64,000 nt of DNA from Frigoribacterium sp. Leaf415. Its GTDB lineage: Bacteria; Actinomycetota; Actinomycetes; Actinomycetales; Microbacteriaceae. Of the stretch, positions 1 through 64,000 are shown piece by piece. Positions within the stretch are counted from its first letter, which is position 1; every line of letters begins with the position of its first letter. Position numbers and translations under genes: made by a program. The DNA lies in contig NZ_LMQR01000001.1 in NCBI RefSeq assembly GCF_001424645.1, forward strand, positions 2,242,620-2,306,619, read 5' to 3'. Under the pieces are notes generated by a model. It ran no database searches. It was not told the DNA's origin and saw nothing but the letters and a program-made list of their open reading frames with translations.

Positions 1-327
1 GGTCGTCGCCTGGTTGCGCAGCTGACCCGAGGCCGCGCTGACGAGGGCCCGTGTCAGCGCCGGGTAGCGGGTGCGGACGAGAGGGTGCGCGGCGAGGTCG
101 CTGTTGCGGACCCCCGCACCGATGCGCAGGCCCCCGTCGGGCAGCTCGTCCACCCCGCCGAAGTCGACGCGGCTGACGTCGACGAGCAGGTCGGGACGCT
201 CGACGCCGAGCTTCATCAGGTCGACGAGGTTCGTGCCGCCGCCCAGGGGCTTGGCGTTCGGGGCGCGGTCGAGGGTGGCGACGGCGGAGGCGACGTCGGT
301 CGCACGCTCGTACTCGAAGGTCTTCAT
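1..327 (-). CDS. Aldehyde oxidoreductase FAD-binding subunit (PaoB/XdhB-like), partial
   Basis: The 3' part of this gene is beyond the left edge; 109 codons are visible from the ATG at 327. The product begins MKTFEYERATDVASAVATL and then shows GGGTNLVDLMK and ASGQLRNQATT, the FAD-binding signature of the medium subunit of molybdenum hydroxylases. The resemblance is closest to E. coli PaoB (YagS). In this family the subunit passes electrons from the 2Fe-2S subunit to FAD. Its start overlaps the stop of the upstream 2Fe-2S gene by ATGA, so the two are translationally coupled. The large molybdopterin subunit is expected just off the edge. Confidence 0.88.
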   Translation of the reverse strand, partial: MKTFEYERATDVASAVATLDRAPNAKPLGGGTNLVDLMKLGVERPDLLVDVSRVDFGGVDELPDGGLRIGAGVRNSDLAAHPLVRTRYPALTRALVSAASGQLRNQATT

Positions 328-929
328 CGGGTGGCTCCGTCGGTCGCGTCGGCGTCGTGCGCGCAGGCCGCGTCGTGCACGGCCGGGACGATGTTCATGT
401 AGGCCCCGCACCGACACAGGTTGCCGCTGAGACGTTCGCGGACCTCCTCGTCGTCGAGGTCGATCTCGCCGTTGGTGATGTCGGTGGTGACGTGGCTCGG
501 CATGCCGGCCCGCGCCTCCTCGAGCATGCCGACCGTCGAACAGATCTGGCCCGGCGTGCAGTAGCCGCACTGGTAGGCGTCCCGGTCGAGGAACGCCTGC
601 TGCACCGGGTGCAGGGCGTCGCCGTCGGCGAGCCCCTCGACGGTGGTGACGTCACTGCCCTCGGCGCTGACGGCGAGGACCAGGCAGCTGTTGGTGCGTC
701 GTCCGTCGACCAGGACCGTGCAGGCGCCGCACTGGCCGTGGTCGCAGCCCTTCTTCGAGCCGGTCAGGTCGAGGCGCTCCCGCAGGGCGTCGAGCAACGA
801 GGTGCGGTTGTCGACCTCGAGCCGGTGCGGGCTGCCGTTGACGTCGAGCGTGATCGTCGTCGTCGGAACGCCGGGCGGGTTCGCGCCCGCGCTCGGTGGA
901 CTGGTTTCTACGCTGACCTGGGACACCAT
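324..929 (-). CDS. Aldehyde oxidoreductase 2Fe-2S subunit (PaoA-like)
   Basis: This 201-residue protein carries both iron-sulfur domains of the small subunit of molybdenum hydroxylases. The plant-ferredoxin type cluster is at KKGCDHGQCGACTVLVDGRR plus a later Cys (about residues 58-81). The all-helical second cluster uses CGYC near residue 120 and CRCGAY near residue 172. The sequence is very like E. coli PaoA (YagT), but the N-terminus shows no Tat signal, so a cytoplasmic enzyme is likely. It transfers electrons from the molybdenum centre to the FAD subunit and is the first gene of the operon. A TACCGT -10 lies exactly 6 nt before the ATG, suggesting leaderless translation. Confidence 0.93.
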   Translation of the reverse strand: MVSQVSVETSPPSAGANPPGVPTTTITLDVNGSPHRLEVDNRTSLLDALRERLDLTGSKKGCDHGQCGACTVLVDGRRTNSCLVLAVSAEGSDVTTVEGLADGDALHPVQQAFLDRDAYQCGYCTPGQICSTVGMLEEARAGMPSHVTTDITNGEIDLDDEEVRERLSGNLCRCGAYMNIVPAVHDAACAHDADATDGATR

Positions 930-935
930 GCGTGC

Positions 936-941
936 ACGGTA
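936..941 (-). promoter_or_regulatory. -10 element TACCGT, leaderless start of the oxidoreductase operon
   Basis: On the minus strand TACCGT lies exactly 6 nt upstream of the ATG at 929. No Shine-Dalgarno sequence is visible. The mRNA probably starts at or next to the start codon. Confidence 0.5.
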
Positions 942-1089
942 TGCCCGGGGGCGGGCGGGTGCCCGCGTGCTGTCCCGTTTGCGAAGCGCGGAGCCGGGGG
1001 GCTGTCGACGCCCGCGTGGCGGGCCGAGGGGGGGTGCCGAGGAGGCGCGGGTCGGCCGCCGCGGACGGCCCGCCGACCGGCACCCCGCG

Positions 1090-1335
1090 TCAGTCGGCCT
1101 TGCCCGGGCGGACCTTGGCGGTGTCGGCGACGTCGATGCGGGTGACGCCGTCGCCGCGGTCCTCGGTCGTGATGCGCGGGGCGGCGTCCGACTCGTCCGA
1201 CTTCGGGGCGCGGGTCAGCTGGTCGTGCCGCTTCTCGTCGTCGGTCATGCCGGTCGGGTCGTGGTCGACCTCGTGCCCCGGGCTCGTGTCGCGGCCGCCG
1301 TCGTCGGGACCGTGGGCCTGCGTGTCGTCGCTCAT
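1090..1335 (-). CDS. Small acidic hydrophilic protein, unknown function
   Basis: 81 residues starting MSDDTQAHGPDDGGRD, rich in Asp, Thr and Gly, with no membrane segment, signal peptide or motif that I recognise. The ATG at 1335 has TACGGT 7 nt upstream, close to the leaderless spacing seen elsewhere in the window. Composition and GC match the surroundings. Two AGGAGGCGCG motifs flank it (near 1040 and 1350). It looks like one of the small conserved hypotheticals common in Microbacteriaceae; no function is offered. Confidence 0.6.
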   Translation of the reverse strand: MSDDTQAHGPDDGGRDTSPGHEVDHDPTGMTDDEKRHDQLTRAPKSDESDAAPRITTEDRGDGVTRIDVADTAKVRPGKAD

Positions 1336-1375
1336 GCGCTCGACCGTACCCGCGCCTCCTCGTCCGCGGAGCGCG

Positions 1376-1699
1376 TCACCCGCGACGCAGCCGCTCGACG
1401 GCGGACGACAGCACCGGCAGGTCGTGGTCGACGGTGTGCGCCACCACGGAGTGGGAGGTGTCGAAGTACCGGTGGGCGAGGAAGTCACGCATGCGAGCGA
1501 CGTCGGTCCAGGGGATCTCGGGTGCCTCGCTCGTCGTCTCGGACGACAGCCCCTTCACCGCCTCGCCGATCTCGATGAGGCGGACCCGCACGGCGTCGAA
1601 GACGAGCCCGTCCGTGAGGTCGCCACGTCGCCGATGAGCCTCGACGGCGGCCAAGGCGGCGGCGATGTCGTCCAGCCGTGCCCGATCGTGGCGGCTCAC
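1376..1699 (-). CDS. hepT: HepT-like RNase toxin (DUF86)
   Basis: 107 residues matching the HepT/DUF86 fold: a helical protein with RVRLIEIGEAVKGLS and the catalytic R-x4-H-x-Y motif, here RDFLAHRY near residues 71-78. Members are RNase toxins of the HepT-MntA type II/VII toxin-antitoxin systems. The start is a GTG overlapping the TGA of the upstream mntA gene by 4 nt, so toxin translation depends on the antitoxin gene. The intact motif implies an active toxin. The adjacent nucleotidyltransferase is expected to inactivate HepT by AMPylating the Tyr of this motif (established for the family, not testable here). Confidence 0.88.
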   Translation of the reverse strand: MSRHDRARLDDIAAALAAVEAHRRRGDLTDGLVFDAVRVRLIEIGEAVKGLSSETTSEAPEIPWTDVARMRDFLAHRYFDTSHSVVAHTVDHDLPVLSSAVERLRRG

Positions 1700-2226
1700 A
1701 GAGCGACCCCGTCGCGCGAGACCGCCTCGGCGACCTCGGGGGACAGGCCGTCGCGGGGCACGACGTCGACCACGACCCCGGCGATGTCGCTCGCCCGACG
1801 CGCAGCCGCCGCCAGCCCGAACAACCCGAGGCCGTCGGGCAGGTCGACGACGACGTCGAGGTCGCTGTCGGCGCGGTCGTCGCCTCGGCTGACGCTGCCG
1901 AAGACCTGGGGCGAGCCGAACCCCTCGTGCGCGAAGAACGATCTCAGTTCGGCACGATGTGGTTGCACGCTGCGTCCCACGGGCCCGACGAACGGGGACA
2001 CGGTCGTGGACGTCCGAGGACGAGACGGCGTGAGCGTGAGCGCCAGGTCGAGGCCCGACGCCTCGAAGAGACGCTCGAGCACGGGCAACGACGGGGTCTT
2101 CGAGCCGTTCTCGTACCTCGAGACGGCGCTCTGCGGCAGCCCTGCCCTCCGCCCCACCTCGCCTTGTGTCAGCCGCGCGGCGACCCGCGCCTCGCGCAGA
2201 CGCGAACCGACATCCGTGGTGATCAT
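1696..2226 (-). CDS. mntA: XRE-domain/MntA nucleotidyltransferase antitoxin
   Basis: 176 residues in two parts. Residues 5-60 form an XRE helix-turn-helix (RLTQGEVGRRAGLPQSAVSR). Residues about 95-176 are a minimal nucleotidyltransferase with FGSVSRGDDRADSDLDVVVD, the GSx10DxD catalytic motif near 109-124. Canonical MntA proteins lack the DNA-binding domain; the fusion suggests direct autoregulation of the operon. The start ATG at 2226 has TATAGT 6 nt upstream and no Shine-Dalgarno, so it is probably leaderless. Downstream hepT overlaps by GTGA. An imperfect palindrome lies just upstream at 2262-2327. Confidence 0.85.
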   Translation of the reverse strand: MITTDVGSRLREARVAARLTQGEVGRRAGLPQSAVSRYENGSKTPSLPVLERLFEASGLDLALTLTPSRPRTSTTVSPFVGPVGRSVQPHRAELRSFFAHEGFGSPQVFGSVSRGDDRADSDLDVVVDLPDGLGLFGLAAAARRASDIAGVVVDVVPRDGLSPEVAEAVSRDGVAL

Positions 2227-2232
2227 GATCGG

Positions 2233-2238
2233 ACTATA
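2233..2238 (-). promoter_or_regulatory. -10 element TATAGT, leaderless promoter of mntA-hepT
   Basis: TATAGT is 6 nt before the mntA ATG on the minus strand. The surrounding GATCGTATATAGTCCGATC contains repeated GATC half-sites that the XRE domain might bind (inference). Confidence 0.55.
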
Positions 2239-2261
2239 TACGATCGTGCATGGCGCGCGAC

Positions 2262-2327
2262 GAGACCCCAGGAAGCCGCCGAGACCCTCGCGCGCGGCGT
2301 GGGGTTTGAGCGGGTTCCTGGGGTTTC
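2262..2327. repeat. Long imperfect palindrome, family a (copy 1)
   Basis: Left arm 2262-2287 and right arm 2302-2327 pair over 26 positions with several mismatches around a 14-nt loop. The core CCCCAGGAA-CCGCCGAGACC is shared with the palindrome at 17616-17681 inside cutC, so the two are members of one dispersed family. This copy sits between the mntA promoter and the 3' end of the secreted-protein gene. There is no T-run, so a classical terminator is doubtful. Confidence 0.75.
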
Positions 2328-2336
2328 GGGGCCGCG

Positions 2337-4445
2337 CTAGCGGGTGAGGACGGCGAAGCCGCCGGGCTTCACCACGATCACGCTGCGGCCCTGCACGTCG
2401 CGCTGCTGCACGAGTCGGCCCTGCGCGTCGTACGACGACACCGACGACCGGGTGCCGCGCACGCCGACCGAGGCCGGCAGCGGCAGCCGCGAGGTCGACG
2501 ACAGCAGCTCGGTCGTCGTCGCCCGCCCGTCGGCCGCCGTGCCCGCGAGCACGAGTCGCTGGACGAGCGGCCGCACGATCAAGCCGTCGACCACGGTCGC
2601 GGCGCGCCCGGCGGTCACGGTGATCGTGGTCGTACCCGCACCGATCGGCACCGGCAGCGTCTGGGGCAGCAGGGCCCCGGAGGCGGCGGTCACGCCCCGC
2701 GCACCGGCCTGCGTCGTCAGCGTCCCCAGGGGCACGCGTCCCGCCTTCCAGACCGACGTCGACCGCACGCCCTCGGCGGCGAGCAGCACCGGTTCGACGT
2801 GCCGCAACCCGGAGCCCGCGGGCACCGTGATCGTCGCACTCTGCCCGGGCTCGAGCCGCAAGGCCGAGCCGCCGCCGTACTGCGACTCGCCCGTCCACGC
2901 CGAGTCGGGCGTGACGACCGTGCCCGTCGTGGACGCCGCCGTCTCGGCCTCGACCACCGTCAGGCCGTCACGCGACGTGACGCTCGTCAGCCCCTGCGCC
3001 TCGGCCGAGACGTCGGGGGCACCGTCGAGGGCGATCATCGACAGCAGGCCGTGGATCGTGCTCTCGGCGCCGCTGTTGCGGTTCACCGTGCCGTCGGCCT
3101 GCACGCCGTCGAACGTCACGCCGGTGGCCGGGTCGTACACGGGGGTGCCCGAACGGTTCGTGCCGAAGTACCAGCTCGCGGCGACGGCCGCGATCCGCTT
3201 CAGGCCCGGCGCACCCGCACCGGCGCCGGCCACGGCGAGCGCCGACTGCAGTCGCGAGTCGGCCCCGTAGGCGATCTGGGTCTGGTCGACGGGCGTCGGG
3301 TACCAGGCGTTGTCGGGCCCGCTCGCGGTGAGCAGCGTCGTCGTGAACGAGGTCTGGTCGAGCACGGCGGGCTTCAGCAGGTCGGGTCGGGCGAGCGTCG
3401 TCGACGCCCGGGCCAGGGCGGCGGGCATCTGCGACGACCAGGCGTGCCACATCGAGCGGGACTTCGCCCAGGGCAGCACGGCTCCGTACGGCCAGGTCTG
3501 CCCGTCGCCGGACGACATCGCGGCGACGCCCTCGGCGAGCTGCGTCAACGCGGTGCGCGAGGCCGCGTCACCCGGCACGACGGCCGAGTAGGCGCTCAGT
3601 CCGAGGACGGCCTCGGCCGAGGCGTCCGCGCCGGAGCCGATCAGCCACGCGGGCACCTTCGCCCCGTCGGCCACGTCGTACTGCCCGTAGCGGGCGAGCG
3701 TCTCGCGGTTCAGCGCCGTCACGCCGAGTTGCAGACGCTGCTGCAGGAACGCGGCGAACTCGGGGTCCTCGTCGGCGAACGCGGCGTATCCCTCGCCGAA
3801 CGCCCAGATGCTGCGGGCGAGCCAGTAGCTGTTGCCGCTGTCCGACGGGTCGGGTAGCTCGACCGGCACCGGACTCTGGTTGAAGGTGCCGTCGGGCTGC
3901 ATCCAGAGCACGACGTTGCCGGCGTCCTCACCGGTGGTCGTCTGGAAGTACGCGGTCGCCCGCAGCAGTTCGTAGGCCTTCTGCCGGCTCGACTCCGAAC
4001 CGGTCTGCTGCCAGTCGCGCAGGTACACGACGGCCGTCCGCGAGACGTCGTCGCTGTTGAACGCGCCCTGCCCCCAGTACCCGGTCGCGGGGTCGAGCGG
4101 ACCGCCGCCCACCCGGGCGAAGGTGCCGCCGTCGCGGGCGTCGGCGTAGGTCCACGGCAGGGTGAGCGTCGGCTCCGTGCTCTGACGATAGGTCGAGTGG
4201 CCGGCCTCGGGCACGGGCGTCGTCCGGTCGAGCAGGAAGTCCAGGTGCGCCAGGTTCGTCAGCGGCGCCACGGCCGGTGCGGCCGCCGGGGCGGCGGTCG
4301 GCGCGGTCGGAGCAGCCGTCCCGCTCGGCGCGGCCGCCGGACCAGGAGGCGCGGCGGCAGCCGGCAGCGCCCCCGTCACCCCCAGCACGGTCGCCAGGGC
4401 CGCGGCCAGTGCCGCGCCCGTCCATCGTGAGTTGCGTGCGATCAT
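2337..4445 (-). CDS. Secreted toroid-fold glycan-active protein with C-terminal beta-domain
   Basis: 702 residues. Residues 1-33 are a Sec signal peptide (MIARNSRWTGAALAAALATV then LPAAAAP), followed by an Ala/Pro/Thr linker. Residues about 60-480 are helical and rich in Trp/Tyr/Gly pairs (TGYWGQGAFNSDDVSRTAVV, SGNSYWLARSIWAFGEGY, TWPYGAVLPWAKSRSMWHAW), as in alpha/alpha-toroid glycosidases. Residues about 490-700 look like a CBM35-type beta-sandwich (VVEAETAAS, GGGSALRLEPGQSATITVP). I cannot assign a GH family. It is the last gene of the GH130/ABC operon, so it may process or bind a mannoside polymer outside the cell. Its ribosome site AAGGAGGCGG lies upstream of the ATG. Confidence 0.75.
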   Translation of the reverse strand: MIARNSRWTGAALAAALATVLGVTGALPAAAAPPGPAAAPSGTAAPTAPTAAPAAAPAVAPLTNLAHLDFLLDRTTPVPEAGHSTYRQSTEPTLTLPWTYADARDGGTFARVGGGPLDPATGYWGQGAFNSDDVSRTAVVYLRDWQQTGSESSRQKAYELLRATAYFQTTTGEDAGNVVLWMQPDGTFNQSPVPVELPDPSDSGNSYWLARSIWAFGEGYAAFADEDPEFAAFLQQRLQLGVTALNRETLARYGQYDVADGAKVPAWLIGSGADASAEAVLGLSAYSAVVPGDAASRTALTQLAEGVAAMSSGDGQTWPYGAVLPWAKSRSMWHAWSSQMPAALARASTTLARPDLLKPAVLDQTSFTTTLLTASGPDNAWYPTPVDQTQIAYGADSRLQSALAVAGAGAGAPGLKRIAAVAASWYFGTNRSGTPVYDPATGVTFDGVQADGTVNRNSGAESTIHGLLSMIALDGAPDVSAEAQGLTSVTSRDGLTVVEAETAASTTGTVVTPDSAWTGESQYGGGSALRLEPGQSATITVPAGSGLRHVEPVLLAAEGVRSTSVWKAGRVPLGTLTTQAGARGVTAASGALLPQTLPVPIGAGTTTITVTAGRAATVVDGLIVRPLVQRLVLAGTAADGRATTTELLSSTSRLPLPASVGVRGTRSSVSSYDAQGRLVQQRDVQGRSVIVVKPGGFAVLTR

Positions 4446-4535
4446 CGTCGACCGCCTCCTTCTTGTCAGTGATTCCTGGTTGACGTGGGTCCGTGCCCGA
4501 CGTCGGTCCGTGTCGACGTCGGTCCGTGGTGGAGC

Positions 4536-5591
4536 TCAGGCCCGGTCGAGGCGGGCGACGCCGATCTTCGAGTCGGCCATGCCGTAGAACACGTACCGGA
4601 CGCCGTCGACCTCCTCGATCGCGGTCGGGAACACCACGTTCGGCACGATGCCGTCGCGTTCGTCGGCGGTCTCGGCCTCGAGCAGCGGCACCTCCGACCG
4701 GGTGACGACGCGGGACGGGTCGTCGGCGTCGAGGATCATCCCGCCCGCGGCGTAGTTCACGTTCTGCTGTTGGGCGAACGCGTCGTCGATCACTCCGGTG
4801 ACGCCGTGGTGCAGCAGCAGCCAGCCCTCGTCGACGCGCAGCGGGGGCGGCCCGCCGCCGATCTTCAGCTCCTCGAACGGGAAGGCGGGGCCGGCGACGA
4901 ACCGGTGCTGCCCCCAGCGCGCCAACGCTCGCAGGTCGGCGGCGACCGCCTCGACCGGCACGTAGCTGATCCAGATCGAGTGCCGCCCGTCGGCGACGCC
5001 GGCCGGCAGCGGGCTGCCCTCGCCCGGCACCGTCGCCCCGATGTGCCACATCGGCCGGTGCAGCACGGCGAAGCTGCGCACGCCGTCCGGCGCGGTGACC
5101 GGCGACGGGAAGAACACGGTGTCCTTGTTGTGGAACAGCCCGAGGTCGGTGTCGAGCTCGTCGACGTACTCGAAGGTGGCCGGCCCGAGCCGGCGCCAGT
5201 CGCGCAGGTCGTCGCTCACGGCGACCGCGGTGCGCGGCCCGAGCGGCCCGTAGGCGACGTAGGTCATCACGTGCAGCCCGAGCTCGTCGATCCACGTGAC
5301 GCGCGGGTCCTCGACGCCGGCGTGGGTCGCGCCGCGTTCCCACCCGCGGTCGGGTGCGAGCACGATGCCCTCGCGGGTCACGCCCACGGGCACGCCGTCC
5401 TCGACGACCACCCGGGCCAGGCCGACCCGCGACACGTTGCCCGTGGCCACGAGCCGCGGCAGCAGGTACAGCTCGCCGTCGGGCCCGCGTCCCGAACCGG
5501 GGTTGAGCACTCCCTCGGCCTCGTCGGGCGAGTCGGGGTCGGGGGTCATCACGACGCCCAGGCGGGTCAGTCGGTACGGGAAGTCAGCCAT
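4536..5591 (-). CDS. GH130 beta-mannoside phosphorylase/glycosidase
   Basis: 351 residues with the five-bladed beta-propeller pattern of GH130: NPGSGRGPDGELYLLPRL, the EDPRVTW motif near residue 87, and IGGGPPPLRVDEGWLLLHHG. Family members phosphorolyse beta-mannosides (Man-beta-1,4-GlcNAc, Man-beta-1,4-Glc, beta-1,2- or beta-1,4-mannobiose) to mannose-1-phosphate. There is no signal peptide, consistent with intracellular action after ABC import. The ATG at 5591 is preceded by GAAAGG. Between it and the upstream permease gene lie two hairpins made of inverted AGGAGGCGCG motifs. Substrate linkage cannot be decided from sequence alone. Confidence 0.88.
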   Translation of the reverse strand: MADFPYRLTRLGVVMTPDPDSPDEAEGVLNPGSGRGPDGELYLLPRLVATGNVSRVGLARVVVEDGVPVGVTREGIVLAPDRGWERGATHAGVEDPRVTWIDELGLHVMTYVAYGPLGPRTAVAVSDDLRDWRRLGPATFEYVDELDTDLGLFHNKDTVFFPSPVTAPDGVRSFAVLHRPMWHIGATVPGEGSPLPAGVADGRHSIWISYVPVEAVAADLRALARWGQHRFVAGPAFPFEELKIGGGPPPLRVDEGWLLLHHGVTGVIDDAFAQQQNVNYAAGGMILDADDPSRVVTRSEVPLLEAETADERDGIVPNVVFPTAIEEVDGVRYVFYGMADSKIGVARLDRA

Positions 5592-5621
5592 GGGAGGCCC
5601 TTTCGAGAGGCGAGAGGCGAC

Positions 5622-5658
5622 GGAGGCGCGGCGCGAGGGGGGATCGCACCGCGCCTCC
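5622..5658. repeat. Inverted pair of the AGGAGGCGCG motif (hairpin)
   Basis: GGAGGCGCGG at 5622-5631 pairs perfectly with CCGCGCCTCC at 5649-5658, leaving a 17-nt loop. It lies in the gap between permease and GH130 genes of one operon and may act as an RNA processing or attenuation hairpin. Confidence 0.7.
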
Positions 5659-5704
5659 TGCGGTGGGGGCCGCCGGCACGGCGACCCGGTCTGGGGGCGG
5701 GGAG

Positions 5705-5749
5705 CCGAGGAGGCGCGGCGAGCGGTGATCGCGCACCGCGCCTCCTCGG
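5705..5749. repeat. Second inverted pair of the AGGAGGCGCG motif
   Basis: CCGAGGAGGCGCGG at 5705-5718 pairs perfectly over 14 bp with 5736-5749 (17-nt loop). It is 16 bp from the stop of the permease gene. Two such hairpins in one 170-bp intra-operon gap could lower expression of the distal genes (inference). Confidence 0.75.
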
Positions 5750-5764
5750 GCCGGGGGCGATCGG

Positions 5765-6655
5765 TCAGCCCTTCACGCTCGAGCCGACGTCGGTCGAGAT
5801 GAAGTAGCGCTGGAACACGATGAACAGCAGCACGACCGGAGCGGCCAGCACGACGGCGCCCGCGAGGGTCGCGCCGAACGGGTTCGCCGCGGTCGCCGCC
5901 ACGTTGCTGATGTAGTTCGCCAGCGACACGGCGAGCGGCTGCATCGACGCCTCCTTGGTGATGAGGAACGGCCAGAGGAACTCGTTCCACGGGCCGATGA
6001 AGGTCAGCAGCAGGGCCGTGACCAGCGCGGGGCGCACGAGCGGCAACGCGATGTTCCACAGCAGCCGGAACTCGCCGGTGCCGTCGATGCGTGCCGCCTC
6101 GAAGAGCTCCTTCGGCAGCTGCAGGAAGTACTGCCGGAAGATGATCACCGCCGTCGAGTTGATCGCGAACGGCAGGATCATGCCCAGGTAGTTGTCGCTC
6201 AGCCCGTAGTTGCGCGCGATGAGCACGTACAGCGGGATGATCAACAGCTGGAACGGCACCACCTGCACCAGCAGCGCCAACGCGAAGGTGACCCCGCGAC
6301 CGCGCCACTGCAGCACGGCCAGCGCGTAGCCGACCAGCACGCCGAACACGAGGGTGCAGGCGAGCACGCCGACCGTGAAGATGCCCGAGTTGAGCAGGCC
6401 GCTCAGCAGCCCGATGCGGCTGTCGATCGCGGCGTAGTTCTCGACCGTCAGGTTCGACGGGTGCGGGAACGCTCCGGCCACGGTCGGGTCGGGTTTGGTC
6501 TGCAGCGAGCCGATCACCATGTAGTAGAACGGGAACAGGAACGCCAGGGCACCGATCGCCAGCACGACGCCTCGCAGCGTGGACTGGGCCCGGGTCAGGG
6601 GCGGCTTCTTCGCGATCCGCCGGGGGCGGGCGGTGGTCTCGTCGGAGACGGTCAT
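5765..6655 (-). CDS. Sugar ABC transporter permease, MalG-type
   Basis: 296 residues, six predicted membrane helices (first at about 31-50, last at about 265-285) and a MalG-like C-terminal end. The cytoplasmic EAA loop that contacts the ATPase is EAARIDGTGEFRLLWNIALP near residue 190. It is the second membrane subunit of the mannoside importer of this locus; its start is 2 nt from the stop of the MalF-type gene. No ATPase gene occurs in the locus, so a shared MsiK/MalK-type ATPase encoded elsewhere is likely, as is common in Actinobacteria. Confidence 0.93.
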   Translation of the reverse strand: MTVSDETTARPRRIAKKPPLTRAQSTLRGVVLAIGALAFLFPFYYMVIGSLQTKPDPTVAGAFPHPSNLTVENYAAIDSRIGLLSGLLNSGIFTVGVLACTLVFGVLVGYALAVLQWRGRGVTFALALLVQVVPFQLLIIPLYVLIARNYGLSDNYLGMILPFAINSTAVIIFRQYFLQLPKELFEAARIDGTGEFRLLWNIALPLVRPALVTALLLTFIGPWNEFLWPFLITKEASMQPLAVSLANYISNVAATAANPFGATLAGAVVLAAPVVLLFIVFQRYFISTDVGSSVKG

Positions 6656-6656
6656 G

Positions 6657-7676
6657 TCAGTCCTCCTTTCCGCCGGCGAACCGGTTCTGCAGCAGGGCGA
6701 TGACCAGCACGAGGATCACGAGCACGACGCCGATCGCGGCGGCCTGGTCGGGGTTCCCCTGCTCGATGCCCTTCTGGTACATCAGCAGCACGGGCGAGGT
6801 CGACGCGCCGTTCGGCCCGCCTCCCCCGGTCAGCAGGTACGGCTCGGTGAAGAGGTTCGCCCCCGTGACGGTCGAGACGAGCAGCACGAGCACGGTGGCC
6901 GGCCGGACACCCGGCACGGTGACGGTGAAGAACGACCGGATCGGGCCGGCGCCGTCGCTCGAGGCCGCCTCGTACAGCTCTTTCGGCACGTTCTGCAACG
7001 CCGCGAGGTACAGCAGGATGTAGAACCCGAGCTGCTTCCACGTGACGAACAGCGCGATCGAGGGCATCGCCCACGCCGAGTTGATCAGCCACGACGGCGT
7101 CGGGGCCAGCGGTCCGAGCACGTTGTTGACCAGGCCGTCGCCGTTGAACAGGAACAACCAGACCGCGACGACCGCGACGCTCGCCGTCAGGTACGGCACG
7201 TAGAACGCCACCCGCAGGAAGCCCCGGAAGTGCGCGACCTTGTCGAGCGCCGTGGCGAGCACCATGCTCAGCACGACGGTCAGCGGCACGTTGATCACCA
7301 GGAAGACGCCGACGTTGCCGAACGAGCGGATGACCGCGGGGTCGGTGAACGCGGTGACGAAGTTGTCGAGGCCAACGAAGGGCCGCGCGACGACGGCACC
7401 GGGCGCCGTGAAGAAGTAGTCGTGGAAGGCGATGTAGACCGCGTAGACCAACGGGTACGCGAACACCGCCAGCACGAACACCAGGTAGGGCGCGCTGAAC
7501 AGCAGGCCGAGCGGGTGCTTGCCGAGCAGGCCGCCCCGCCGACGCCCGCGCGGGTCGTCGTCGCGGCGACGGCCCGCCCGGTGCCCCGAGCCGGGACCCC
7601 CCGAGGAGGCGCGGTGCGCCTCCTCGGCTCGTCCGGCGGTCGGCGACGCTGCCGCCGTCTCGTGCAGGGTGGACAC
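6657..7676 (-). CDS. Sugar ABC transporter permease, MalF-type
   Basis: 339 residues. About 50 hydrophilic N-terminal residues precede the first membrane helix (LLFSAPYLVFVLAVFAYPLV). The EAA loop is YEAASSDGAGPIRSFFTVTV near residue 235. The start is GTG at 7676, 2 nt after the stop of the binding-protein gene. The N-terminal tail (EEAHRASSGGPG) is encoded by a perfect palindrome made of two AGGAGGCGC motifs, which appears to be an insertion into a tolerant region. It pairs with the MalG-type subunit downstream. Confidence 0.92.
   Translation of the reverse strand: MSTLHETAAASPTAGRAEEAHRASSGGPGSGHRAGRRRDDDPRGRRRGGLLGKHPLGLLFSAPYLVFVLAVFAYPLVYAVYIAFHDYFFTAPGAVVARPFVGLDNFVTAFTDPAVIRSFGNVGVFLVINVPLTVVLSMVLATALDKVAHFRGFLRVAFYVPYLTASVAVVAVWLFLFNGDGLVNNVLGPLAPTPSWLINSAWAMPSIALFVTWKQLGFYILLYLAALQNVPKELYEAASSDGAGPIRSFFTVTVPGVRPATVLVLLVSTVTGANLFTEPYLLTGGGGPNGASTSPVLLMYQKGIEQGNPDQAAAIGVVLVILVLVIALLQNRFAGGKED
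7601..7627. repeat. Perfect 12-bp palindrome of the AGGAGGCGC motif inside the MalF gene
   Basis: CCGAGGAGGCGC (7601-7612) and GCGCCTCCTCGG (7616-7627) are separated by only 3 nt and lie within coding sequence for the variable N-terminal tail of the permease. Confidence 0.8.
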
Positions 7677-7678
7677 GA

Positions 7679-8980
7679 TCAGCCCTGCGCCGCGAGCTCG
7701 TCGATCTTGTCCGCGGCGTCCTTCAGCGACGAGTCGACGTCACCCTTGCCGAAGATCACGCTGCTCGACCACGCGTCGCGGAAAGCCTGCAGCTCGGCCA
7801 CGGTGTTCGGGCCGGCCGGCACCTCGACGGTGCGGGCGGCCTGGTCGCCGAAGAGCGCGTACGAGGGGTTCGCGTCGAAGTAGTCGGAGTAGGTCGAGGC
7901 CAGGTCGGTGCGGATCGGCATCTGTCCCGTGGTCTCGAGCAGGGCGCGGTCCTCGTCGCTGCTGGTCGAGAACTTCAGGAAGTCCCACGCCGTGCCCTGG
8001 TTCTCGCAGGCCGTGTACATGCCGACGTTCTTCGCGTCGCTGAACGTGTAGGTCTCGTCGGCACTCGTGCCGTCCTTGGTCGGGACGGGCACGGCACCCC
8101 AGTTGACGTCCTCGTAGACGGACACGGCCCACGGCCCGACGATCGACATCGCGGCCTCGCCGTCGGCGAACGAGTCGCCCGTGTACTGCTCCTGACCGGC
8201 CAGCCCCTGCTCGTAGAGCGAGCGCCAGAAGGTCGCGACGTCCTCGCCGGCGGTGTCGGCGAAGGTCGCCTTGCCGTCCTCGACGAGGCCGGTGCCGCCG
8301 GTCTCGGCCGCGTAGAGCGGCATGAAGTCGAACTGCGACTGGAAGAACTCGCTCGTCGGCGCCGGGTGGATGGCGTACTTCGAGACGCCCGCGTCGACCA
8401 GGGTCTTCGACGTCGCGAGGAAGTCGTCGTAGGTCGACAGGTCGGGGTTCTCGGCGTCGAGGCCGGCCTTCGTGAAGAGGTCCTTGTTGTAGAAGATCAT
8501 CACCGGGTTCGACTTCCAGGGCAGCTGGTAGTACTTGCCGTCGGCGTCCTGGTACTGCTTCGCGAGGTCGCCGCTGCGCTCCTCGATGTAGCTCGCGCCG
8601 TCGTCGAAGCTCGACAGGTCGACCAGGCCGCCCTGCTTCTGGAACTGCCCGACCGCGCTGGGGGCCGTGTTGTAGACGAGGCAGGGAGCGTTGCCGGCCG
8701 TGATGGCGGCACCGATGACCTCTTCGCTCGACTTGCCGGCGGGGATCTCCTGACCCTTGACCTGCTCGTCGGGGTGGTCGGCGTTCCAGGCCTCGACCAT
8801 GGCCTTGCCCCAGGTGACCTCCTGCTCGTTGTTCGAGTACCAGATCGTGATGGGGCCCTTGGCGGTGAGGGCGTCGCTCGAGGCTCCGCCGCCGCCGGAG
8901 CAGGCGGTCAGGCCGAGGGCGGCGACCAGGACGGTCGCGCCGAGGGTGGCGCGGCGGGTGAAGCGTGTGCGTCGTTGCAC
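7679..8980 (-). CDS. Sugar-binding lipoprotein of the mannoside ABC importer
   Basis: 433 residues. The N-terminus is a lipoprotein signal with an LTAC lipobox (Cys about residue 27) followed by a Gly/Ser linker. The mature part is a family 1 extracellular solute-binding fold (ITIWYSNNEQEVTWGKAMVE, LVDLSSFDDG, MIFYNKDLFTKAGLD, AMSIVGPWAV). It delivers the oligosaccharide to the two permeases directly downstream. The GTG start at 8980 has AAGGAG 7-8 nt upstream. It follows the second GH130 gene in the operon controlled by the LacI operator. Confidence 0.93.
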   Translation of the reverse strand: MQRRTRFTRRATLGATVLVAALGLTACSGGGGASSDALTAKGPITIWYSNNEQEVTWGKAMVEAWNADHPDEQVKGQEIPAGKSSEEVIGAAITAGNAPCLVYNTAPSAVGQFQKQGGLVDLSSFDDGASYIEERSGDLAKQYQDADGKYYQLPWKSNPVMIFYNKDLFTKAGLDAENPDLSTYDDFLATSKTLVDAGVSKYAIHPAPTSEFFQSQFDFMPLYAAETGGTGLVEDGKATFADTAGEDVATFWRSLYEQGLAGQEQYTGDSFADGEAAMSIVGPWAVSVYEDVNWGAVPVPTKDGTSADETYTFSDAKNVGMYTACENQGTAWDFLKFSTSSDEDRALLETTGQMPIRTDLASTYSDYFDANPSYALFGDQAARTVEVPAGPNTVAELQAFRDAWSSSVIFGKGDVDSSLKDAADKIDELAAQG

Positions 8981-9017
8981 GGTGTTCTCCTTGGGTGGGG
9001 TGGTGCTGCGGGTGTGA

Positions 9018-10280
9018 CTAGGGGGTCGTGTGAGGTGCGGGGGCGTGCGGGTCGGCGGGGTCGGCGCGGGCCGCGTCGGCTCGGGCTGTGTCGGCGCGGT
9101 AGAAGTACAGGTCGCGGTGGCCGGCGGGGGCGTCCCAGCCCTGGGCGAAGGTCCAGCGGCCGCCGAGCTTCTGCAGGCCGCCCCAGCTGAGCGAGCCGCC
9201 CGGCGTCAGGGCGAGCTGGTCGACCGGGTGGTCGACGTCGTACAGCGCCTGGCTCGCCGCGAAGACCCCGTCGACGTCGTGGAAGACGTCGAGCACGAGG
9301 TGGCCGTCGCCCGTGACGATCGCGGCGGCGACCTCGTGCAGGTGGCCGCCGACGTCCGACAGGTCGAGGTACGGCACGGGCTCGAAGCTCCAGTGGCACA
9401 GGTCGTCCGAGCGGCCGACGTGCAGCACGCCGTCGAAGCCCTCGCTGACGAACATGAGGTAGTCGCCGGTGTCGTCGTCGCCGGTGCCTCCGCTGCCTCC
9501 GCCGAGGCGGACGGCGTTGCCGTGCTCGTCGCGCGGGATCACGGCGCCCTTGGCCCAGAGCCGCGTCTGCTCGTGGTCCGCGATCGGGCCGAGCTTCTCC
9601 CAGGTCACGAGGTCGTCGCTGACGGCGACCAGCATGTCGATGCCGACCGCCTGGACGGGGTAACCGGGGCTCGGGTGGGCGACCCGCGCCTCCTCGGTGA
9701 TCGGGAAGACGCCGTTGTAGAAGAGCCAGAAGCGGCCCTCGGCCCGGTAGACCTTGGGGTCCTCGGTGCCGAGCAGCTCGTCGTCGAGGGTGGGACGGAC
9801 GACCGGGTTCGCCGGGTCGTCGACCCAGGTGGCACCGGGAGCGGGCTCACCCTCGGGCGTGAGCGCGAGGGTGGCGTGGCCGATGCGGCTGCCGAGGCTC
9901 TCCTTGCGGGGCGAGGCCCGGTAGAAGAGGTGCAGGGTGCCGTCGTGCTCGATCAGGCTGGGGTTGTAGAGGGACTCGCTGGTCCAGCCGAGACCGTCGG
10001 GGTCGGGCCATTGGGCGTCGAGCGTGAAGGTGAGGGCCGGGTCGACGGCGAAGGGGCCGACCGCCCAGTCGGTGCGGGCGGGCTCGTACGCGGCGGGGCT
10101 GGAGAAGGTCAGCTGCGAGAGCGCGCCGGTCAGCTCGTTGCGGTGGACGAGTGCCTCGTCGAGGACCGTCCGGAGGCGCGCCCGGGTCAGCGGCACGAGG
10201 TACGGCTTCGAGGCGGCGCGGGCCGCGTCGGCGTCGCTGATCGTCGCGTCGACCGTCGTCGCGTCGGCTGTCGTCGTCAT
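9018..10280 (-). CDS. GH130-like glycosidase/phosphorylase, first gene of the LacI-controlled operon
   Basis: 420 residues, five-bladed propeller pattern with YNPSLIEHDGTLHLFYRASP, TEDPKVYRAEGRFWLFYNG and HEVAAAIVTGDGHLVLDVFH. The EDPK motif matches GH130, although the protein is longer and more divergent than its neighbour at 4536-5591, so GH43/GH32-like assignment is not excluded. No signal peptide. I chose the ATG at 10280 because GGGAG lies 6-7 nt upstream; a GTG at 10292 would add four residues. A perfect 22-bp operator lies 37 bp upstream. The C-terminal 25 residues are a low-complexity ADTARADAARADPADP tail. Confidence 0.8.
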   Translation of the reverse strand: MTTTADATTVDATISDADAARAASKPYLVPLTRARLRTVLDEALVHRNELTGALSQLTFSSPAAYEPARTDWAVGPFAVDPALTFTLDAQWPDPDGLGWTSESLYNPSLIEHDGTLHLFYRASPRKESLGSRIGHATLALTPEGEPAPGATWVDDPANPVVRPTLDDELLGTEDPKVYRAEGRFWLFYNGVFPITEEARVAHPSPGYPVQAVGIDMLVAVSDDLVTWEKLGPIADHEQTRLWAKGAVIPRDEHGNAVRLGGGSGGTGDDDTGDYLMFVSEGFDGVLHVGRSDDLCHWSFEPVPYLDLSDVGGHLHEVAAAIVTGDGHLVLDVFHDVDGVFAASQALYDVDHPVDQLALTPGGSLSWGGLQKLGGRWTFAQGWDAPAGHRDLYFYRADTARADAARADPADPHAPAPHTTP

Positions 10281-10316
10281 CGGGGCTCCCACGTCGTCGT
10301 GTGCGGTCTCGCTCGC

Positions 10317-10338
10317 TTTACCGAAACGTTTCGGTAAA
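10317..10338. promoter_or_regulatory. LacI-family operator, perfect 22-bp palindrome
   Basis: TTTACCGAAAC followed by its exact reverse complement, with a central CG as in LacI/GalR operators. It is AT-rich against a GC-rich background and sits immediately upstream of the GH130/ABC operon. The LacI-family gene next to it is the obvious binder. No other copy was seen in the window. Confidence 0.88.
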
Positions 10339-10395
10339 TCGAGAAGCTAGCACGGTGACGGCCCGACCGGAACCCCCTGCGGCCTCACCCCCCTG

Positions 10396-10459
10396 TCGCA
10401 CCGCCGACTGAACGTCGCACCGCGCACGTCCACGGTGCGACGTTCAGTCGGCGGTGCGA
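10396..10459. repeat. Long perfect palindrome, family b (copy 1)
   Basis: Two 27-nt arms (10396-10422 and 10433-10459) are exactly complementary around a 10-nt loop. The arm starts TCGCACCGCCGACTGAACGT. Nearly the same arm recurs at 20884-20947. It lies 18 bp after the lacI-type gene, between it and the GH130 operator, where it could stop readthrough into the operon; no T-run follows. Confidence 0.85.
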
Positions 10460-10477
10460 TCCGCGCGCCTGGCCGGG

Positions 10478-11506
10478 TCAGCGGGCGGCGGGGCCCGTCG
10501 ACGCGCGGACCAGCAGCCGCGCGGGCTCGATCTCGGCGTCGGTGACGGTCTCGCCCTCGACCGACGAGAGCAGGAGACGCGCCGCCTCGGCCCCGATCAG
10601 CCGCGGAGCCGTGGTCAGCGTGGTCAGCCCGGGGCGCACGTACGACCCGAGCTCGATGCCGTCGAACCCGGCCACGCTGACGTCGCCGGGGACGCGGGCC
10701 CCGAGCCGGTCGAGCTCGGTCATGAACCCGATCGCGGCCAGGTCGTTCGCGCAGAAGACGGCGGTGGGCCGGTCGTCGACCGGTGAGTCCGAGCCGAACA
10801 GGCGAGCGGCGGCCCGGGCTCCCCCGTCGTAGGTGAAGTCGGCCTCGACGACGACCCCGGGGTCGTGCCCGGCCGCCACGAGGGCGTCCCGCCAGGCGGC
10901 TCCGCGGCGCCGCGAGTGCACGAAGCGGCCGGGCCCGGCGACGTGCGCGAACCGCCGGTGACCGAGCGACACGAGGTGGTCGACGAGCTCGCCGATGCCG
11001 GCCGAGTCATCCTGGCGCACGGCGGGCAGGGGGAAGTCGCCGGCCGGGTTGACCCCGACGGCGGGCAGGTCGAGCTCGCGCACGAGGTCGACGCGCGGGT
11101 CGTCCACGGTCAGCTCGTTCAGGACGACGCCGTCGACCCGGCGCCCGGCCGCGAGCCGGCGGTAGCGGTCGAGCGGCTCGTCCGCAGCCGACCCCATCTG
11201 CAGGATGAGCGCGTACCCGCGCGGGTCGAGCACGGATTCGAGTCCGCCGATGAAGCTGCCGAAGAACGGGTCGGACTCGAGCACGAACGGGTCGCGGTGC
11301 ACGACGAGCCCCACGGTGAACGCTCGTTTGGCACTGAGGCTGCGCCCCCGGACGCTCGGCACGAAACCGAGGTCGTCGGCGGCCTGGCGGATGCGTGCAC
11401 GGGTCTGCTCCGAGACGCCGGGGCGACCGTTGAGGGCGCTGCTGACAGAGCTGATCGCGACGCCGGCCCGGGCCGCGACCTCGACGATGGTGACCCGCTC
11501 TGCCAC
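10478..11506 (-). CDS. LacI-family transcriptional regulator of the mannoside operon
   Basis: 342 residues. Helix-turn-helix at the N-terminus (TIVEVAARAGVAISSVSSAL, then NGRPGVSEQTRARIRQAA), followed by a periplasmic-binding-protein-like effector domain (AFTVGLVVHRD, GLESVLDPRGYALILQ, AVFCANDLAAIGFM, SVAGFDGIELGSYVRPGLTT). The GTG at 11506 fits the family start; its Shine-Dalgarno GGAGG is part of an AGGAGGCGCGG motif. It probably represses the downstream operon through the 22-bp palindrome at 10317-10338 and is released by a mannoside or mannose phosphate (inference). It is separated from the operon by a perfect hairpin. Confidence 0.92.
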   Translation of the reverse strand: MAERVTIVEVAARAGVAISSVSSALNGRPGVSEQTRARIRQAADDLGFVPSVRGRSLSAKRAFTVGLVVHRDPFVLESDPFFGSFIGGLESVLDPRGYALILQMGSAADEPLDRYRRLAAGRRVDGVVLNELTVDDPRVDLVRELDLPAVGVNPAGDFPLPAVRQDDSAGIGELVDHLVSLGHRRFAHVAGPGRFVHSRRRGAAWRDALVAAGHDPGVVVEADFTYDGGARAAARLFGSDSPVDDRPTAVFCANDLAAIGFMTELDRLGARVPGDVSVAGFDGIELGSYVRPGLTTLTTAPRLIGAEAARLLLSSVEGETVTDAEIEPARLLVRASTGPAAR

Positions 11507-11614
11507 GCCGCGCCTCCTCGTCCTCGCCTGTGCCGGTGCGCCTGTTCGCCCGCCGCGCCCCCACGATGCTACTGACCCGCCGTGGCCGCCACCCTCGCGG
11601 CGGCCGCCCGCCCC

Positions 11615-11620
11615 TAGGGT
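11615..11620 (+). promoter_or_regulatory. -10 element TAGGGT, leaderless start
   Basis: TAGGGT is exactly 6 nt before the ATG at 11627, with no Shine-Dalgarno sequence. Confidence 0.5.
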
Positions 11621-11626
11621 CGGGGC

Positions 11627-12043
11627 ATGCTCATCGTCTCGCTCGTCGCGGCCTCGCTCGCCGCCCTGCTGCACCTCTACATCTTCGTGATGGAGTCCTT
11701 CCTCTGGACCACCCCGCGGGTCCGCGCCACCTTCGGCATCACCGACGACGCACAGGCCGAGCACACGAAGCCGCTCGCCTACAACCAGGGCTTCTACAAC
11801 CTGTTCCTCGCGATCGTCACGATCGTGGGCGTCGTCCTCGTCGTCGCCGGAGGGGCAGGAGGCGCGGGCAGCGCCTTCGAGGCATCCGCCGCGGGCACCG
11901 CCCTGCTGGTCGCGGGCACGGGGTCGATGCTCGCCGCCGCGCTGGTCCTGCTCTTCTCCGACCGGACCAAGGCCCGGGCCGCGCTCACGCAGGGAGCCCT
12001 CCCGCTCGTCGCCCTCGTCACGCTGCTCATCTCGTCGTACTGA
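11627..12043 (+). CDS. DUF1304 family membrane protein
   Basis: 138 residues with four predicted membrane helices. The motifs ESFLWTTPRVRATFGI and YNQGFYNLFLA are characteristic of DUF1304. Function is unknown in the family. The loop GGAGGAGSA between helices 2 and 3 is encoded by an AGGAGGCGCGGG motif, so a small insertion there is tolerated. Expression looks leaderless from TAGGGT. It is transcribed away from the LacI-type gene and followed closely by purU. Confidence 0.85.
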   Translation: MLIVSLVAASLAALLHLYIFVMESFLWTTPRVRATFGITDDAQAEHTKPLAYNQGFYNLFLAIVTIVGVVLVVAGGAGGAGSAFEASAAGTALLVAGTGSMLAAALVLLFSDRTKARAALTQGALPLVALVTLLISSY

Positions 12044-12071
12044 CCTGCCCGTCCGCCCCCGTCGGCCGCAC

Positions 12072-12077
12072 TACCCT
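12072..12077 (+). promoter_or_regulatory. -10 element TACCCT, leaderless start of purU
   Basis: TACCCT lies exactly 6 nt before the GTG at 12084. Confidence 0.5.
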
Positions 12078-12083
12078 GGGCGG

Positions 12084-12980
12084 GTGACCGACGTGACCGA
12101 CGCCACCCGCGCCTCCTCCGCTCCCGCCGCCCCGACGACGCACTGGACGCTGACGCTCGTCTGCCAGGACCGGCCCGGCATCGTCCACGCGATCAGCGGC
12201 GCCGTGGTGCAGGCCGGCGGCAACATCACCGAGTCGGCGCAGTTCTCGAGCCACGACACCGGCACGTTCTTCATGCGGCTGCAGGTCGAGGCCCCCGGCG
12301 AGCGCGACGCGTTCGAGGCCGCGCTGGCGCCCGTGCTCGCGCACTACGACGTGCAGGCGAAGCTCGACGTCGTCGGTCGCCCGACCCGCACGCTCGTGCT
12401 CGCGAGCAAGGCGGCGCACTGCGTCAACGACCTGCTGTTCCGGCAGCGCGCCGGGCAGCTGCCGATCGAGGTGCCACTGATCCTGGCGAACCACGACGAC
12501 CTGTCGGGGCTGGCCGAGTTCTACGGCAAGCGGTTCGAGCACCACCCGGTCACCGACCCCGAGTCGAAGGCGGCGTTCGAGGCCCGCGTGCTGCAGGTCG
12601 TCGACCGGTACGACGTCGAGCTGGTCGTGCTCGCCCGGTACATGCAGATCCTCAGCCCCGAGCTCTGCGCGGCGCTCGAGGGGCGGGCGATCAACATCCA
12701 CCACTCGTTCCTGCCCGGGTTCAAGGGGGCGAACCCCTACCGCCAGGCGCACGCCCGCGGCGTGAAGTTGATCGGTGCGACGGCTCACTTCGTCACGAGC
12801 GACCTCGACGAGGGGCCGATCATCGAGCAGAACGTCGTCCGGGTCGACCACACCCGCAGCGCCCCCGAACTGATGGCGATCGGCCAGGACGAGGAGAGCC
12901 GCACCCTGACCCAGGCGGTCCGCTGGTTCGCCGAAGACCGCGTGCTGCTCGACGGCGCCCGCACCATCGTCTTCCGCTAG
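12084..12980 (+). CDS. purU: Formyltetrahydrofolate deformylase
   Basis: 298 residues. An ACT domain (residues about 20-100, LTLVCQDRPGIVHAISGAVV) precedes a formyltransferase-like catalytic domain with LARYMQILSPELCAALEGRA, NIHHSFLPGFKGANPYRQAH and TAHFVTSDLDEGPIIEQ, including the conserved Asn, His and Asp. It hydrolyses 10-formyl-THF to formate and THF, balancing one-carbon pools for purine synthesis. The start GTG at 12084 gives an N-terminal DATRASS stretch encoded by the dispersed CCGCGCCTCCT motif, upstream of the ACT domain. A second GTG three codons later is possible. Confidence 0.95.
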   Translation: MTDVTDATRASSAPAAPTTHWTLTLVCQDRPGIVHAISGAVVQAGGNITESAQFSSHDTGTFFMRLQVEAPGERDAFEAALAPVLAHYDVQAKLDVVGRPTRTLVLASKAAHCVNDLLFRQRAGQLPIEVPLILANHDDLSGLAEFYGKRFEHHPVTDPESKAAFEARVLQVVDRYDVELVVLARYMQILSPELCAALEGRAINIHHSFLPGFKGANPYRQAHARGVKLIGATAHFVTSDLDEGPIIEQNVVRVDHTRSAPELMAIGQDEESRTLTQAVRWFAEDRVLLDGARTIVFR

Positions 12981-13048
12981 GCCCGCGCGGGCACAGGCCT
13001 CGTCGGCTCCAGCCCCCTCCCGTGCGCCCGGCGCCCGACGCCCGACGC

Positions 13049-13104
13049 CGAGTGGGCAGAAGATGCTGCTCACGGCCCCGTGACGAGCACATCCTGCCCA
13101 CTCG
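13049..13104. repeat. Long palindrome, family c (copy 1)
   Basis: The left arm begins CGAGTGGGCAGAAGATGCTG and the right arm reads back to CGAGTGGGCAGGATGTGCTC, so the outer 11 bp pair and the inner part pairs with mismatches. It lies after purU and is followed 48 bp later by a second copy. Confidence 0.75.
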
Positions 13105-13152
13105 ACCCCGTGTCACGGGTCCCGGCCAGTGGCCGCCCGACCGTTCGGCCGC

Positions 13153-13208
13153 CGAGTGGGCAGAAGATGCTGCTGCCGCGCCCGCGAGGAGCATCTCCTG
13201 CCCACTCG
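13153..13208. repeat. Long palindrome, family c (copy 2)
   Basis: It has the same arm sequence as the copy at 13049 (CGAGTGGGCAGAAGATGCTG against CGAGTGGGCAGGAGATGCTC on the other arm). The pairing is better here, with about 20 of 22 positions complementary. The loops differ between the copies, which suggests that the arms are what is conserved. Confidence 0.78.
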
Positions 13209-13222
13209 CCGCTCCGCAGCTC

Positions 13223-13242
13223 GATCCGGTACGTACCGGATC
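13223..13242. promoter_or_regulatory. Perfect 20-bp palindrome, possible operator
   Basis: GATCCGGTAC joined to its exact reverse complement, 43 bp upstream of the YrdB-type gene and 31 bp upstream of its -10. It has no loop, so a dimeric protein-binding site is more likely than an RNA hairpin. Confidence 0.55.
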
Positions 13243-13272
13243 AGAGACAGGCCGCACAGCACACACCGGCCG

Positions 13273-13278
13273 TACGCT
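13273..13278 (+). promoter_or_regulatory. -10 element TACGCT, leaderless start
   Basis: TACGCT is exactly 6 nt upstream of the GTG at 13285. Confidence 0.45.
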
Positions 13279-13284
13279 GGACGC

Positions 13285-13680
13285 GTGACTCCGACCGACC
13301 CCGCACCCTCTCCCGCCCCGGCCCGAGGCGGCCCGGTCGCCGCCCTCGACGTGGTGCGGTTCGTCACGCTGATCCTCGCCTTCCTGAGCCTCGGGTTCTG
13401 GGGCTACCTCGCCTGGCCGTTCCCGTTCCCGTCGCTGGCGTTCATGATCGGGGCGCCCCTGTTCGCGATCGTCGTGTGGGGCCTCTTCCGCTCACCGCGC
13501 GCACCGATCCCGACCGACGCCGTCGGCAAGGCGCTCGTCGAGATCGCGATCATGGGCGCCGTGGTCGCGGCCTGGGCCATGCTCGGCTACCCCATCGTCG
13601 CCGTGGCGTTCGCCGTCCTGGCCGGCGTCACGGGCGTCCTGGCCTTCCGTCGCGAGAACCGCCGGGGGGCCCGCCGATGA
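13285..13680 (+). CDS. YrdB-like (DUF2568) small membrane protein
   Basis: 131 residues with four membrane helices. The stretch LGFWGYLAWPFPFPSLAFMI followed by GAPLFAIVVWGLFRSPRAPI is typical of the YrdB/DUF2568 family, whose function is unknown. The GTG at 13285 fits the helix boundaries and the TACGCT -10. The stop overlaps the nagA start (ATGA), so the two genes are co-transcribed and probably coupled. The link with amino-sugar catabolism is positional only. Confidence 0.8.
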   Translation: MTPTDPAPSPAPARGGPVAALDVVRFVTLILAFLSLGFWGYLAWPFPFPSLAFMIGAPLFAIVVWGLFRSPRAPIPTDAVGKALVEIAIMGAVVAAWAMLGYPIVAVAFAVLAGVTGVLAFRRENRRGARR

Positions 13681-15062
13681 CCACCACCCTGTTCACGGAC
13701 GCCCGCAAGGTCGACGCCGACGGCGAGGTCGACGGCTTCTGGATGCTCGTCGACGGCGACGTCATCGTCGCCACCGGTTCGACGGTGCCGGGGTCGCGCG
13801 CGGCGGCCGAGGTGACGGGCGCGGTCGACGCGACCCGCGCCTCCCCGGGGTCGTCCTCGGGTGCACCCGACGACCCGACCGCAGGAGGCGCGGTGCCACC
13901 CCCGGCGGATGTCACGGTCGACCTCGCGGGCGCCACGCTCACCCCGGGGCTGATCGACCTGCACACGCACGGCGGCGGCGGGCACGCCTTCGACGGCGGG
14001 CCGGACGACCTCGACGCCGGTCTCGCCCTGCACCGCCGGCACGGCACGACCCGTTCACTGATCAGCCTCGTCGCGAACCCGGTGCCCGTGCTGTCCCGGT
14101 CGCTCGGGCTGGTCGGCGACCTCATGCGCCGTGACCCGCTCGTGCTCGGGGCCCATCTCGAGGGGCCGTTCCTGGCGCCCGACCGGCGGGGAGCCCACGC
14201 CCCGCACTTCCTGCTCGAACCCGACGCGGCCACCGTCGAGAGCCTGCTCGAGGCCGGCGACGGCATCGTGCGGCAGGTCACCATCGCCCCCGAGCTGCCC
14301 GGCGGGCTCGACGCGATCGACCGGCTCGTCAGCTCGGGCGTGGTCGCCGCCGTCGGGCACACCGAGGCCGACTTCGACCTCGCCCGCGCGGCGTTCGACC
14401 GCGGCGCGAGCCTCGTGACCCACGCGTTCAACGCCATGGCCGGCATCCACCACCGCGACCCCGGGCCGCTCGTCGCGGCGGTCGGCGACGAGCGCGTGAC
14501 GATCGAACTGATCCTCGACGGCGTGCACGTGCACCCGGCCGTCGCCGACCTCGTGCTGCGGTCGGCCCCGCGGCGGGTCGCCCTCATCACCGACGCGATG
14601 GCCGCGGCCGGAGCCGCCGACGGCGACTACCGCATCGGCGAACTCGCGGTCACGGTCGAGCACGGCGTCGCCACGCTCACCGGCACGTCGACCATCGCGG
14701 GCTCGACCCTGACGCAGGACGCCGCCCTGCGCATCGCGGTCCTGCAGACGGGGCTCTCGGCCGTCGACGCCGTCGCGGCGCTCACGCTCGTGCCGGCCCG
14801 CGTGCTCGGCCTCGACGCCGGGGGCAGGCGAGTGGGCACGCACGCCGCGCAGGCCGGCGTCGCGCGCACGGCGCAGAGCCCGGCGCTGGGCATCGCGCCG
14901 GCCGGTGCCGCACGCACGGCGCAGGGTGCGGCGCAGGCCGCCGCGGCCGGGCCGCCGCTCGGCCGGCTGGCCCCCGGGCACGCCGCCGACGCCGTCGCGT
15001 GGCACGACGACTGGACGGTCGCAAGGGTCTGGGCCGCCGGCCGCGAACTGCCCGTCGGCTGA
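13677..15062 (+). CDS. nagA: N-acetylglucosamine-6-phosphate deacetylase
   Basis: 461 residues, an amidohydrolase with the metal motif DLHTHGGGG (about residue 96), HLEGPFLAPDRRGAH, GHTEADFDLARAAFD, HAFNAMAGIHHRDPG, and the catalytic Asp in LITDAMAAAG. It deacetylates GlcNAc-6-P to GlcN-6-P. It is about 80 residues longer than usual because of two low-complexity inserts. One (about 50-80) is encoded by an inverted pair of AGGAGGCGCG motifs. The other (about 383-430) carries repeated ARTAQ and precedes the conserved C-terminal APGHAAD. It serves the GlcNAc pathway completed by nagB at 33449-34234, although it is 18 kb away. Confidence 0.93.
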   Translation: MTTTLFTDARKVDADGEVDGFWMLVDGDVIVATGSTVPGSRAAAEVTGAVDATRASPGSSSGAPDDPTAGGAVPPPADVTVDLAGATLTPGLIDLHTHGGGGHAFDGGPDDLDAGLALHRRHGTTRSLISLVANPVPVLSRSLGLVGDLMRRDPLVLGAHLEGPFLAPDRRGAHAPHFLLEPDAATVESLLEAGDGIVRQVTIAPELPGGLDAIDRLVSSGVVAAVGHTEADFDLARAAFDRGASLVTHAFNAMAGIHHRDPGPLVAAVGDERVTIELILDGVHVHPAVADLVLRSAPRRVALITDAMAAAGAADGDYRIGELAVTVEHGVATLTGTSTIAGSTLTQDAALRIAVLQTGLSAVDAVAALTLVPARVLGLDAGGRRVGTHAAQAGVARTAQSPALGIAPAGAARTAQGAAQAAAAGPPLGRLAPGHAADAVAWHDDWTVARVWAAGRELPVG

Positions 15063-15114
15063 TCTCCGGCACCGCCCCGCCCAGCCCAGCCCCGCCCAGC
15101 CCCGCCCCTCACGA

Positions 15115-15182
15115 CACTGCACCGCGATTCGTGCACGACACCGCGACTAGTTGCGGTGTCGTGCACGAAACGCGGTGCAGTG
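15115..15182. repeat. Long near-perfect palindrome, family d
   Basis: Two 30-nt arms (15115-15144, 15153-15182) with a single mismatch and an 8-nt loop; the arm includes TTCGTGCACGACACCGC. It lies between the convergent nagA and acyl-CoA synthetase genes, the right place for a bidirectional terminator, but without T-runs. Confidence 0.85.
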
Positions 15183-15219
15183 AGTCGGAGCCGTGGGCCG
15201 TGGTGCTCGTCGAGCAGCC

Positions 15220-16998
15220 CTACCCCTTCAGGTCGGGGAAGTCCGCCTCGCGCCACTCGGCCGCAGCCCGCTCGCCCGACCGGGCCAGCGCCTCCTCGCG
15301 GTCGCGCAGCTCGACGCGGCGGATCTTCCCCGAGATCGTCTTCGGCAGCTCGGCGAACTCCACCCGGCGCACCCGCTCGTAGGCGGGCAGCGACACCCGG
15401 GCGTGCGCCAGCACGGCCCGCGCGGTCTCGGCGTCGGGCGCCCACCCCTCGGCCAGGGTCACGTACGCCTTGACGATGTTCAGCCGGGTGTCGTCGGGAG
15501 CCGGCACGACCGCGGACTCGGCGACGGCCGGGTGCTCGATCAGCATGCTCTCGACCTCGAACGGCGAGATCTTGTAGTCCGACGACTTGAAGACGTCGTC
15601 GGTGCGCCCGACGAACGTGATCATGCCGTCGGCGTCGCGCACGGCCACGTCGCCGGTGTGGAACAACCCGTCGCGCATCGACGACTCGGTGCGGGCGGCG
15701 TCGCCGAGGTAGCCGGTCATCAGGTTGACGGGCCGCGTGGTGAGGTCGAGGCAGACCTCGCCCTCGTCACCGACGACGCCCGTGACGGGGTCGACCAGCA
15801 CGACCTCGACGCCGGGCAGGGCGCGCCCCATCGAGCCGGCCTTGATGGTGCCGCCCGGCGCGTTCGCGACGATGGCGGTCGTCTCGGTCTGCCCGTACCC
15901 GTCGCGGATGTCGAGACCCCAGCCCTGCTGGACCCGCCCGATCACCTCGGGGTTGAGCGGTTCGCCGGCCGACAGCGCCTCGCGGAGGGCGCTCGGCCGC
16001 GAGCCCAGCGACGACTGGATCAGCATGCGCCACACGGTCGGCGGCGCACAGAACGAGGTCACCCGGGCGCGCTCGAGCTGGTCCCGGAGCTCGGCCGGCC
16101 GGAAGCGCCCGTAGTTGTAGACGAACACGGTGGCCTCGGCGGTCCACGGTGCGAAGAAGCAGCTCCAGGCGTGCTTGCCCCAGCCCGGCGACGAGATCGT
16201 CATGTGCACGTCGCCCGGCTGCACGCCGAGCCAGTAGGTCGTGGTCAGGTGCCCGACCGGGTACGAGGCGTGCGAGTGCACGACCATCTTCGGCTTGCTC
16301 GTCGTGCCCGACGTGAAGTAGACGAGGCAGGCGTCCTCGGTCGCGGTCGCGACGTCGGGGCGAGCCCAGGAGGCGCGGTGCGAGTCCCCGAAGGACGTCC
16401 AGCCCGCGGGGGCCTCGTCGCCCTCGGGGACGACGGCGATCCGCGTGACGGCCTCGACCCCCTCCACCCCGGCGAACGCGGGGGCGTCGGACGCGTTGGC
16501 GATCACGTGCCGGACGAGCCCCCGGTCGATGCGGTCGGCGAGGTCGGCACTGCCGAGCACGGTCGACGTCGGCAGGATGACCGCGCCCACCTTCATCACG
16601 GCGAGCATCGCCTCCCACAGCTCGACCTGGTTGCCCAGCATCAGCATGACGTGGTCGCCCATCGCGACGCCGAGGTCGTGCAGCCAGGCGGCGACCTGGT
16701 CGCTGCGGCGGCGCATGGCGTCGAACGACACCCTCTGCTCGGAGCCGTCCTCCTCGACGATCCACAGCGCCGTACGCTCGTTGTCGCGCGCGATCACGTC
16801 GAACCAGTCGGTCGCCCAGTTGAAGCGGTCGCCGACGTCCGGCCAGCGGAACTCGTCGCTCGCCCGGTCGAGGTCGTGCCCGAGCCCCAGCAGGTGGTCG
16901 CGGGCCGCCCGGTAGGCGGCGGTGGCCGGGGCCTCGGTGGGTGCGGGTGCGTCGGCGGGTGCGGCGGGCGTGTCGGCGGATGCGGGTGCGTCGGACAT
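15220..16998 (-). CDS. AMP-forming acyl-CoA synthetase (medium-chain type)
   Basis: 592 residues of the ANL superfamily: P-loop YFTSGTTSKPKM (about residue 228), DGYGQTETT (about 365), GLFHTGDVAVRD, and the C-terminal GKIRRVELRDRE whose Lys is the catalytic, acetylatable residue. It activates a carboxylic acid to acyl-AMP and then acyl-CoA. Overall it resembles bacterial ACSM-type enzymes; substrate unknown. The N-terminal 28 residues are Ala/Pro/Thr-rich. SHRASWARP near 208 is encoded by an AGGAGGCGCGG motif. ATG at 16998 chosen; upstream ATGs only add low-complexity sequence. Divergent from cutC, with a long palindrome between them. Confidence 0.88.
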   Translation of the reverse strand: MSDAPASADTPAAPADAPAPTEAPATAAYRAARDHLLGLGHDLDRASDEFRWPDVGDRFNWATDWFDVIARDNERTALWIVEEDGSEQRVSFDAMRRRSDQVAAWLHDLGVAMGDHVMLMLGNQVELWEAMLAVMKVGAVILPTSTVLGSADLADRIDRGLVRHVIANASDAPAFAGVEGVEAVTRIAVVPEGDEAPAGWTSFGDSHRASWARPDVATATEDACLVYFTSGTTSKPKMVVHSHASYPVGHLTTTYWLGVQPGDVHMTISSPGWGKHAWSCFFAPWTAEATVFVYNYGRFRPAELRDQLERARVTSFCAPPTVWRMLIQSSLGSRPSALREALSAGEPLNPEVIGRVQQGWGLDIRDGYGQTETTAIVANAPGGTIKAGSMGRALPGVEVVLVDPVTGVVGDEGEVCLDLTTRPVNLMTGYLGDAARTESSMRDGLFHTGDVAVRDADGMITFVGRTDDVFKSSDYKISPFEVESMLIEHPAVAESAVVPAPDDTRLNIVKAYVTLAEGWAPDAETARAVLAHARVSLPAYERVRRVEFAELPKTISGKIRRVELRDREEALARSGERAAAEWREADFPDLKG

Positions 16999-17049
16999 CC
17001 CGCCATCATGCACCCCGCCCCATGCCGGGCCCGGCATGAGCCTCCCGGC

Positions 17050-17115
17050 CCCTCGAGATGTCACGACTTGCCGCTCACCCATGAACATGAGCGGCAAATC
17101 GTGACATCTCGAGGG
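17050..17115. repeat. Long near-perfect palindrome, family e, between divergent genes
   Basis: Two 28-nt arms (17050-17077 and 17088-17115) with one mismatch and a 10-nt loop; the arm begins CCCTCGAGATGTCACGA. It lies between the starts of two divergent genes, so a terminator role is unlikely. Confidence 0.85.
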
Positions 17116-17184
17116 ACGGGGGCGGGGGCAGGAGGCGCGGGTCGGGTGACCGGGAGCGCCCGGCAGGCGGGCGGGCCGCTCGCC

Positions 17185-17190
17185 TAGGGT
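17185..17190 (+). promoter_or_regulatory. -10 element TAGGGT, leaderless start of cutC
   Basis: TAGGGT is exactly 6 nt before the ATG at 17197. Confidence 0.5.
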
Positions 17191-17196
17191 CGTGAC

Positions 17197-18099
17197 ATGA
17201 CGAACGACGCGACCCGCGCCTCCTCATCCGCAGCCACGTCCGCCCGCTCGCGGCCCGCCCTCGAGATCGCGGTGACCAGCGCCGCCGGAGCCGTCACGGC
17301 CCGCGACGGCGGAGCCGACCGCGTCGAACTGTGCAGCGCCCTCGAGCTCGGGGGCGTCACCCCGTCGCAGGGGCTGGTCGAGGCGACCGTCGCGACGGGC
17401 GTGCCCGTGCACGCGCTGGTGCGGTGCCGTCCCGGCGGTTTCGTGTACGACGCGGACGAGCTCGACGTGATGGTGCGCGAGATCCGGGCGCTCGTGCGGT
17501 CGGGCGTGGCCGGCGTCGTCGTGGGCGCGCTGCGCGAGGACGGCTCGCTCGACGTCGACGCCGTCCGCTGGTTCGTCGAGGCCGCGCTCGACGCCGCGGC
17601 ACATCAGCCGCGCACGACACCCCAGGAACCCGCCGAGACCCCAGCTCGCGCCCCGGGGTCTCGGCGGGTTCCTGGGGTCTCACCGCTGGAGCCGCGCCCG
17701 CTGGAGATCACCGTGCACCGGGCCGTGGATCGGGCGGCGGACCCGGTGGCGGCGGTGGCGGCGCTCCCGGGGCTGGGCGTGACGCGGGTGCTGACGTCGG
17801 GCGGGGCGTCCAGGGTCGGGGCGGGTCTGGCGTCGGGGGTGCTGCCGCGCATGGTCGAGGTGGCCGGCGACGTGCAGGTGATGGCCGGGGGCGGGGTGCA
17901 GCTCGGCGACGTCCCGGCACTCGTGGCCGCGGGGGTCGACGCCGTGCACCTCTCGGCGAAGCGGGCGCAGGCCGTCCGCGCCTCCTCGTCCCGGTCGGGG
18001 ACGACCGTGTCGCTCGGCACCGAGGCGTCGACCGACTCGTGGTTCGAGACCGACCCCGAGCTGGTCCGCGCCGCCCGTCACGCCCTCGACCAGGCCTGA
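17197..18099 (+). CDS. cutC: CutC-family TIM-barrel protein with palindrome insertion
   Basis: 300 residues. The CutC pattern is clear: GGADRVELCSALELGGVTPS, VRCRPGGFVYDADELDVM, then LEITVHRAVDRAADP, TRVLTSGG, VMAGGGVQL and VDAVHLSA. CutC was historically linked to copper homeostasis, but its biochemical role is unsettled. The N-terminus (NDATRASSS) and a later AVRASSS are encoded by the dispersed CCGCGCCTCCT motif. About 30 extra residues between VEAALDAAAHQ and PLEITVHRAVD (about 135-165) come from an in-frame palindrome (17616-17681). The rest of the barrel is intact, so the protein may still fold. Confidence 0.88.
   Translation: MTNDATRASSSAATSARSRPALEIAVTSAAGAVTARDGGADRVELCSALELGGVTPSQGLVEATVATGVPVHALVRCRPGGFVYDADELDVMVREIRALVRSGVAGVVVGALREDGSLDVDAVRWFVEAALDAAAHQPRTTPQEPAETPARAPGSRRVPGVSPLEPRPLEITVHRAVDRAADPVAAVAALPGLGVTRVLTSGGASRVGAGLASGVLPRMVEVAGDVQVMAGGGVQLGDVPALVAAGVDAVHLSAKRAQAVRASSSRSGTTVSLGTEASTDSWFETDPELVRAARHALDQA
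17616..17681. repeat. Long near-perfect palindrome, family a (copy 2), inside cutC
   Basis: Two 27-nt arms (17616-17642, 17655-17681) with one mismatch and a 12-nt loop. The arm contains CCCCAGGAACCCGCCGAGAC, the core also found at 2262-2327. The 66-nt element is a multiple of three and stays open in the cutC frame. Confidence 0.9.
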
Positions 18100-18229
18100 G
18101 GCCGCGGCCGACCGCGACACGGCCGCGCACCGGCGACGCGACCCGTCCCGGTGTCCCGACCCGCGCCTCCTGCCCACCTCCGGCCCACCTCGACGACCGC
18201 CCCCGGTCGCGGGGGTGCACAGTGGAGCG

Positions 18230-19210
18230 ATGACATCGACGTCCCTCCTCGTGATCGGCGGCACCGGGCAGATCAGCGCCTCGGTCGTGCGACAGGCCCT
18301 GCGCGACGGCCTGGCCGTGACCGTGCTGAACCGCGGCAGCACCACGATCCGGCCCGTGCCCGCGGGCGTCGAGCAGCTCGTCGCCGACGTCCGGGACGAG
18401 GAGGCGCTGGTCGCCGCCCTCGACGGACGTCGCTTCGACTCCGTGGCCGACTTCCTGACGTTCACGCCCGACCAGCTCGCGTCGATGTTGCGGGTCGTGG
18501 CCCCGCTCACCGATCAGTACGTGTTCATCGGCTCGGCCTCGGCGTACCAGAAGCCGCCGGTGTCGTTGCCGATCACCGAGGCGACGCCGCTGTTCAACCC
18601 GTGGTGGTCGTACTCGCGCGACAAGATCGCCTGCGAACGCCTGCTGCGCGACGAGCACCTCGCCGGGCGGGTGCAGGCGACGGTCGTGCGCCCCTCGCAC
18701 ACCTACGACGAGACGGCCGTGCCGTTGCTCGGCGGCTGGACGACCATCGAGCGCATGCGACGTGGAGACCCGGTCGTGCTGCACGGCGACGGCACCTCGC
18801 TCTGGGCGCTGACCCACTCGGCCGACTTCGCCCGCGCCTTCGTCGGGTTGCTCGGGCACCCCGGAGCCCTGGGCGAGGCCTTCCACATCATGTCGCCCGA
18901 GCTGCTCACCTGGAACATGATCGCCCGCGACCTCGCCGACGCCGCGGGGGCGTCGCTGCACGTCGTCCACCGCACGACGCAGGTGCTCACCGACGAGGTG
19001 CCCGAGTGGACGGCCGACCTGTGCGGCGACCGCAGCCACCCGGCCGTGTTCGACACGTCGAAGATCCGCGCGTTGGTGCCCGGTTGGGAGGCGCGGGTCC
19101 CCTTCGCCGAGGGAGCCCGCCAGATCGTCGCCTGGCACGACGCCGACGCCTCGCGCCGCACGGTCGACCCCTGGGTCGACGACGCCTACGAGCGGCTCGT
19201 CGCGCTGTAG
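18230..19210 (+). CDS. NAD-dependent epimerase/dehydratase-like protein (extended SDR)
   Basis: 326 residues starting MTSTSLLVIGGTGQISASVV, with the nucleotide-binding GGTGQIS loop, DQYVFIGSASAYQ (catalytic region), WWSYSRDKIACERLL and VVRPSHTYDE. It belongs to the extended/atypical SDR group and resembles NAD-dependent epimerases of the plant CSP41 type. ATG at 18230 chosen because GTGGAG lies just upstream; a start at 18215 would add five residues. Substrate unknown. It converges with the lipoprotein gene downstream. Confidence 0.85.
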   Translation: MTSTSLLVIGGTGQISASVVRQALRDGLAVTVLNRGSTTIRPVPAGVEQLVADVRDEEALVAALDGRRFDSVADFLTFTPDQLASMLRVVAPLTDQYVFIGSASAYQKPPVSLPITEATPLFNPWWSYSRDKIACERLLRDEHLAGRVQATVVRPSHTYDETAVPLLGGWTTIERMRRGDPVVLHGDGTSLWALTHSADFARAFVGLLGHPGALGEAFHIMSPELLTWNMIARDLADAAGASLHVVHRTTQVLTDEVPEWTADLCGDRSHPAVFDTSKIRALVPGWEARVPFAEGARQIVAWHDADASRRTVDPWVDDAYERLVAL

Positions 19211-19271
19211 CCCGAGGCCCGGACCGAGGAGCAGCACGAGGTGCCGTGCGGCTGTCGTGCCGATCCGTCGC

Positions 19272-20810
19272 TCAGCGGGCGTTCCATGCGTCGACGAGCG
19301 CCTGGGTCCGGGCGCGCGACCGGTCGGGGTCCTCGTCGCGACCACCCGAGGCGTCGACGTCGGCGGTCGTGAGGCGGGCTGCCGACACGAAAGAGACGAA
19401 GAACCGCTCCGACGCCTCGTCACCGGCCCTGCCCGCGAAGCGGTACGACACGGCGGTACCGTCCGCCGCATCGGCGGTGGCCGCGACGAGGGCGGCGAGC
19501 CCGGTCTCGTCGAACCGATCGTCCACGGAGACGTCGAGGGCGCCGTCGTCACGGACGTAGGTGAGGCCGGCCCTCGGGTCGTCGAGCAACCCGAGGAGTC
19601 CGGGCAGCACGTCGACCACCCGGGACGCCGGAGCGTCCTGCACGTCGACGCCCCCACCCCGAGGAGTCCCCTTCGCGTCCCGCGCCGTGAGGCTCAAGCC
19701 CAGAGTCACCGACCCCGCACCGGGTGACCCGGCGACGGCCTCCTGCAGTCGGACCGGCAGGGAGGGGTCGTCCGACGACGCCGTGAGTGACGACGGGCCG
19801 ACCGCCACGTGGGACCAGGCGACCTCCCCGACCAGGGCGTCGAACAGCGACCGTCCCGGTGACCCCGGCCCGCCCGCCGTGCGGATCTCGACGTCGTCGT
19901 AGGCGAGTCGGAGGTCGCCGACGCTCTCGGCACCCGGGACGGCACGAACGATGTCGTCGACCGGATCGACGTCCGACAGACCCGCGACACCGATCGTGGC
20001 CGAGACCGCACCCGGTACGACTGCGGCATCGGGGTCGACCGCCGTCTGGTCGTCGGTGCTCCACGGGGTGACGGCCCACCCCTCCACGCCGTCCACCGCC
20101 TCCAACCCGTCCAGCCAGGGCAGCACGGGGGCGATTCCTCCGACGGTGTCCTCCACGGCAGGACCCGACACGCTCCGGGTGCCGGCCACCTGGTCCGAAG
20201 AGGACGACGCGCGAGCCCGGGCCAGCCCCTCGGCGGATGCCTCGACGCCGCCCGCGGGCGCCACGACGGTCAGCGTTCCGCCGGCGGGCACAGTCGGGGC
20301 CCAGGTGTCCCAGACCGTCGAGACCCGCGCCTCCGGTCCGCGCCGGACGACCACCGTCGAGATGCCCCCCAGGTCGACGTGGACGTCGACGCCGACCACG
20401 TCCGGGTCGGCGGCCGACTGGGCGACGAGCGCGAGCGACTCGTCGAGCTGGCCGGGCTCGTCGGGGACGACGAGCCCGCCGGTGGGTCCGTCGACGGACA
20501 CGTCGAACCGGTCGTCGGGGCGATCGTCGATCCAGGACCACACGGCGCGAGCGACCCGGTCGACGTCCTGTGCGTCGGAGTCGTCGTCGAGCACGACCCG
20601 GGCGTTGCCGACCGAGTCGTCGGAGAAGGGGTTGGCCGCGTTCGTCAGCACGGCGTCCTGGTCGGTCACCCGGGCGACCCCGTCGAGCGCCTCGGCCCAC
20701 GCCGTGAACTCACGGAGCGGTCCCACCGCGTCGGGCCGGTACACGCAGCCGCTCGTCGCCAGCACGGCGAGTGCCACCACGGCGAGGACGACCTGCCTGC
20801 TTCGGATCAC
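19272..20810 (-). CDS. Predicted lipoprotein of unknown function
   Basis: 512 residues. MIRSRQVVLAVVALAVLATS then GCVYRP is a lipoprotein signal with a TSGC lipobox. The mature part is rich in Asp, Val, Ala and Ser and shows repeated beta-alpha-like units (VSVDGPTGGLVVPDEPGQLD, VVAPAGGVEASAEGLARARA, LGLSLTARDAKGTPRG) without a family I recognise. The start is GTG at 20810 with TAGGGT 6 nt upstream, so it appears leaderless. The gene follows a two-component system on the same strand but is separated from it by a long palindrome. An envelope-associated role is all that can be said. Confidence 0.72.
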   Translation of the reverse strand: MIRSRQVVLAVVALAVLATSGCVYRPDAVGPLREFTAWAEALDGVARVTDQDAVLTNAANPFSDDSVGNARVVLDDDSDAQDVDRVARAVWSWIDDRPDDRFDVSVDGPTGGLVVPDEPGQLDESLALVAQSAADPDVVGVDVHVDLGGISTVVVRRGPEARVSTVWDTWAPTVPAGGTLTVVAPAGGVEASAEGLARARASSSSDQVAGTRSVSGPAVEDTVGGIAPVLPWLDGLEAVDGVEGWAVTPWSTDDQTAVDPDAAVVPGAVSATIGVAGLSDVDPVDDIVRAVPGAESVGDLRLAYDDVEIRTAGGPGSPGRSLFDALVGEVAWSHVAVGPSSLTASSDDPSLPVRLQEAVAGSPGAGSVTLGLSLTARDAKGTPRGGGVDVQDAPASRVVDVLPGLLGLLDDPRAGLTYVRDDGALDVSVDDRFDETGLAALVAATADAADGTAVSYRFAGRAGDEASERFFVSFVSAARLTTADVDASGGRDEDPDRSRARTQALVDAWNAR

Positions 20811-20816
20811 GCCTCG

Positions 20817-20822
20817 ACCCTA
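20817..20822 (-). promoter_or_regulatory. -10 element TAGGGT, leaderless start of the lipoprotein gene
   Basis: On the minus strand TAGGGT is exactly 6 nt before the GTG at 20810. Confidence 0.5.
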
Positions 20823-20883
20823 GCGCCGGGCGATCGCGGCCTTCGCGCCGCTCGACCCGCGTCTCGGGCGACCGGCCCCCTCG

Positions 20884-20947
20884 TCGCACCGCCGACTGAA
20901 CGTGGCACCGGCCACATCGGCGGTGCGATGTTCAGTCGGCGGTGCGA
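20884..20947. repeat. Long palindrome, family b (copy 2), overlapping the kinase stop codon
   Basis: The 27-nt arms (20884-20910, 20921-20947) pair with two mismatches around a 10-nt loop, and the arm is the same as that of the element at 10396-10459. Its right arm contains the last codons and TGA of the histidine kinase gene, so the element supplies the end of that protein (TAD-stop). Confidence 0.85.
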
Positions 20948-22623
20948 CGCAGCGCGGGCGCGGGCGCGGCGGTCGGGGCGCCGGCAGCGGCAGCCGGCTC
21001 CGAGCCGGCCTGCCCCACGCCGAGGGGCAGCGTCAGCCGGAACACCGCGCCGGGCCGGCCGGACCCGGACGCCTCGCAGACCAGGTCGCCGCCGTGGGCC
21101 CGGGCGAGACCGCGGGCGATGGGCAGCCCCAGGCCCGCGCCTCCGTCCCCGGACCGCCGGGCCTCGTCGAGCCGGACCAGTCGGTCGAACACCCGCTCGC
21201 GGTCGACGTCGGGCACGCCCGGGCCGTCGTCGGACACGAACACGGCGACCTCGTCGGCCCTCGACGCGTCGAGCCAGAGCGTCACCTGACCCGTGCCGGC
21301 CGTCGCCCGGGCCGCGTTGTCGACCAGGTTGCCGACGATCTGCGAGACCCGCTCCGCGTCGGCGGCGACCACGACGGGGCCGTCGGGCAGCACGACGCGC
21401 AGGTCGAGCGACGGCCGCCGCAGCCGGTGGCGTTCCACGTCGGCGAGCAGCGACGCCCCGAGGTCGACGGGGGCGACGTCGAGCGAGATGCCCTGGTCGA
21501 CGCGGGCCATCAGCAGCATGTCGTCGATCAACCGGGAGGCGCGCTCGGCCTCGCGCACCACGTGCGTCGCCAGCCGCTCGCGTTCGTCGGCCGTGCCGGG
21601 CGACCGCACGAGGGTGTCGGCCGCGGCGCGCATGCCGGCGACGGGGGTGCGCAGTTCGTGGGCGGCGTCCGACACGAACGCCCTCACCCGTGTCTCGGCG
21701 TCGAGGGCCGTCCGCTCGGCCCCCTCGACGCCGTCGAGCATCTCGTCGAAGGCGACGGCGACCCGACCGATCTCGGTGTCGCGTCGGGCCGGTCGCAGGC
21801 GTCGACCGCGGTCGCCGTGGGCGATCGACCGGGCGACGGTCGTCATCCGGTCGAGCGGCCGCAACGTCGCCCGCACCACGAGGGCGAGGCCGATCGCCGC
21901 GATCAGCAGGAACGCCGCGGAGGCGCCGATCATCACCCAGCGCAGCTGCACCAGGGTCTCGCCCACCGACCGCGAGTCCGTGGTCAGCGTGATGGTGGAC
22001 CCGTCGCTGAGCTGCGAGACGAGCGTGGTCACCTCGTCGTCGCTCCGCACCTCGGACGAGGTGACGGTCGTCGCGTCGGACGAGGAGGCGCTGCCCGCGT
22101 CCCCGGAGTCGGTGCCGGTCGCGCCCGTGCCGGTCGCGCCGGTGCCGGTGCCGTCCTGCGTGTCGGTGCCCGCGCCTCCTCGTCCGTCGTCGAGGCCCGA
22201 GGCCGGGCCGCCGCGACCGGGGCCTCCCTCGCCGAGTGAGGGCGGACCGTCGCGCAACTGGTCGGGGCTCGGGCCGGCGACGATGGCGTCGCCGTTCGCG
22301 TCGCGGATGACGACCGAGAGTCCCTGGGCCGAGAGCCGGTCGGCGAGTTCGTCGCCGTCGACCGTGCCCACCAGGGCGGCGGCGGCCGCGGCACGGTCGG
22401 ACAGCCGGTCGACGACCTGGGCGCGGAGCCGCTGGCCGAGGGTGAGCTCGACCGTCACGGCGAGCGCCGCCAGCAGGACGGCAAGCAGCAGCAGCACGGC
22501 GACGACCGTGCGGACGCGCAACGAGCCGGTGCGCAGCCCGGGGGCGGCGGTGTCGGGGGCCGACGCCGCGCCTCCTCGGGGGTGGTGTCCCGTCGAGAGC
22601 GCGGCGGGGCGGCGGCGCGTCAC
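20932..22623 (-). CDS. Two-component sensor histidine kinase
   Basis: 563 residues. TM1 is at about 38-60, an extracytoplasmic region follows, and TM2 is at about 222-245 (WVMIGASAAFLLIAAIGLAL). Then come a HAMP domain, the HisKA H-box SDAAHELRTPVAGM (His about 320), the N-box NLVDNAARAT and G-boxes DDGPGVP and GGAGLGLPIARGLA. The extracytoplasmic region contains about 70 residues of Gly/Thr/Ser-rich low complexity (GTGTGATGTGATGTDSGDAG) including one AGGAGGCGCG motif. The GTG start overlaps the response regulator stop by 4 nt. The signal sensed is unknown. The C-terminus is set by a dispersed palindrome. Confidence 0.93.
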   Translation of the reverse strand: MTRRRPAALSTGHHPRGGAASAPDTAAPGLRTGSLRVRTVVAVLLLLAVLLAALAVTVELTLGQRLRAQVVDRLSDRAAAAAALVGTVDGDELADRLSAQGLSVVIRDANGDAIVAGPSPDQLRDGPPSLGEGGPGRGGPASGLDDGRGGAGTDTQDGTGTGATGTGATGTDSGDAGSASSSDATTVTSSEVRSDDEVTTLVSQLSDGSTITLTTDSRSVGETLVQLRWVMIGASAAFLLIAAIGLALVVRATLRPLDRMTTVARSIAHGDRGRRLRPARRDTEIGRVAVAFDEMLDGVEGAERTALDAETRVRAFVSDAAHELRTPVAGMRAAADTLVRSPGTADERERLATHVVREAERASRLIDDMLLMARVDQGISLDVAPVDLGASLLADVERHRLRRPSLDLRVVLPDGPVVVAADAERVSQIVGNLVDNAARATAGTGQVTLWLDASRADEVAVFVSDDGPGVPDVDRERVFDRLVRLDEARRSGDGGAGLGLPIARGLARAHGGDLVCEASGSGRPGAVFRLTLPLGVGQAGSEPAAAAGAPTAAPAPALRRTAD

Positions 22624-23288
22624 GCGCTCATCCGGTAGCCGAGGCCGCGGACGGTGTGGATCAGGCGGGGGCCGCGGGTCTCCATCTTGCGGCGCAGGGC
22701 GCTGAGGTGCACCTCGACGAGGTTGGGGTCGTAGTCGTCGTAGCCCCAGACCTGAGTGAGGATCTGCGTCTTCGAGACGGTGCGTCCGCGACTCTCGGCG
22801 AGGAAGCCGAGCAGGCGGAACTCGGTCGCCGTGAGGTCGAGCGGTTCGCCGCCGCGCGTGATGCGGGCCGCCTCGGGGTCGAGCACGAGGTCGCCGATCT
22901 CGATCACCGAGGGGATGCGACCGCGGCGGCGCAGGACGGCCGTGACCCGGGCGATCAGCTCGGCGACGGCAAACGGCTTGACCACGTAGTCGTCGACGCC
23001 CTCCGAGAAGCCGCGCAGCCGGTCGTCGACCTCGTCGCGGGCGGTCAGCATGACGACGGCGGCGTCGGACGAGGTGCGGATGGTGCTCGCCAGGCGGATG
23101 CCGCTCGCCCCGGGCAGCATCCAGTCGAGCACGACGAGGTCGGGCACGAACGCCTTCAGCTGCTCGGGCAGGTCCGCGCCGTCGGCCAGACCGTGCACGG
23201 CGAAGCCCTCGGCGCCGAGCGCGGTGACGACGGCGGTGCGGATGGTCTCGTCGTCGTCGATCACGAGGACGCGGGCGGGGCTGAGCAT
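22620..23288 (-). CDS. OmpR-family response regulator
   Basis: 222 residues. Receiver domain 1-120 with the acidic DDD at 11-13, phosphoacceptor Asp in LVVLDWMLPG (about D55), Thr in MLTARD and Lys in YVVKPF (about K104). The DNA-binding winged helix spans about 130-220 (LDLTATEFRLLGFLAESRGR, VEVHLSALRRKME, TVRGLGYRM). The ATG at 23288 has a GGAG ribosome site. It is co-transcribed with the downstream kinase through a 4-nt overlap. Targets are not visible. Confidence 0.95.
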   Translation of the reverse strand: MLSPARVLVIDDDETIRTAVVTALGAEGFAVHGLADGADLPEQLKAFVPDLVVLDWMLPGASGIRLASTIRTSSDAAVVMLTARDEVDDRLRGFSEGVDDYVVKPFAVAELIARVTAVLRRRGRIPSVIEIGDLVLDPEAARITRGGEPLDLTATEFRLLGFLAESRGRTVSKTQILTQVWGYDDYDPNLVEVHLSALRRKMETRGPRLIHTVRGLGYRMSA

Positions 23289-23322
23289 CCTCCGCACGGT
23301 AGGGGCCCTCGGTGGGTGGAAG

Positions 23323-23877
23323 CTATGGACGGGCTGGAGGCGCGGTGTGGGTCGGGTCGTCGGTGACGTCGAGGTCGGGGTCGAGGTCGGGGTCGAGGTC
23401 GGGGTCGAGGTGGGCGAGGACGAACGGATCGACGCAGCCTCGGGCGAAGCCACGGATGCGTCGGTCGATGTCGCGCTGCAGGAGGACGGCACCGATGCGC
23501 TCGGCCACCGGCGCCAGCCACCTGGGCTTGCACGAGAAGTTGTAGCGCCACACGGCCTCGGTCGAGGTCGGGTCACCGTCGACCTCGCGGAACCGCCATC
23601 CCCCGCCGAGGCGCTCGAAGAACCACGACCCCTTCGTCATCTTCATCCCGACGTTCGTCGGCGGGTTGTACGAGACGTACTCGCTCTCCATCCGGAACCC
23701 GAACCGCTGCACGGTGAAGGTCCGGACCCCCTTGGCGGCCCGTGTCGCTCCGCCGACGAGGTACTGCCGCCGGATGAAGGGGTCCCACCGCTTGCGTGCC
23801 TCCCCCTGGGTCTGGGACACCGCGAAGGCGACGCGCACGTCGACGGGGACGACACACCGGGACTCGACGACAGGCAT
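23323..23877 (-). CDS. SRPBCC-family (START-like) protein with acidic repeat tail
   Basis: 184 residues. The main part (1-160) reads as a helix-grip ligand-binding fold: CVVPVDVRVAFAVSQTQGEA, RKRWDPFIRRQYLVGG, TNVGMKMTKGSWFFERLGGG, STEAVWRYNFSCKP. Such proteins bind or turn over hydrophobic ligands. The C-terminus ends in a run of DPDL repeats, from a 12-bp DNA repeat at about 23362-23410 that is prone to slippage. The start ATG lacks a good ribosome site. It is immediately upstream of the response regulator gene on the same strand. Confidence 0.75.
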   Translation of the reverse strand: MPVVESRCVVPVDVRVAFAVSQTQGEARKRWDPFIRRQYLVGGATRAAKGVRTFTVQRFGFRMESEYVSYNPPTNVGMKMTKGSWFFERLGGGWRFREVDGDPTSTEAVWRYNFSCKPRWLAPVAERIGAVLLQRDIDRRIRGFARGCVDPFVLAHLDPDLDPDLDPDLDVTDDPTHTAPPARP

Positions 23878-24017
23878 GGGTTCATCGTCGCACCTCGGGG
23901 CGTCCGGGCGACGGCTCGCGACTGGTCAGTGGTCGAGAGCGCGTCGACGATCGTTCGAGTCGTAGTGTTCTCCCCACACGGGGGTGCAGTCGTACCGCCC
24001 GGAAGAAGGGGGACTCC

Positions 24018-24272
24018 ATGTCGGACATCATCTCGGTCGCGGAGCACAAGAAACGCGTCCGGTTCAGGCTCCGCCTCCAGTTCGTCGCCTTCGGCGCGGC
24101 CCTGGTCGGCCTGATCTGCTTCGGGATCGTCCTGCAGGCGAACGTGCAGAGCGCGGTCCTCGGCGGCATCGGTCTCGCCGGTCTCGGCGTCGCGATCATC
24201 TTCTACGTGTGGTCCCTGATCTACGGCTTCATGATCGCCGCGAAGCGACCCACGCCCCCGAACCTCCGCTAG
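24018..24272 (+). CDS. Small two-helix membrane protein, unknown
   Basis: 84 residues, MSDIISVAEHKKRVRFRLRL then two membrane helices (about 22-42 and 47-70) and a basic C-terminus. The ATG follows AGGGGG by about 6 nt. No recognised family. It converges with a broken TetR gene and overlaps its last 3 bases. Confidence 0.68.
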   Translation: MSDIISVAEHKKRVRFRLRLQFVAFGAALVGLICFGIVLQANVQSAVLGGIGLAGLGVAIIFYVWSLIYGFMIAAKRPTPPNLR

Positions 24273-24778
24273 CGACGTCGGTCGCCGCCGAGACCCGCAG
24301 GCACGATCTGCTCCACCAGGAGGTTTATGCGCGCCTCCTGGAGGTCGGGCCGCAACCGGGCACCGCGCTGCAACACGACGAGGCCGTGCAGGCCGGCCCA
24401 GAACGTCTCCGTCAGCAGCTCGACGTCGTCGTGCCCGGCTCGCGGTTCGAGGACGGCCCTGAGTTCGGCGAAGGCGGACGAGGGTGCCGGGGCGGAGCCG
24501 TTTCCGAAACGCAGGCGTGTCGCTCTGCCGAACATCGCCTCGTAGACGGCGGGGGCGTCGGTCGCGAAGGCGGCGTAGCGGCGGGCGACGGCGGTGGGCG
24601 CATCACCCGGCGCGACCGTCGTGCGCGCCTCGTGCAGACCGGCCGCGAGTTCGGCGAAGCCCTCGAGGGCGACGGCGTCGGCGATCTCGTCGAGCGAGGC
24701 GAAGTGCTTGTAGATGACCGATTGGCTGTACTCGATCTCGGCCGACAGGCGGCTCGCCCGGGGCGCCCCGTCGACCAT
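24269..24778 (-). pseudogene. TetR/AcrR regulator, 5'-truncated
   Basis: The readable part from ATG 24778 gives 169 residues. It opens in the middle of the helix-turn-helix (SRLSAEIEYSQSVIYKHFAS) and continues through a typical TetR ligand domain (AVARRYAAFATDAPAVYEAM, LTETFWAGLHGLVVLQRGAR). A full TetR protein has about 20-25 more residues of helix 1 and 2 before this point; here they are replaced by MVDGAPRA. The missing 5' end abuts the equally truncated 5' end of a TetR gene on the other strand, so a deletion or inversion removed both starts. Probably non-functional as a DNA binder. Confidence 0.6.
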
Positions 24779-25351
24779 TCGCTCGACGACGCCGTCCTGG
24801 CCACGACGCTGGATCTCATCGCGGAGAACCCGCTCGAAGGCGTCACCCTCGATGCCGTCGCCGCTCGGACCGGCAGAGCCAAGACGACGCTGTACCGTCG
24901 CTGGGCCACGAAGGACGCCCTGGTCGTTGCGGCGGTCCGCTCGATGGGCCGCCCGCCCGAGGCTGAGCACCCCCCGCGCCGAGGCTCCCTCCGCGCGGAC
25001 CTGCTGGCGGTCGTCGACTCGCCTTGGCTCGGCGGGACGGCGAGGCGACTCGCACTCTTCGCCGGCCTCGCGACGACGGCGAGCCACGTGACGGGCCTCG
25101 ATGCGGTCGTCCGGACCGAGATCACCGAGCCCTACGTCGAGATCTATCGGCGACTCCTGACCCGGGCGATCGACGAGGACGAGGCACCCGAAGAACTCCG
25201 GAGTCGGGTCGACACCCTCGCCGCCGTCATCCCCGCGATGAGCAGCCTCCGGTTCGGGCTCGACCACACGACCACGGGACGCGAATTCTTCGTCGCCGTC
25301 GTGGACGACGTCGTCCTCGCAGCCGTCCGCGGTACACGAGCCACCGCCTAA
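24722..25351 (+). pseudogene. TetR/AcrR regulator, start region lost
   Basis: From RPGRPVDHSLDDAVLATTLD onward this is a well-preserved TetR: HTH GVTLDAVAARTGRAKTTLYR then RWATKDALV, followed by a C-terminal domain (ARRLALFAGLATTASHVTGL, EPYVEIYRRLLTRAID). The conserved RPGRP-like start of the family is present, but no ATG or GTG with a ribosome site lies near it; the nearest in-frame candidate is TTG at 24722. The upstream sequence is the reversed HTH of the neighbouring TetR gene. It may be expressed weakly from TTG or be inactive. Confidence 0.6.
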
Positions 25352-25442
25352 CCACCTGCCGACACCGGCACAACCGACCGCCGCGGCGTGGAAAGATCAG
25401 GACCGACCTGTCGACCCCGATCCCCGAACCCCGAGGAGCACC

Positions 25443-25721
25443 GTGCTCGCACGCGACGTGACCGAGAAGAGATTCACCCCGACCCGCTTCCGCGAGGGTT
25501 ACGCGATGGACGACGTGGACGCGTTCCTCGAGCGCATCCACGCGACCCTCACGGCCTACGAGCAGGGGACCGCCGTCGATGTCCTGGCGGACGTCGACGT
25601 CGTGAACGCACGATTCCAGCCGACGAAGTTCCGGGAGGGGTACAGCCAGGACGAGGTCGACGATTTCCTGGACGAGGTCGTCGCCGAGCTGAGGCGCCGC
25701 GAATCGGCCGGAGGCCGCTGA
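25443..25721 (+). CDS. DivIVA-domain protein with duplicated N-terminal motif
   Basis: 92 residues. Two copies of the DivIVA membrane-binding signature are visible: RFTPTRFREGYAMDDVDAFL near residue 10 and ARFQPTKFREGYSQDEVDDF near 57, each followed by a short helix. Typical DivIVA/Wag31 proteins have one such domain plus a long coiled coil, which is absent here. A membrane-curvature or pole-associated adaptor is plausible. The GTG at 25443 follows GAGGAG. It is a short stand-alone gene. Confidence 0.85.
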   Translation: MLARDVTEKRFTPTRFREGYAMDDVDAFLERIHATLTAYEQGTAVDVLADVDVVNARFQPTKFREGYSQDEVDDFLDEVVAELRRRESAGGR

Positions 25722-25735
25722 CCGCGTCTGGCTTT

Positions 25736-25790
25736 CGCGTCAGCCGCGCTGTCACGCCGTCGCGTCAGCCGCGCTGTCGCGTCAACCGCG
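25736..25790. repeat. Short tandem repeat GCGTCAGCCGCGCTGTC
   Basis: Two full units and one degenerate unit of about 17 bp lie between the convergent DivIVA-domain and DUF4287 genes. No hairpin of note. Confidence 0.55.
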
Positions 25791-26036
25791 GGCGTGGCGC
25801 ACGTACGCGACGATCGCGTTGGCGTGACCGTGACCCAGGCCGTGCTCGGACTTCAGCCACGACACCACCTGCATGTGCGTGTGTTCGTCCTCGTCGAGGC
25901 GTTCGGCGGTCAGGTCGAGCCACTGCTGGATCGGGCGACCGTGGGTGCGCTCGATGCTCGGGAAGTACGACGCCGGGCCCGTGACCTTCTGGCCGTCAAC
26001 CGGCGGATCGGGTGCCAGGACTCGTCGCTCCGCCAT
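25782..26036 (-). CDS. DUF4287 domain protein
   Basis: 84 residues. FPSIERTHGRPIQQWLDLTA and QVVSWLKSEHGLGHGHANAI are the hallmarks of DUF4287, a small helical domain of unknown function common in Actinobacteria. The ATG at 26036 has TACCGT 6 nt upstream, so it appears leaderless. It is divergent from the next gene, and the two -10 boxes are only about 40 bp apart. Confidence 0.88.
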   Translation of the reverse strand: MAERRVLAPDPPVDGQKVTGPASYFPSIERTHGRPIQQWLDLTAERLDEDEHTHMQVVSWLKSEHGLGHGHANAIVAYVRHARG

Positions 26037-26042
26037 GCGGTG

Positions 26043-26048
26043 ACGGTA
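26043..26048 (-). promoter_or_regulatory. -10 element TACCGT, leaderless start
   Basis: TACCGT on the minus strand lies exactly 6 nt before the ATG at 26036. Confidence 0.5.
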
Positions 26049-26086
26049 GCAGCCGAGGGCGCCGTGTCGAGATCCTTCGCGTGCCC

Positions 26087-26092
26087 TAGGGT
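26087..26092 (+). promoter_or_regulatory. -10 element TAGGGT, leaderless start
   Basis: TAGGGT is exactly 6 nt before the ATG at 26099. Confidence 0.5.
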
Positions 26093-26098
26093 CGCCTC

Positions 26099-27295
26099 AT
26101 GTCGAGGGAACGTCGGAGGCGCCAACTCGTCGCCGGTGGCGTGACGGCGACCGTCTCCCTCGTGGCGTTCGCCGCAGGCGACCTGGTGGCGGCTGCCTGG
26201 CCGTCGGCATCGGGGCCCGTCGGCGCCGTCAGCTTCGGGGCGTTCCTGGTCTCGCTCTGGTTCTTCCTCACGGTCATCGCCGAGCGGGATGGCCCGCGGT
26301 CGACGCCCTCCGAGGCCATGACAAGGACGGTGCTGCCGCCGATCCCTGCGACCGACCCGGTCTGGCGCATCCGGGAGGAGCGGTTCGTGCCGATCTTGCG
26401 ACGCGTCGGTGTCGACGAGACCCTCGACCTGCTGCTCGTCCACGATCGTGGTGAGAACGCACGGGGCGACGAGCGCCAGATCGTCGTCGCGCTCTCCGCC
26501 CGAGATCTCGTCACGATGTCGAGTGCCCTGCGGGCCGTCGTCGTCGACCCCCACCTGGTCGACACCGACAGAGTCATCGGCGTGTCGTCACGGGAAGCCC
26601 TCGCCTGGGCGCGTCGAGCGGATCGAGCCGCCCGTGACGCGCCCGCACCGGGACCTCTCGGCGTCGAGTCGGTGGGGGTCCGCCGCATCGGCTGGACAGC
26701 CTGGGCCCTCGAGCAAGATCACCCGGTCGGGGTCGGAGAAGCACCGGACGCCTGGTTCGTCATTCCGGTCGACCAGCTCGAGTTCGTCACGAATGCGGTC
26801 CGGCACGCGGCCCGGACGGCATCGCCCGCCGGTTCGCCAGGAGTCGACGTGCCGGAACTCGACGAGGGGATCGTCAACGAGGTGGCGTGGCGTCTCACCC
26901 GCGTCCTCCGAGATGCCCGGGAATCCGACCCGCGCCCCGTTCCCGCGCTTCCCGTCGGTCGGCGCGTGTCACCCCGGCCCATCCGGGCCGACGTCACCTG
27001 GATGCTCGATGCGACCGACGTCCAGACTCGCCTGATGCCGGGCTGGAGCTATCGCCCGCTGGTCTGGCTCGGCTCCGGCCGGCCCGACTTCGATGCCGGC
27101 GAGGCGACCCTCGACGGAGTGCTCGTGGGGGCCGTCTGCTCGTGGGTCGGCGGCGACGACAGCAAGGACCGGGTCGAGCTACGGTTCTGGGCCGAGGTCG
27201 ACCTCGGCGACCTGGTCACGCGGGGCAGTCCGGTGATGCTGCTCGAGGGGCAGCGCACCGTGGCCCGAGGAGTCGTGGCCGACGACGCGACTTAA
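26099..27295 (+). CDS. Membrane-anchored protein of unknown function
   Basis: 398 residues. A positively charged N-terminus (MSRERRRRQ) leads into two membrane helices (about 10-32 and 40-60). The remaining 330 residues are predicted soluble and cytoplasmic, with DETLDLLLVHDRGENARGDE, VVALSARDLVTMSSALRAVV, DAWFVIPVDQLEFVTNAVRH and VELRFWAEVDLGDLVTRGSP. I recognise no domain. Base composition and codon use fit the chromosome. It appears leaderless from TAGGGT and stands alone. Confidence 0.72.
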   Translation: MSRERRRRQLVAGGVTATVSLVAFAAGDLVAAAWPSASGPVGAVSFGAFLVSLWFFLTVIAERDGPRSTPSEAMTRTVLPPIPATDPVWRIREERFVPILRRVGVDETLDLLLVHDRGENARGDERQIVVALSARDLVTMSSALRAVVVDPHLVDTDRVIGVSSREALAWARRADRAARDAPAPGPLGVESVGVRRIGWTAWALEQDHPVGVGEAPDAWFVIPVDQLEFVTNAVRHAARTASPAGSPGVDVPELDEGIVNEVAWRLTRVLRDARESDPRPVPALPVGRRVSPRPIRADVTWMLDATDVQTRLMPGWSYRPLVWLGSGRPDFDAGEATLDGVLVGAVCSWVGGDDSKDRVELRFWAEVDLGDLVTRGSPVMLLEGQRTVARGVVADDAT

Positions 27296-27397
27296 GCCCC
27301 GCTTCAGATTCGGTTCCGAGAGTGGTGTGTGCCGGCGGGAACGCCCCGACCGCCAGCCGCCTCGCGGCTCGCCCGGCACCCCACATCTGGAGACACC

Positions 27398-28288
27398 ATG
27401 GCGAAGGACACCACCCCCGACGGCCGCGACGACCGTCGCGACGAGAACACCCCCTCGCAGGACGACGCGTGGGCCGAACGGTTGCGCCGCGAGGACGAGG
27501 ACCAGGACGCCCGCGCCACCACGGAGCTGCCGGCCGCGACGCCCGGGCAGCCGACGGCCCCGACCACGCCGATCGTCGCCGACGACCAACGCACCCGAGA
27601 GCTGCCCGCGGACGGCAGTGCGTTCCGGACCGCGTCGTCGGCGGAGGCCGCCGGGACGACCACCCGTCGCCGCCCCACCAAGCGCCTGCTCGTCGGCATC
27701 GGCATCGCGGCGGCCGGGCTCGCCCTGGTCGGCACCAGCACCGCCGTCGCCGTGTCGAACGCCGGGAGCTCGACCAGTGCCTCGTCGACCGCGACTCCGG
27801 GGCAGGACGACGCGGCGAACCAGGGCGACGGCTCACGACAGGAGCCCGGAGGCCGAGGCTCCGACGACGGCGCCACCGGTGCCCCCACGGACGCTCCGAC
27901 CCCGCCGGCCGTGGGCGACGACTCGGACGGGAGTGCTCCTGCCGAGGGCACCGGCCCTGACGGGAAGGCCCTGCCGACCCCGGGCACCGGCCCCGACGGT
28001 GAGGCCCTGCCGACCCCCGGCGACGGCCCCGACGGTGAGGCTCTGCCGACCCCCGGCACGGGCCCCGACGGCAAGGCCCTGCCCGAGGCCCCCGAGGGCG
28101 GGCCTGCGGCTGGCGGGCCGAAGGGTGGCCCGGGCCACGGCCCCGGCGAGAAGGGCGGCCCGAAGACGGACTCCGGCGACACCGAGGACGACTCCGACCG
28201 CCCCACCCCGCCGACCGACGCGCCCACCCCTCCCGCGGACGCGCCCACGTCGAGTGACTCACCCGCCGAATCCGACTCGGGTAGCTGA
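27398..28288 (+). CDS. Single-pass membrane protein with acidic repeat-rich outer domain
   Basis: 296 residues: an acidic cytoplasmic part (1-95), one membrane helix (RLLVGIGIAAAGLALVGTST, about 97-118) and a Pro/Gly/Asp-rich exterior. Residues about 184-231 are four tandem 12-residue units of the type GTGPDGKALPTP. The rest is low complexity (APTPPADAPTSSDSPAESD). The design resembles a cell-wall-spanning or surface-decorating protein; no catalytic domain is present. An ATG at 27398 is preceded by GGAG. Confidence 0.7.
   Translation: MAKDTTPDGRDDRRDENTPSQDDAWAERLRREDEDQDARATTELPAATPGQPTAPTTPIVADDQRTRELPADGSAFRTASSAEAAGTTTRRRPTKRLLVGIGIAAAGLALVGTSTAVAVSNAGSSTSASSTATPGQDDAANQGDGSRQEPGGRGSDDGATGAPTDAPTPPAVGDDSDGSAPAEGTGPDGKALPTPGTGPDGEALPTPGDGPDGEALPTPGTGPDGKALPEAPEGGPAAGGPKGGPGHGPGEKGGPKTDSGDTEDDSDRPTPPTDAPTPPADAPTSSDSPAESDSGS
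27947..28090 (+). repeat. Four tandem 36-bp coding repeats
   Basis: Each unit encodes GTGPDGKALPTP or a variant with one to three changes. The copies are similar at DNA level, so unit number could vary between strains. Confidence 0.85.
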
Positions 28289-28332
28289 CTCGACGACCCG
28301 TCGAGCAACACCGACCCCGAGCGGTCCTGGCC

Positions 28333-28338
28333 TAACCT
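28333..28338 (+). promoter_or_regulatory. -10 element TAACCT, leaderless start
   Basis: TAACCT is exactly 6 nt before the ATG at 28345. Confidence 0.45.
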
Positions 28339-28344
28339 CGTGAC

Positions 28345-28575
28345 ATGAGCGGTGCCCGGTCGAGACCCACACGGTTCCTGACGATCGCGATCGGTTGCGT
28401 CGCAGCCCTCGTCGCGGGTGTCGTGGTGGTCCGCACGGGCCTCACCCTGGTCGACGAGTGGATGCCCGCCGGCCCGCAGGCCGAATGGTCGTACCTGCTC
28501 GTCGCGCTGCACGGACTCTCGGTGTGGCTCGGCTGTTCGGCCCTGGCGGTCGTGGCCGCACTCAGAACCGAGTGA
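28345..28575 (+). CDS. Small two-helix membrane protein, unknown
   Basis: 76 residues with membrane helices at about 11-32 and 50-72 separated by DEWMPAGPQAEWSYLLV. No family recognised. It appears leaderless from TAACCT. Its 3' end overlaps the convergent deaminase gene by 14 bp. Confidence 0.65.
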   Translation: MSGARSRPTRFLTIAIGCVAALVAGVVVVRTGLTLVDEWMPAGPQAEWSYLLVALHGLSVWLGCSALAVVAALRTE

Positions 28576-30073
28576 CGATGCCGCCCTCGACCACGGGTGG
28601 CACACCGCGGCGGTCGGCCGAGCCCCGCACCGTGGCGATCTCGTTCCACTTGTCGATCGTGGTGCAGGGGTGCGAGACGCCGAGCCGCACCAGGTCGCCG
28701 ACCTGCAGCCCCGACGACGGCTCGAGCCGCAGGAAGGCGTGCTGGTCGTTCAGCGCCGACACGTGCGACCCGTCGAGAACCCCGGGGAGGCGCCGGTCGG
28801 CCGCCTGCGGACGCCACGCCTCGAGCGGCACCGGGAACCCCTCGTCGTCCGACGTGTCGCGACGCCCGACGTTGAGCAGGGCCAACCCGGGCTCGGGACG
28901 GGACACCACGGACGCCCACAACTCGAGGGCCGGCAGGAACGAGGGCCCGGCCGAGGCCTCGGCGCCGGGCCCGGTCGGGGACGAATCGGCGGGCTCGGCG
29001 TACGGCTCCTCGGACCGCTCGGCCCCGAACCCCTCGGCCGCTCCGTCGAACCCGGTGAGCTCGCCGTCGGTCGGACCGCCCATCTCGCGATCGGCCTGCG
29101 ACCCCGCGGAACCGTCGCCGACGACCACCGTGACGTCCGCGTCGACGCCACCCGCGCCTCCTGCGGTCGTCGGCCCGGTGTCGCGGGCGAACGGCGTCAA
29201 CCGGCGGTAGAGGTCGTGGTCGTGGGCGACGTACGAACCCGACCGCAGCACGACGCGTGTGCGCGGCCCCTGCAGCCCCGACGGGTCGTGCCGGTCGCCG
29301 AGCACGGCGACGACGCGGTCGAAGTACACGCTGCCGCCGGCGGTGAGCACCACGTCGTGACCGGACGTCAGCCACGGGTCGAAGGCGGGGGCTCCGATGC
29401 CGTCGAGCACGTCGAGGAGGCCCCGCAGGTACTCGTCGACCACGGCGATGCCGGCCGCGTCGACGTCGTGAGTGAGGGCGCCCTCGTAGCCGGCCACCCC
29501 GGCCAGGACGAGGTGCGGTGAGGCCGCTACGGCCTCGGCGACGAGCAGGGCCTCACGCACCGAACGGGCTCCGGTCCGACCGAGCGGCGACCCGAACTCG
29601 ACCAGCACGGCGAGCGGACGCTCGGCCTCGGCCCGCGCCAGGGCGGCGTCGACGAGCCGCACGGTCTCGACCGAGTCGACCCACATGAGCACGTCCGTGC
29701 CGGGTGCGGCTAGCGCCGCCAGGGTCGCGGGCGCGAACGCGGTGCCGGCCAGGATGACGTTCGGCACCAAGGCCTCGCGGGCGACGGCGACCTGGAACGC
29801 CGTCGCGAGCGTGATGCCCCAGGCCCCGGCGTCGAGCTGCCGCCGCCAGATCTCGGGCGCCATGGTGGTCTTGCCGTGCGGCGCCAGGTCGACCCCGGCC
29901 TCGCGGCACCAGGCGGCCATGGTCACGACGTTGTGATCGAGGGCGTCGAGGTCGATCGTGAGCAGCGGGGTCGCGAGGTCGATCAGCGGGACGGGCCGGG
30001 GTTCGCGGCCGAAGCCGACCTTGGTGATCGACGTGACGGCGGGGGCGGGCGGGGTCGAGGGTGACGTGGTCAT
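28562..30073 (-). CDS. D-threonine aldolase/D-serine dehydratase-like amino acid deaminase
   Basis: 503 residues. The alanine-racemase-type N-terminal barrel includes APHGKTTMAPEIWRRQ, whose Lys should bind PLP. The C-terminal domain has the metal-site pattern ending SHPCTTIDKWNEIATVRG (His and Cys). Relatives are the DSD1-type D-serine dehydratase and D-threonine aldolase. About 75 extra residues at about 305-380 (from TTAGGAGGVD to EASAGP) are low complexity and begin with an AGGAGGCGCGGG motif; they split the C-terminal domain. The ATG at 30073 is divergent from a RidA gene, a sensible partner because dehydratases release enamines. Confidence 0.85.
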   Translation of the reverse strand: MTTSPSTPPAPAVTSITKVGFGREPRPVPLIDLATPLLTIDLDALDHNVVTMAAWCREAGVDLAPHGKTTMAPEIWRRQLDAGAWGITLATAFQVAVAREALVPNVILAGTAFAPATLAALAAPGTDVLMWVDSVETVRLVDAALARAEAERPLAVLVEFGSPLGRTGARSVREALLVAEAVAASPHLVLAGVAGYEGALTHDVDAAGIAVVDEYLRGLLDVLDGIGAPAFDPWLTSGHDVVLTAGGSVYFDRVVAVLGDRHDPSGLQGPRTRVVLRSGSYVAHDHDLYRRLTPFARDTGPTTAGGAGGVDADVTVVVGDGSAGSQADREMGGPTDGELTGFDGAAEGFGAERSEEPYAEPADSSPTGPGAEASAGPSFLPALELWASVVSRPEPGLALLNVGRRDTSDDEGFPVPLEAWRPQAADRRLPGVLDGSHVSALNDQHAFLRLEPSSGLQVGDLVRLGVSHPCTTIDKWNEIATVRGSADRRGVPPVVEGGIVTRF

Positions 30074-30211
30074 GGTGCCTTCCGACGGGGCGGGTGGGGT
30101 GGTGCTGCGGTCAGACCGTGTGTCGGTGCCTGACGGTAGTTTTGCAGTCACCCCCGACACGCGACACATCACGTCGGGTCCACAGACCATCGATCAGAGA
30201 AGAGCAGACCT

Positions 30212-30616
30212 GTGAGCGAGAAGACCGAAGTCCGCACCGGCGGCGCACCCACCCCCATCTCGACCTTCTCGCAGGGCGTGCTGAAGAACGGCTTCCTCAG
30301 CGTGTCGGGCCAGGGCCCGCAAGACCCCGCCACGAGCGAGTACCTGCACCCCGGCGACCTGACGTCACAGACCGTCCGCACGCTCGACAACGTCAAGGCG
30401 ATCGTCGAGGGCGCCGGCGGCACGTTCGACGACGTCGTCTCGCTGCGCGTCTTCCTGACCACGCGCGACGACTTCGCCGAGATGAACGCCGCGTACGAGA
30501 CCTACCTGCTGCAGAACGTCCCGAGCGGCGTGTTCCCCACCCGCACGACGGTGTTCGTCGAGCTGCCGCACGAGGCCATGCTCGTCGAGATCGACGCGCT
30601 CGCGATCCTCAGCTGA
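30212..30616 (+). CDS. RidA-family enamine/imine deaminase
   Basis: 134 residues. FSQGVLKNGFLSVSGQGPQD, TLDNVKAIVEGAGGTFDDVV and FPTRTTVFVELPHEAMLVEI match the YjgF/YER057c/UK114 family, with the conserved Arg in PTRTTV and the Glu near the C-terminus. It hydrolyses reactive 2-aminoacrylate-type enamines released by PLP enzymes. The GTG start at 30212 follows AGAAGAG. The divergent D-amino acid deaminase next door is the likely source of its substrate. Confidence 0.92.
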   Translation: MSEKTEVRTGGAPTPISTFSQGVLKNGFLSVSGQGPQDPATSEYLHPGDLTSQTVRTLDNVKAIVEGAGGTFDDVVSLRVFLTTRDDFAEMNAAYETYLLQNVPSGVFPTRTTVFVELPHEAMLVEIDALAILS

Positions 30617-30808
30617 CGCCCTGCGGCCCTGCGGCCCTGCGGCTCAGCGGCTCAGCGGCCCTGCCGCGCGGCCGCACTGCCGCACTGCCGCGCGTCGAAT
30701 GCGGGCGAGTTCGTGTGTTCCGGGCCGGCACGATCGCCCGTCCACCCCGAACACGCCCGTGTTCAGAGGGCCGCGGCGTCCAGGCGGCACCACGGCAGGA
30801 GGCGCGGG

Positions 30809-31435
30809 TCAGCCCGCCGCGCCGGTCACGACCACAGTCTTCCGTGACCACGTCGAGACGGTCAGCTGGGCCAGCATGAAGCGCGCCACGTCGGCCCGGG
30901 TCACGTGGCTGCCTGCCCCCTGGGGCAGCCGCTCCCCCGTGGCGAGCGACCCGGTCGCCGGGTCGTCGGTGAGGCGCGTGGGGTAGACGAGCGTCCAGTC
31001 GAGGCCGCTCTCGCGCACCTCGGCGTCGGCGACCTCCTTGGCGGCATAGACCTTGCCGAGCATGGTGTGGAAGAACATCTTCTGCAGGGTGTTCGCGTCG
31101 GCCTGACTCTCGCCGACGCCGAAGGCCGAACAGACGACGAGGCGGTCGACCGCGGCGTCACGCATCGCCGGCAGCAGGGCGCGGCCGACCTCGACCTCGA
31201 CCGGGTGCCGCATGTTCCGCGAGCCGACCGCGTTGAGCACGGCGTCCTGGCCGGCGACCGCGGCGCGGACGGCCTCGGCCGAAGTCGCGTCCCCGGTGAG
31301 CACCCGGACGCCGTCGGTCACGTCGAGGGTGGACGAGTCCCGGACGAGCACCGTCACCTCGTGCCCCGCCGACAGGGCGACCCGCAGGACGTGGGAGCCC
31401 GTGCCCCCGGTCGCTCCCAGCACCAGAACCTTCAT
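30809..31435 (-). CDS. NmrA/atypical SDR NAD(P)-binding protein
   Basis: 208 residues: MKVLVLGATGGTGSHVLRVA with the GATGGTG nucleotide loop, AGQDAVLNAVGSRN, LVVCSAFGVGES and LDWTLVYPTRLTDDP. It belongs to the atypical SDR group that contains NmrA-like regulators and flavin-reductase-like proteins; function unknown. The ribosome site AGGAGG is part of an AGGAGGCGCG motif 4 nt from the ATG, and another motif copy directly follows the stop. Confidence 0.82.
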   Translation of the reverse strand: MKVLVLGATGGTGSHVLRVALSAGHEVTVLVRDSSTLDVTDGVRVLTGDATSAEAVRAAVAGQDAVLNAVGSRNMRHPVEVEVGRALLPAMRDAAVDRLVVCSAFGVGESQADANTLQKMFFHTMLGKVYAAKEVADAEVRESGLDWTLVYPTRLTDDPATGSLATGERLPQGAGSHVTRADVARFMLAQLTVSTWSRKTVVVTGAAG

Positions 31436-31527
31436 CGCGCCTCCTGTCGTTCAGGAAAGCGAACACCGCCCGGCCAAGAGCGGGCCGAGAACAGGCCGAG
31501 AGCTCCACCGCCGAACCTTCACCCGCT

Positions 31528-31589
31528 CGAACCCGACCCCCGGGCACCCTGGATGCGCGCCGAACCCGACCTCCGGGCACCCGGATGTG
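31528..31589. repeat. Two tandem about 30-bp repeats
   Basis: CGAACCCGACCCCCGGGCAC at 31528 and CGAACCCGACCTCCGGGCAC at 31561 begin two nearly identical units in the gap between the NmrA-like and D-aminoacylase genes. Confidence 0.7.
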
Positions 31590-31676
31590 TGCAAATCCCG
31601 ACATCTTCGGGCCGGCACGCCGCTCATCTTCCCCCCGAGGCGGCAAGTCGCCCGCCGGTTGTCGCGATGTGCACAC
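31587..31676. repeat. Imperfect long palindrome
   Basis: 19-nt arms (31587-31605, 31658-31676) pair with three mismatches around a 52-nt loop. The arm is GTGTGCAAATCCCGACATC. It lies downstream of the D-aminoacylase gene. Confidence 0.5.
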
Positions 31677-31722
31677 GTCGGCGGCAAATCCGGGGGCGGG
31701 GGCTGGGCGTGCGGGGCGCGGG

Positions 31723-33375
31723 TCAGCGGAGGCGGCGGCCGGCGGCCCAGAGGCCGATCAGCCCCGAGGGGCCGAGGCGCGGCGTCGCGTAGGTGGCCCG
31801 GTCGGCGTAGGCCCTGGGATCGATCAGCTGCAGGTCGGCGACGGCCCCGGGGTCGATGCCGAGCGCGCCTCCTGCACCGCCGACGGGCGCACCACCAGCC
31901 ACGCCGCGACCGCCCAGCCCGAACCGCGAGGAGGCGCGGGTCGACATGCGTGCGATCGCTTCGCCCCGGGACAGCACGGCCCGCGGCCCCGACCCGGCGT
32001 ACTCGTCGAGCACGCGCGAGAACGTGCCGTACAGCCGCGGGTGCACGGTGCCGGTCTCGCGCGGCAGACCGTCCGACCCGACCAGGGTGTGCGGCCAGGC
32101 CAGGGCCGTCCGCATGCCCTCGAGGTCGGTGTGGAACACGATGACGGTGAGGGCGCCCTGCTCGGCGAGGACGAGGTCGGCAAGCACTTCGCGCGGGTCG
32201 GCACCGACCGACGCGGCGATCTCGGCCACCGACCGGCCCTCGAAGGCCGCGTGCTCGGGTCGCGTGAACCCCGCCAGCGAGATCCGTGCGGGGCCGATCG
32301 CGGCGTACTGGTTCTCGAGCGTCGTCTCGGCCCAGGGCTCGAGCAGCCCGTCGAGCACCTGACGCCGCGAGCGCGTGCCGGGCCGGAGCGCCTCGAGCAG
32401 GCTCTCGACCCCGCGGTCGGCCGTGGCCGGAGGGAACAGCGACGCGACCGTCGTGCTGCCCGCGTCGTACGGGTAGACGTCCGCGCTGACGTCGACCCCC
32501 GAGTCGCGCAGGGCGTCGAGGTGCTCGACGATCGCGGGCATGCCGCCGACGTTCCGCGGTCCGGTCACCTTGAGGTGGCTGATGTGGACGGCGGCCCCGG
32601 TCTCGCGTCCCAGCGAGGCCAGCTCGTCGATCGAGTCGCGGAGACCGTCGGCCTCGTTGCGGACGTGGGCGACCAGCAGCGTGCCCCGCACCGCGCACTC
32701 CCCGGCCAGGGCGACGAGCTCGGGCCGGTCGGCGGCGTCGCCGGGTGCGTACATCAGGCCGAGCGAGACGCCGAGGGCCCCGGCGTCGAGCGCGTCACCC
32801 ACCGACGCCGCGATGAGCGACCGCTCGGCGGCGTCGGCCGGACGTCGCTCGAAGCCGAGCACGCCCGCCCGCAGCGGTGCGTGCGGCACGAGGGTCGCCG
32901 CGTGCAGGCCGAACCGCCCGTCAGCGTCGCCGTCGGCCAGCGTCCGCACGTAGTCGGCGAACGTCGCCCATCGTCGCGCAGGGAACCCGCCGAGCACCGG
33001 CCGCGAGTAGTCCTCGAGCGAACGGTCGTCGGGATCGGTCGGCGACGGTGCGACGCCCTGGCCGCAGTTGCCGACGATCGTGGTCGTCACGCCCTGCCCG
33101 GTCTTGGGCGCGACCCCTCCCGGGCGGAAGAGCGCCGCGTCGTCGTGCGCGTGCACGTCGACGAACCCCGGCAGCACGTCGAGCCCGCTCGCGTCGACCA
33201 CCTCGACACCGTCCGGCACCCCGGACGAGGAGGCGCGGTGCCCGTCACCGACGGACGTCACCGCCCCGACCCCCACGGCCGTGACCACCCCGTCGCGCAC
33301 GACGACGTCCGCGACGCGACCCGCGCCTCCGGACCCGTCCCAGACCGTCCCGCCCGCGAGCACCACCGTCGTCAC
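31723..33375 (-). CDS. N-acyl-D-amino-acid deacylase (D-aminoacylase)
   Basis: 550 residues of the amidohydrolase superfamily: DVHAHDDAALFRPG (metal HxH), TTTIVGNCGQGVAPSP, LGLMYAPGDAADRPELVALA, HVRNEADGLRDSIDEL, AVHISHLKVTG and LVGSDGLPRETGTVHPRLYG. These are the D-aminoacylase signatures, including the Cys ligand in GNCG and His in HISHLK. It releases free D-amino acids from N-acyl derivatives. Three short inserts (HRASSSG, STRASSR, GGAPVGGAGGA) coincide with AGGAGGCGCG motifs. GTG at 33375 chosen; the start region is embedded in a 20-bp tandem repeat. It follows nagB on the same strand. Confidence 0.9.
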   Translation of the reverse strand: MTTVVLAGGTVWDGSGGAGRVADVVVRDGVVTAVGVGAVTSVGDGHRASSSGVPDGVEVVDASGLDVLPGFVDVHAHDDAALFRPGGVAPKTGQGVTTTIVGNCGQGVAPSPTDPDDRSLEDYSRPVLGGFPARRWATFADYVRTLADGDADGRFGLHAATLVPHAPLRAGVLGFERRPADAAERSLIAASVGDALDAGALGVSLGLMYAPGDAADRPELVALAGECAVRGTLLVAHVRNEADGLRDSIDELASLGRETGAAVHISHLKVTGPRNVGGMPAIVEHLDALRDSGVDVSADVYPYDAGSTTVASLFPPATADRGVESLLEALRPGTRSRRQVLDGLLEPWAETTLENQYAAIGPARISLAGFTRPEHAAFEGRSVAEIAASVGADPREVLADLVLAEQGALTVIVFHTDLEGMRTALAWPHTLVGSDGLPRETGTVHPRLYGTFSRVLDEYAGSGPRAVLSRGEAIARMSTRASSRFGLGGRGVAGGAPVGGAGGALGIDPGAVADLQLIDPRAYADRATYATPRLGPSGLIGLWAAGRRLR

Positions 33376-33426
33376 GAGGGCACCGCCGCCGTCACGAGGG
33401 CACCGCCGCCGTCACGCGAGCACCGC
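33371..33426. repeat. 20-bp tandem repeat across the D-aminoacylase start
   Basis: GTCACGAGGGCACCGCCGCC occurs twice exactly and a third time partly. Each unit contains the GTG start codon in antisense, so the start and its leader are triplicated. Confidence 0.8.
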
Positions 33427-33448
33427 GGTCATCGCCAGGAGGGCCGGG

Positions 33449-34234
33449 CTACTCGAAGCGCTGCCACACGGGCTTGTTCGCGTACGTGTAGCGGTAGTAG
33501 TCCGCCAGCTGCAGGTCGGCCGCGGCGGCCTCGTCGACCACGATCGTCGCGTGCCGGTGCAGCTGCAACGCGCTGCCCGGGCACATCGCGCTGAGCGGCC
33601 CCTCGACCATGCCCGCGACGGCCGCCGCCTTGGCCGTCCCCTGCGCCACGAGCACGACCTCGTGCGCGTCGAGGATCGTGCCGAGCCCCTGGGTCAGGCA
33701 GTGCGTGGGCACCTGTGACGGGTCGTCGAAGAAGCGTGCGTTGTCGGCTCGGGTCTGCGGCGCGAGCGTCTTGATGCGGGTGCGCGAGGCGAACGACGAG
33801 GTGGGCTCGTTGAAGCCGATGTGCCCGTTCGCGCCGATGCCGAGGATCTGGATGTCGATGCCGCCCGCGTCGACGATGGCCTGCTCGTAGTCGACGACGG
33901 CCGCCTCGATGTCGCTCGCTCGGCCGTCGGGCACGCGCACCTTCGACGCGTCCATGCCCAGCGGCACGACGACGTCGCGCTCGATCACCGACGCGTAGCT
34001 CTCGGGATGCTCGAGCGGGATGCCGACGTACTCGTCGAGCGCGAACCCGGAGGCGCGGCCGAAGTCGAGCTCGCCCGCCGCGACCCGGGCCGCGAGCGAG
34101 GCGTAGATGCCGGTCGGCGACGACCCGGTCGCGAGGCCCAGCACGGCCTCGGGCTCGCGCTGCACGACCGACGCGATCTTGAGGGCGGCGACGCGGCCGA
34201 CCTCGTCGGAGTCGCGGACGATGATGATCTCCAT
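33449..34234 (-). CDS. nagB: Glucosamine-6-phosphate deaminase
   Basis: 261 residues, the usual length. GLATGSSPTGIYASL, FALDEYVGIP (catalytic Asp/Glu pair near residue 67), GIGANGHIGFNEP with the catalytic His, and AMCPGSALQLHRHATIVVDE are all conserved. It converts GlcN-6-P to fructose-6-phosphate and ammonium, the last step of GlcNAc catabolism. The ATG has AAGGAG 7-8 nt upstream. It lies directly after the GH20 gene in the amino-sugar operon; the matching nagA is at 13677-15062. Confidence 0.97.
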   Translation of the reverse strand: MEIIIVRDSDEVGRVAALKIASVVQREPEAVLGLATGSSPTGIYASLAARVAAGELDFGRASGFALDEYVGIPLEHPESYASVIERDVVVPLGMDASKVRVPDGRASDIEAAVVDYEQAIVDAGGIDIQILGIGANGHIGFNEPTSSFASRTRIKTLAPQTRADNARFFDDPSQVPTHCLTQGLGTILDAHEVVLVAQGTAKAAAVAGMVEGPLSAMCPGSALQLHRHATIVVDEAAAADLQLADYYRYTYANKPVWQRFE

Positions 34235-34258
34235 GGGGGTCTCCTTGCTGACGCGGCG

Positions 34259-35980
34259 TCAGGTGATGTTCGCCACGACCGACGCGATGTACGCCTCGCG
34301 TTCTTCCCGCGAGGCCGGCCGTCCGGGCACGCCCGGACGCTGCTGCCACGGTAGCGGCCCCGACTCGTGCCGGTACTCGACGCCGATCGCGTCGAGGCGT
34401 CCGAGGTGCACGGCGAGGCGTGTGGAGAAGTCGTCGAAGTCCCGCGGTTCGGTCGTCCACAGCGCCTCGGCGACGGCGCACAACCGGGGGAAGGCGAAGA
34501 AGTCGACGGTGCGGGGCGAGTCCATGTGCTCGGTCCAGATGTTGGCCTGACCGCCGAGCACGTGGCGGGCCTCGACCTCGTCGAGGACGGCCGGCACGGG
34601 CTCGAACGCGTACACGTCGGCGAGGGTCAGCGGGATCGACACGGGGATCGGCTCGTCCGGCCCGTCGGACTGCCGGTAGTCGAGGTAGACCTGGTCGTCC
34701 GGGCAGGCGACGACGTCGTACCCGCGTCGCGCGGCCGTGACGGCTCCGGTCATGCCCCGCCACGACGCGACCGTCGCGCCGGGCGACATCGTCGCGTTCC
34801 CCTCGAGGATCTCGTCCCAGCCGAAGGTGCGTCGCCCGGCCGCCGTGAGATGCGCGTCGAGCCGCCCGATGAACCACGCCTGCAGCTCTTCCTCGTCGGC
34901 GAGCCCGCGTTCGCTCATCAACTCCTGCGTGCGCGGGTCGGCCTGCCACTGGGCCTTGGGACACTCGTCGCCGCCGATGCCGATCCAGGTGCCCGGGAAG
35001 AGCTCCATGACCTCGTCGAGCACGTCGGTGTAGAAGTCGACCGTCGACTGCTCGGTGTTGAGGACGTCCTCGAAGATGCCCCACTCGGTGCCGACGGCGA
35101 TCTGTCGCGGCTCCGCGACGGGCGTGCCGCCGACCTCGACGGCGCCGACGCCCAGGTGCGGGTACGCCGTGATCGCCGCCATCGAGTGGCCCGGCACGTC
35201 GACCTCGGGCACGACCGTGATGTGACGGGCGGCGGCGTAGGCGACGACCTCACGGATGTCGTCCTGCGTGTAGAAGCCGCCGTGCGGTCGACCGTCCTGG
35301 GTCGCGTCCGGCCCGGCCCCCACCTGCGTCGACTCCCGCCAGGCACCGACCGAGGTGAGGCGCGGATACTTCGTGATCTCGATGCGCCAGCCCTGGTCCT
35401 CGGTGAGGTGCCAGTGCAGCGTGTTCAGCCGGTGCAGCGCCATCAGGTCGACGAACCGCAGCACGTCGTGCTTCGGCAGGAAGTGCCGGGCGACGTCCAG
35501 GTGCGTCCCCCGCCACCCGAACCGCGGCCGGTCCTCGACGTCGACGGCGGGCACGACCCAGTCGACCCCGGTCACGAGGGCCGACCGGTACACGGCCGCG
35601 GGCAGCAGCTGACGCAGCACATGCGCCCCGTGGAACGCGCCGGCCGCGTCGCCACCGGTGATGCGCACCCCGGCGGGTCGCGCCTCCAGCCGGTACGCCT
35701 CGGCCCCGAGCGAGGCGTCGAGGTCGAACGAGATGCCGGTGCCGTCGGCGCTGCCCTCGCGCAGCGGCAAGCCGGTCGCCAGGCGCAGCGCCTGCTGCAG
35801 CCAGGCGACGACGCCCGCCAGCTCGTCGGGCGCCGAGACACGCGTCGCCTCGTCGAGGCGGAACGCCCCGGAGGCGCGGGTCAGCCTCGCCGGGCGGGGC
35901 ACGATCGCGACCGGTGCGGTCTCGGGCGTCCCGGTGCCGGCCCGCGAGGTGGCCGAGGGGGTCGAGGATGCGTTCGTCAC
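34259..35980 (-). CDS. GH20 beta-N-acetylhexosaminidase
   Basis: 573 residues: a small N-terminal alpha/beta domain (about 25-140), then the GH20 barrel starting RPRFGWRGTHLDVARHFLPK. Catalytic Asp-Glu is in IGIGGDECPKAQW (about residue 338), with HWHLTEDQGWRIE, VVPEVDVPGHSMA and the Trp-rich GGQANIWTEHM. No signal peptide is present, so it works in the cytoplasm on imported N-acetylhexosaminides. It starts 4 nt after the permease stop, so it is cotranscribed with the importer. Confidence 0.95.
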   Translation of the reverse strand: MTNASSTPSATSRAGTGTPETAPVAIVPRPARLTRASGAFRLDEATRVSAPDELAGVVAWLQQALRLATGLPLREGSADGTGISFDLDASLGAEAYRLEARPAGVRITGGDAAGAFHGAHVLRQLLPAAVYRSALVTGVDWVVPAVDVEDRPRFGWRGTHLDVARHFLPKHDVLRFVDLMALHRLNTLHWHLTEDQGWRIEITKYPRLTSVGAWRESTQVGAGPDATQDGRPHGGFYTQDDIREVVAYAAARHITVVPEVDVPGHSMAAITAYPHLGVGAVEVGGTPVAEPRQIAVGTEWGIFEDVLNTEQSTVDFYTDVLDEVMELFPGTWIGIGGDECPKAQWQADPRTQELMSERGLADEEELQAWFIGRLDAHLTAAGRRTFGWDEILEGNATMSPGATVASWRGMTGAVTAARRGYDVVACPDDQVYLDYRQSDGPDEPIPVSIPLTLADVYAFEPVPAVLDEVEARHVLGGQANIWTEHMDSPRTVDFFAFPRLCAVAEALWTTEPRDFDDFSTRLAVHLGRLDAIGVEYRHESGPLPWQQRPGVPGRPASREEREAYIASVVANIT

Positions 35981-35984
35981 GGGG

Positions 35985-36938
35985 TCAGCCCTTCACGGCG
36001 CCGGCGGACATGCCGGTCACCAGGTTGCGTTGGATGATCATGAAGAAGACGACGACCGGCAGCGAGAACAGCACCGAGGCCGCCATCTGCCCGCCGAAGT
36101 CGGTACCGCTGGTCGGCGTGCTGAACGAGGCCAGCCAGACCGGCAGCGTGTACATCGACTGGTCCTTCATGAACGTGTAGGCCACGAGGTAGTCGTTCCA
36201 CGCCGCGATGAAGGCGAAGATGCTGGTCGCGATCATGCCGGGCAGCACGAGCGGGAACATGATGCGCGTCAGCACCTGCCAGGTGCTCGCGCCGTCGAGC
36301 TGCGCCGCCTCCTCGACCTCGACCGGGATCGCCAGGAAGAACCCGCGCATCACCCAGATCGAGAACGGCAGCGTCGACGCGACGTACGCCAGGATGAGCC
36401 CGCCGTAGGTGCCGAGCAGCCCGAGGCTGTTGAAGATCAGGAACTGCGGGATCAGCAGGGCCGTCGCCGGCAGCATCTGCACGATCAGGATGAACACCAT
36501 GATCGTGCGCCGCCCGCGGAACCGGAACCGCGACAGGGCGGCCGAGGCGAACAGGCCGAGCACGATCGAGAAGACGACGGCCCCGACCACGACGATCACG
36601 CTGTTGCGCAGGTTCGTGAAGAAGTCGGACTGCGTGACCGCGACGACGAAGTTGTCGAGGGTCGGGTTCTGCGGCCAGAACAGCGGGGTCGCCGTCATCA
36701 CCTCGGGGCGCGGCTTGAACGCCGTGTTCACCATCCAGTAGACGGGGAACAGCCAGACGAGGCTGAAGACGATCGCGATCGCGTTGCTGACCCAGCGGGG
36801 CTTCCGGCGGCGACGGGTCGGGCGGGCGGTCGACGGGCGGCCGGTGCCGTGGCCCGAGCGCGCCTCCTCGGTTCTCTCGTCGCGTGCGACGGTCTCGGAC
36901 GTCGTGTTGCCGACGCCGGCGGGTGCGGTCGTGGTCAC
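35985..36938 (-). CDS. Sugar ABC transporter permease, MalG-type (amino-sugar locus)
   Basis: 317 residues: about 50 hydrophilic residues, then six helices starting at AIAIVFSLVWLFPVYWMVNT. The EAA loop is EEAAQLDGASTWQVLTRIMF. The GTG start at 36938 overlaps the stop of the MalF-type gene by GTGA. It is part of the importer feeding GH20 and NagB. No ATPase gene is present. Confidence 0.93.
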   Translation of the reverse strand: MTTTAPAGVGNTTSETVARDERTEEARSGHGTGRPSTARPTRRRRKPRWVSNAIAIVFSLVWLFPVYWMVNTAFKPRPEVMTATPLFWPQNPTLDNFVVAVTQSDFFTNLRNSVIVVVGAVVFSIVLGLFASAALSRFRFRGRRTIMVFILIVQMLPATALLIPQFLIFNSLGLLGTYGGLILAYVASTLPFSIWVMRGFFLAIPVEVEEAAQLDGASTWQVLTRIMFPLVLPGMIATSIFAFIAAWNDYLVAYTFMKDQSMYTLPVWLASFSTPTSGTDFGGQMAASVLFSLPVVVFFMIIQRNLVTGMSAGAVKG

Positions 36939-37936
36939 AGGTCTTCTCCGGATCGGACGAGGTTGCGGACGTAGAACGCGGTCAGCACGACGAGCAGCAG
37001 GGTGGTGACCACCGAGATGGCGGCGCCCTGCCCGATGTCGAAGCCGACGAACGCGGTGACGTAGGTGAAGACGCCGAGGGTCGAGGTGGCGTCGTCGGGA
37101 CCGCCGGCCGAGACGAGCCAGATCTGGTTGAAGACGTTGAAGTCCCAGATGATCGACAGGATCGTGATCAACAGCAGCGTCGGCTTGAGGAAGACCAGGG
37201 TGACGGTGCGGTAGACGCGCCACTCGCTCGCGCCGTCGAGTCGCGCGGCCTCTTTGTACTCGAGCGGGATCTGCGTCTCGGCGGCGTACATGGTCAGCGC
37301 GATGAACGGCACGGCCTGCCACACGATCAGCAGCCAGATGCTCGTGTAGGCGAGCGCGGCGTCGTTCGACCAGTCGACGTTGGTCATGTCGCCCACCAGG
37401 CCGGTCTGGGTGAGCAGCCAGTTCACGACGCCGTAGCCGGGCTGGAACAGCCACTTCCAGACGATCGACGACGCCACGTTCGGCATCGCCCAGGCGAGGA
37501 TCAGCACGACCGTCACCGTGTAGCGCATCGGCGTGCCGAGCCGGGTCAGCAGGTGCGAGACGCCCGTGCCGATCAGGACGCTGCCGCCGACCATCGCGGC
37601 CGTGAAGACCAGGGTGCGGACGAGCGACCACCAGAAGTCGGTGTCGGCCAGCAGGGTCGCGTACTGCTGCACGCCGACCGAGTCGTAGGCGCCGGTGAAG
37701 AGCGAGCGCTGGTCGTAGTCGGTGAACGAGGTGAAGACCAGGAAGACGATGGGCGCGACCGTGACGGCGAGCAGCACGATGCCCGCGGGCGACAGCAGCC
37801 AGAGCGGGGCGAGCTGGCGCTTCTTCCCTGGCCGCACCGGGGCCTTCCGCTCGTTCTTCGGGCGCCTGCGGCCCTTCTGGTCGGGCGCCGCGCCGGGCGG
37901 GGTCTCGGTGAGACCGGGGGCGATCGAGAGAGCCAC
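36935..37936 (-). CDS. Sugar ABC transporter permease, MalF-type (amino-sugar locus)
   Basis: 333 residues with a basic N-terminus (KGRRRPKNERK) and six helices from LLSPAGIVLLAVTVAPIVFL. The EAA loop is YKEAARLDGASEWRVYRTVT. The start is GTG at 37936 with AGAGGAAC upstream. It is cotranscribed with the binding-protein gene upstream and overlaps the MalG-type gene downstream. Confidence 0.93.
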   Translation of the reverse strand: MALSIAPGLTETPPGAAPDQKGRRRPKNERKAPVRPGKKRQLAPLWLLSPAGIVLLAVTVAPIVFLVFTSFTDYDQRSLFTGAYDSVGVQQYATLLADTDFWWSLVRTLVFTAAMVGGSVLIGTGVSHLLTRLGTPMRYTVTVVLILAWAMPNVASSIVWKWLFQPGYGVVNWLLTQTGLVGDMTNVDWSNDAALAYTSIWLLIVWQAVPFIALTMYAAETQIPLEYKEAARLDGASEWRVYRTVTLVFLKPTLLLITILSIIWDFNVFNQIWLVSAGGPDDATSTLGVFTYVTAFVGFDIGQGAAISVVTTLLLVVLTAFYVRNLVRSGEDL

Positions 37937-38077
37937 GGTTCCTCTTTCGGTTCGAGTCCAGGAGGTGCGGGTCGAGGGGGTGGGAGCGTCGCGCGGTCAG
38001 GTGGTCGCGCGACGCCCCCGGGGGCAGCAGGGGGCTGCCGGTGCTGCCGGTGGCTCGGTGCTGCCGGTGGCTCGGTG

Positions 38078-39406
38078 CTAGTCGTTCAGCGCCTCGTCGG
38101 TGGCCTCGTCGAAGGACTTCGCGGCCGCCTCGGGCGACTTCGAGCCCGAGACCACCGAGGAGAAGAGCTGGTTGATGCTCTTGTCGCCCTCGAGGGCCGC
38201 CCAGTTCGCGCTGGCCGGCGTGGCCTTCGAGTTGAGCGCGGCGTCGAAGAAGCCCTTCTGGATCGGCGTCACCACGCTGCCGGCTGCCTCGATGCCCTCT
38301 TCGCTGTTCGGGATCCAGCCGTCGTTGCCCACGACCCATTCACTCTGGATGTCGGGGCTCGTGGCGATCTTCGTCCACTGCAGGGCCAGGTCGGAGTTCT
38401 GGCTCTTGGCCGCGATGCCCCAGTCCGATCCGCCCAGCATGACCGGCTGCGTCTCACCCGACTTGCCCGGCATCGGGAAGGTGCCGAAGTCGTCGTCGGT
38501 CAGGGCGGGGTTGGCCTTCTGGATCAGGTCGATCGAGCCATTGGTGTGCAGGATCGTCGCCGTCTTGCCGTCGGCGAAGACCTGCGTCTGGTCGGGGGCG
38601 TCGGTGTCGAGGGTCTGCGACGCGGGCGTCGAGTAGGCGTTCTGGAACTCGGTGAAGTCGGCCAGGCCCTGCTGCGCCTCGTCGCTCTCGAGACCGGCCT
38701 TCCAGGTGCCGTCGCTCGACGTGGCGATGTCGCCGCCGGCGTCCCAGACGAACTGCATGCCCGCGTACCAGTACTGGCCGGGCAGGTAGAAGGCCGAGAA
38801 GTCGGACGCCGTGTTGGCGGCCTTCACCTTGTCGAGGTCGGCCGTGAGCTCGTCGTAGGTGGTGGGGGCCTCGGTGATGCCGGCCTCGGCCCACATCGTC
38901 TTGTTGTAGATGACGGCGCGGGCACCGGCGAAGCCCGGCACGGCGTACAGCGAGTCGTCGACGGTCGCGGGCTCCTCGAGACCGGTCAACCAGGTCTGCC
39001 CCTGCTTCAGGTCGTCCCGGTACGGCGTCAGGTCGAGGAGCGCGCCGTTGGCGGCGTAGCTGGCGACCTGCGTGTTGCCGAGGTCGAGCACGTCGGGCGG
39101 CGTGCTGGTGGCGAGCGCCGTGCTGATCTTCGTGGTGATGCCGTCCCACTGCTGGATCTGGACGTCGACGTCGGCGCCCGTCTGCTCGGTGAACTCGGCG
39201 TTGATGGCATCGATCGTCTCGGGCGTGTAGTCACCCGTCATGACCCAGACCGTCAGGGTCTTGCCCTCGCCCTTGGTGGTGGGTACGGCCTGGGGCTCGT
39301 CGGACGAGCTGCCGCCCGTGCCCGAGCTCGAGCAGGCGGTCAGGGCGAGTGCCGCAGCCAGGCCCAGGGCTCCGACCGCCGTGTAGCGTTGGATTCGCAA
39401 TTTCAT
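38078..39406 (-). CDS. Sugar-binding lipoprotein (amino-sugar locus)
   Basis: 442 residues starting MKLRIQRYTAVGALGLAAAL with an LTAC lipobox (Cys about 24) and a Ser/Gly linker. The mature part is a family 1 solute-binding protein (LTVWVMTGDYTPETIDAINA, PDVLDLGNTQVASYAANGAL, AVIYNKTMWAEAGITEAP). ATG at 39406 chosen since the signal peptide begins there, although GAGGAG is unusually close to it. The neighbouring GH20 and nagB suggest a ligand such as chitobiose or another GlcNAc oligosaccharide (inference). Confidence 0.93.
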   Translation of the reverse strand: MKLRIQRYTAVGALGLAAALALTACSSSGTGGSSSDEPQAVPTTKGEGKTLTVWVMTGDYTPETIDAINAEFTEQTGADVDVQIQQWDGITTKISTALATSTPPDVLDLGNTQVASYAANGALLDLTPYRDDLKQGQTWLTGLEEPATVDDSLYAVPGFAGARAVIYNKTMWAEAGITEAPTTYDELTADLDKVKAANTASDFSAFYLPGQYWYAGMQFVWDAGGDIATSSDGTWKAGLESDEAQQGLADFTEFQNAYSTPASQTLDTDAPDQTQVFADGKTATILHTNGSIDLIQKANPALTDDDFGTFPMPGKSGETQPVMLGGSDWGIAAKSQNSDLALQWTKIATSPDIQSEWVVGNDGWIPNSEEGIEAAGSVVTPIQKGFFDAALNSKATPASANWAALEGDKSINQLFSSVVSGSKSPEAAAKSFDEATDEALND

Positions 39407-39578
39407 CTCCTCGTCGTCGAAGCGGGGATGCCGCATCGCTGTGGTCCCGGCCCGCGCTCGCACAAGCGTCGGGTCGGGAATGCGGCACGGGCCAGGGCCC
39501 TCGCCGCCTCCGGGGGTGGGCCCCCGAGGTCTGTGGTGGGGCGTTCGCCCCGGGCGGCCGACGAGCCGCTCGCCGGGG

Positions 39579-40766
39579 TCACGTCAGCCCCAGTTCGGCC
39601 TGCAGCACGAACGACGCCGCACCCCGCAGGGCGAGGTCGGTGCCGCTGCCCGCGATGCTCATGGTCAGGCCGTTGCTCACGGCCGACAGCGTGCGCTGCC
39701 GCACGGTGTCGCGGGCGGCCCGCAGGAGGGCGCCCTCGACCAGGTCGGCGGGGCCCGACAGCACGACCTCGTCGATGTTGAGCGCACTGATGATGGGGGC
39801 GAGCACGAGGCCCAGCGCGCGCCCGGCGTCGTGCAGCACCGCACCCCGCGACCCCTCGTCGTGCTGCAGGAGGCGCGCCCTCAGCTGTGGGGCGGCCAGC
39901 ACCTCCTCGAGGCAGCCGCGTCGACCGCACGCGCACACGTCGCCGTTCTCGTCGACCGTCACGTGCCCGATCTCACCGGCCGAGAACTGGTCGCCCTCGA
40001 CGAGCGAGCCGGCGACGACCAGCCCGACGCCGACACCGTGGTCGATCGTCACGACCATGAGGCTCTGCCCGGCCGGGGCTCGCCCGCCTGCGCCCTGCCC
40101 GGCCGCGCCGTGCCCGGCTGTACCCTGCCCGGCCGCGCCCTGCCCGGCCTTCTCGCCGAAGGTGCGGATGCCCACGGCCGCGGCGTTGGAATCGTTGCCG
40201 ACGTGGACGGGCAGCCCGACGTGGTCGGCGAGCCGGGACCGCAGGGGCAGGTCGTACCAGCCGAGGTGGACGGCCGTGCGCACGACGCCGTCGTGGTCGA
40301 CGATGCCGGGGGTCGCGACGCCGACACCGAGCAGCGGGCGGGTCGTGCGTGAGCCGAGGTCGTCGACGAGTCGTTCGACCAGGGACACGGCGGCCTCGCC
40401 GACGGCACCCTCGAGCTCGACGCTGGCGCGCTCGACGACCCCGCCCCGCAGGTCGACGACGGCCCCGACGAAACGGTCGGCGCTCGACAGGTCGACCGTG
40501 ACGATGTGGAAGGCGTCCGACTCGATGCCGACGAGCGTCGCCGGTTTGCCGACCCTGGCGTCGTCGCGGACGCCGAGCTCGCGTGCGATGCCGACGTCGA
40601 TCAGTTCGGCCACGAGGGCGGAGACGGTCGGGCGCGTCAGGCCCGAGCGACGGGCGAGGTCGGCCCGACTCATCGAGCCGTCGCGGTAGAGCGCCTCGAG
40701 GACCAGCGAGCGGTTGTGCGCGCGGACGGGTGGCTGCTGCTGCCGGGTGATCGTCGTGGTGGTCAC
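39579..40766 (-). CDS. ROK-family transcriptional repressor (NagC/XylR type)
   Basis: 395 residues. Winged HTH at about 15-75 (RSLVLEALYRDGSMSRADLA then RRSGLTRPTVSALVAELID) precedes a ROK sugar-sensing domain with GVGVATPGIVDHDG, VHVGNDSNAAAVG, EIGHVTVDENG and the zinc motif CACGRRGCLEE. Between the two ROK lobes is an insert of about 28 residues (GQGAAGQGTAGHGAAGQGAG) from a DNA repeat at about 40067-40150. GTG at 40766 chosen because AGAGGA precedes it. It likely represses this operon and the divergent kinase through GTTNGTAA-type sites at 40864 and 40989. Confidence 0.9.
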   Translation of the reverse strand: MTTTTITRQQQPPVRAHNRSLVLEALYRDGSMSRADLARRSGLTRPTVSALVAELIDVGIARELGVRDDARVGKPATLVGIESDAFHIVTVDLSSADRFVGAVVDLRGGVVERASVELEGAVGEAAVSLVERLVDDLGSRTTRPLLGVGVATPGIVDHDGVVRTAVHLGWYDLPLRSRLADHVGLPVHVGNDSNAAAVGIRTFGEKAGQGAAGQGTAGHGAAGQGAGGRAPAGQSLMVVTIDHGVGVGLVVAGSLVEGDQFSAGEIGHVTVDENGDVCACGRRGCLEEVLAAPQLRARLLQHDEGSRGAVLHDAGRALGLVLAPIISALNIDEVVLSGPADLVEGALLRAARDTVRQRTLSAVSNGLTMSIAGSGTDLALRGAASFVLQAELGLT

Positions 40767-40863
40767 GGGCGCGTCCTCTCGTCTCGGCATCGTCGCCGAC
40801 CTCGGACCCGGTGAGAGGGCCCGTCGGCAGCGGTGCCGGGCGGCGTCGCCGTGGTGGCGTGCC

Positions 40864-40895
40864 GTTAGTAAATGGGCCTTACAAACACGTGTCAA
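40864..40895 (-). promoter_or_regulatory. Promoter of the ROK repressor operon with overlapping ROK operator
   Basis: On the minus strand TTGACA (40890-40895) and TTTACT (40867-40872) are 17 bp apart. The inverted repeat GTTAGTAA-N7-TTACAAAC (40864-40886) covers the -10 and spacer. A related repeat controls the divergent kinase promoter, which supports a common regulator. Confidence 0.7.
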
Positions 40896-40975
40896 GGTGC
40901 GTGGCGGCGAGTTTACGCACACGAAACACCGGCGGTCAACACCCGAAACATCGTGATCCGTCCGGGCCGATTCCC

Positions 40976-41007
40976 TTGCCGAGACCTGGTTCGTAAGCTT
41001 TACTAAC
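40976..41007 (+). promoter_or_regulatory. Promoter of the sORF-ROK kinase operon with ROK operator
   Basis: On the plus strand TTGCCG (40976-40981) and TTTACT (40999-41004) are 17 bp apart. GTTCGTAA-N3-TTACTAAC (40989-41007) overlaps the -10. Transcription would begin at or next to the ATG at 41012. Confidence 0.7.
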
Positions 41008-41011
41008 AAAC

Positions 41012-41110
41012 ATGTCCACGACCGCCACCGTGTCCGTCACCGTGCCTCCCGGCGCTCTCGACGACGCGCCGGCAGGTGCCTCCGGGGCCGGATCGACGGG
41101 GCGGCCGTGA
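41012..41110 (+). CDS. Leaderless 32-codon short ORF coupled to the ROK kinase
   Basis: The ORF begins ATG about 7 nt after the -10 hexamer TTTACT and encodes 32 residues (MSTTATVSVTVPPGALDDA then PAGASGAGSTGRP). Its TGA overlaps the GTG start of the kinase (GTGA). The kinase GTG has no ribosome site of its own, so translation of the kinase may depend on ribosomes finishing this short ORF. No similarity is recognised. It may be only a translational leader; peptide function is unproven. Confidence 0.55.
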   Translation: MSTTATVSVTVPPGALDDAPAGASGAGSTGRP

Positions 41111-42033
41111 GGGTCGGCCTCGACATCGGCGGCACCAAGATCGACGCGGTCGTCGTCGACGGGTCCGGCGCCCCCGTCCACCGTCTCCGCCTGCCGACGG
41201 GTTTCGGCCCTGACGCCGTGTTGGCGAACGCGGCCACGGCGGTCACCTCGTCGGCGGATCGCGTCGGCGTCGCCGTCGGGGCCTTCGAGTCGGTCGGCGT
41301 CGGCATCCCCGGCCTGGTCGACGGCAGCACCGGTCGCGTGCGTCACGCGGTGAACATCGGCTTCGACGACGTCGCCGTGGGGTCCACGTTGAGCACCCGG
41401 CTCGGGGTGCCGGTCCGGGTCGAGAACGACGTCAACGCGGCCGCCCTCGGCGCGTACCTCGCCATGTCGCTGTCGGGTTCGGTCGGCTACCTCAACCTCG
41501 GCACCGGCCTCGCCGCGGGCCTCGTCGTGGACGGCGAACTCTGGCGCGGCTCACGAGGCGTCTCGGGCGAGATCGGGCACGTCCCCGTCGACCCCGGGGG
41601 CGAACTCTGCCCCTGTGGGCAGCGCGGGTGCCTCGAGACCGTCGCGGCCGGCGCCGCGGTGTCACGGCACTGGCCGACCGAGGGGGCGTACCCGGCCGTG
41701 GCGCTGTTCGCGGCGGCCGACGCCGGCGACCCCGAGGCCGTCCGCGTGCGTGCCGACCTGGCGGCGGGGGTGGCGGCCGCGGTGCGCCTCCTCGTCCTGA
41801 CGACCGACGTGGACTCGGTCGTGATCGGGGGCGGACTCAGCAACCTCGGTCGCCCCCTGCTCGACGACGTCGCCGGGGTGCTCGACCGGTGGGCGGCGAG
41901 GTCGCCGTTCCTCGCCTCGCTCGAGCTCTCGTCGCGCATCGAGCTGCTGCCGCCGGGGTTCCCCGTGGCGGCCGTGGGCGCGGCCACGGTCGGAGCCCGC
42001 GGGACGGCCACGGCGACCGCAGCCGCCGTTTGA
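41107..42033 (+). CDS. ROK-family sugar kinase (probable N-acetylglucosamine kinase)
   Basis: 308 residues. ATP motif VGLDIGGTKIDAVVVDG, SVGVGIPGLVDG, VENDVNAAALGAYL with the catalytic Asp, GEIGHVPVDPGG and zinc motif CPCGQRGCLE define a ROK kinase without a DNA-binding domain. The amino-sugar neighbourhood (GH20, nagB, ROK repressor) suggests GlcNAc, giving GlcNAc-6-P for NagA; glucose or mannose cannot be excluded. It is divergent from the repressor and preceded by an overlapping 32-codon ORF. A Thr/Ala-rich tail ends the protein. Confidence 0.9.
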   Translation: MRVGLDIGGTKIDAVVVDGSGAPVHRLRLPTGFGPDAVLANAATAVTSSADRVGVAVGAFESVGVGIPGLVDGSTGRVRHAVNIGFDDVAVGSTLSTRLGVPVRVENDVNAAALGAYLAMSLSGSVGYLNLGTGLAAGLVVDGELWRGSRGVSGEIGHVPVDPGGELCPCGQRGCLETVAAGAAVSRHWPTEGAYPAVALFAAADAGDPEAVRVRADLAAGVAAAVRLLVLTTDVDSVVIGGGLSNLGRPLLDDVAGVLDRWAARSPFLASLELSSRIELLPPGFPVAAVGAATVGARGTATATAAAV

Positions 42034-42070
42034 CCGCCACCACGGCGCTCTGCCCCCACACCCCTGTGCT

Positions 42071-42123
42071 GCCACACCGCCACGCCGCCACGCCGCCACG
42101 CCGCCACGCCGCCACGCCGCCAC
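42071..42123. repeat. 8-bp tandem repeat GCCACGCC
   Basis: About six consecutive copies of GCCACGCC follow the kinase gene and run into a terminator-like hairpin. This is a simple microsatellite with no coding role. Confidence 0.8.
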
Positions 42124-42173
42124 GAGGTGATCACAGCACCAGGGGAAAACCTGGCGCCGTGACCATCTCGTGG
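42120..42173. terminator. Bidirectional terminator-like hairpin between convergent genes
   Basis: 24-nt arms (42120-42143, 42150-42173) pair with four differences around the loop GGAAAA. All four differences can be G-U wobbles in one RNA strand. It separates the ROK kinase from the convergent GH38 gene. Confidence 0.7.
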
Positions 42174-42195
42174 TGCAGTGCCCGCCGGTTCAGCG

Positions 42196-45100
42196 CTACG
42201 CCCGGGCCACCCGGAGCGTCACGATCTCGAACGGGCGCAGCGTCAGCTCGACGACAGAACCCGCGGCCCATCGACCCGCCCCGGCGGTGCCCGGCTCGAG
42301 CTCGCGCTCGATCAGGTCGGTTCGCCACGCACCGCCGAACCCGCTGTCGGCGTCGACCGTGACCGTGGTCGCCGCCCGCGCGCCGCGTGCCTCGTAGAGC
42401 CGCACGATCAGGTCGCCCGAGCGGTCCTCGGCCAGCTTGACCGCCTCGACCAGCACGGCCGGCGACGACGACGTGACGAGCGGAGCCACGGCCGCACCGG
42501 ACGACCCGTCGACCCGCCGGACGGGCAGGTTGAGGCGGTAGCCCGCGGTCGCCGCGTCGAGCACGTCGGGCGCGACCCGCACCGACGAGCGCAGCACGTG
42601 CCACCCCTGGTCGGCGTGGGGGTCGGGGAAGGTCGGCGCCCGCAGCAGCGACTGCCGCACGAGCGTCGTCGTGCCGCCGTCACCACCGTCGGCCGTGTCG
42701 CGGGTGCTCCGCGTGATGTCGTGGCCGTACGTGGCGTCGTTCGCCACGGCCACGCCGAAGCCGGGCTCGGCGACGTGCACCCAGCGGTGCGCGACGGTCT
42801 CGAACCGGGCGAAGTCCCACGACGTGTTCTGGTGCGTCGGGCGCTGCACGTGACCGAACTGCACCTCGGAGGCGGCCCGGTCGGCGTGCACGTCGAGCGG
42901 GAACGCCAGCTTGAGCAACTTCTGCCGCTCGTGCCAGTCGACCTCGGTCTGCACGTGCAGTTCGGCCTCGCCGTCGTCGAGCCACCAGCGCTGCACGATC
43001 GTCGAGTCGCCGACGCGGCGCGTCACGACGAGGGCTCCGCCGTCGGCGACTACCGACTCGGCCTCGACCAGGTCGGTGCGGACGTTCTTGTAGGCCTGGT
43101 CGACGTCCCACGCGTCCCACTGGTTGGGGGTGTCGCGGAAGAGCTGCAGCAATCCGAGCCGCGAGCCCGGGGCGACGAGGTCGCGCCCCGACGTCGCGTC
43201 GACGAGCGAGGTGACCAGGCCGTCCCCGTCGAACACGGCGCTCACGAGTCCGTTGTCGAGCACCCACCCGCCGTCGGAGGCGACCGGCGTCACCGACCCG
43301 ACCCCCGCCTCCTGCGCCTCACCCGCGGCCGAGCCGGCCGAGGCGTCGACCCCGGCGGCCGGGACCGGCCCGGCGTTGAACGTGGTCGTCGCCGACCCCG
43401 ACCCGGCGAGCGCCCGCTGGGCCGACCCGATGATCGCCCCGAGCTGCTCGGCGACCCGGGCGTAGTGCCGTTCGGCCTCGTGGTGCACCCAGGCGATCGA
43501 CGACCCGGGCAGGATGTCGTGGAACTGCTGCAGCAGCACGACGTGCCAGATCTGCTCGAGTTCGTCGTAGGGGTAGTCGAGCAAGCCGCGCGCCGTCGCC
43601 GTGGCGCTCCAGAGCTCGGCCTCGCGCAGCAGGTGCTCGCTGCGGCGGTTGCCCTGCTTGGTGCGGGCCTGCGAGGTGTAGGTGCCGCGGTGGAACTCGA
43701 GGTACATCTCGCCCGACCAGACGGCCGGGTCGGCGAGTTCGTCACGTGCCTGCGCGAAGAAGGAGGCGGGGGTGCCGACGGTCACGCGCGGTGAGCCCTC
43801 GAGGTCGCCGGCCCGTCGCGCGGCCGCCATCATCTCGCGGGTCGGGCCGCCGCCGCCGTCGCCCCAGCCGAACGGGACGATCGAGACGTTCGAGTACCCC
43901 TTCTCGGCGTAGCCGCGCTCGGCGTGGGCGAGCTCGGCCGGCGAGAGGTCGGAGTTGTAGGTGTCGACCGGCGGGAAGTGCGTGAAGACCCGGCTGCCGT
44001 CGATGCCCTCCCAGAGGAAGGTGTGGTGCGGCATGCGGTTCGTCTCGTTCCAGGACTCCTTCTGGGTGAAGAACGAGCTGGCGCCGGCCGCGCGAGCGAT
44101 CTGCGGCATGGCGCCCGTGTAGCCGAACGAGTCGGGCAGCCAGACCTCGTCGGCGTCGACGCCGAACTCGCGGAGGAAGAACCCCTTGCCCGCGACGAAC
44201 TGACGGGCGAGCGCCTCACCGCCGGGCATGTTCGTGTCCGACTCGACCCACATGCCGCCGACGGGTACGAACCGGCCCTCGGCGACCTTCTGCTTCACCC
44301 GCTCGAACAGCTCGGGGTAGCGCTCCTTCAGCCAGGCGTACTGCTGGGCGCTCGAGGCGGCGAACACGAAGTCGAGATCGTCGTCCATCAGCGCGACGAC
44401 GTTCGAGAAGGTGCGGGCGACCTTGCGCTGCGTCTCGCGGACGGGCCAGAGCCAGGCCGAGTCGATGTGCGCGTGGCCGGTCGCGACGACCCGGTGGGCG
44501 CTCGCGTTCGCCGGCGCCGCGAGCACGTCGGCGAGCGCGGCCCGCCCGGCCGTCGCCGACCCCGCGACGTCGGCGTGGTCGACGACGTCGCACATCCGGT
44601 CGAGGGCCCGCAGGATCTCGTGCCGTCGCGGCGAGGTGAGCTCGAGGGTGCGCATCAGCCCGACGAGCGTCCAGACGTCTCGGTCGAGTTCGGCGACGAC
44701 CTGGTCGCGTTCGGCGAGCACGATGCTGCGCAGGGCGTAGATCGGGGCGTCGCCGGCGGTCTCGGGGTCGCCCAGCGGTGTCTCGCCGTGGAAGTCGTCG
44801 CCGCCGATGTCGGGGTTCGACGCGGCCTCGACGTAGACGTCGATCGTGCTGCCCGGGGTGACGCCCGCGCCGATCGCGGTCAGCGGCACGTAGCCGTTGT
44901 ACGGCTCGATCGCCTTGACGATGGTGCCGTCGGGTCGCCAGACGAGACCCTCGGCCTGGAACCCGGGTTGGCGGATGCTGAAGCCCAGGTCGACGACGAG
45001 CTCGAGGATGGTCGCGGGGTCGGTGCCGAAGTCGTCGGGCACCGTCCCCGTGACGTGGAACCACGTGGTGCCCCACGGGCGGCTCCACGGTGAGCCGACG

Positions 45101-45270
45101 GCGAACGGCTCGTACGTCTGCGAGACGGCCTCGGCGAAGGGGACCGGCTCGCCGGGCGCCTCCCAGGCCGTGATCGTCAGCGGGACGGCCCGGCGGTAGA
45201 CCGCCGGTGTGATGCGGTCGCGGACGAAGCGGTCGATGCGGGCCTCGACGAGGACGGTGTTGTCGTGCAT
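42196..45270 (-). CDS. GH38 alpha-mannosidase
   Basis: 1024 residues, the usual bacterial GH38 length. An N-terminal beta domain precedes the catalytic domain with the zinc motif ATGHAHIDSAWLWPVRET (about 262), nucleophile Asp in VWLPDSFGYTGAMPQ (about 378), and FHDILPGSSIAWVHHEAE. A short Ala-rich insert near 650 (PAAGVDASAGSAAGEAQEAG) lies in the linker before the C-terminal beta domains. No signal peptide, so it acts in the cytoplasm on imported alpha-mannosides. It is the last gene of the locus, with AGGAGA upstream of the ATG. Confidence 0.96.
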   Translation of the reverse strand: MHDNTVLVEARIDRFVRDRITPAVYRRAVPLTITAWEAPGEPVPFAEAVSQTYEPFAVGSPWSRPWGTTWFHVTGTVPDDFGTDPATILELVVDLGFSIRQPGFQAEGLVWRPDGTIVKAIEPYNGYVPLTAIGAGVTPGSTIDVYVEAASNPDIGGDDFHGETPLGDPETAGDAPIYALRSIVLAERDQVVAELDRDVWTLVGLMRTLELTSPRRHEILRALDRMCDVVDHADVAGSATAGRAALADVLAAPANASAHRVVATGHAHIDSAWLWPVRETQRKVARTFSNVVALMDDDLDFVFAASSAQQYAWLKERYPELFERVKQKVAEGRFVPVGGMWVESDTNMPGGEALARQFVAGKGFFLREFGVDADEVWLPDSFGYTGAMPQIARAAGASSFFTQKESWNETNRMPHHTFLWEGIDGSRVFTHFPPVDTYNSDLSPAELAHAERGYAEKGYSNVSIVPFGWGDGGGGPTREMMAAARRAGDLEGSPRVTVGTPASFFAQARDELADPAVWSGEMYLEFHRGTYTSQARTKQGNRRSEHLLREAELWSATATARGLLDYPYDELEQIWHVVLLQQFHDILPGSSIAWVHHEAERHYARVAEQLGAIIGSAQRALAGSGSATTTFNAGPVPAAGVDASAGSAAGEAQEAGVGSVTPVASDGGWVLDNGLVSAVFDGDGLVTSLVDATSGRDLVAPGSRLGLLQLFRDTPNQWDAWDVDQAYKNVRTDLVEAESVVADGGALVVTRRVGDSTIVQRWWLDDGEAELHVQTEVDWHERQKLLKLAFPLDVHADRAASEVQFGHVQRPTHQNTSWDFARFETVAHRWVHVAEPGFGVAVANDATYGHDITRSTRDTADGGDGGTTTLVRQSLLRAPTFPDPHADQGWHVLRSSVRVAPDVLDAATAGYRLNLPVRRVDGSSGAAVAPLVTSSSPAVLVEAVKLAEDRSGDLIVRLYEARGARAATTVTVDADSGFGGAWRTDLIERELEPGTAGAGRWAAGSVVELTLRPFEIVTLRVARA

Positions 45271-45364
45271 GGGATCAGTCTCCTGACGGGCGCGCCGAGG
45301 CGCACGGTGGGGCGGGTCGTTCTGTGGATCGAGAGGGCAACGGAGGCACTGGTGGGGAGGCGCG

Positions 45365-46201
45365 TCACCCCTTCACGGCGCCAGCCAGCGCGTTCGAGCC
45401 GCCGAGGGTCCGCGAGACGAGCACGTACAACGCGATGACGGGCACCGAGTAGACGATCGAGAACGCCGCGAGCTGGCCGTAGGCCACCGAGCCGTACTGC
45501 CCGAAGAAGTTGAAGATGCTCACGGCCGCGGGCTGCTTGTCGGGGCTGAGCAGCAGCACGAACGGCACGAAGAAGTTCCCCCACGCCTGGATGAACACGA
45601 AGATGAACACCACGGCGATGCCCGGCCGCATGAGCGGCACGACGATGCGCGTCAGGGTCGAGAACATCGAGGCCCCGTCGGTCCACGCGGCCTCCTCGAG
45701 CGAGATCGGCACCGAGTCCATGAAGTTCTTCGCCATCCAGATCGCCATCGGCAGGCTGGTCGCGGCGAGGAAGAACACCGTGCCGCCGATCGAGTCGATC
45801 AGGTTCAGCGAGACGAACAGGCTGTAGACCGGCACCATCATCGCGGTGATGGGCAAGCCGGTGCCGAAGAGGATGCCGTAGAGGAACGGCTTGTTGATGC
45901 GCATCCGGTACCGCGAGAGCGGGTACGCCGCGAGGATCGCCACGACGACGGTCACCAGGGCGCAGCCACCCGACACGATGAGGCTGTTGGCCAGCGGCAC
46001 GAACGAGATCTCGGGCGTCAGCACGGCGGTGAAGTTGTCGAGCGTGAACTGCGACGGCACCTTGGCCGACAACGTCGCCGACGGGTCGAACGAGGCCAGC
46101 AGCAGCCAGGCGAGCGGCACGGCGAAGCAGATCGCGATGACGATCAGCACGGCGTTCGAGACGGCCTTCATGCTGCGGCCGCTGGGTGAGGTCATGGCCA
46201 T
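45365..46201 (-). CDS. Sugar ABC transporter permease, MalG-type (alpha-mannoside locus)
   Basis: 278 residues with six helices from VLIVIAICFAVPLAWLLLAS. The EAA loop is LEEAAWTDGASMFSTLTRIV. The ATG at 46201 (MAMTSPSGRS) is 2 nt after the MalF-type stop; an in-frame ATG two codons later is equally possible. It belongs to the importer that supplies GH38. Confidence 0.93.
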   Translation of the reverse strand: MAMTSPSGRSMKAVSNAVLIVIAICFAVPLAWLLLASFDPSATLSAKVPSQFTLDNFTAVLTPEISFVPLANSLIVSGGCALVTVVVAILAAYPLSRYRMRINKPFLYGILFGTGLPITAMMVPVYSLFVSLNLIDSIGGTVFFLAATSLPMAIWMAKNFMDSVPISLEEAAWTDGASMFSTLTRIVVPLMRPGIAVVFIFVFIQAWGNFFVPFVLLLSPDKQPAAVSIFNFFGQYGSVAYGQLAAFSIVYSVPVIALYVLVSRTLGGSNALAGAVKG

Positions 46202-46203
46202 GG

Positions 46204-47190
46204 TCAGTCGACCTCCGGTTTCAGGGCCCTGATGTAGATGATCGAGAAGACCGCGCCGACGAGCAGCATGATCGTGGCGATGGCCGTGCCGAAGCCCAGC
46301 TGCGAGAACTGGAAGGCCTCTTGGTAGGCCAGGATCGGCAGGGTCGTGCTGTTCGTGCCCGGCCCGCCGCCGGTCATCACGTAGATCAGCGTGAAGACCG
46401 AGAGCGTCTGCAACGTGGTCAGCATGAGGTTGGTCGAGATGCTGCGTCGGATGACCGGCAGCGTGATGTAGACCAGGCGCTGCCAGCCGGTGGCGCCGTC
46501 GACCTCGGCCGACTCGGTGATCTCGGGGGGCACCTCCTGCACCGCCGCCGAGTAGACGAGCATCGAGAACGCGGCGCCGCGCCAGATGTTGGCGAGGATC
46601 ACCGAGAGCATCGGCATCGCGTAGAGCCAGTTGGCGCCGGTGATGCCGAACCACGACAGGACCGTGTTGAGCGTGCCCGCGTCGTTGAAGAACGCGTACG
46701 CCGCGAAGGCGGCGACGATCTCGGGCAGCACCCATGCGGCGATGACGAACGTGCCGACGATCGAGCGCACGACCTTGTGGCCGTTCCGCATCAGCAGGGC
46801 GAGCCCCAGGCCGACGACGTTCTGCCCGACCACGGCCGAGAAGAAGACGAACGCGAGCGTCAGCAGCACCGACTTCGGGAAGTCCGGGTCGGCGAACAGC
46901 TCGGTGTAGTTGCGGAACCCGATGAACTCCGACCCGCCGGCGGCGTAGCCGGTCAGCGAGGCGTCGGTGAACGAGCCGTAGAAGCTCGAGATGACGGGCC
47001 CCAGCAGGAACAGGGCCAGCAGCACGAACGCCGGGACGAGCGGCAGGGTGCGGGCGCCGGTGCGCAGGGCGCGCGCCTTCGACGCACCCGCCCGGCGACC
47101 CGGCTTCTCGCCGTGGGGCCCGGGGCCGGGCCCGGAGGCCCCCGGTCGGCCGCTCTCACGGCCGACCGGGGTGGGGGCGATGGTCGCCAT
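46204..47190 (-). CDS. Sugar ABC transporter permease, MalF-type (alpha-mannoside locus)
   Basis: 328 residues. A Gly/Pro-rich tail of about 45 residues precedes the helices (first TLPLVPAFVLLALFLLGPVI). The EAA-like loop is ITESAEVDGATGWQRLVYIT, where the usual EAA is ESA. The gene starts 4 nt after the binding-protein stop and belongs to the same operon. Confidence 0.92.
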   Translation of the reverse strand: MATIAPTPVGRESGRPGASGPGPGPHGEKPGRRAGASKARALRTGARTLPLVPAFVLLALFLLGPVISSFYGSFTDASLTGYAAGGSEFIGFRNYTELFADPDFPKSVLLTLAFVFFSAVVGQNVVGLGLALLMRNGHKVVRSIVGTFVIAAWVLPEIVAAFAAYAFFNDAGTLNTVLSWFGITGANWLYAMPMLSVILANIWRGAAFSMLVYSAAVQEVPPEITESAEVDGATGWQRLVYITLPVIRRSISTNLMLTTLQTLSVFTLIYVMTGGGPGTNSTTLPILAYQEAFQFSQLGFGTAIATIMLLVGAVFSIIYIRALKPEVD

Positions 47191-47194
47191 CCGG

Positions 47195-48583
47195 CTAGTC
47201 CCCCGCCTTCTGCGTCTGGTCCTCGCCGACGATGCCGACCAGTTGGTCGTCGAACGCGGCCGCCGCCTCCTCGGGCGACTGCTGCCCGGTCATGACGGCC
47301 TCCATCGCGACGGTGATCTCGTTCGAGATGCGGCTGTAGTCGGTGGTCGCCGGACGGAAGTGCGTCACCGGCACGATCGACGAGAAGAACTCGAAGGTCG
47401 GGTTGCTGCCGACGTACTCGGGGTCCTCCGCGACGTCGCTGCGCACCGCGATCTGGCTGGCGGCGATGTCGTAGCTCTGCGAGCCGTCCTTGTCGAGGGC
47501 GTCGGCGATGAACTCGAACGCCTTGTCGGGGTTCTTCGTCTTCGAGCCGACGGCCAGCGTCCAGCCGCCCGACATGCTCGTGGCGCCGGGCTTCGCACCG
47601 TCCTGGGTGGGCATGGGCGCCTGGCCCATCACGTCGTTCCACTCGGGCCACGGGTTGGTGCCGGTCTCGAGCCAGGTGCCGCTCATCCACGAGCCGTCGA
47701 GGGCGATGGCGAGCTTGCCCTGCGGGAGCCATTCCCCACCGACGATGGTGGCGATGTTGGTGTCCAGCGCCTCCTCGGGTTTCGGCCCGATGCCGCCCTG
47801 GTAGACGTCCTCGATGAAGCCGAGCGAGTCGACGAAGCCCTGCGAGTCGGTGAGCCACTTGCCGGTCTCGTCGTCGTAGAGGGTGCCGGTCGGCGTGCCG
47901 TAGAGCAGCATCTCGAAGCCCTGCATCGTCGCGCCCTCGCCCTGCGGCTTGCCCGAGTAGACGTTGAGCGGGACCACGTCGGGCACCTTCGCCTTGACCG
48001 TCTCGGCCGCGTCGAGCACGTCCTGCCAGGTCTTCGGCTCCCACGGCACGGGCAGGCCGGCCTGCGCGAAGAGGTCCTTGTTGTACCAGAGGGCCCGTGT
48101 GTCGGTGCCCATCGGGATGCCGTAGGTCTTGCCGTCCTCGCCGACGCCGGCCTCTTTGGCGTTCTCGTAGAACTTGTCCCAGTCGTCCCAGGCGTCGGTG
48201 TACTCGTCGAGCGGCAGCAGGTAGCCGGCGGCCGCGTCGCTCTTGACCTTGAACGTGTCCTCGTACATGACGTCGGGTGCGGTGGCCGCCGACCGGTTCA
48301 TCAGGGCGAGCTTGGTGAAGTAGTCGTCGTTCTGTGCCGCGATGGGCACGAACTCGACCTTCATGCCGGGGTTGGCCGCCTCGAAGGTCTTGGCGGTCTC
48401 CTTCATGTGGGCGTCCATCTGGGTGAACGTGCCGAACTTCTGGTATGCGACCTTGATGGTGTCGGAGTCGCCGCTGCCGGCACCCCCCGAGCAACCCGAG
48501 GCCAGCAGGGCCGTGGCGACCGCCGCGGCGGCGACGGCCAGTGCGCGCCTGCGCCCCCGGGCCGAGGTGAACGTGCGTGACAT
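47195..48583 (-). CDS. Sugar-binding lipoprotein (alpha-mannoside locus)
   Basis: 462 residues; the signal peptide ends with an ASGC lipobox (Cys about 31). The mature family 1 solute-binding protein shows VAYQKFGTFTQMDAHMKETA, PDVMYEDTFKVKSDAAAGYL, ALWYNKDLFAQAGLPVPWEP and GEWLPQGKLAIALDGSWMSG. GGAG lies 6 nt upstream of the ATG. It is the first gene after a strong promoter at 48644-48672 that carries a ROK-type operator. The ligand is probably a mannose-containing oligosaccharide (inference from GH38). Confidence 0.93.
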   Translation of the reverse strand: MSRTFTSARGRRRALAVAAAAVATALLASGCSGGAGSGDSDTIKVAYQKFGTFTQMDAHMKETAKTFEAANPGMKVEFVPIAAQNDDYFTKLALMNRSAATAPDVMYEDTFKVKSDAAAGYLLPLDEYTDAWDDWDKFYENAKEAGVGEDGKTYGIPMGTDTRALWYNKDLFAQAGLPVPWEPKTWQDVLDAAETVKAKVPDVVPLNVYSGKPQGEGATMQGFEMLLYGTPTGTLYDDETGKWLTDSQGFVDSLGFIEDVYQGGIGPKPEEALDTNIATIVGGEWLPQGKLAIALDGSWMSGTWLETGTNPWPEWNDVMGQAPMPTQDGAKPGATSMSGGWTLAVGSKTKNPDKAFEFIADALDKDGSQSYDIAASQIAVRSDVAEDPEYVGSNPTFEFFSSIVPVTHFRPATTDYSRISNEITVAMEAVMTGQQSPEEAAAAFDDQLVGIVGEDQTQKAGD

Positions 48584-48641
48584 GGTGCTCCTTTGCTCCA
48601 GTCGCGTCGGCGCCGGGCTGCTCTGCCCGACCGCGATGCGA

Positions 48642-48672
48642 TTACTACATCGTATGGAGTAACTCGTGTCAA
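48642..48672 (-). promoter_or_regulatory. Promoter and ROK-type operator of the alpha-mannoside operon
   Basis: On the minus strand TTGACA (48667-48672) and TGTAGT (48644-48649) are 17 bp apart. The inverted repeat TTACTAC-N7-GGAGTAA (48642-48662) overlaps the -10, the same arrangement as at the amino-sugar promoters. The ROK repressor encoded just upstream is the likely ligand. Confidence 0.72.
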
Positions 48673-48711
48673 GATCTTCTCGCGCAACGGTCCGGTAACG
48701 ACGCGACGGCC

Positions 48712-48803
48712 GAGGAGGCGCGGGTCAGGACGGCAGGAGGCGCGGGTCACGACGCCAGGAGGCGCGGGCCACGCAGGAGGCGCGGGCCACGCAGGAGGCG
48801 CGG
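48712..48803. repeat. Five tandem copies of the AGGAGGCGCGGG motif
   Basis: Copies begin at 48712, 48734, 48756, 48774 and 48792, all in the same orientation, spaced 22, 22, 18 and 18 bp. They lie between the ROK repressor stop and the promoter of the alpha-mannoside operon. A degenerate sixth copy overlaps the repressor stop codon. Confidence 0.9.
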
Positions 48804-48813
48804 CTCGGCCCCG

Positions 48814-50097
48814 TCAGGCGCGGATCAGCAGGGCGGACGGTCGCGGCGAGAACGTCTGGTCGAGCACCAGGCAGGCCGCTCCGACGGCCGCGACGTCGAT
48901 GCCGATCGACGACTCGACGAGCCGGATCGGGTGCTTCGGGATCAGCGCGGGGTCGTCGCGGAGCGCGGCCGGCAGCACCGCGAGGACGTGCCGCGACAGC
49001 GGCGCCCAGAACGGCCCGCCGAAGACGACCTCGTCGAGGTCGAGCAGGTTGACGATGGTCACCAGGGCCCGGGCGAGGTGTCGCCCGGCGCCGTGCAGCA
49101 CGTGCAAGGCCCCGGCGTCGCCCTCGTCCGCCTTGCCGACCAGGGCGACGAACGCCTCGTCGATGCGACGCATGTCGACGTCGTCCCCGCTGTGCGCCGC
49201 CTCGGCGAGCGCGTCGTCCGACACGTCCCCCTCGACCAGCACTCCCGTGGCGACGGCCTCGCGCACGAGGGCGTGCGGCGTGATCAGCTCGCCCACGCAG
49301 CCGATCCGTCCGCAGGTGCAGCGGTGACCGTGGTCGTCGACCATCACGTGCCCCGAGTCCCCCGCGTTCGCGCTGGCCCCGCGCAGCACGTCGCCGCCGA
49401 GCACGAGCCCGGTGCCGTAGCCGGTGCCGTAGTAGACGAAGGCGAAGTCGCTGCGCTCACCCGCGCCTCCGTCGCTCAGCCAGAGCTCGGCGACCGCGCA
49501 GGCCGTGACGTCCTTCTCGAGCAGGACCGGCAGGCCGGTGGCCTCGCTGAGCGCCCGGCGCAACGGCACGTGCCGCCACAGCGGCATCATCGGCGGATCG
49601 AGCACGAGGCCGGGCCCGATGTCGACCGGGCCGGGCGAGGCGATGCCGACCCCGAGCAGGAGGTCGCGGTCGACGCCGCTCGTGACGACCAGCCCGTCGA
49701 TGGCGCGCGCCATCAGGGCCACCACCTCGTCGGGTTCGCTGGCGGACGGGGTCAGCTCGCGGGCGTGGGCGACGACCGTGCCGACGAGGTCGAGCAGCAC
49801 GAACGTCAGCACGGCGGGGTCGACGTGCACGCCGACCGCGAAGCGCCCCCGGGACTCGAGCTGCAGCATGGTGCGGGGCTTGCCGGGGCCGCTGATGACG
49901 GTGCCGCTCTCACGGATCAGGCCCGCCTCGATCAGCCGTCGCGAGACGTTCGTCACGGCCTGCGGGCTGAGTCCGGTGCGCCCGGCGATCTCGGTCCGGC
50001 TCAGGCCCGCGCTCTCGCGCCGGATCGCGTCGAGCACGACCGATCGGTTGTAGCCGCCGATCGCCGGCAGGTTCGTCCCGCGGTTCATTCTCGTCAT
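48814..50097 (-). CDS. ROK-family transcriptional repressor (alpha-mannoside locus)
   Basis: 427 residues. HTH at about 17-70 (GYNRSVVLDAIRRESAGLSR then LSPQAVTNVSRRLIEAG), followed by the ROK domain with VGIASPGPVDIGPG, VLLEKDVTACAVAEL, YYGTGYGTGLVLGGD and zinc motif CTCGRIGCVGE. The start is uncertain: ATG codons at 50100, 50097 and 50088 are all possible; 50097 was taken. It is upstream of the GH38 importer genes in the same direction but separated by a repeat cluster and a new promoter, so it probably regulates them in trans. Confidence 0.88.
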   Translation of the reverse strand: MTRMNRGTNLPAIGGYNRSVVLDAIRRESAGLSRTEIAGRTGLSPQAVTNVSRRLIEAGLIRESGTVISGPGKPRTMLQLESRGRFAVGVHVDPAVLTFVLLDLVGTVVAHARELTPSASEPDEVVALMARAIDGLVVTSGVDRDLLLGVGIASPGPVDIGPGLVLDPPMMPLWRHVPLRRALSEATGLPVLLEKDVTACAVAELWLSDGGAGERSDFAFVYYGTGYGTGLVLGGDVLRGASANAGDSGHVMVDDHGHRCTCGRIGCVGELITPHALVREAVATGVLVEGDVSDDALAEAAHSGDDVDMRRIDEAFVALVGKADEGDAGALHVLHGAGRHLARALVTIVNLLDLDEVVFGGPFWAPLSRHVLAVLPAALRDDPALIPKHPIRLVESSIGIDVAAVGAACLVLDQTFSPRPSALLIRA

Positions 50098-50174
50098 CAT
50101 CCACGACGTCGGGGGTCGCGCGCAGACCACGACCCGTCATCCGCCCGGCGGTGGTGCCCGTCGGGACGCGCCGT

Positions 50175-50180
50175 TACCCT
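50175..50180 (+). promoter_or_regulatory. -10 element TACCCT, leaderless start
   Basis: TACCCT is exactly 6 nt before the ATG at 50187. Confidence 0.5.
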
Positions 50181-50186
50181 GAATCC

Positions 50187-50657
50187 ATGTCTGGACTGCG
50201 CCTCGAAGAACTGTCCGCCGCCACCGTCGTCGCGGCCAACAACCTCACGCTCAAGCCGGGGCAAGAGCAGTTCGTCGCCCCCGTCTCGCACTCGATCGCC
50301 GAGGCCTACGTCAACCCGACCACCGCCTGGCCCCGCGTCGTCGTCGACGACGACGACACGGTCGTCGGCTTCATCATGGGCAACTTCGACGCCGCGGCCG
50401 ACGACGAGGCGCTCCGCAGCTGCATCTGGCGCATCAACGTCGAGGCCGACGCCCAGGGCCGGGGCATCGGGCGGTTCGCCGTCCACGCCCTCGCCGACGA
50501 GGCCCGCAGCCGCGGCTTCGACCGGGTCACCGTCATCTACGAACCGGGTGACGACGGTCCCGAAGAGTTCTTCCACCACATCGGCTTCGAGGTCATCGGC
50601 GAGACACCCTACGGCGAGCACGTCGCGGGGCTGACGCTGGCGTCGTCGCAGGTCTGA
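50187..50657 (+). CDS. GNAT acetyltransferase, BltD/diamine acetyltransferase-like
   Basis: 156 residues. LKPGQEQFVAPVSHSIAEAY near the N-terminus is typical of BltD-like spermine/spermidine acetyltransferases. The acetyl-CoA loop is VEADAQGRGIGRFAVHALAD (QGRGIG). The C-terminus FFHHIGFEVIGETPYGEHVA matches the family. It likely acetylates a small amine using acetyl-CoA. Leaderless promoter. It is followed 25 bp later by an alkyltransferase-like gene. Confidence 0.86.
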   Translation: MSGLRLEELSAATVVAANNLTLKPGQEQFVAPVSHSIAEAYVNPTTAWPRVVVDDDDTVVGFIMGNFDAAADDEALRSCIWRINVEADAQGRGIGRFAVHALADEARSRGFDRVTVIYEPGDDGPEEFFHHIGFEVIGETPYGEHVAGLTLASSQV

Positions 50658-50682
50658 GTCGGCACCGCGTGAGGCCGACGTC

Positions 50683-51102
50683 GTGACGCCGGCGTCCACC
50701 CCGGGCAGCGAGCCCGCGCCCGGGGTCGATGCCGGGCTCCACCACGGGCCCGACCCCGACCCCGACGCGGGGCCGGGGCGCGCAGCCGGCCCCGGGCCGC
50801 ACCCCGACGACTTCGCCTCGCAGGTCGTCGCCGTGGTCGAGTCGATCCCGCCGGGCCACGTGATGACCTACGGCTCGGTCGCCGCCGCTCTCGGCTCACG
50901 GGCCTCCCGCGGCGTCGGCCAGGTCATGGCGTACGCGGGGGCCGACCTGCCCTGGTGGCGGGTGATCCGCGCCTCGGGCCACGCCCCGCGCGACCACGAG
51001 CAGCGGGCCCTCGAGCAGTACCGCGTCGAGGGCACGCCTCTGTTGTGGAGCCGGTCGGGTACCTTCCGCGTCGATCTCGAGCTCGCCTCCTACCGTCCCT
51101 GA
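50683..51102 (+). CDS. Alkyltransferase-like (ATL/MGMT-domain) protein
   Basis: 139 residues; after about 40 low-complexity residues the MGMT DNA-binding domain begins (FASQVVAVVESIPPGHVMTY then GSVAAALGSRASRGVGQVMA). Where alkyltransferases have the reactive PCHR cysteine, this protein reads PWWRVIRASG, so it is an ATL protein that recognises O6-alkylguanine without repairing it and flags it for nucleotide excision repair (family knowledge). GTG at 50683 is assumed; the true start could be further in, nearer residue 40. Confidence 0.85.
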   Translation: MTPASTPGSEPAPGVDAGLHHGPDPDPDAGPGRAAGPGPHPDDFASQVVAVVESIPPGHVMTYGSVAAALGSRASRGVGQVMAYAGADLPWWRVIRASGHAPRDHEQRALEQYRVEGTPLLWSRSGTFRVDLELASYRP

Positions 51103-51229
51103 CCGGGCCGAGGCCAAGGGGCGGGCCGACCCTCGGGGCCGGACCGGGCCGGACCGGGCGAGTTCGTCGGAGACGGTCGGTCACGACCGCCCGACTCCCC
51201 CGGACTCGCCCGCCGTGGCTCGGGCGGCC

Positions 51230-52018
51230 TCAGCGCGTCCGGTCGTACGGGGTCGTCGTCGACACCGCGACCAGGCCCGACCGTTCGAGGATCGGACGCG
51301 AGTCGTCGGTCGAGTCGCTGTGCACGAGCGATTTGCCCTGCGCGAGGGCGGAACGCGCCCGTGCGGCGGTCAACGCCCGGTAGATGCCGCGGTGGCGGTA
51401 CGCCTTGAGGGTGGCACCGCCCCAGATGCCGACGAAGTCCGTGCCGGGGACGGGTTCGAGTCGGCCACCACTGACCATCCGACCGTCGACCTCGGCGACC
51501 CAGAGCTCCATGCCGTCGTCGCGACCCAGCCGCGAGAGCAGCGCGTCGGCCATCCGCGCGTCGACCGCCTCACCGAACGCCTCGTCGACCATCGCGCTCA
51601 TCGCCCGCACGTCCGCCTCGGTGGTGACCCGACGGACCGTCACCCCCTCGGGTGCATCGCCGAGACCGGCCAGCGCCGTGAGCGGCCCGATCATGATCGA
51701 CTCGGGCTCGCCGGGCTCGAAGCCCGAGGCCACGAGCGCGTCGTGCAGCCCGGGGGCCCGGTCGTGGCCCCGCGTCTTCCACTCGACCCGGGTGATCTCG
51801 GCGTCGGCATCGAAGTGCTCGACGGCGGCGGCCACGAGCGCGCGCACCGCCTCGGCGTCCGCCTCGCCGAGGTCGCGGTAGGTGACGAACCCGCGGCCAC
51901 CGGCGAAGGTGACGAGCCGCAACGGACCGTGCCGGGTGACGTCGATCGCGCTCGGCGTCTCGGCGTCGGTGCGGAGTTGCTCGTCGTAGGCCTGCAGGTA
52001 GGTCGTCGCGTCGGTCAT
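51230..52018 (-). CDS. GNAT-family acetyltransferase
   Basis: 262 residues. The C-terminal GNAT domain includes MELWVAEVDGRMVSGGRLEP, GTDFVGIWGGATLKAYRHRG (acetyl-CoA loop YRHRGIYRAL) and LVHSDSTDDSRPILERSGLV. The N-terminal half looks like a degenerate second GNAT domain (RHGPLRLVTFAGGRGFVTYR, WKTRGHDRAPGLHDALVASG). Substrate unknown. ATG at 52018 has TAGCGT 7 nt upstream; a GTG at 52027 overlaps that hexamer and is less likely. Confidence 0.82.
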   Translation of the reverse strand: MTDATTYLQAYDEQLRTDAETPSAIDVTRHGPLRLVTFAGGRGFVTYRDLGEADAEAVRALVAAAVEHFDADAEITRVEWKTRGHDRAPGLHDALVASGFEPGEPESIMIGPLTALAGLGDAPEGVTVRRVTTEADVRAMSAMVDEAFGEAVDARMADALLSRLGRDDGMELWVAEVDGRMVSGGRLEPVPGTDFVGIWGGATLKAYRHRGIYRALTAARARSALAQGKSLVHSDSTDDSRPILERSGLVAVSTTTPYDRTR

Positions 52019-52045
52019 CGGGGACACGCTAGCCGAGCCGCGATC

Positions 52046-53971
52046 TCACACGAGCGAGTCGCGCCACGCGGCGTGCAGCTGCGCGAAGCGACCGGTGCCC
52101 GCGATCAGGTCGTCCGGGGTGCCGTCCTCGACGATCTTGCCGTGCTCCATCACGAGCACCCGATCGGCGATCGCGACGGTCGACAGGCGGTGCGCGATGA
52201 TGACCGCGGTGCGGTCGGCGAGCAGGGTCTGCAGCGCCTCCTGCACCATGCGCTCGGACGGGATGTCGAGCGACGCCGTCGCCTCGTCGAGGATCAGCAC
52301 GCTCGGGTCCGCGATGAACGCCCGGGCGAACGACAGCAGCTGACGTTGCCCGGCCGACACCCGGCCGCCGCGCTTGTTCACGTCGGTGTCGTACCCGTCG
52401 GGCAGGGCCTCGATGAACTCGTGCGCTCCGACCGCCTTCGCCGCCCGCACGATCTCGTCACGCGTCGCGTCGGGCTTGCCGAGCGAGATGTTGTCGGCCA
52501 CCGAACCCGAGAAGAGGTACGCCTCTTGCGTGACCATGACGATCGCGCGGCGCAGGTCTTTCGGGTGCAGGTCGCGCAGGTCGACGCCGTCGAGCGTCAC
52601 CGCTCCGCGCGTCGGGTCGTAGAAGCGCGAGATGAGCTTCGCCAACGTCGACTTGCCGGCCCCCGTCGACCCGACGAGGGCGATGGTCTGCCCCGCGGGC
52701 ACGTGGAGGTCGAAGCCGGGCAGCACGACCGTGTCGGCGTTGTAGGCGAACTCGACGTCGTCGAAGTGCACCTGCCCCTTGGCGTCCCACAGGTCGACCG
52801 GGCGCGTCGGGTCGGGCACGCTCGGCTGCTCCTCGAGCACGCCCGAGATCTTCTCGAGCGCGGCCGACGCCGACTGGTAGCCGTTGTAGAACATGGCCAT
52901 CTCTTCGGCCGGGTCGAAGAACCGCTTCGCGTAGAGTGCCACCGCGAGCAGGGCGCCGATCTCGAGCGAACCGTCGATCACCCGGAAGCCGCCGAAGAGC
53001 ACGACCGCCGCGAGGGTCGCGTTGCCGATCAGCACCAGGCCCGGGTCGAAGGTGCCGAACAACGTGAACACCTTCGAGTTGGCCTGCCGGTAGTCCTCGA
53101 CGTGACCGGCGTACTCCTTCTCGTTGCGCGCCTCCTTGCGGAAGGCCTGCACCGCGCGCATGCCCGTCATCGTCTCGACGAAGTGCACGATGACGCGGGC
53201 ACTCGTGACGCGGGTCGCCCGGAACAGCTTCTGCGAGCGCACCTGGAACCACCGGGTCAACGCCACGAGCGGCACGAGCGCCACGGCGAGGACGAGGCCG
53301 CTCTGCGGGTCGAGCGCGACGAGGGCGACGGCGGTGAAGACCATGTACAGCAGACCCGAGACGAGCTGGTTGATGCCCGAGTCCAACAGCTCGCGGATGG
53401 AGTCCAGATCGCTCGTCTGGCGCGAGATGATGCGGCCCGACGTGTACGTCTCGTGGAACTCGAGGCTGAGCCGTTGCGTGTGCAGGAACAGACGCTTGCG
53501 CAGGTCGAAGAGGATCGCCTGGCTGATGCGCGCCGACAACACCGTGTACTGCGCCATCAGCACCGCACCGATCACGCCGGTCAACAGGTAGGCGACCACG
53601 ACGAGGATCGCGGGCGCCCAGTCCTGGTCGTCCATCAGCGCCGGCAGGGCGGTGTCGATGCCGATCGCGATCAGGGCCGGCCCCGCGACCTGCGAGGCCG
53701 TGCTGATCACGACGACGACGCCCATCAGGGCGAGACGCCAGCGCAGCGGGTGCACGAGCGAGCCGAGGAGGCGCAGCGAACGTCGGCGCAGCCTCTTGCT
53801 CTCGTCCTTGGTGAAGTTCTCGCGCTCTTCGCCGCGGACGCCCTGCGTCGTCGAGCCCTGCTCGGCGCGCTTCTCGGCGGGGGTTCGTCCGTCGAGCGCC
53901 TCGCGCTCGACGGGGCCGTCGGCGACTGCCGGACGGTCGGGACGGTCGTCCTCGAGTGTCGTGTCGGTCAT
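52046..53971 (-). CDS. ABC exporter half-transporter, catalytically complete subunit
   Basis: 641 residues: six-helix membrane domain (about 75-360) fused to an ATPase domain. Walker [10 protein letters not shown] (about 435), Walker [12 protein letters not shown] with the catalytic Glu (about 560) and H-loop IIAHRLST are intact. The signature is VSAGQRQ, not the canonical LSGGQ. Its partner, overlapping by ATGA just upstream, has the complementary defects, so the two form a heterodimeric type IV exporter with one degenerate site. Likely substrates are drugs or lipids. An 80-residue charged N-terminus precedes the first helix. Confidence 0.93.
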
Positions 53972-55803
53972 GCGAGCACCTCCTCTCGGCTGGTGGTGGA
54001 GTCGTCGTCGAGCGACGAGATGACGTAGCGGTAGTGCTCGTTGCTCGCGATGAGGTCGGAGTGGCGGCCCACCGCGGTGACCGTGCCGTTCTCGAGCAGC
54101 GCGACCCGGTCGGCCAGGGTGACCGTCGACGGTCGGTGGGCGACGATCAGGGACGTCGTCGACGCGAGCACGCGTCTCAGTCCGGCCTCGACGCGCGCCT
54201 CGGTGTCGACGTCCAGGGCCGACAACGGGTCGTCGAGCACCAGCACGGCCGGGCGGGCCGCGATGGCCCGTGCCAGGGCGAGGCGCTGACGCTGTCCGCC
54301 GGACAGGCTGAGGCCCTCTTCGCCCACCCGGGTGTCGACGCCCTCGGGCAGCCGCTCGACGAAGTCGGCCTGGGCGATCTCGAGGGCCTCGCGCATCACC
54401 CGGTCGGCCTCGTCGGGGTCGTCCGCGAGATCGGGGCGGCCGAGCAGCACGTTGTCACGCACGGACGCGCTGAACAACGTCGCGTCCTCGAACGCCATGC
54501 CGATGTGGCGGCGGAGTTCTTCGCGGCTGAGGTCGCGGACGTCGACGCCGTCGATCAGGACCTGCCCGCCGGTGACGTCGTAGAGCCGGGACACGAGAGA
54601 CAGCAGCGTGGTCTTGCCCGAACCGGTGAGCCCGACGAGGGCCATCGTCTCGCCGGGCTCGACGACCAGGTCGACCCCGTTGACCAGGTCGGCGAACTGG
54701 GCCGGTGAGTCCTGGTAGCGGAAGTGCGTGCCCTTGAACTCGAGGCGCCCGTGGGGTTCGGCGATCGTCGACGGGTTCTCGGGGTCGGTCACCGTGTTCT
54801 CGCTGTCCATCACCTCGAAGTAGCGGTCGACGGCCGTGCGGGTGTCGAAGGTCATCGAGAGCAGGAAGCCGATCGACTCGACCGGCCAGCGCAGCACGGT
54901 CGCCGTCGCGAAGAAGGCGAACAGCTGGCCGACGGTCAGCTGACCGTCGGCGGCGAGCCACACGCCGCCGAGCAGACACAGCGCGAAGGCCACGTCGGGG
55001 ACGAGCAGCAGCCAGAGCCACAGCTTCGAGATGGCCTTGGCCTTCTCGATCTCGGTCCCGCGGAGGTCTTCGGCCTGCTTGGCGAACTCACGCAGCGAGT
55101 GCTTGCCGCGACCGAAGGCCTTGAGCACCCGGATGCCGTGCACGCTCTCTTCCACGCTGGTCGCCAGGTCGCCGACCTGGTCCTGGGACCGACGGGCGAC
55201 GATCGAGTACCGCTTCTCGAACGCGAAGCTGACGAAGAAGACCGGAAGCGACGCGACGAGAAAGACGAGGCCGAGCACCCAGCTGTACCAGAACAGCACG
55301 ACGAAGCCGACGACGATGGTGAGCACGTTGACCACGAGCAGCACGACGCCGAAGGCGAGCCAGCGACGGATGAGGCTCAGGTCGCTGACAGACCGGCTGA
55401 GCAGCTGACCGCTCTGCCACCGGTCGTGGAACGCCACCGGCAGATCTTGCAGCTTGGCGTACAGGGCGTTGCGCATGGTCGCCTCGACGTGCGTGCTCGG
55501 GGTGAGCACCAGTCGGCGGCGAGCACCGATCATGATCGCCTCGGCCACGCCGAGGCCCAGCACGACGGCGAAGGCGGGCCACACCTGCGATCGGTCACCG
55601 CTCGACAGCGGTCCGTCGACGAGCAGTTGCAGGACGAGGGGGATCAGCAGGGCGACGACGGCGGCGAGCAGGGCCGCGACCATGCCCAGCACGATGCGGG
55701 GCAGGGCCGGCTTGACGTACGGGTACAGCCGGGTGAGCGACTGCACCGTCGAGGGACGCTTCGCGGCGTCGGGTGGACGGGCGGACGAGGACTTCTGAGA
55801 CAT
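53968..55803 (-). CDS. ABC exporter half-transporter, degenerate-site subunit
   Basis: 611 residues: six-helix membrane domain (about 35-325), Walker [10 protein letters not shown] (about 394), canonical signature [10 protein letters not shown] (about 500), but Walker [12 protein letters not shown] has Asp in place of the catalytic Glu; H-loop IVAHRPST. This is the pattern of the non-canonical half of heterodimeric exporters such as BmrCD or TM287/288. The ATG at 55803 is preceded by GGATCACCC. A 32-codon ORF with a strong ribosome site lies about 170 nt upstream on the same transcript. Confidence 0.93.
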
Positions 55804-55975
55804 GGGTGATCCAAGTGTCGTGATCTGGCACAGGCGACGGCGCAGAGCGCTGACCCGTTGTGGAGAAAGGTGGTGCGGCGACCGTCCTGGGAGGACGCAT
55901 GGTCGCGCGGTCGCGCCCGGGACGTCGCCGGGCGGAGGTGTCGGAGTGGTGCCGGTGGGCGGCGGACCGTCTCGT

Positions 55976-56074
55976 CTAGCTGATCGGCGCCGGGCTCGGA
56001 TACGCCGAGGAGGCGCGACCCACGCGAGCACCGTCGGTGGCCGTGCCCACCGTGGTCAGTGTCGTCGTCGTCAT
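55976..56074 (-). CDS. 32-codon leader ORF upstream of the ABC exporter
   Basis: A perfect AGGAGG (56080-56085) precedes two adjacent ATGs (56077, 56074); from 56074 the peptide has 32 residues, [20 protein letters not shown] then [13 protein letters not shown] Thr-rich start and Pro-rich end are notable. It lies between a promoter at 56140-56169 and the exporter genes, with about 170 nt of GC-rich leader after it. By analogy with BmrB upstream of B. subtilis bmrCD, ribosome stalling here could control exporter expression. Coding status is inferred from the ribosome site only. Confidence 0.5.
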
Positions 56075-56139
56075 CATGTCCTCCTGAGTGTCGTCGTCCG
56101 TCCGTGCGGTCGTGTCCGACCGGCTGTGAGCAGCCTTAC

Positions 56140-56169
56140 AGGATATGCGTGCCGTCGACTCCGCCGCAA
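56140..56169 (-). promoter_or_regulatory. Promoter of the leader ORF/ABC exporter operon
   Basis: On the minus strand TTGCGG (56164-56169) and TATCCT (56140-56145) are separated by 18 bp. Transcription would begin near 56133, about 60 nt before the leader ORF. Confidence 0.55.
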
Positions 56170-56232
56170 GACGGAATCGTTCGGATCGGCGGACGACGCG
56201 ACCCGTGCCTCCTGGACCTCGTCGACGACGAC

Positions 56233-57897
56233 CTAGTGGAAGAAGTGGCGCTCGCCCGTGAAGTACATGGTCACGCCGGCGGCCTTCGCCGCGGCCACGA
56301 CCTCGTCGTCGCGGATCGACCCGCCGGGCTGCACCACCGCGGCCACGCCGGCGTCGAGCAGCACCTGCAGGCCGTCAGCGAAGGGGAAGAACGCGTCGGA
56401 CGCCGCGACCGACCCGGCGGCGCGGGCCCCGGCGCGGTCGACGGCGAGGTGGCACGAGTCGACCCGGTTGACCTGGCCCATGCCCACCCCTACGGATGCT
56501 CCGCCCGAGGCGAGCAGGATGGCGTTCGACTTGACGGCGCGCGAGGCCTTCCAGGCGAACTCGAGGTCGGCCCGCGTCGCGGCGTCGGCCTCGTCGCCGG
56601 CGACGAGCGTCCAGCCGTCGGACGTGAACCCGTCGAACCGGTCGGCGTCCTGGACGAGCAGACCACCCGAGATCTGCTTGACCTCGCGGACGTCACGGGC
56701 GAAGTCGGCGGGCAGGGTCAGCAGGCGGATGTTCTTCTTCGCACTGAGGATCTCGACGGCCTCGGGGTCGAAGGCCGGGGCGATGACGACCTCGGTGAAG
56801 ATGTCCGCGACGGTCTCGGCCATGGCGCGCGTCACGGTGCGGTTGGCCGCGATGACGCCGCCGAACGCCGAGACGGGGTCACAGGCGTGCGCCCGCTGGT
56901 GAGCGTCGGCGATGGCGTCGACGGCGTCGGGCGAGGCGACGGCGATGCCGCACGGGTTCGCGTGCTTGATGATCGCGACGGCGGGCTCGTCGAAGTCGAA
57001 GGCGGCGCGCAGGGCCGCGTCGGCGTCGACGTAGTTGTTGTACGACATCTCTTTGCCGTGCAGCTGCGTCGCCTGCGCGATGCCGTGTGCCCCGGGCGTC
57101 GCATAGATCGCCGCGGCCTGGTGGGCGTTCTCGCCGTAGCGGAGGGTGTGCTGCAACTCGGCCGAGAGGGTGACCGCGGGCTCGAAGCCCGCCCGCGCCT
57201 CCTGCTCGTCGACGACGGACGAGGAGGCGCCGGTCGCCGTGGCGGACGCGTCGGCCTCGGCGCGCACACCCACGTGTGCGGCGAAGTACGCCGCGACTGC
57301 CGTGTCGTACGCGGCCGTGTGGGCGAAGGCCTCGCCGGCCAGGCGCTGACGCTGGGCCAGGGTCGTGCCACCGAGTGTGAGCGCTTTCACGACCTGCGGG
57401 TAGTTCGTCGGCGAGACCACGATGGCGACGTTGGCGTGGTTCTTCGCGGCGGCCCGGACCATCGCGGGCCCGCCGATGTCGACGTTCTCGATGACGGTGG
57501 GCACGTCGGCACCCGACGCGACGGTCTCGACGAACGGGTAGAGGTTGACGACGACGAGCTCGAACGCGGCGATGTCGAGTTCGGCCAGCTGGGCCTCGTG
57601 GGACTCGAGCCGCAGGTCGGCGAGGATGCCGGCGTGCACCGCGGGGTGCAGGGTCTTGACGCGACCGTCGAGCGACTCGGGGAACCCGGTGACGCTCCTG
57701 ACGTCGGTGACGGCGTGGCCGGCGTCGCGGATGGTCTGGGCGGTCGAGCCGGTCGACACGATCTCGACACCGGAGGCCGACAGGGCGGCGGCCAGGTCGA
57801 GCAGGCCCGTCTTGTCGCTGACGCTGATCAGCGCCCGTCGCACGGGCACGGCGTCACGGTCGCGGTAGAGGCTGGGGTCGATGGCGTGGCCGCTCAT
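56233..57897 (-). CDS. purH: AICAR transformylase/IMP cyclohydrolase
   Basis: 554 residues. IMP cyclohydrolase domain (about 20-200): [66 protein letters not shown] transformylase domain: [73 protein letters not shown] and [14 protein letters not shown]. It performs the last two steps of IMP synthesis. A linker insert near 222-240 is encoded by an inverted pair of AGGAGGCGC motifs. The ATG overlaps the purN stop by ATGA. Confidence 0.97.
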
Positions 57898-58487
57898 GCG
57901 GTGGGCTCCTGTTCGAGAGAGATCGTTCCGTTGGCGATGTCGAGCACGGTCTGGACGAGCAGTTCGCGCTCGACGACCTTGATGCGGTCGTGCAGCGACG
58001 ACTCGTCGTCGCCGGGCAGCACCGGGATGCGGCGTTGCGCGAGGATCGGGCCGCTGTCGACGCCCTCGTCGACGACGATCACGCTGGCGCCGGTCCGGTC
58101 GACCCCGGCCGCGAGCGCGTCGCGGACGCCGTGGGCCCCGGGGAACTCGGGCAGGTAGGCGGGGTGCGTGTTGATGAGGTTCGGGGCGAGGGCGGCGACG
58201 ACCCGCGGTGGCACGAGCCGCATGAAGCCGCTGAGCACCACGAGGTCGGGCTGCCACTGCTCGATCTGGGCCAGCAGCTCGTCACCCCAGGCGGCACGGT
58301 CGGCGAAGTTCGAGAAGGCGACCGAGAAGGTCGGCACCCCGAAGTGCTCGGCGTGCTCGAAGCCGTCGGCCTCGCGGTCGGCCCCGACGGCGACCACCCG
58401 GGCCGGGTACTCGGCGTCGCTCGCGGCCTCGAGCAGCGCCCGGAGGTTCGAGCCGCCACCGGAGATGAGCACCACGAGCTTCAGCAC
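57894..58487 (-). CDS. purN: Phosphoribosylglycinamide formyltransferase
   Basis: 197 residues. [19 protein letters not shown] (phosphate loop), [41 protein letters not shown] with the catalytic Asn-His pair, and [19 protein letters not shown] with the catalytic Asp define PurN. It formylates GAR with 10-formyl-THF in purine synthesis. The GTG at 58487 has TAGGCT 6 nt upstream, so it appears leaderless. It is coupled to purH by a 4-nt overlap. Confidence 0.97.
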
Positions 58488-58493
58488 CCGGCA

Positions 58494-58499
58494 AGCCTA
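58494..58499 (-). promoter_or_regulatory. -10 element TAGGCT, leaderless start of purN-purH
   Basis: On the minus strand TAGGCT is exactly 6 nt before the GTG at 58487. Confidence 0.5.
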
Positions 58500-58564
58500 G
58501 CGGGCCGGGCACGCGCACCGTGGGGCGGCGGAGGCGAGGCTCGGTCGCCGGTCGGACGACGACG

Positions 58565-59938
58565 TCAGCGCGTGATGCCCTCGATGCGCTCGGTGTCGTC
58601 ACCGTCGGGCCGGGGAGCGGACACGGGTACGGGCCCGGTGGGCGCGGTCGCGTCGACACGCGGATCGTCGTGCCGCCTCGTGCGGGGCCTGTCCGACGTC
58701 GTCTCGGCCCGCGGACCCGCGAACCTCGGCGGCGTGACGACCATGGCCAGCACACCGGCGACGGCGAACTCGAGCGCCGCGAACCCGCCGACCAGCAGCG
58801 GGTCGGGTCCGACCTCGGTCAGTCGCCCGGGCCCGGCCGAACCCGAGGCCGCCCAGGCGAGCAGGCCCAGCAGCACTCCCCCGACGAGCCCGCCGACGAC
58901 CGCGACGACGATGCGGCGGACCAGGTCGTCGACTCCGTGCCCGGCGAGCATCCGCTGCAGCTTCGGCCTCAGCAGCGTCGCGCAGACGTACGCGGCGACG
59001 ACCGGCACCAGCAGCCCGACGAAGCCGAACGTCAGGTCGGCGGTGGGCAGGGCGCCGAGGAAGGGGATCGCGGGCATCGGACCGACGGCGGTGCCCAGGG
59101 GCGAGATCGACGACCCGGTGCCGATGGCGAAGCCGGGGCCGACCAGCCACGACGCCGCCCAGACGACGACGTCGGGGAGCAGCGCGAGTTGACCGAGCGT
59201 CAACGCGAGCCCGCCGAGGAGCCCGCCGTGCGCGCCTTCGTACAGGGTGATGATCTCGGCGTAGTTCGTCACGATCAGCACGGAGACGATCAGGGCCGAC
59301 ACGGCGAGCACGGTCGATGCGGCCACGGCCCCGAGACGCAGCCCGGCGGCCGCGATGCCGGTCACCTGTCCGGGCAGTCGGGACAGCAGCCCGATCACGG
59401 CACCGGTGACCGGGTCGGCGACCTCGCCCCGACGGCGGCGCGTGATCTCGGCCATGGCCACGACGGGCACGGCGTAGACGAGCGCGGGCAGCAGCGTGCC
59501 CTGCCACAACGACGGGCGCGCGAGCTCGTGCTGTGCGGAGGCCGCCAGGGCCAGGGACAGCAGGGCGAAGGTGCCGATCGTGACGAGCACGCCGGTCACG
59601 CGGTGGGCCGTCTCGGCGGCGGCACGGCCGGCGCGGACCCCCATCAGCACCGTGAGAAGGGCGAAGCCGAGCGCGGCCAGCGAGACGACGATGGGGGCAT
59701 CGGCCCCGGGGATGCCCGTCGCCGCGGCCGCGTCGGCGCTGAGCTGGACGGTCAGGTCGGCACCGTGCCCGACGAGCCACGAGTCCACGGCCGCGCGCCA
59801 GAAGACGATCCAGTCGATCTGCAGGCCGTACTGGAACGCCCAGAGCGAGGTCAGCACGACGAGGGGGATGCCGACGCCGATGGCCACGACGAGCAGGGCT
59901 TCGAGCGCGGAGAAGAGGGCGGTGACTGGGCGGTTCAT
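58565..59938 (-). CDS. DUF6350 multi-pass membrane protein
   Basis: 457 residues with about nine to ten membrane helices (first FSALEALLVVAIGVGIPLVV). LYEGAHGGLLGGLALTLGQL and LPDVVVWAASWLVGPGFAIG followed by GTGSSISPLGTAVGPMPAIP are signatures of the actinobacterial DUF6350 family, some members of which are annotated as PerM-like. Its position next to purN-purH is the usual one in Microbacteriaceae. The last 45 residues are a charged, Pro-rich cytoplasmic tail. ATG at 59938 has TACAGT 8 nt upstream. Confidence 0.88.
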   Translation of the reverse strand: MNRPVTALFSALEALLVVAIGVGIPLVVLTSLWAFQYGLQIDWIVFWRAAVDSWLVGHGADLTVQLSADAAAATGIPGADAPIVVSLAALGFALLTVLMGVRAGRAAAETAHRVTGVLVTIGTFALLSLALAASAQHELARPSLWQGTLLPALVYAVPVVAMAEITRRRRGEVADPVTGAVIGLLSRLPGQVTGIAAAGLRLGAVAASTVLAVSALIVSVLIVTNYAEIITLYEGAHGGLLGGLALTLGQLALLPDVVVWAASWLVGPGFAIGTGSSISPLGTAVGPMPAIPFLGALPTADLTFGFVGLLVPVVAAYVCATLLRPKLQRMLAGHGVDDLVRRIVVAVVGGLVGGVLLGLLAWAASGSAGPGRLTEVGPDPLLVGGFAALEFAVAGVLAMVVTPPRFAGPRAETTSDRPRTRRHDDPRVDATAPTGPVPVSAPRPDGDDTERIEGITR

Positions 59939-60047
59939 CGCGAGCGACTGTACCGGTGCCGACCGGGGCCGGCCTGCTGCCCCGCCGCCCGCGACGACGA
60001 CACCGGTCGGCACCCGCACCGCGCCCGCGCCGCGCCCCACGGACGAC

Positions 60048-60109
60048 GACGGGCGTGTCCGTCGTGACCGGGCGTCCGAGGACGACCGGCCGTGACGAAC
60101 ACGCCCGTC
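60048..60109. repeat. Long imperfect palindrome, family f
   Basis: 22-nt arms (60048-60069, 60088-60109) pair with four mismatches. The arm begins GACGGGCGTGT. It lies downstream of sucD and is followed directly by an AGGAGGCGCGGG motif. A weaker relative with CGGGCGAGTTCG may lie near 30703-30765. Confidence 0.65.
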
Positions 60110-60129
60110 GAGGAGGCGCGGGTCGGCCC

Positions 60130-61017
60130 CTAGAGAGAGGCGTAGACCTCGCGGAGCAGGGCCGCGGTCTCGCTCGGCGTCTTGCCGACCTTGACGCCGG
60201 CGGCCTCGAGTGCCTCTTTCTTGGCCTGGGCGGTGCCGGCCGAGCCGGACACGATCGCACCGGCGTGACCCATCGTCTTGCCCTCGGGGGCCGTGAAGCC
60301 CGCGACGTAGCCGACGACGGGCTTGGTGACGTGCGCCTTGATGTAGTCGGCGGCGCGCTCTTCGGCGTCGCCGCCGATCTCGCCGATCATGACGATCGCC
60401 TTGGTGTCGGGGTCGGCCTCGAACGCCTCGAGGGCGTCGATGTGGGTCGTGCCGATGACCGGGTCGCCGCCGATGCCGATGGCGGTCGAGAAGCCGAGGT
60501 CGCGCAGCTCGAACATCATCTGGTAGGTCAGGGTGCCCGACTTCGAGACCAGGCCGATGGGCCCCGAACCCGAGATCGAGGCGGGCGTGATGCCGACCAG
60601 CGACTCGCCCGGCGTGATGATGCCGGGGCAGTTCGGGCCGATGATGCGGGTCGTGCCGCCCTTGGCCTTGGCGAGCGCCCAGAACTCGGCGGAGTCTTGC
60701 ACCGGGATGCCCTCGGTGATGACGACGACGAGCGGCACCTCGGCCTCGATGGCCTCGACGACCGCGTCCTTGGCGAAGGCCGGCGGCACGAACACGATCG
60801 AGACGTCGGCACCGGTCTCGGTGACGGCCTCGGTCACGGTGCCGAAGACGGGCAGCTCGACGTCACCGTGGGTGACGGTCGTGCCGGCCTTGCGGGCGTT
60901 GACGCCACCGACGACCTGGGTGCCGGCCTTGAGCATGAGGGCGGTGTGCTTGGTGCCCTCGCCGCCGGTGATGCCCTGGACGATGACCTTGCTGTCCTTG
61001 TTGAGGAAGATCGACAT
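60130..61017 (-). CDS. sucD: Succinyl-CoA ligase, alpha subunit
   Basis: 295 residues. [20 protein letters not shown] (CoA-binding Rossmann part), [50 protein letters not shown] and [10 protein letters not shown], whose His (about 245) is the phosphorylated residue. With SucC it interconverts succinyl-CoA and succinate with NTP formation in the TCA cycle. It starts 15 nt after the sucC stop. Confidence 0.98.
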
Positions 61018-61032
61018 TGTTCTCTGCAGTCC

Positions 61033-62196
61033 TTACTTCGAAGCCAGCTCGGCGGCCTTGTCGGCAGCCTCGTCCATGGTCGCGACGACGGTGACCAGCG
61101 GGTGCGCCGCCTCCGCCAGGATGCGTCGACCCTCGTCGACGTTGTTGCCGTCGAGTCGCACGACGAGCGGCTTGGTGGCCGCGTCGCCGAGGATGCCGAG
61201 GGCGGCGACGATGCCGTTGGCGACCGCGTCACAGGCGGTGATGCCACCGAAGACGTTGACGAAGACGCTCTTGACCTGGGCGTCGCCCAGGATCACGTCG
61301 AGCCCCGCCGCCATGACCTCGGCGCTCGCTCCGCCGCCGATGTCGAGGAAGTTGGCGGGCTTCACGCCGCCGTGTGCCTCGCCGGCGTAGGCGACGACGT
61401 CGAGCGTCGACATGACGAGCCCGGCACCGTTGCCGATGATGCCGACCTCGCCGTCGAGCTTCACGTAGTTGAGGCCCGCAGCCTTGGCCTTCGCCTCGAG
61501 CGGGTCGGCCGCATCGGCGTCCTCGAGCTCGGCGTGGCCGGGGTGACGGAACTCGGCGTTCTCGTCGATGGAGACCTTGCCGTCGAGGGCGACGATGTCG
61601 CCCTGCTCGGTGAGGACGAGCGGGTTGACCTCGACGAGCGTGGCGTCCTCGCCCTCGTAGACGGCGTAGAGCTTGACCAGCACGGGCGCGACCTTCTCGA
61701 TCAGCTCGTCGGGGAACCCGCCGGCCTTCGCGATCTCGGTGGCCTTCGCCAGGTCGATGCCCGAGCGGGGGTCGACCTCGATGCGCGCCAGCGCGTCGGG
61801 CTTCTCGACGGCGAGCTGCTCGATCTCCATGCCGCCCTCGACGCTGCAGAGCGAGAGGTACGAGCGGTTGGCGCGGTCGAGTAACACCGAGAAGTAGAAC
61901 TCGCGGGCGATCTGGGCGCCGCCGGCGATCATCACGCGCTTGACGACGTGGCCCTTGATGTCGAGCCCGAGGATGTCCTTCGCCGCGGCTTCGGCGTCGT
62001 CCGGGGTCTTCGCCACCTTGACGCCGCCGGCCTTGCCGCGGCCGCCGACCTTGACCTGGGCCTTCACGACGGTGACGCCACCCAGCTTCTCGGACGCCGC
62101 TCGCGCCTCCTCGGGGGTGTCGGCCACGATGCCGGGCAACACGGGCACGCCGTACTGCTCGAACAGGTCTCTGGCCTGGTACTCGAAAAGATCCAC
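61033..62196 (-). CDS. sucC: Succinyl-CoA ligase, beta subunit
   Basis: 387 residues from the GTG at 62196 (start [20 protein letters not shown]). ATP-grasp domain: [57 protein letters not shown]. The C-terminal flavodoxin-like domain has [20 protein letters not shown] and [26 protein letters not shown] lies about 6 nt upstream of the GTG; longer upstream starts lack support. It is the first gene of the sucCD operon. Confidence 0.98.
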
Positions 62197-62409
62197 GCTG
62201 TTCTTCCAATCCGCATCGCTGCGTCGTCTCACCATGATCCGTCTCGACATCGAGCCATCTCGACATGAAGACATCTGGGCCAGCGGTCAGCCTAGCGGGC
62301 GACCCGAGGGGTACGCCGAGCGTCGCGTCTGCTGTGAGCATCGGCGGCCACCGATGACCTGGGGAGTAGACGAGAGACACCCCGACAGAACGAGAAGACG
62401 GAGACACGC
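62197..62409. other. Intergenic region between divergent sucC and the SnoaL-like gene
   Basis: It contains two nearby TCTCGACAT words (62235-62266), one just upstream of the sucC start. No hairpin, motif pair or ORF stands out. Confidence 0.4.
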
Positions 62410-62820
62410 ATGTCGAAAGAGAAGAACCTCGCCACACAGGAACGCATCGGCGAGATCCTGACCGCCCGTGAGATCGACCGCCTCGGCGAGGGCTTCCACG
62501 CCGACGTCGTCGACCACGACCCGGCCCCCGACGCACCCGCCGGCCTCGCGGGCATCCAGGCCTTCTGGACCGAGTTCTTCGCGGCCTTCCCCGACGCCGA
62601 CCTGGGCGTCGAGACGCTCGTCGCCGACGACGAGAACGTCACCGCGGTCTTCACGATCTCGGGCACGCACACCGGCACGTTCCAGGGCGCCGAGCCCACG
62701 GGCAAGTCGTTCACCGTGCGCGGCATCCAGGTCGGCCGCTTCGACGAGGACGGCCTGCTGGTCGAGCGCTGGGGCGCCACCGACGAGGCCGGCCTCAAGC
62801 AGCAGCTCGGCCTGGCCTGA
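62410..62820 (+). CDS. SnoaL-like ester cyclase-family protein
   Basis: 136 residues. GFHADVVDHDPAPDAPAGLA, GIQAFWTEFFAAFPDADLGV, DDENVTAVFTISGTHTGTFQ and IQVGRFDEDGLLVERWGATD match the SnoaL-like NTF2 fold of unknown substrate. GGAG lies about 7 nt before the ATG. Its last 56 bp are the left edge of a segment that reappears, diverged, at 63742, where only the 3' end of a related gene survives. Confidence 0.85.
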   Translation: MSKEKNLATQERIGEILTAREIDRLGEGFHADVVDHDPAPDAPAGLAGIQAFWTEFFAAFPDADLGVETLVADDENVTAVFTISGTHTGTFQGAEPTGKSFTVRGIQVGRFDEDGLLVERWGATDEAGLKQQLGLA

Positions 62821-62995
62821 GCCGCTCCCCCATCACCCCGCACCGCTTTCGAGAGGACGCATCATGAGCGACACCAACACCCCCGCAGCATCGGGCGACC
62901 AGCCCTACGACCAGGCCGACGAGTTCGCCGAGTCCGAGCAGATCGCGACCAACGACGCCGTCGCCGGCGAGACGGTCTTCCCCGGCGTCGGCGAG
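62764..62995 (+). repeat. Left copy of a 232-bp direct duplication
   Basis: It covers the end of the SnoaL-like gene and the first 44 codons of the next small gene. The right copy is at 63742-63974. The two match closely in the second half and are more diverged in the first. Confidence 0.9.
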
Positions 62996-63142
62996 ACCTT
63001 AGAGCGTCCTCTCGTCAACCAGGGGGCGCAAGAAATGCGACGGGCCGCCAGCCGTGCCTTGAGAACACGACTGACGGCCCTTTCAGTTACTAGGGCGTCC
63101 GCACAATCTTGTTGCCGGCAACGGGCGTCTGGTAAGAAGTAG
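62864..63142 (+). pseudogene. Small acidic protein gene truncated by an insertion
   Basis: It begins with a normal ATG and encodes MSDTNTPAASGDQPYDQADE to FPGVGE (44 residues). After that it departs from the sequence found in the right copy (which continues GNDGPTGG) and runs through unrelated DNA to a stop at 63142. The original protein is a small acidic hydrophilic polypeptide of unknown function. The reading frame crosses a terminator hairpin and the end of an opposite-strand gene, so the fused tail is probably meaningless. Confidence 0.65.
63042..63080. terminator. Terminator hairpin of the inserted secreted-protein gene
   Basis: 15-nt arms (63042-63056, 63066-63080) around a 9-nt loop. 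The two non-Watson-Crick positions become G-U pairs in the minus-strand RNA, matching the minus-strand gene that ends at 63090. A CATTTC stretch follows on that strand; TTTCAGTT follows on the other. Confidence 0.75.
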
Positions 63143-63635
63143 CCTTGTTCTTGACGACCAACTTCACTACATTGCCTTGCCATAGGCCCGTTGTAGCGTT
63201 ACCTGCCGCGATTCGCGTTACGCCGCTCCAAGAGCCGCTCAGCGAACCTGTCCCGCTGTAGCCCAGGTTTCGGCCGCCGGAGGTAAGGCATGCCCCGCTG
63301 GTTGTGCAGCCCGGGGACGTCCAGTAGACGGCCCGTTGGAGCCCCGAAGCTTTGTTCACTGCCACTGCGGAGAGAACCTGCCCTTGTTCGTCGACATACT
63401 CCTCGACGTGAACCGATGGACTAGCCAGGGCACTGGTCGCTTCGATGCTTTGGCGGGTCTGTTCCCCGCTGTTGTCCTTCAGCCAGTCGAGGGCCTGCTC
63501 GTATGACGTCGTGGGCGGTAGAACAACTGGCCCCTCAGTCGTGGCAGTTGCGGCACTCGCGGGCCCAGCGCCTAGTGCGCTTAGAACGATCATGGTGGCC
63601 GCCCCCAAGAAAGCCGGCTGGCGAGAGTTCTTCAT
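63090..63635 (-). CDS. Secreted protein of unknown function on a lower-GC insert
   Basis: 181 residues. MKNSRQPAFLGAATMIVLSA then LGAGPASA is a Sec signal peptide. The mature part shows TTSYEQALDWLKDNSGEQTR, VYWTSPGCTTSGACLTSGGR (two Cys, possible disulfide) and SGTGSLSGSWSGVTRIAAGN. No family recognised. AT content is clearly higher than in the flanks and rare-looking codons (AAG/AAT/TTA types) appear, so it is probably acquired. GAGGGAT precedes the ATG, and an AT-rich palindrome lies upstream. It is flanked by the two copies of a direct duplication. Confidence 0.78.
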   Translation of the reverse strand: MKNSRQPAFLGAATMIVLSALGAGPASAATATTEGPVVLPPTTSYEQALDWLKDNSGEQTRQSIEATSALASPSVHVEEYVDEQGQVLSAVAVNKASGLQRAVYWTSPGCTTSGACLTSGGRNLGYSGTGSLSGSWSGVTRIAAGNATTGLWQGNVVKLVVKNKATSYQTPVAGNKIVRTP

Positions 63636-63652
63636 CTTTATCCCTCATTTCG

Positions 63653-63669
63653 AATCGATATTTTCGATT
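63653..63669. promoter_or_regulatory. AT-rich palindrome upstream of the inserted gene
   Basis: AATCGA-N5-TCGATT, perfect arms, 18 bp upstream of the start of the secreted-protein gene, in the place expected for its promoter or operator. Confidence 0.45.
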
Positions 63670-63723
63670 TGGCATGACGCTACTCGTCGAAGCGGAATTG
63701 CGGAAGCGCACTTTGCCTCCGCG

Positions 63724-63798
63724 GGCCTTCGATCTCCTCACCGAGCACTGGGCGTAACCGACGAGGCATGCCTGAAGCAGCAGCTCAGCCTGGCCTGA
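63724..63798 (+). pseudogene. 3' remnant of a second SnoaL-like gene
   Basis: Read in two frames this gives FDLLTEHW and then GVTDEACLKQQLSLA, matching the C-terminus of the intact gene (GLLVERWGATDEAGLKQQLGLA-like) with a 1-nt frameshift near 63753. Only the last 25 or so codons remain. It forms the first part of the right copy of the duplication. Confidence 0.7.
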
Positions 63799-63974
63799 GC
63801 CGCTCCCCCCACAACCCCGCACCGCTTTCGGAAGGACGCATCAGGAGCGACACCAACACCCCCGCAGCATCGGGTGACCAGCCCTACGACCAGGCCGACG
63901 AGTTCGCCGAGTCCGAGCAGATCGCGACCAACGACGCCGTCGCCGGCGAGACGGTCTTCCCCGGCGTCGGCGAG
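63742..63974 (+). repeat. Right copy of the direct duplication
   Basis: It matches 62764-62995. Differences concentrate in the SnoaL-like part and the spacer (including CATCATGAG changed to CATCAGGAG); the following 120 bp are almost identical. Confidence 0.9.
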
Positions 63975-64000
63975 GGCAACGACGGCCCGACCGGTGGCGC
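63843..64000 (+). pseudogene. Small acidic protein gene, start codon lost, partial at window edge
   Basis: The sequence encodes SDTNTPAASGDQPYDQADEF to FPGVGE and continues EGNDGPTGG beyond the point where the left copy is broken. The start codon that is ATG in the left copy is AGG here (63843-63845), with the ribosome site upstream still GGAAGG. Unless another start is used, the full-length protein is no longer made. The gene continues past the right edge. Confidence 0.6.

Follow-up and report, generated by a model that had tools for sequence, protein, structure and literature searches.

The window analysed here, 64,000 nucleotides of Frigoribacterium sp. Leaf415, carries 39 exact copies of the 10-mer AGGAGGCGCG, 19 on the plus and 20 on the minus strand. 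According to the gene calls of our codon-usage script, which was used for the window and for the sampled genome sequence, 18 of these copies are intergenic, 13 sense and 8 antisense. The sequence-only reading had described a dispersed 10-mer with about 36 exact copies (19 and 17 per orientation) in genes, gaps and inverted pairs, a description that holds with the slightly higher count. Sense copies were found in the minus-strand genes 324-929 (511..520), 9018-10280 (9685..9694), 20932-22623 (22171..22180 and 22567..22576), 24269-24778 (24330..24339), 28562-30073 (29153..29162), 31723-33375 (31864..31873), 35985-36938 (36859..36868), 52046-53971 (53127..53136), 56233-57897 (57194..57203) and 61033-62196 (62102..62111), and in the plus-strand genes 11627-12043 (11857..11866) and 13677-15062 (13883..13892). 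Antisense copies lie on the minus strand in the plus-strand genes 12084-12980 (12108..12117) and 17197-18099 (17215..17224 and 17977..17986), and on the plus strand in the minus-strand genes 15220-16998 (16368..16377), 31723-33375 (31929..31938 and 33228..33237) and 39579-40766 (39868..39877). The plus-strand copy at 7604-7613 in the minus-strand gene 6657-7676 has a one-mismatch inverted partner on the minus strand at 7615-7624 (together 7604..7624).

Between genes, single copies occupy 1040..1049, 4344..4353, 17130..17139, 30797..30806, 56008..56017 and 60111..60120 on the plus strand, and 1351..1360 and 18162..18171 on the minus strand. Two more on the minus strand lie close to genes of the same strand: 11509..11518 is 2 nt 5' of the called start of gene 10478-11506, and 31436..31445 adjoins the ATG of gene 30809-31435. 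Two inverted pairs share a spacing of 29. The one at 5621..5659, between genes, combines CGGAGGCGCG on the plus strand with an exact minus-strand copy (5650-5659), while the one at 5708..5746 consists of two exact copies (plus 5708-5717, minus 5737-5746) with a predicted hairpin of -29.7 kcal/mol. Finally, an intergenic tandem array at 48713..48802 holds five exact plus-strand copies, starting at 48713, 48735, 48757, 48775 and 48793; several of the five are gaps in aligned relatives. Scanning the window for Rfam families and tRNAs gave no match.

A third-order Markov model built on the window predicts 0.51 copies of AGGAGGCGCG. The fifth-order expectation of 3.5 copies is too high, because the motif itself feeds into a model trained on 64 kb. 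Together with its register-shifted twin GGAGGCGCGG, the word forms the top two of the over-represented 10-mers of the window. When one mismatch was allowed we counted 73 sites, exact copies included, compared to 20.8 ± 5.1 in dinucleotide shuffles. Genome-wide the enrichment is very large, contrary to the first refuting condition of the sequence-only reading: 1570 copies in 3.42 Mb, about one per 2.2 kb, against 15 of the reversed word. Inside the genes of 464 kb of sampled sequence we found 113 copies versus 14.6 ± 2.9 in synonymous-codon shuffles, and for the reversed word 0 versus 6.5. In an 8-mer scan of genome G000, GGAGGCGC ranks first (z 9.9) with other words near it (9.3). In the set lacking a type IV pilus (T4P) several words score alike, so that the 10-mer counts are the more specific measure.

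GGAGGCGC is the core of the motif, whose usual form is A/C/G-GGAGGCGC-G/T-N; AGGAGGCGCG differs from its own reverse complement. This core is sharp, and one-off variants are nearly absent. In 729 kb of G000 the perfect 11-mer occurs 244 times versus 1.3 expected, while all 24 single substitutions at positions 2-9 add up to 37 versus 32.1 expected; only position 7 is substituted somewhat above chance (10 vs 2.2). The proposed extension to GACGCGACCCGCGCCTCCTC stands as far as AGGAGGCGCGG. Past this point the flanks hold less than 0.3 bits per position and the copies share no flank beyond about 11 bp.

All 16 Frigoribacterium genomes carry the word in 513-1570 copies, compared to 0-216 copies in other Microbacteriaceae (117 genomes, 77 genera). 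Related words occur there: CGGATCCTG in Frondihabitans and CGGATGCCG, with up to 2929 copies, in many other genera. The counts of several named genera, Curtobacterium, Rathayibacter and Clavibacter among them, come from one homologous locus each, of up to 22 kb. GGANNC is common to all of these words (the GGAGGC, GGATCC and GGATGC words). They are orientation-neutral and more frequent than in synonymous shuffles, in coding tallies that leave out G018, Mycetocola and Okibacterium L078, where the script called no coding DNA. They may be one evolving signal of common origin. The enrichment of GGATGCC within Frigoribacterium itself was discarded as a signal, since it reflects codon background (9 sense vs 99 antisense). 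In genome G022 the enrichment of CGGATGCC is limited to genes, with 0 intergenic copies.

The competence pilus genes that the sequence-only reading had proposed to look for are present: G000 has T4P, Tad-type and com genes (comEA/comEC). ComEC was found in 25/25 genomes searched and its presence hence does not discriminate between readings. In 3 of the 16 Frigoribacterium genomes (G002, G003 and G005) no PilT- or PilB-like match over the cut-off was detected besides the Tad-type one. These three, which form one clade in a ComEC-region tree given without support values, contain 1249, 1492 and 1204 copies. T4P is thus not needed for the upkeep of the motif, unless its loss is recent or the Tad filament serves instead, and we dropped T4P as a strict requirement because this clade retains and conserves the motif. 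Across the family, CGGATGCCG reaches a median of 196 per Mb in 61 T4P-positive versus 75 in 39 T4P-less genomes of at least 2.4 Mb (about 2.6-fold, p=0.003, by a statistic that ignores phylogeny). Counted by genus, with mixed genera left out, the comparison of 36 with 22 genera gives p=0.014. More than 200 CGGATGCCG per Mb were seen in 9/39 of these T4P-less genomes; the family survey as a whole has 56 T4P-negative genomes. We prefer this unadjusted test to a "best dialect" test, whose p=4.5e-5 is biased, the other dialects having been sought mainly in T4P-positive genera. Among strains with the same motif, identity between T4P minor pilins is as low as 34-42%, so that none is an obvious receptor; sequence comparison gave no signal for this candidate.

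Copies are kept beyond matched neighbouring words among close relatives, as a comparison of orthologous loci shows. Between T4P-positive genomes at 84-96% identity, 306/379 copies are intact versus 23-48% of GC-matched neighbouring words, and set A shows the same down to 80-84% identity (140/266 versus 16%). At 96-100% identity there is no difference (22/24 vs 93%). Copies are not above controls in T4P-positive pairs at 75-84% identity (14/401 vs 7.8%, 2/19 vs 10.8%) or in set B at 70-80% identity (12/74 vs 16.3%); sets A and B were compared by plus-strand BLAST alone, and the opposite-strand pairs of set B are missing. Within the T4P-less clade 42/64 copies are intact versus 15% of control words. 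Between this clade and T4P-positive genomes the numbers are 130/558 versus 6%, above deep T4P-positive clade pairs. Since these pairwise comparisons share sites, they do not count as independent.

With AGGAGG the motif contains an ideal Shine-Dalgarno core, and the window copy at 31436 adjoins a start codon, as expected if the motif were a ribosome-binding site or a codon-usage effect of this core. We give this reading next to no credence. The 194 copies sampled in 464 kb comprise 80 intergenic, 52 sense, 61 antisense and 1 boundary copy; the 3' end lies 3-12 nt 5' of a called start on the same strand for 1/80 intergenic copies, and at 0-2 nt for 5 more. This placement, together with the antisense copies and the synonymous shuffles, contradicts it, and the other refuting condition of the sequence-only reading, strict confinement to ribosome-binding sites, does not apply. 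A Chi-like recombination signal for helicase-nucleases of the AdnAB/AddAB/RecBCD class would suit a G-rich, non-palindromic, genus-specific word of this frequency. Known Chi sites are enriched on the leading strand, however, and here 167 leading stand against 155 lagging copies (p=0.54, terminus position assumed). Chi and KOPS, already disfavoured in the sequence-only reading for the equal strand use, were rejected on this strand neutrality. Inverted pairs and intergenic enrichment are not Chi traits either, making a Chi-like role improbable. Intergenic DNA holds 80/194 copies versus 16% of the sampled sequence, a share that is even too high because the script under-calls a low-GC island. Within 60 bp we counted 61 inverted pairs of the +- type, 46 of them spaced 28, 29 or 31 bp and 53 outside genes, and stable hairpins are predicted for pairs with the preferred spacing. 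One could therefore think of a spread transcription-terminator or RNA hairpin element with single copies as decayed halves. We judge this very improbable, since 113 of the 194 copies lie within genes in both orientations and decay predicts one-off variants, which are near chance in G000. A short mobile repeat of the REP/MITE type, inserted in numerous places, would account for tandem arrays in gaps, such as that at 48713-48802, and for the 60 differences by indel at intergenic copies. Yet the flanks reveal no longer unit, and coding copies differ by 129 substitutions versus 6 indels (1342 core comparisons, at least 88% identity), which contradicts insertion for coding copies and leaves this reading, too, barely credible.

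The remaining alternative is a hyperabundant word like HIP1, or a chromosome-organising, repair- or replication-linked protein site unrelated to uptake, with many bound sites under selection. HIP1 of cyanobacteria is a palindrome and a hyperabundant short word whose role is debated. The continued conservation in the T4P-less clade, the very sharp core and the non-discriminating ComEC are in keeping with such a site, as is a density that is greater toward the origin and drops from ori to ter (rho -0.53, p 0.0015, 33 stretches). But AGGAGGCGCG is not palindromic and is denser between genes than inside them, and neither the strong intergenic enrichment and the inverted pairs at preferred spacing nor the clade dialects with an inner core and the family-level T4P association are predicted. 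We consider this alternative unlikely, though worth keeping in view.

A motif that works like a DNA uptake sequence (DUS) is in our opinion the probable explanation; readings as Chi or KOPS, as ribosome-binding sites or as a mobile repeat account for the data less well. The original uptake reading of the sequence draws support from enrichment, strand neutrality, conservation, dialects and the family T4P link; it is weakened by the T4P-less clade that still conserves the motif. Two further observations count against it: the near-absence of one-off variants is sharper than expected from a balance of drive and mutation, and the fall in density from ori to ter is not predicted by a DUS model. In a DUS-like system a surface DNA-capture machine, either a type IV pilus or a Tad/Flp filament passing DNA to ComEA and a ComEC channel, would favour DNA bearing the motif. 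DNA of the same genus would be taken up and recombined more often, and this preference, presumably exerted through a receptor and one of these filaments, would accumulate and maintain copies wherever the sequence tolerates them. Copies should then be densest between genes, in either orientation within genes and absent from new DNA; some may have been co-opted as inverted pairs able to form terminator-like hairpins. A single 40-kb region, C1:2,800,001-2,840,000, has zero copies; a low-GC defence island makes up its first half, and low GC by itself makes a GC-rich word less likely. The sister-genus words CGGATCCTG and CGGATGCCG would be dialects with inner GGANNC. We lean, somewhat more cautiously, toward a family-wide DUS set of the Microbacteriaceae with genus dialects, GGATGCC being ancestral or widespread, GGATCCTG used by Frondihabitans and GGAGGCGC by Frigoribacterium. 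This would be a third independent language of the DUS/USS type and the first in Gram-positives.

To our knowledge, word-directed uptake is established solely in the Neisseriaceae and Pasteurellaceae, both diderms. DUS and USS occur in hundreds to thousands of copies, with inverted repeats as terminators and dialects around a conserved inner core (PMC12616744, which deals with these two families, and PMC3630211). The Neisseriaceae DUS resembles our motif in its length of about 10 bp, copy number, T4P/Com context, inverted repeats and dialects that span the family around a preserved inner core (PMC3630211, PMC12616744). It differs in sequence and in that the host here is a monoderm high-GC actinobacterium with a T4P-less clade that retains the motif; here the uptake system is a predicted one, and no ComP-like receptor was found. 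The Pasteurellaceae USS also has many copies and inverted repeats, and two dialects with a common inner core (PMC12616744), whereas the Frigoribacterium motif is GC-rich and lacks strong AT tracts downstream. Micrococcus luteus, like Frigoribacterium an actinobacterium with comEA and comEC, requires both and its Flp/Tad pili for transformation, according to PMC6370729, PMC8467076 and PMC4322843; neither "uptake sequence" nor "uptake signal" appears as a string in the texts of PMC4322843 and PMC8467076. Literature searches found nothing for Frigoribacterium together with natural transformation or for "DNA uptake sequence" with Actinomycetota. Judged by title and the start of the abstract, matches to the 10-mer were unrelated and none among the matches listed concerned an uptake sequence in Microbacteriaceae. 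A DUS-like system thus appears to be unreported for Actinobacteria in the literature searched.

The motif runs through the genome of this plant-associated bacterium and through its genus, with related versions in sister genera, which takes the finding far beyond a 64-kb window, and tags of this type are known mainly from two Gram-negative families. If the DUS-like reading is true, such tags evolved a third time, here without an outer membrane, and sister genera with different words provide a comparative test bed for the origin of dialects. It would further point to widespread natural transformation in the Microbacteriaceae, a large family of ecological importance, and could open a route to transforming harmless members of this family in the laboratory.

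The dispersed 10-mer AGGAGGCGCG, which the sequence-only reading had likened to a DNA uptake sequence (DUS/USS), is present in 39 exact copies in the window (19 forward, 20 reverse), where a third-order Markov model expects 0.51, and 73 places match it with at most one mismatch vs 20.8 ± 5.1 in shuffles. The whole genome of the strain (G000; 3,423,183 bp, 4 contigs) carries 796 forward and 774 reverse copies, the density on contigs C2 and C3 being about chromosomal; the reversed word, our control, was counted 9 and 6 times. Orthologous loci in named records assign the strain to Frigoribacterium (Microbacteriaceae), the nearest ones encoding proteins with 98–99% identity to those of the query. 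All 16 Frigoribacterium genomes searched are similarly loaded (513–1570 copies). The 24 genomes from other genera have 4–52, mostly about as many as the reversed word, which is exceeded in G023 (52 vs 14). Additionally, an even draw of 120 Microbacteriaceae genomes from 78 genera gave 730–1570 copies in 3 Frigoribacterium and 0–216 in the remaining 117, with G081 the highest (216 vs control 75). G023 also contains the dispersed repeat words TCTCGAAACC and GGGTTGAGGA, with 17–18 copies of each in 80 kb (L253–L256).

Substitution counts over 729 kb of G000 give an 8 bp core, GGAGGCGC. The perfect 11-mer AGGAGGCGCGG was observed 244 times vs 1.3 expected, and the 24 single changes at positions 2–9 total 37 vs 32.1, only position 7 being somewhat over chance (10 vs 2.2). 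Position 1 tolerates A, C or G and weakly T (8 vs 1.1), positions 10 and 11 are relaxed, and the sequence past the 11-mer gives a weak signal. The remaining Frigoribacterium groups show a similar core with small variations. Position 1 is variable within the genus, G006 having 482 GGGAGGCGCGG alongside 513 AGGAGGCGCG; G006 is enriched in GGAGTCGC too (6 vs 0.1), and the group of G001, G007, G011 and G012 in T at position 7 (7 vs 0.3). As a separate observation, 60 kb of G011 (L039–L041) contain G runs, with 64 occurrences of GGGGGGGGGG, and the repeated words GGCTACCAGG and TACCAGGGTC (8 each).

In 464 kb we placed 194 copies relative to genes: 80 fall in intergenic DNA, which makes up 16% of the sequence, 52 are sense, 61 antisense and 1 lies on a boundary. 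The coding copies number 113 vs 14.6 ± 2.9 in synonymous-codon shuffles (reversed word 0 vs 6.5). Both replication strands are used (167 leading, 155 lagging, with dnaA at C1:2,769,180 and an assumed terminus position). Close pairs in sampled Frigoribacterium stretches, counted with relaxed ends, are mostly inverted: 61 within 60 bp are +−, 24 −+, 18 ++ and 13 −−, counts that are partly non-independent because some stretches are orthologous or overlapping. The +− spacing is 29 bp in 31 of the 61, 28 bp in 7 and 31 bp in 8, and 53 lie outside genes. There are tandem arrays too, for example at window positions 48713–48802, where several copies are gapped in aligned relatives.

In 33 sampled C1 stretches with GC above 0.66, density declines toward the terminus (Spearman −0.53 with distance from the origin, p 0.0015) and increases with GC (Spearman 0.35, p 0.048). 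By 5-kb bins of G000, four below 0.62 GC hold 0 copies, eight at 0.62–0.66 hold 5, and above 0.73 the density is 0.62 per kb. Zero copies were found in the 40 kb at C1:2.80–2.84 Mb (L026 and L144). L026 (C1:2800001–2820000, GC 0.60) is a motif-free defence island near dnaA with SIR2-like, AEP-like, N6 methylase, ApeA and AAA_13 proteins.

Pairwise conservation, whose counts draw on the same sites repeatedly, is high among close relatives. Between strains with PilT, the type IV pilus (T4P) marker, 306 of 379 copies in the ComEC region are intact at 84–96% identity vs 23–48% of GC-matched neighbouring words. The orthologues of the window's last 20 kb (set A) agree, including 140 of 266 vs 16% at 80–84% identity. 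At 75–84%, the copies intact between PilT-positive pairs in the ComEC region number 14 of 401 and 2 of 19, not above controls (7.8% and 10.8%), and a further ortholog set (B) at 70–80% keeps 12 of 74 vs 16.3%. Conservation thus falls to the control level at greater distance, showing that the sites turn over between clades and the word persists. Alignments of at least 88% identity contain 1084 intact cores of 1342; among the altered ones, coding sequence accounts for 129 substitutions and 6 indels, intergenic sequence for 63 and 60.

K-mer scans revealed other hyperabundant words, or dialects, in sister genera. By gene calls and synonymous shuffles, CGGATCCT and GGATCCTG reach 12.6 and 10 times expectation in genes of Frondihabitans G019, in both orientations, and CGGATGCC reaches 2.8–4.7 times expectation in G016, G017, G021, G022, G023 and G024, again in both. 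In Frigoribacterium we rejected CGGATGCC as a dialect, the same kind of shuffle showing codon background. Core matrices of the dialect words have sharp inner positions, GGATGC and GGATCC. Two Frondihabitans carry CGGATCCTG 816 and 677 times, against control counts of 7 and 4, and G073 carries it 352 times against 3. The 3.42 Mb of G000 contain 0 copies, and GGATCC avoidance is possible there; in the same genus G004 has 9 and G007 28, and the rest of the genomes, G019, G110 and G073 aside, have 2–170. CGGATGCCG peaks at 2929, 2536, 2518 and 2375 copies (controls 72–133) and is strand-symmetric over the 120 genomes (34,747 forward, 34,643 reverse). In genus g63 (G077, G139) it is depleted, with 14 and 10 copies vs 57 and 55, for which another dialect or avoidance are candidate readings. 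Single-locus data suggest additional variants, GGATCCG in Clavibacter and CGGAGTCG in Rathayibacter.

In G000 the T4P locus (in L134) has ribosomal-protein/fusA-like genes on one side and an rpoC-like gene on the other, neighbours named by eye from the sequence. PilO, PilM, prepilin peptidase, PilC and PilT have Pfam domain matches, PilT also TIGR01420, and PilB matches TIGR02538 under the curated cut-off. One pilin and one minor pilin carry the N-methylation motif; PilN and two more minor pilins were assigned by position and N-terminus alone. ComEA and ComEC are clustered in L136, and a Tad locus encodes TadE and a TadA-family ATPase (slightly under the NCBIfam cut-off). At L136:7620–11102 (C1:912620–916102), a single uninterrupted 1160-aa frame matches the profiles of both ComEC and HolA (DNA polymerase III delta), possibly a fused or read-through comEC-holA gene. 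Three minor-pilin-like genes (L134:6271–10150, orthologues in L160–L171) of the T4P locus in G013, G014 and G015 drop to 34–42% identity with those of G000, the PilB of the same strains is 98–99% identical, and the minor pilins of the more distant G006 are closer to G000, a pattern that suggests minor-pilin cassette exchange. Minor pilin 9 has a pI of 9.0–10.9 across the 13 Frigoribacterium compared.

ComEC was found in 25 of 25 genomes searched, including 16 Frigoribacterium, and PilT over the cut-off in 13 of these 16. The other three (G002, G003, G005) form a single clade in the ComEC-region tree and carry 1204–1492 motif copies each, of which 22 of 25 compared are intact at 84–88% identity and 20 of 39 at 80–84% (controls 20% and 12%). 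This upkeep weighs most heavily against a T4P-only model. Each of the three has one remaining weak match similar in size and score to the TadA match of G000. Passages in the review PMC6370729 and in PMC8467076 describe Flp/Tad pili as required for transformation in Micrococcus luteus, so a Tad filament might in principle serve a species that lacks T4P.

Family-wide, the median density of CGGATGCCG over the 120 genomes is 174 per Mb with PilT (n=64) vs 58 without (n=56). Restricting the comparison to genomes of 2.4 Mb or more gives 196 vs 75 (61 vs 39 genomes, p=0.003); grouped by genus, with mixed genera excluded, the figures are 230 vs 88 (36 vs 22 genera, p=0.014). All these comparisons are uncorrected for phylogeny or GC. 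Exceptions run in both directions: a density above 200 per Mb is found in 9 of 39 T4P-less genomes and is not reached by 31 of 61 T4P-positive ones. Frigoribacterium, Frondihabitans and g59 are CGGATGCCG-poor T4P-positive genera with another dialect, the T4P-negative genera having been less thoroughly scanned for dialects. In 8 genera with one genome of each kind, the T4P-positive member is denser in 5 and not in 3.

According to passages in PMC12616744 and PMC3630211, DUS/USS are marked by a copy number in the hundreds to thousands, by inverted repeats co-opted as terminators, and by dialects that keep an inner core and track phylogeny. The motif resembles them in its copy number, its inverted pairs and the related words of sister genera, and we consider an uptake-sequence-like function somewhat probable. 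The leading alternative would be a hyperabundant word bound by a protein without relation to uptake, best supported by the persistence of the motif in the T4P-less clade, by the density gradient rising toward the origin and by the scarcity of one-off variants. Among the open-access papers listed, we found neither the motif nor an actinobacterial uptake sequence. The motif is putatively DUS/USS-like in working; class membership is a separate matter that hinges on uptake data and a receptor. Across the family, GGANNC is common to the dialect words, and we infer that they are one evolving signal.
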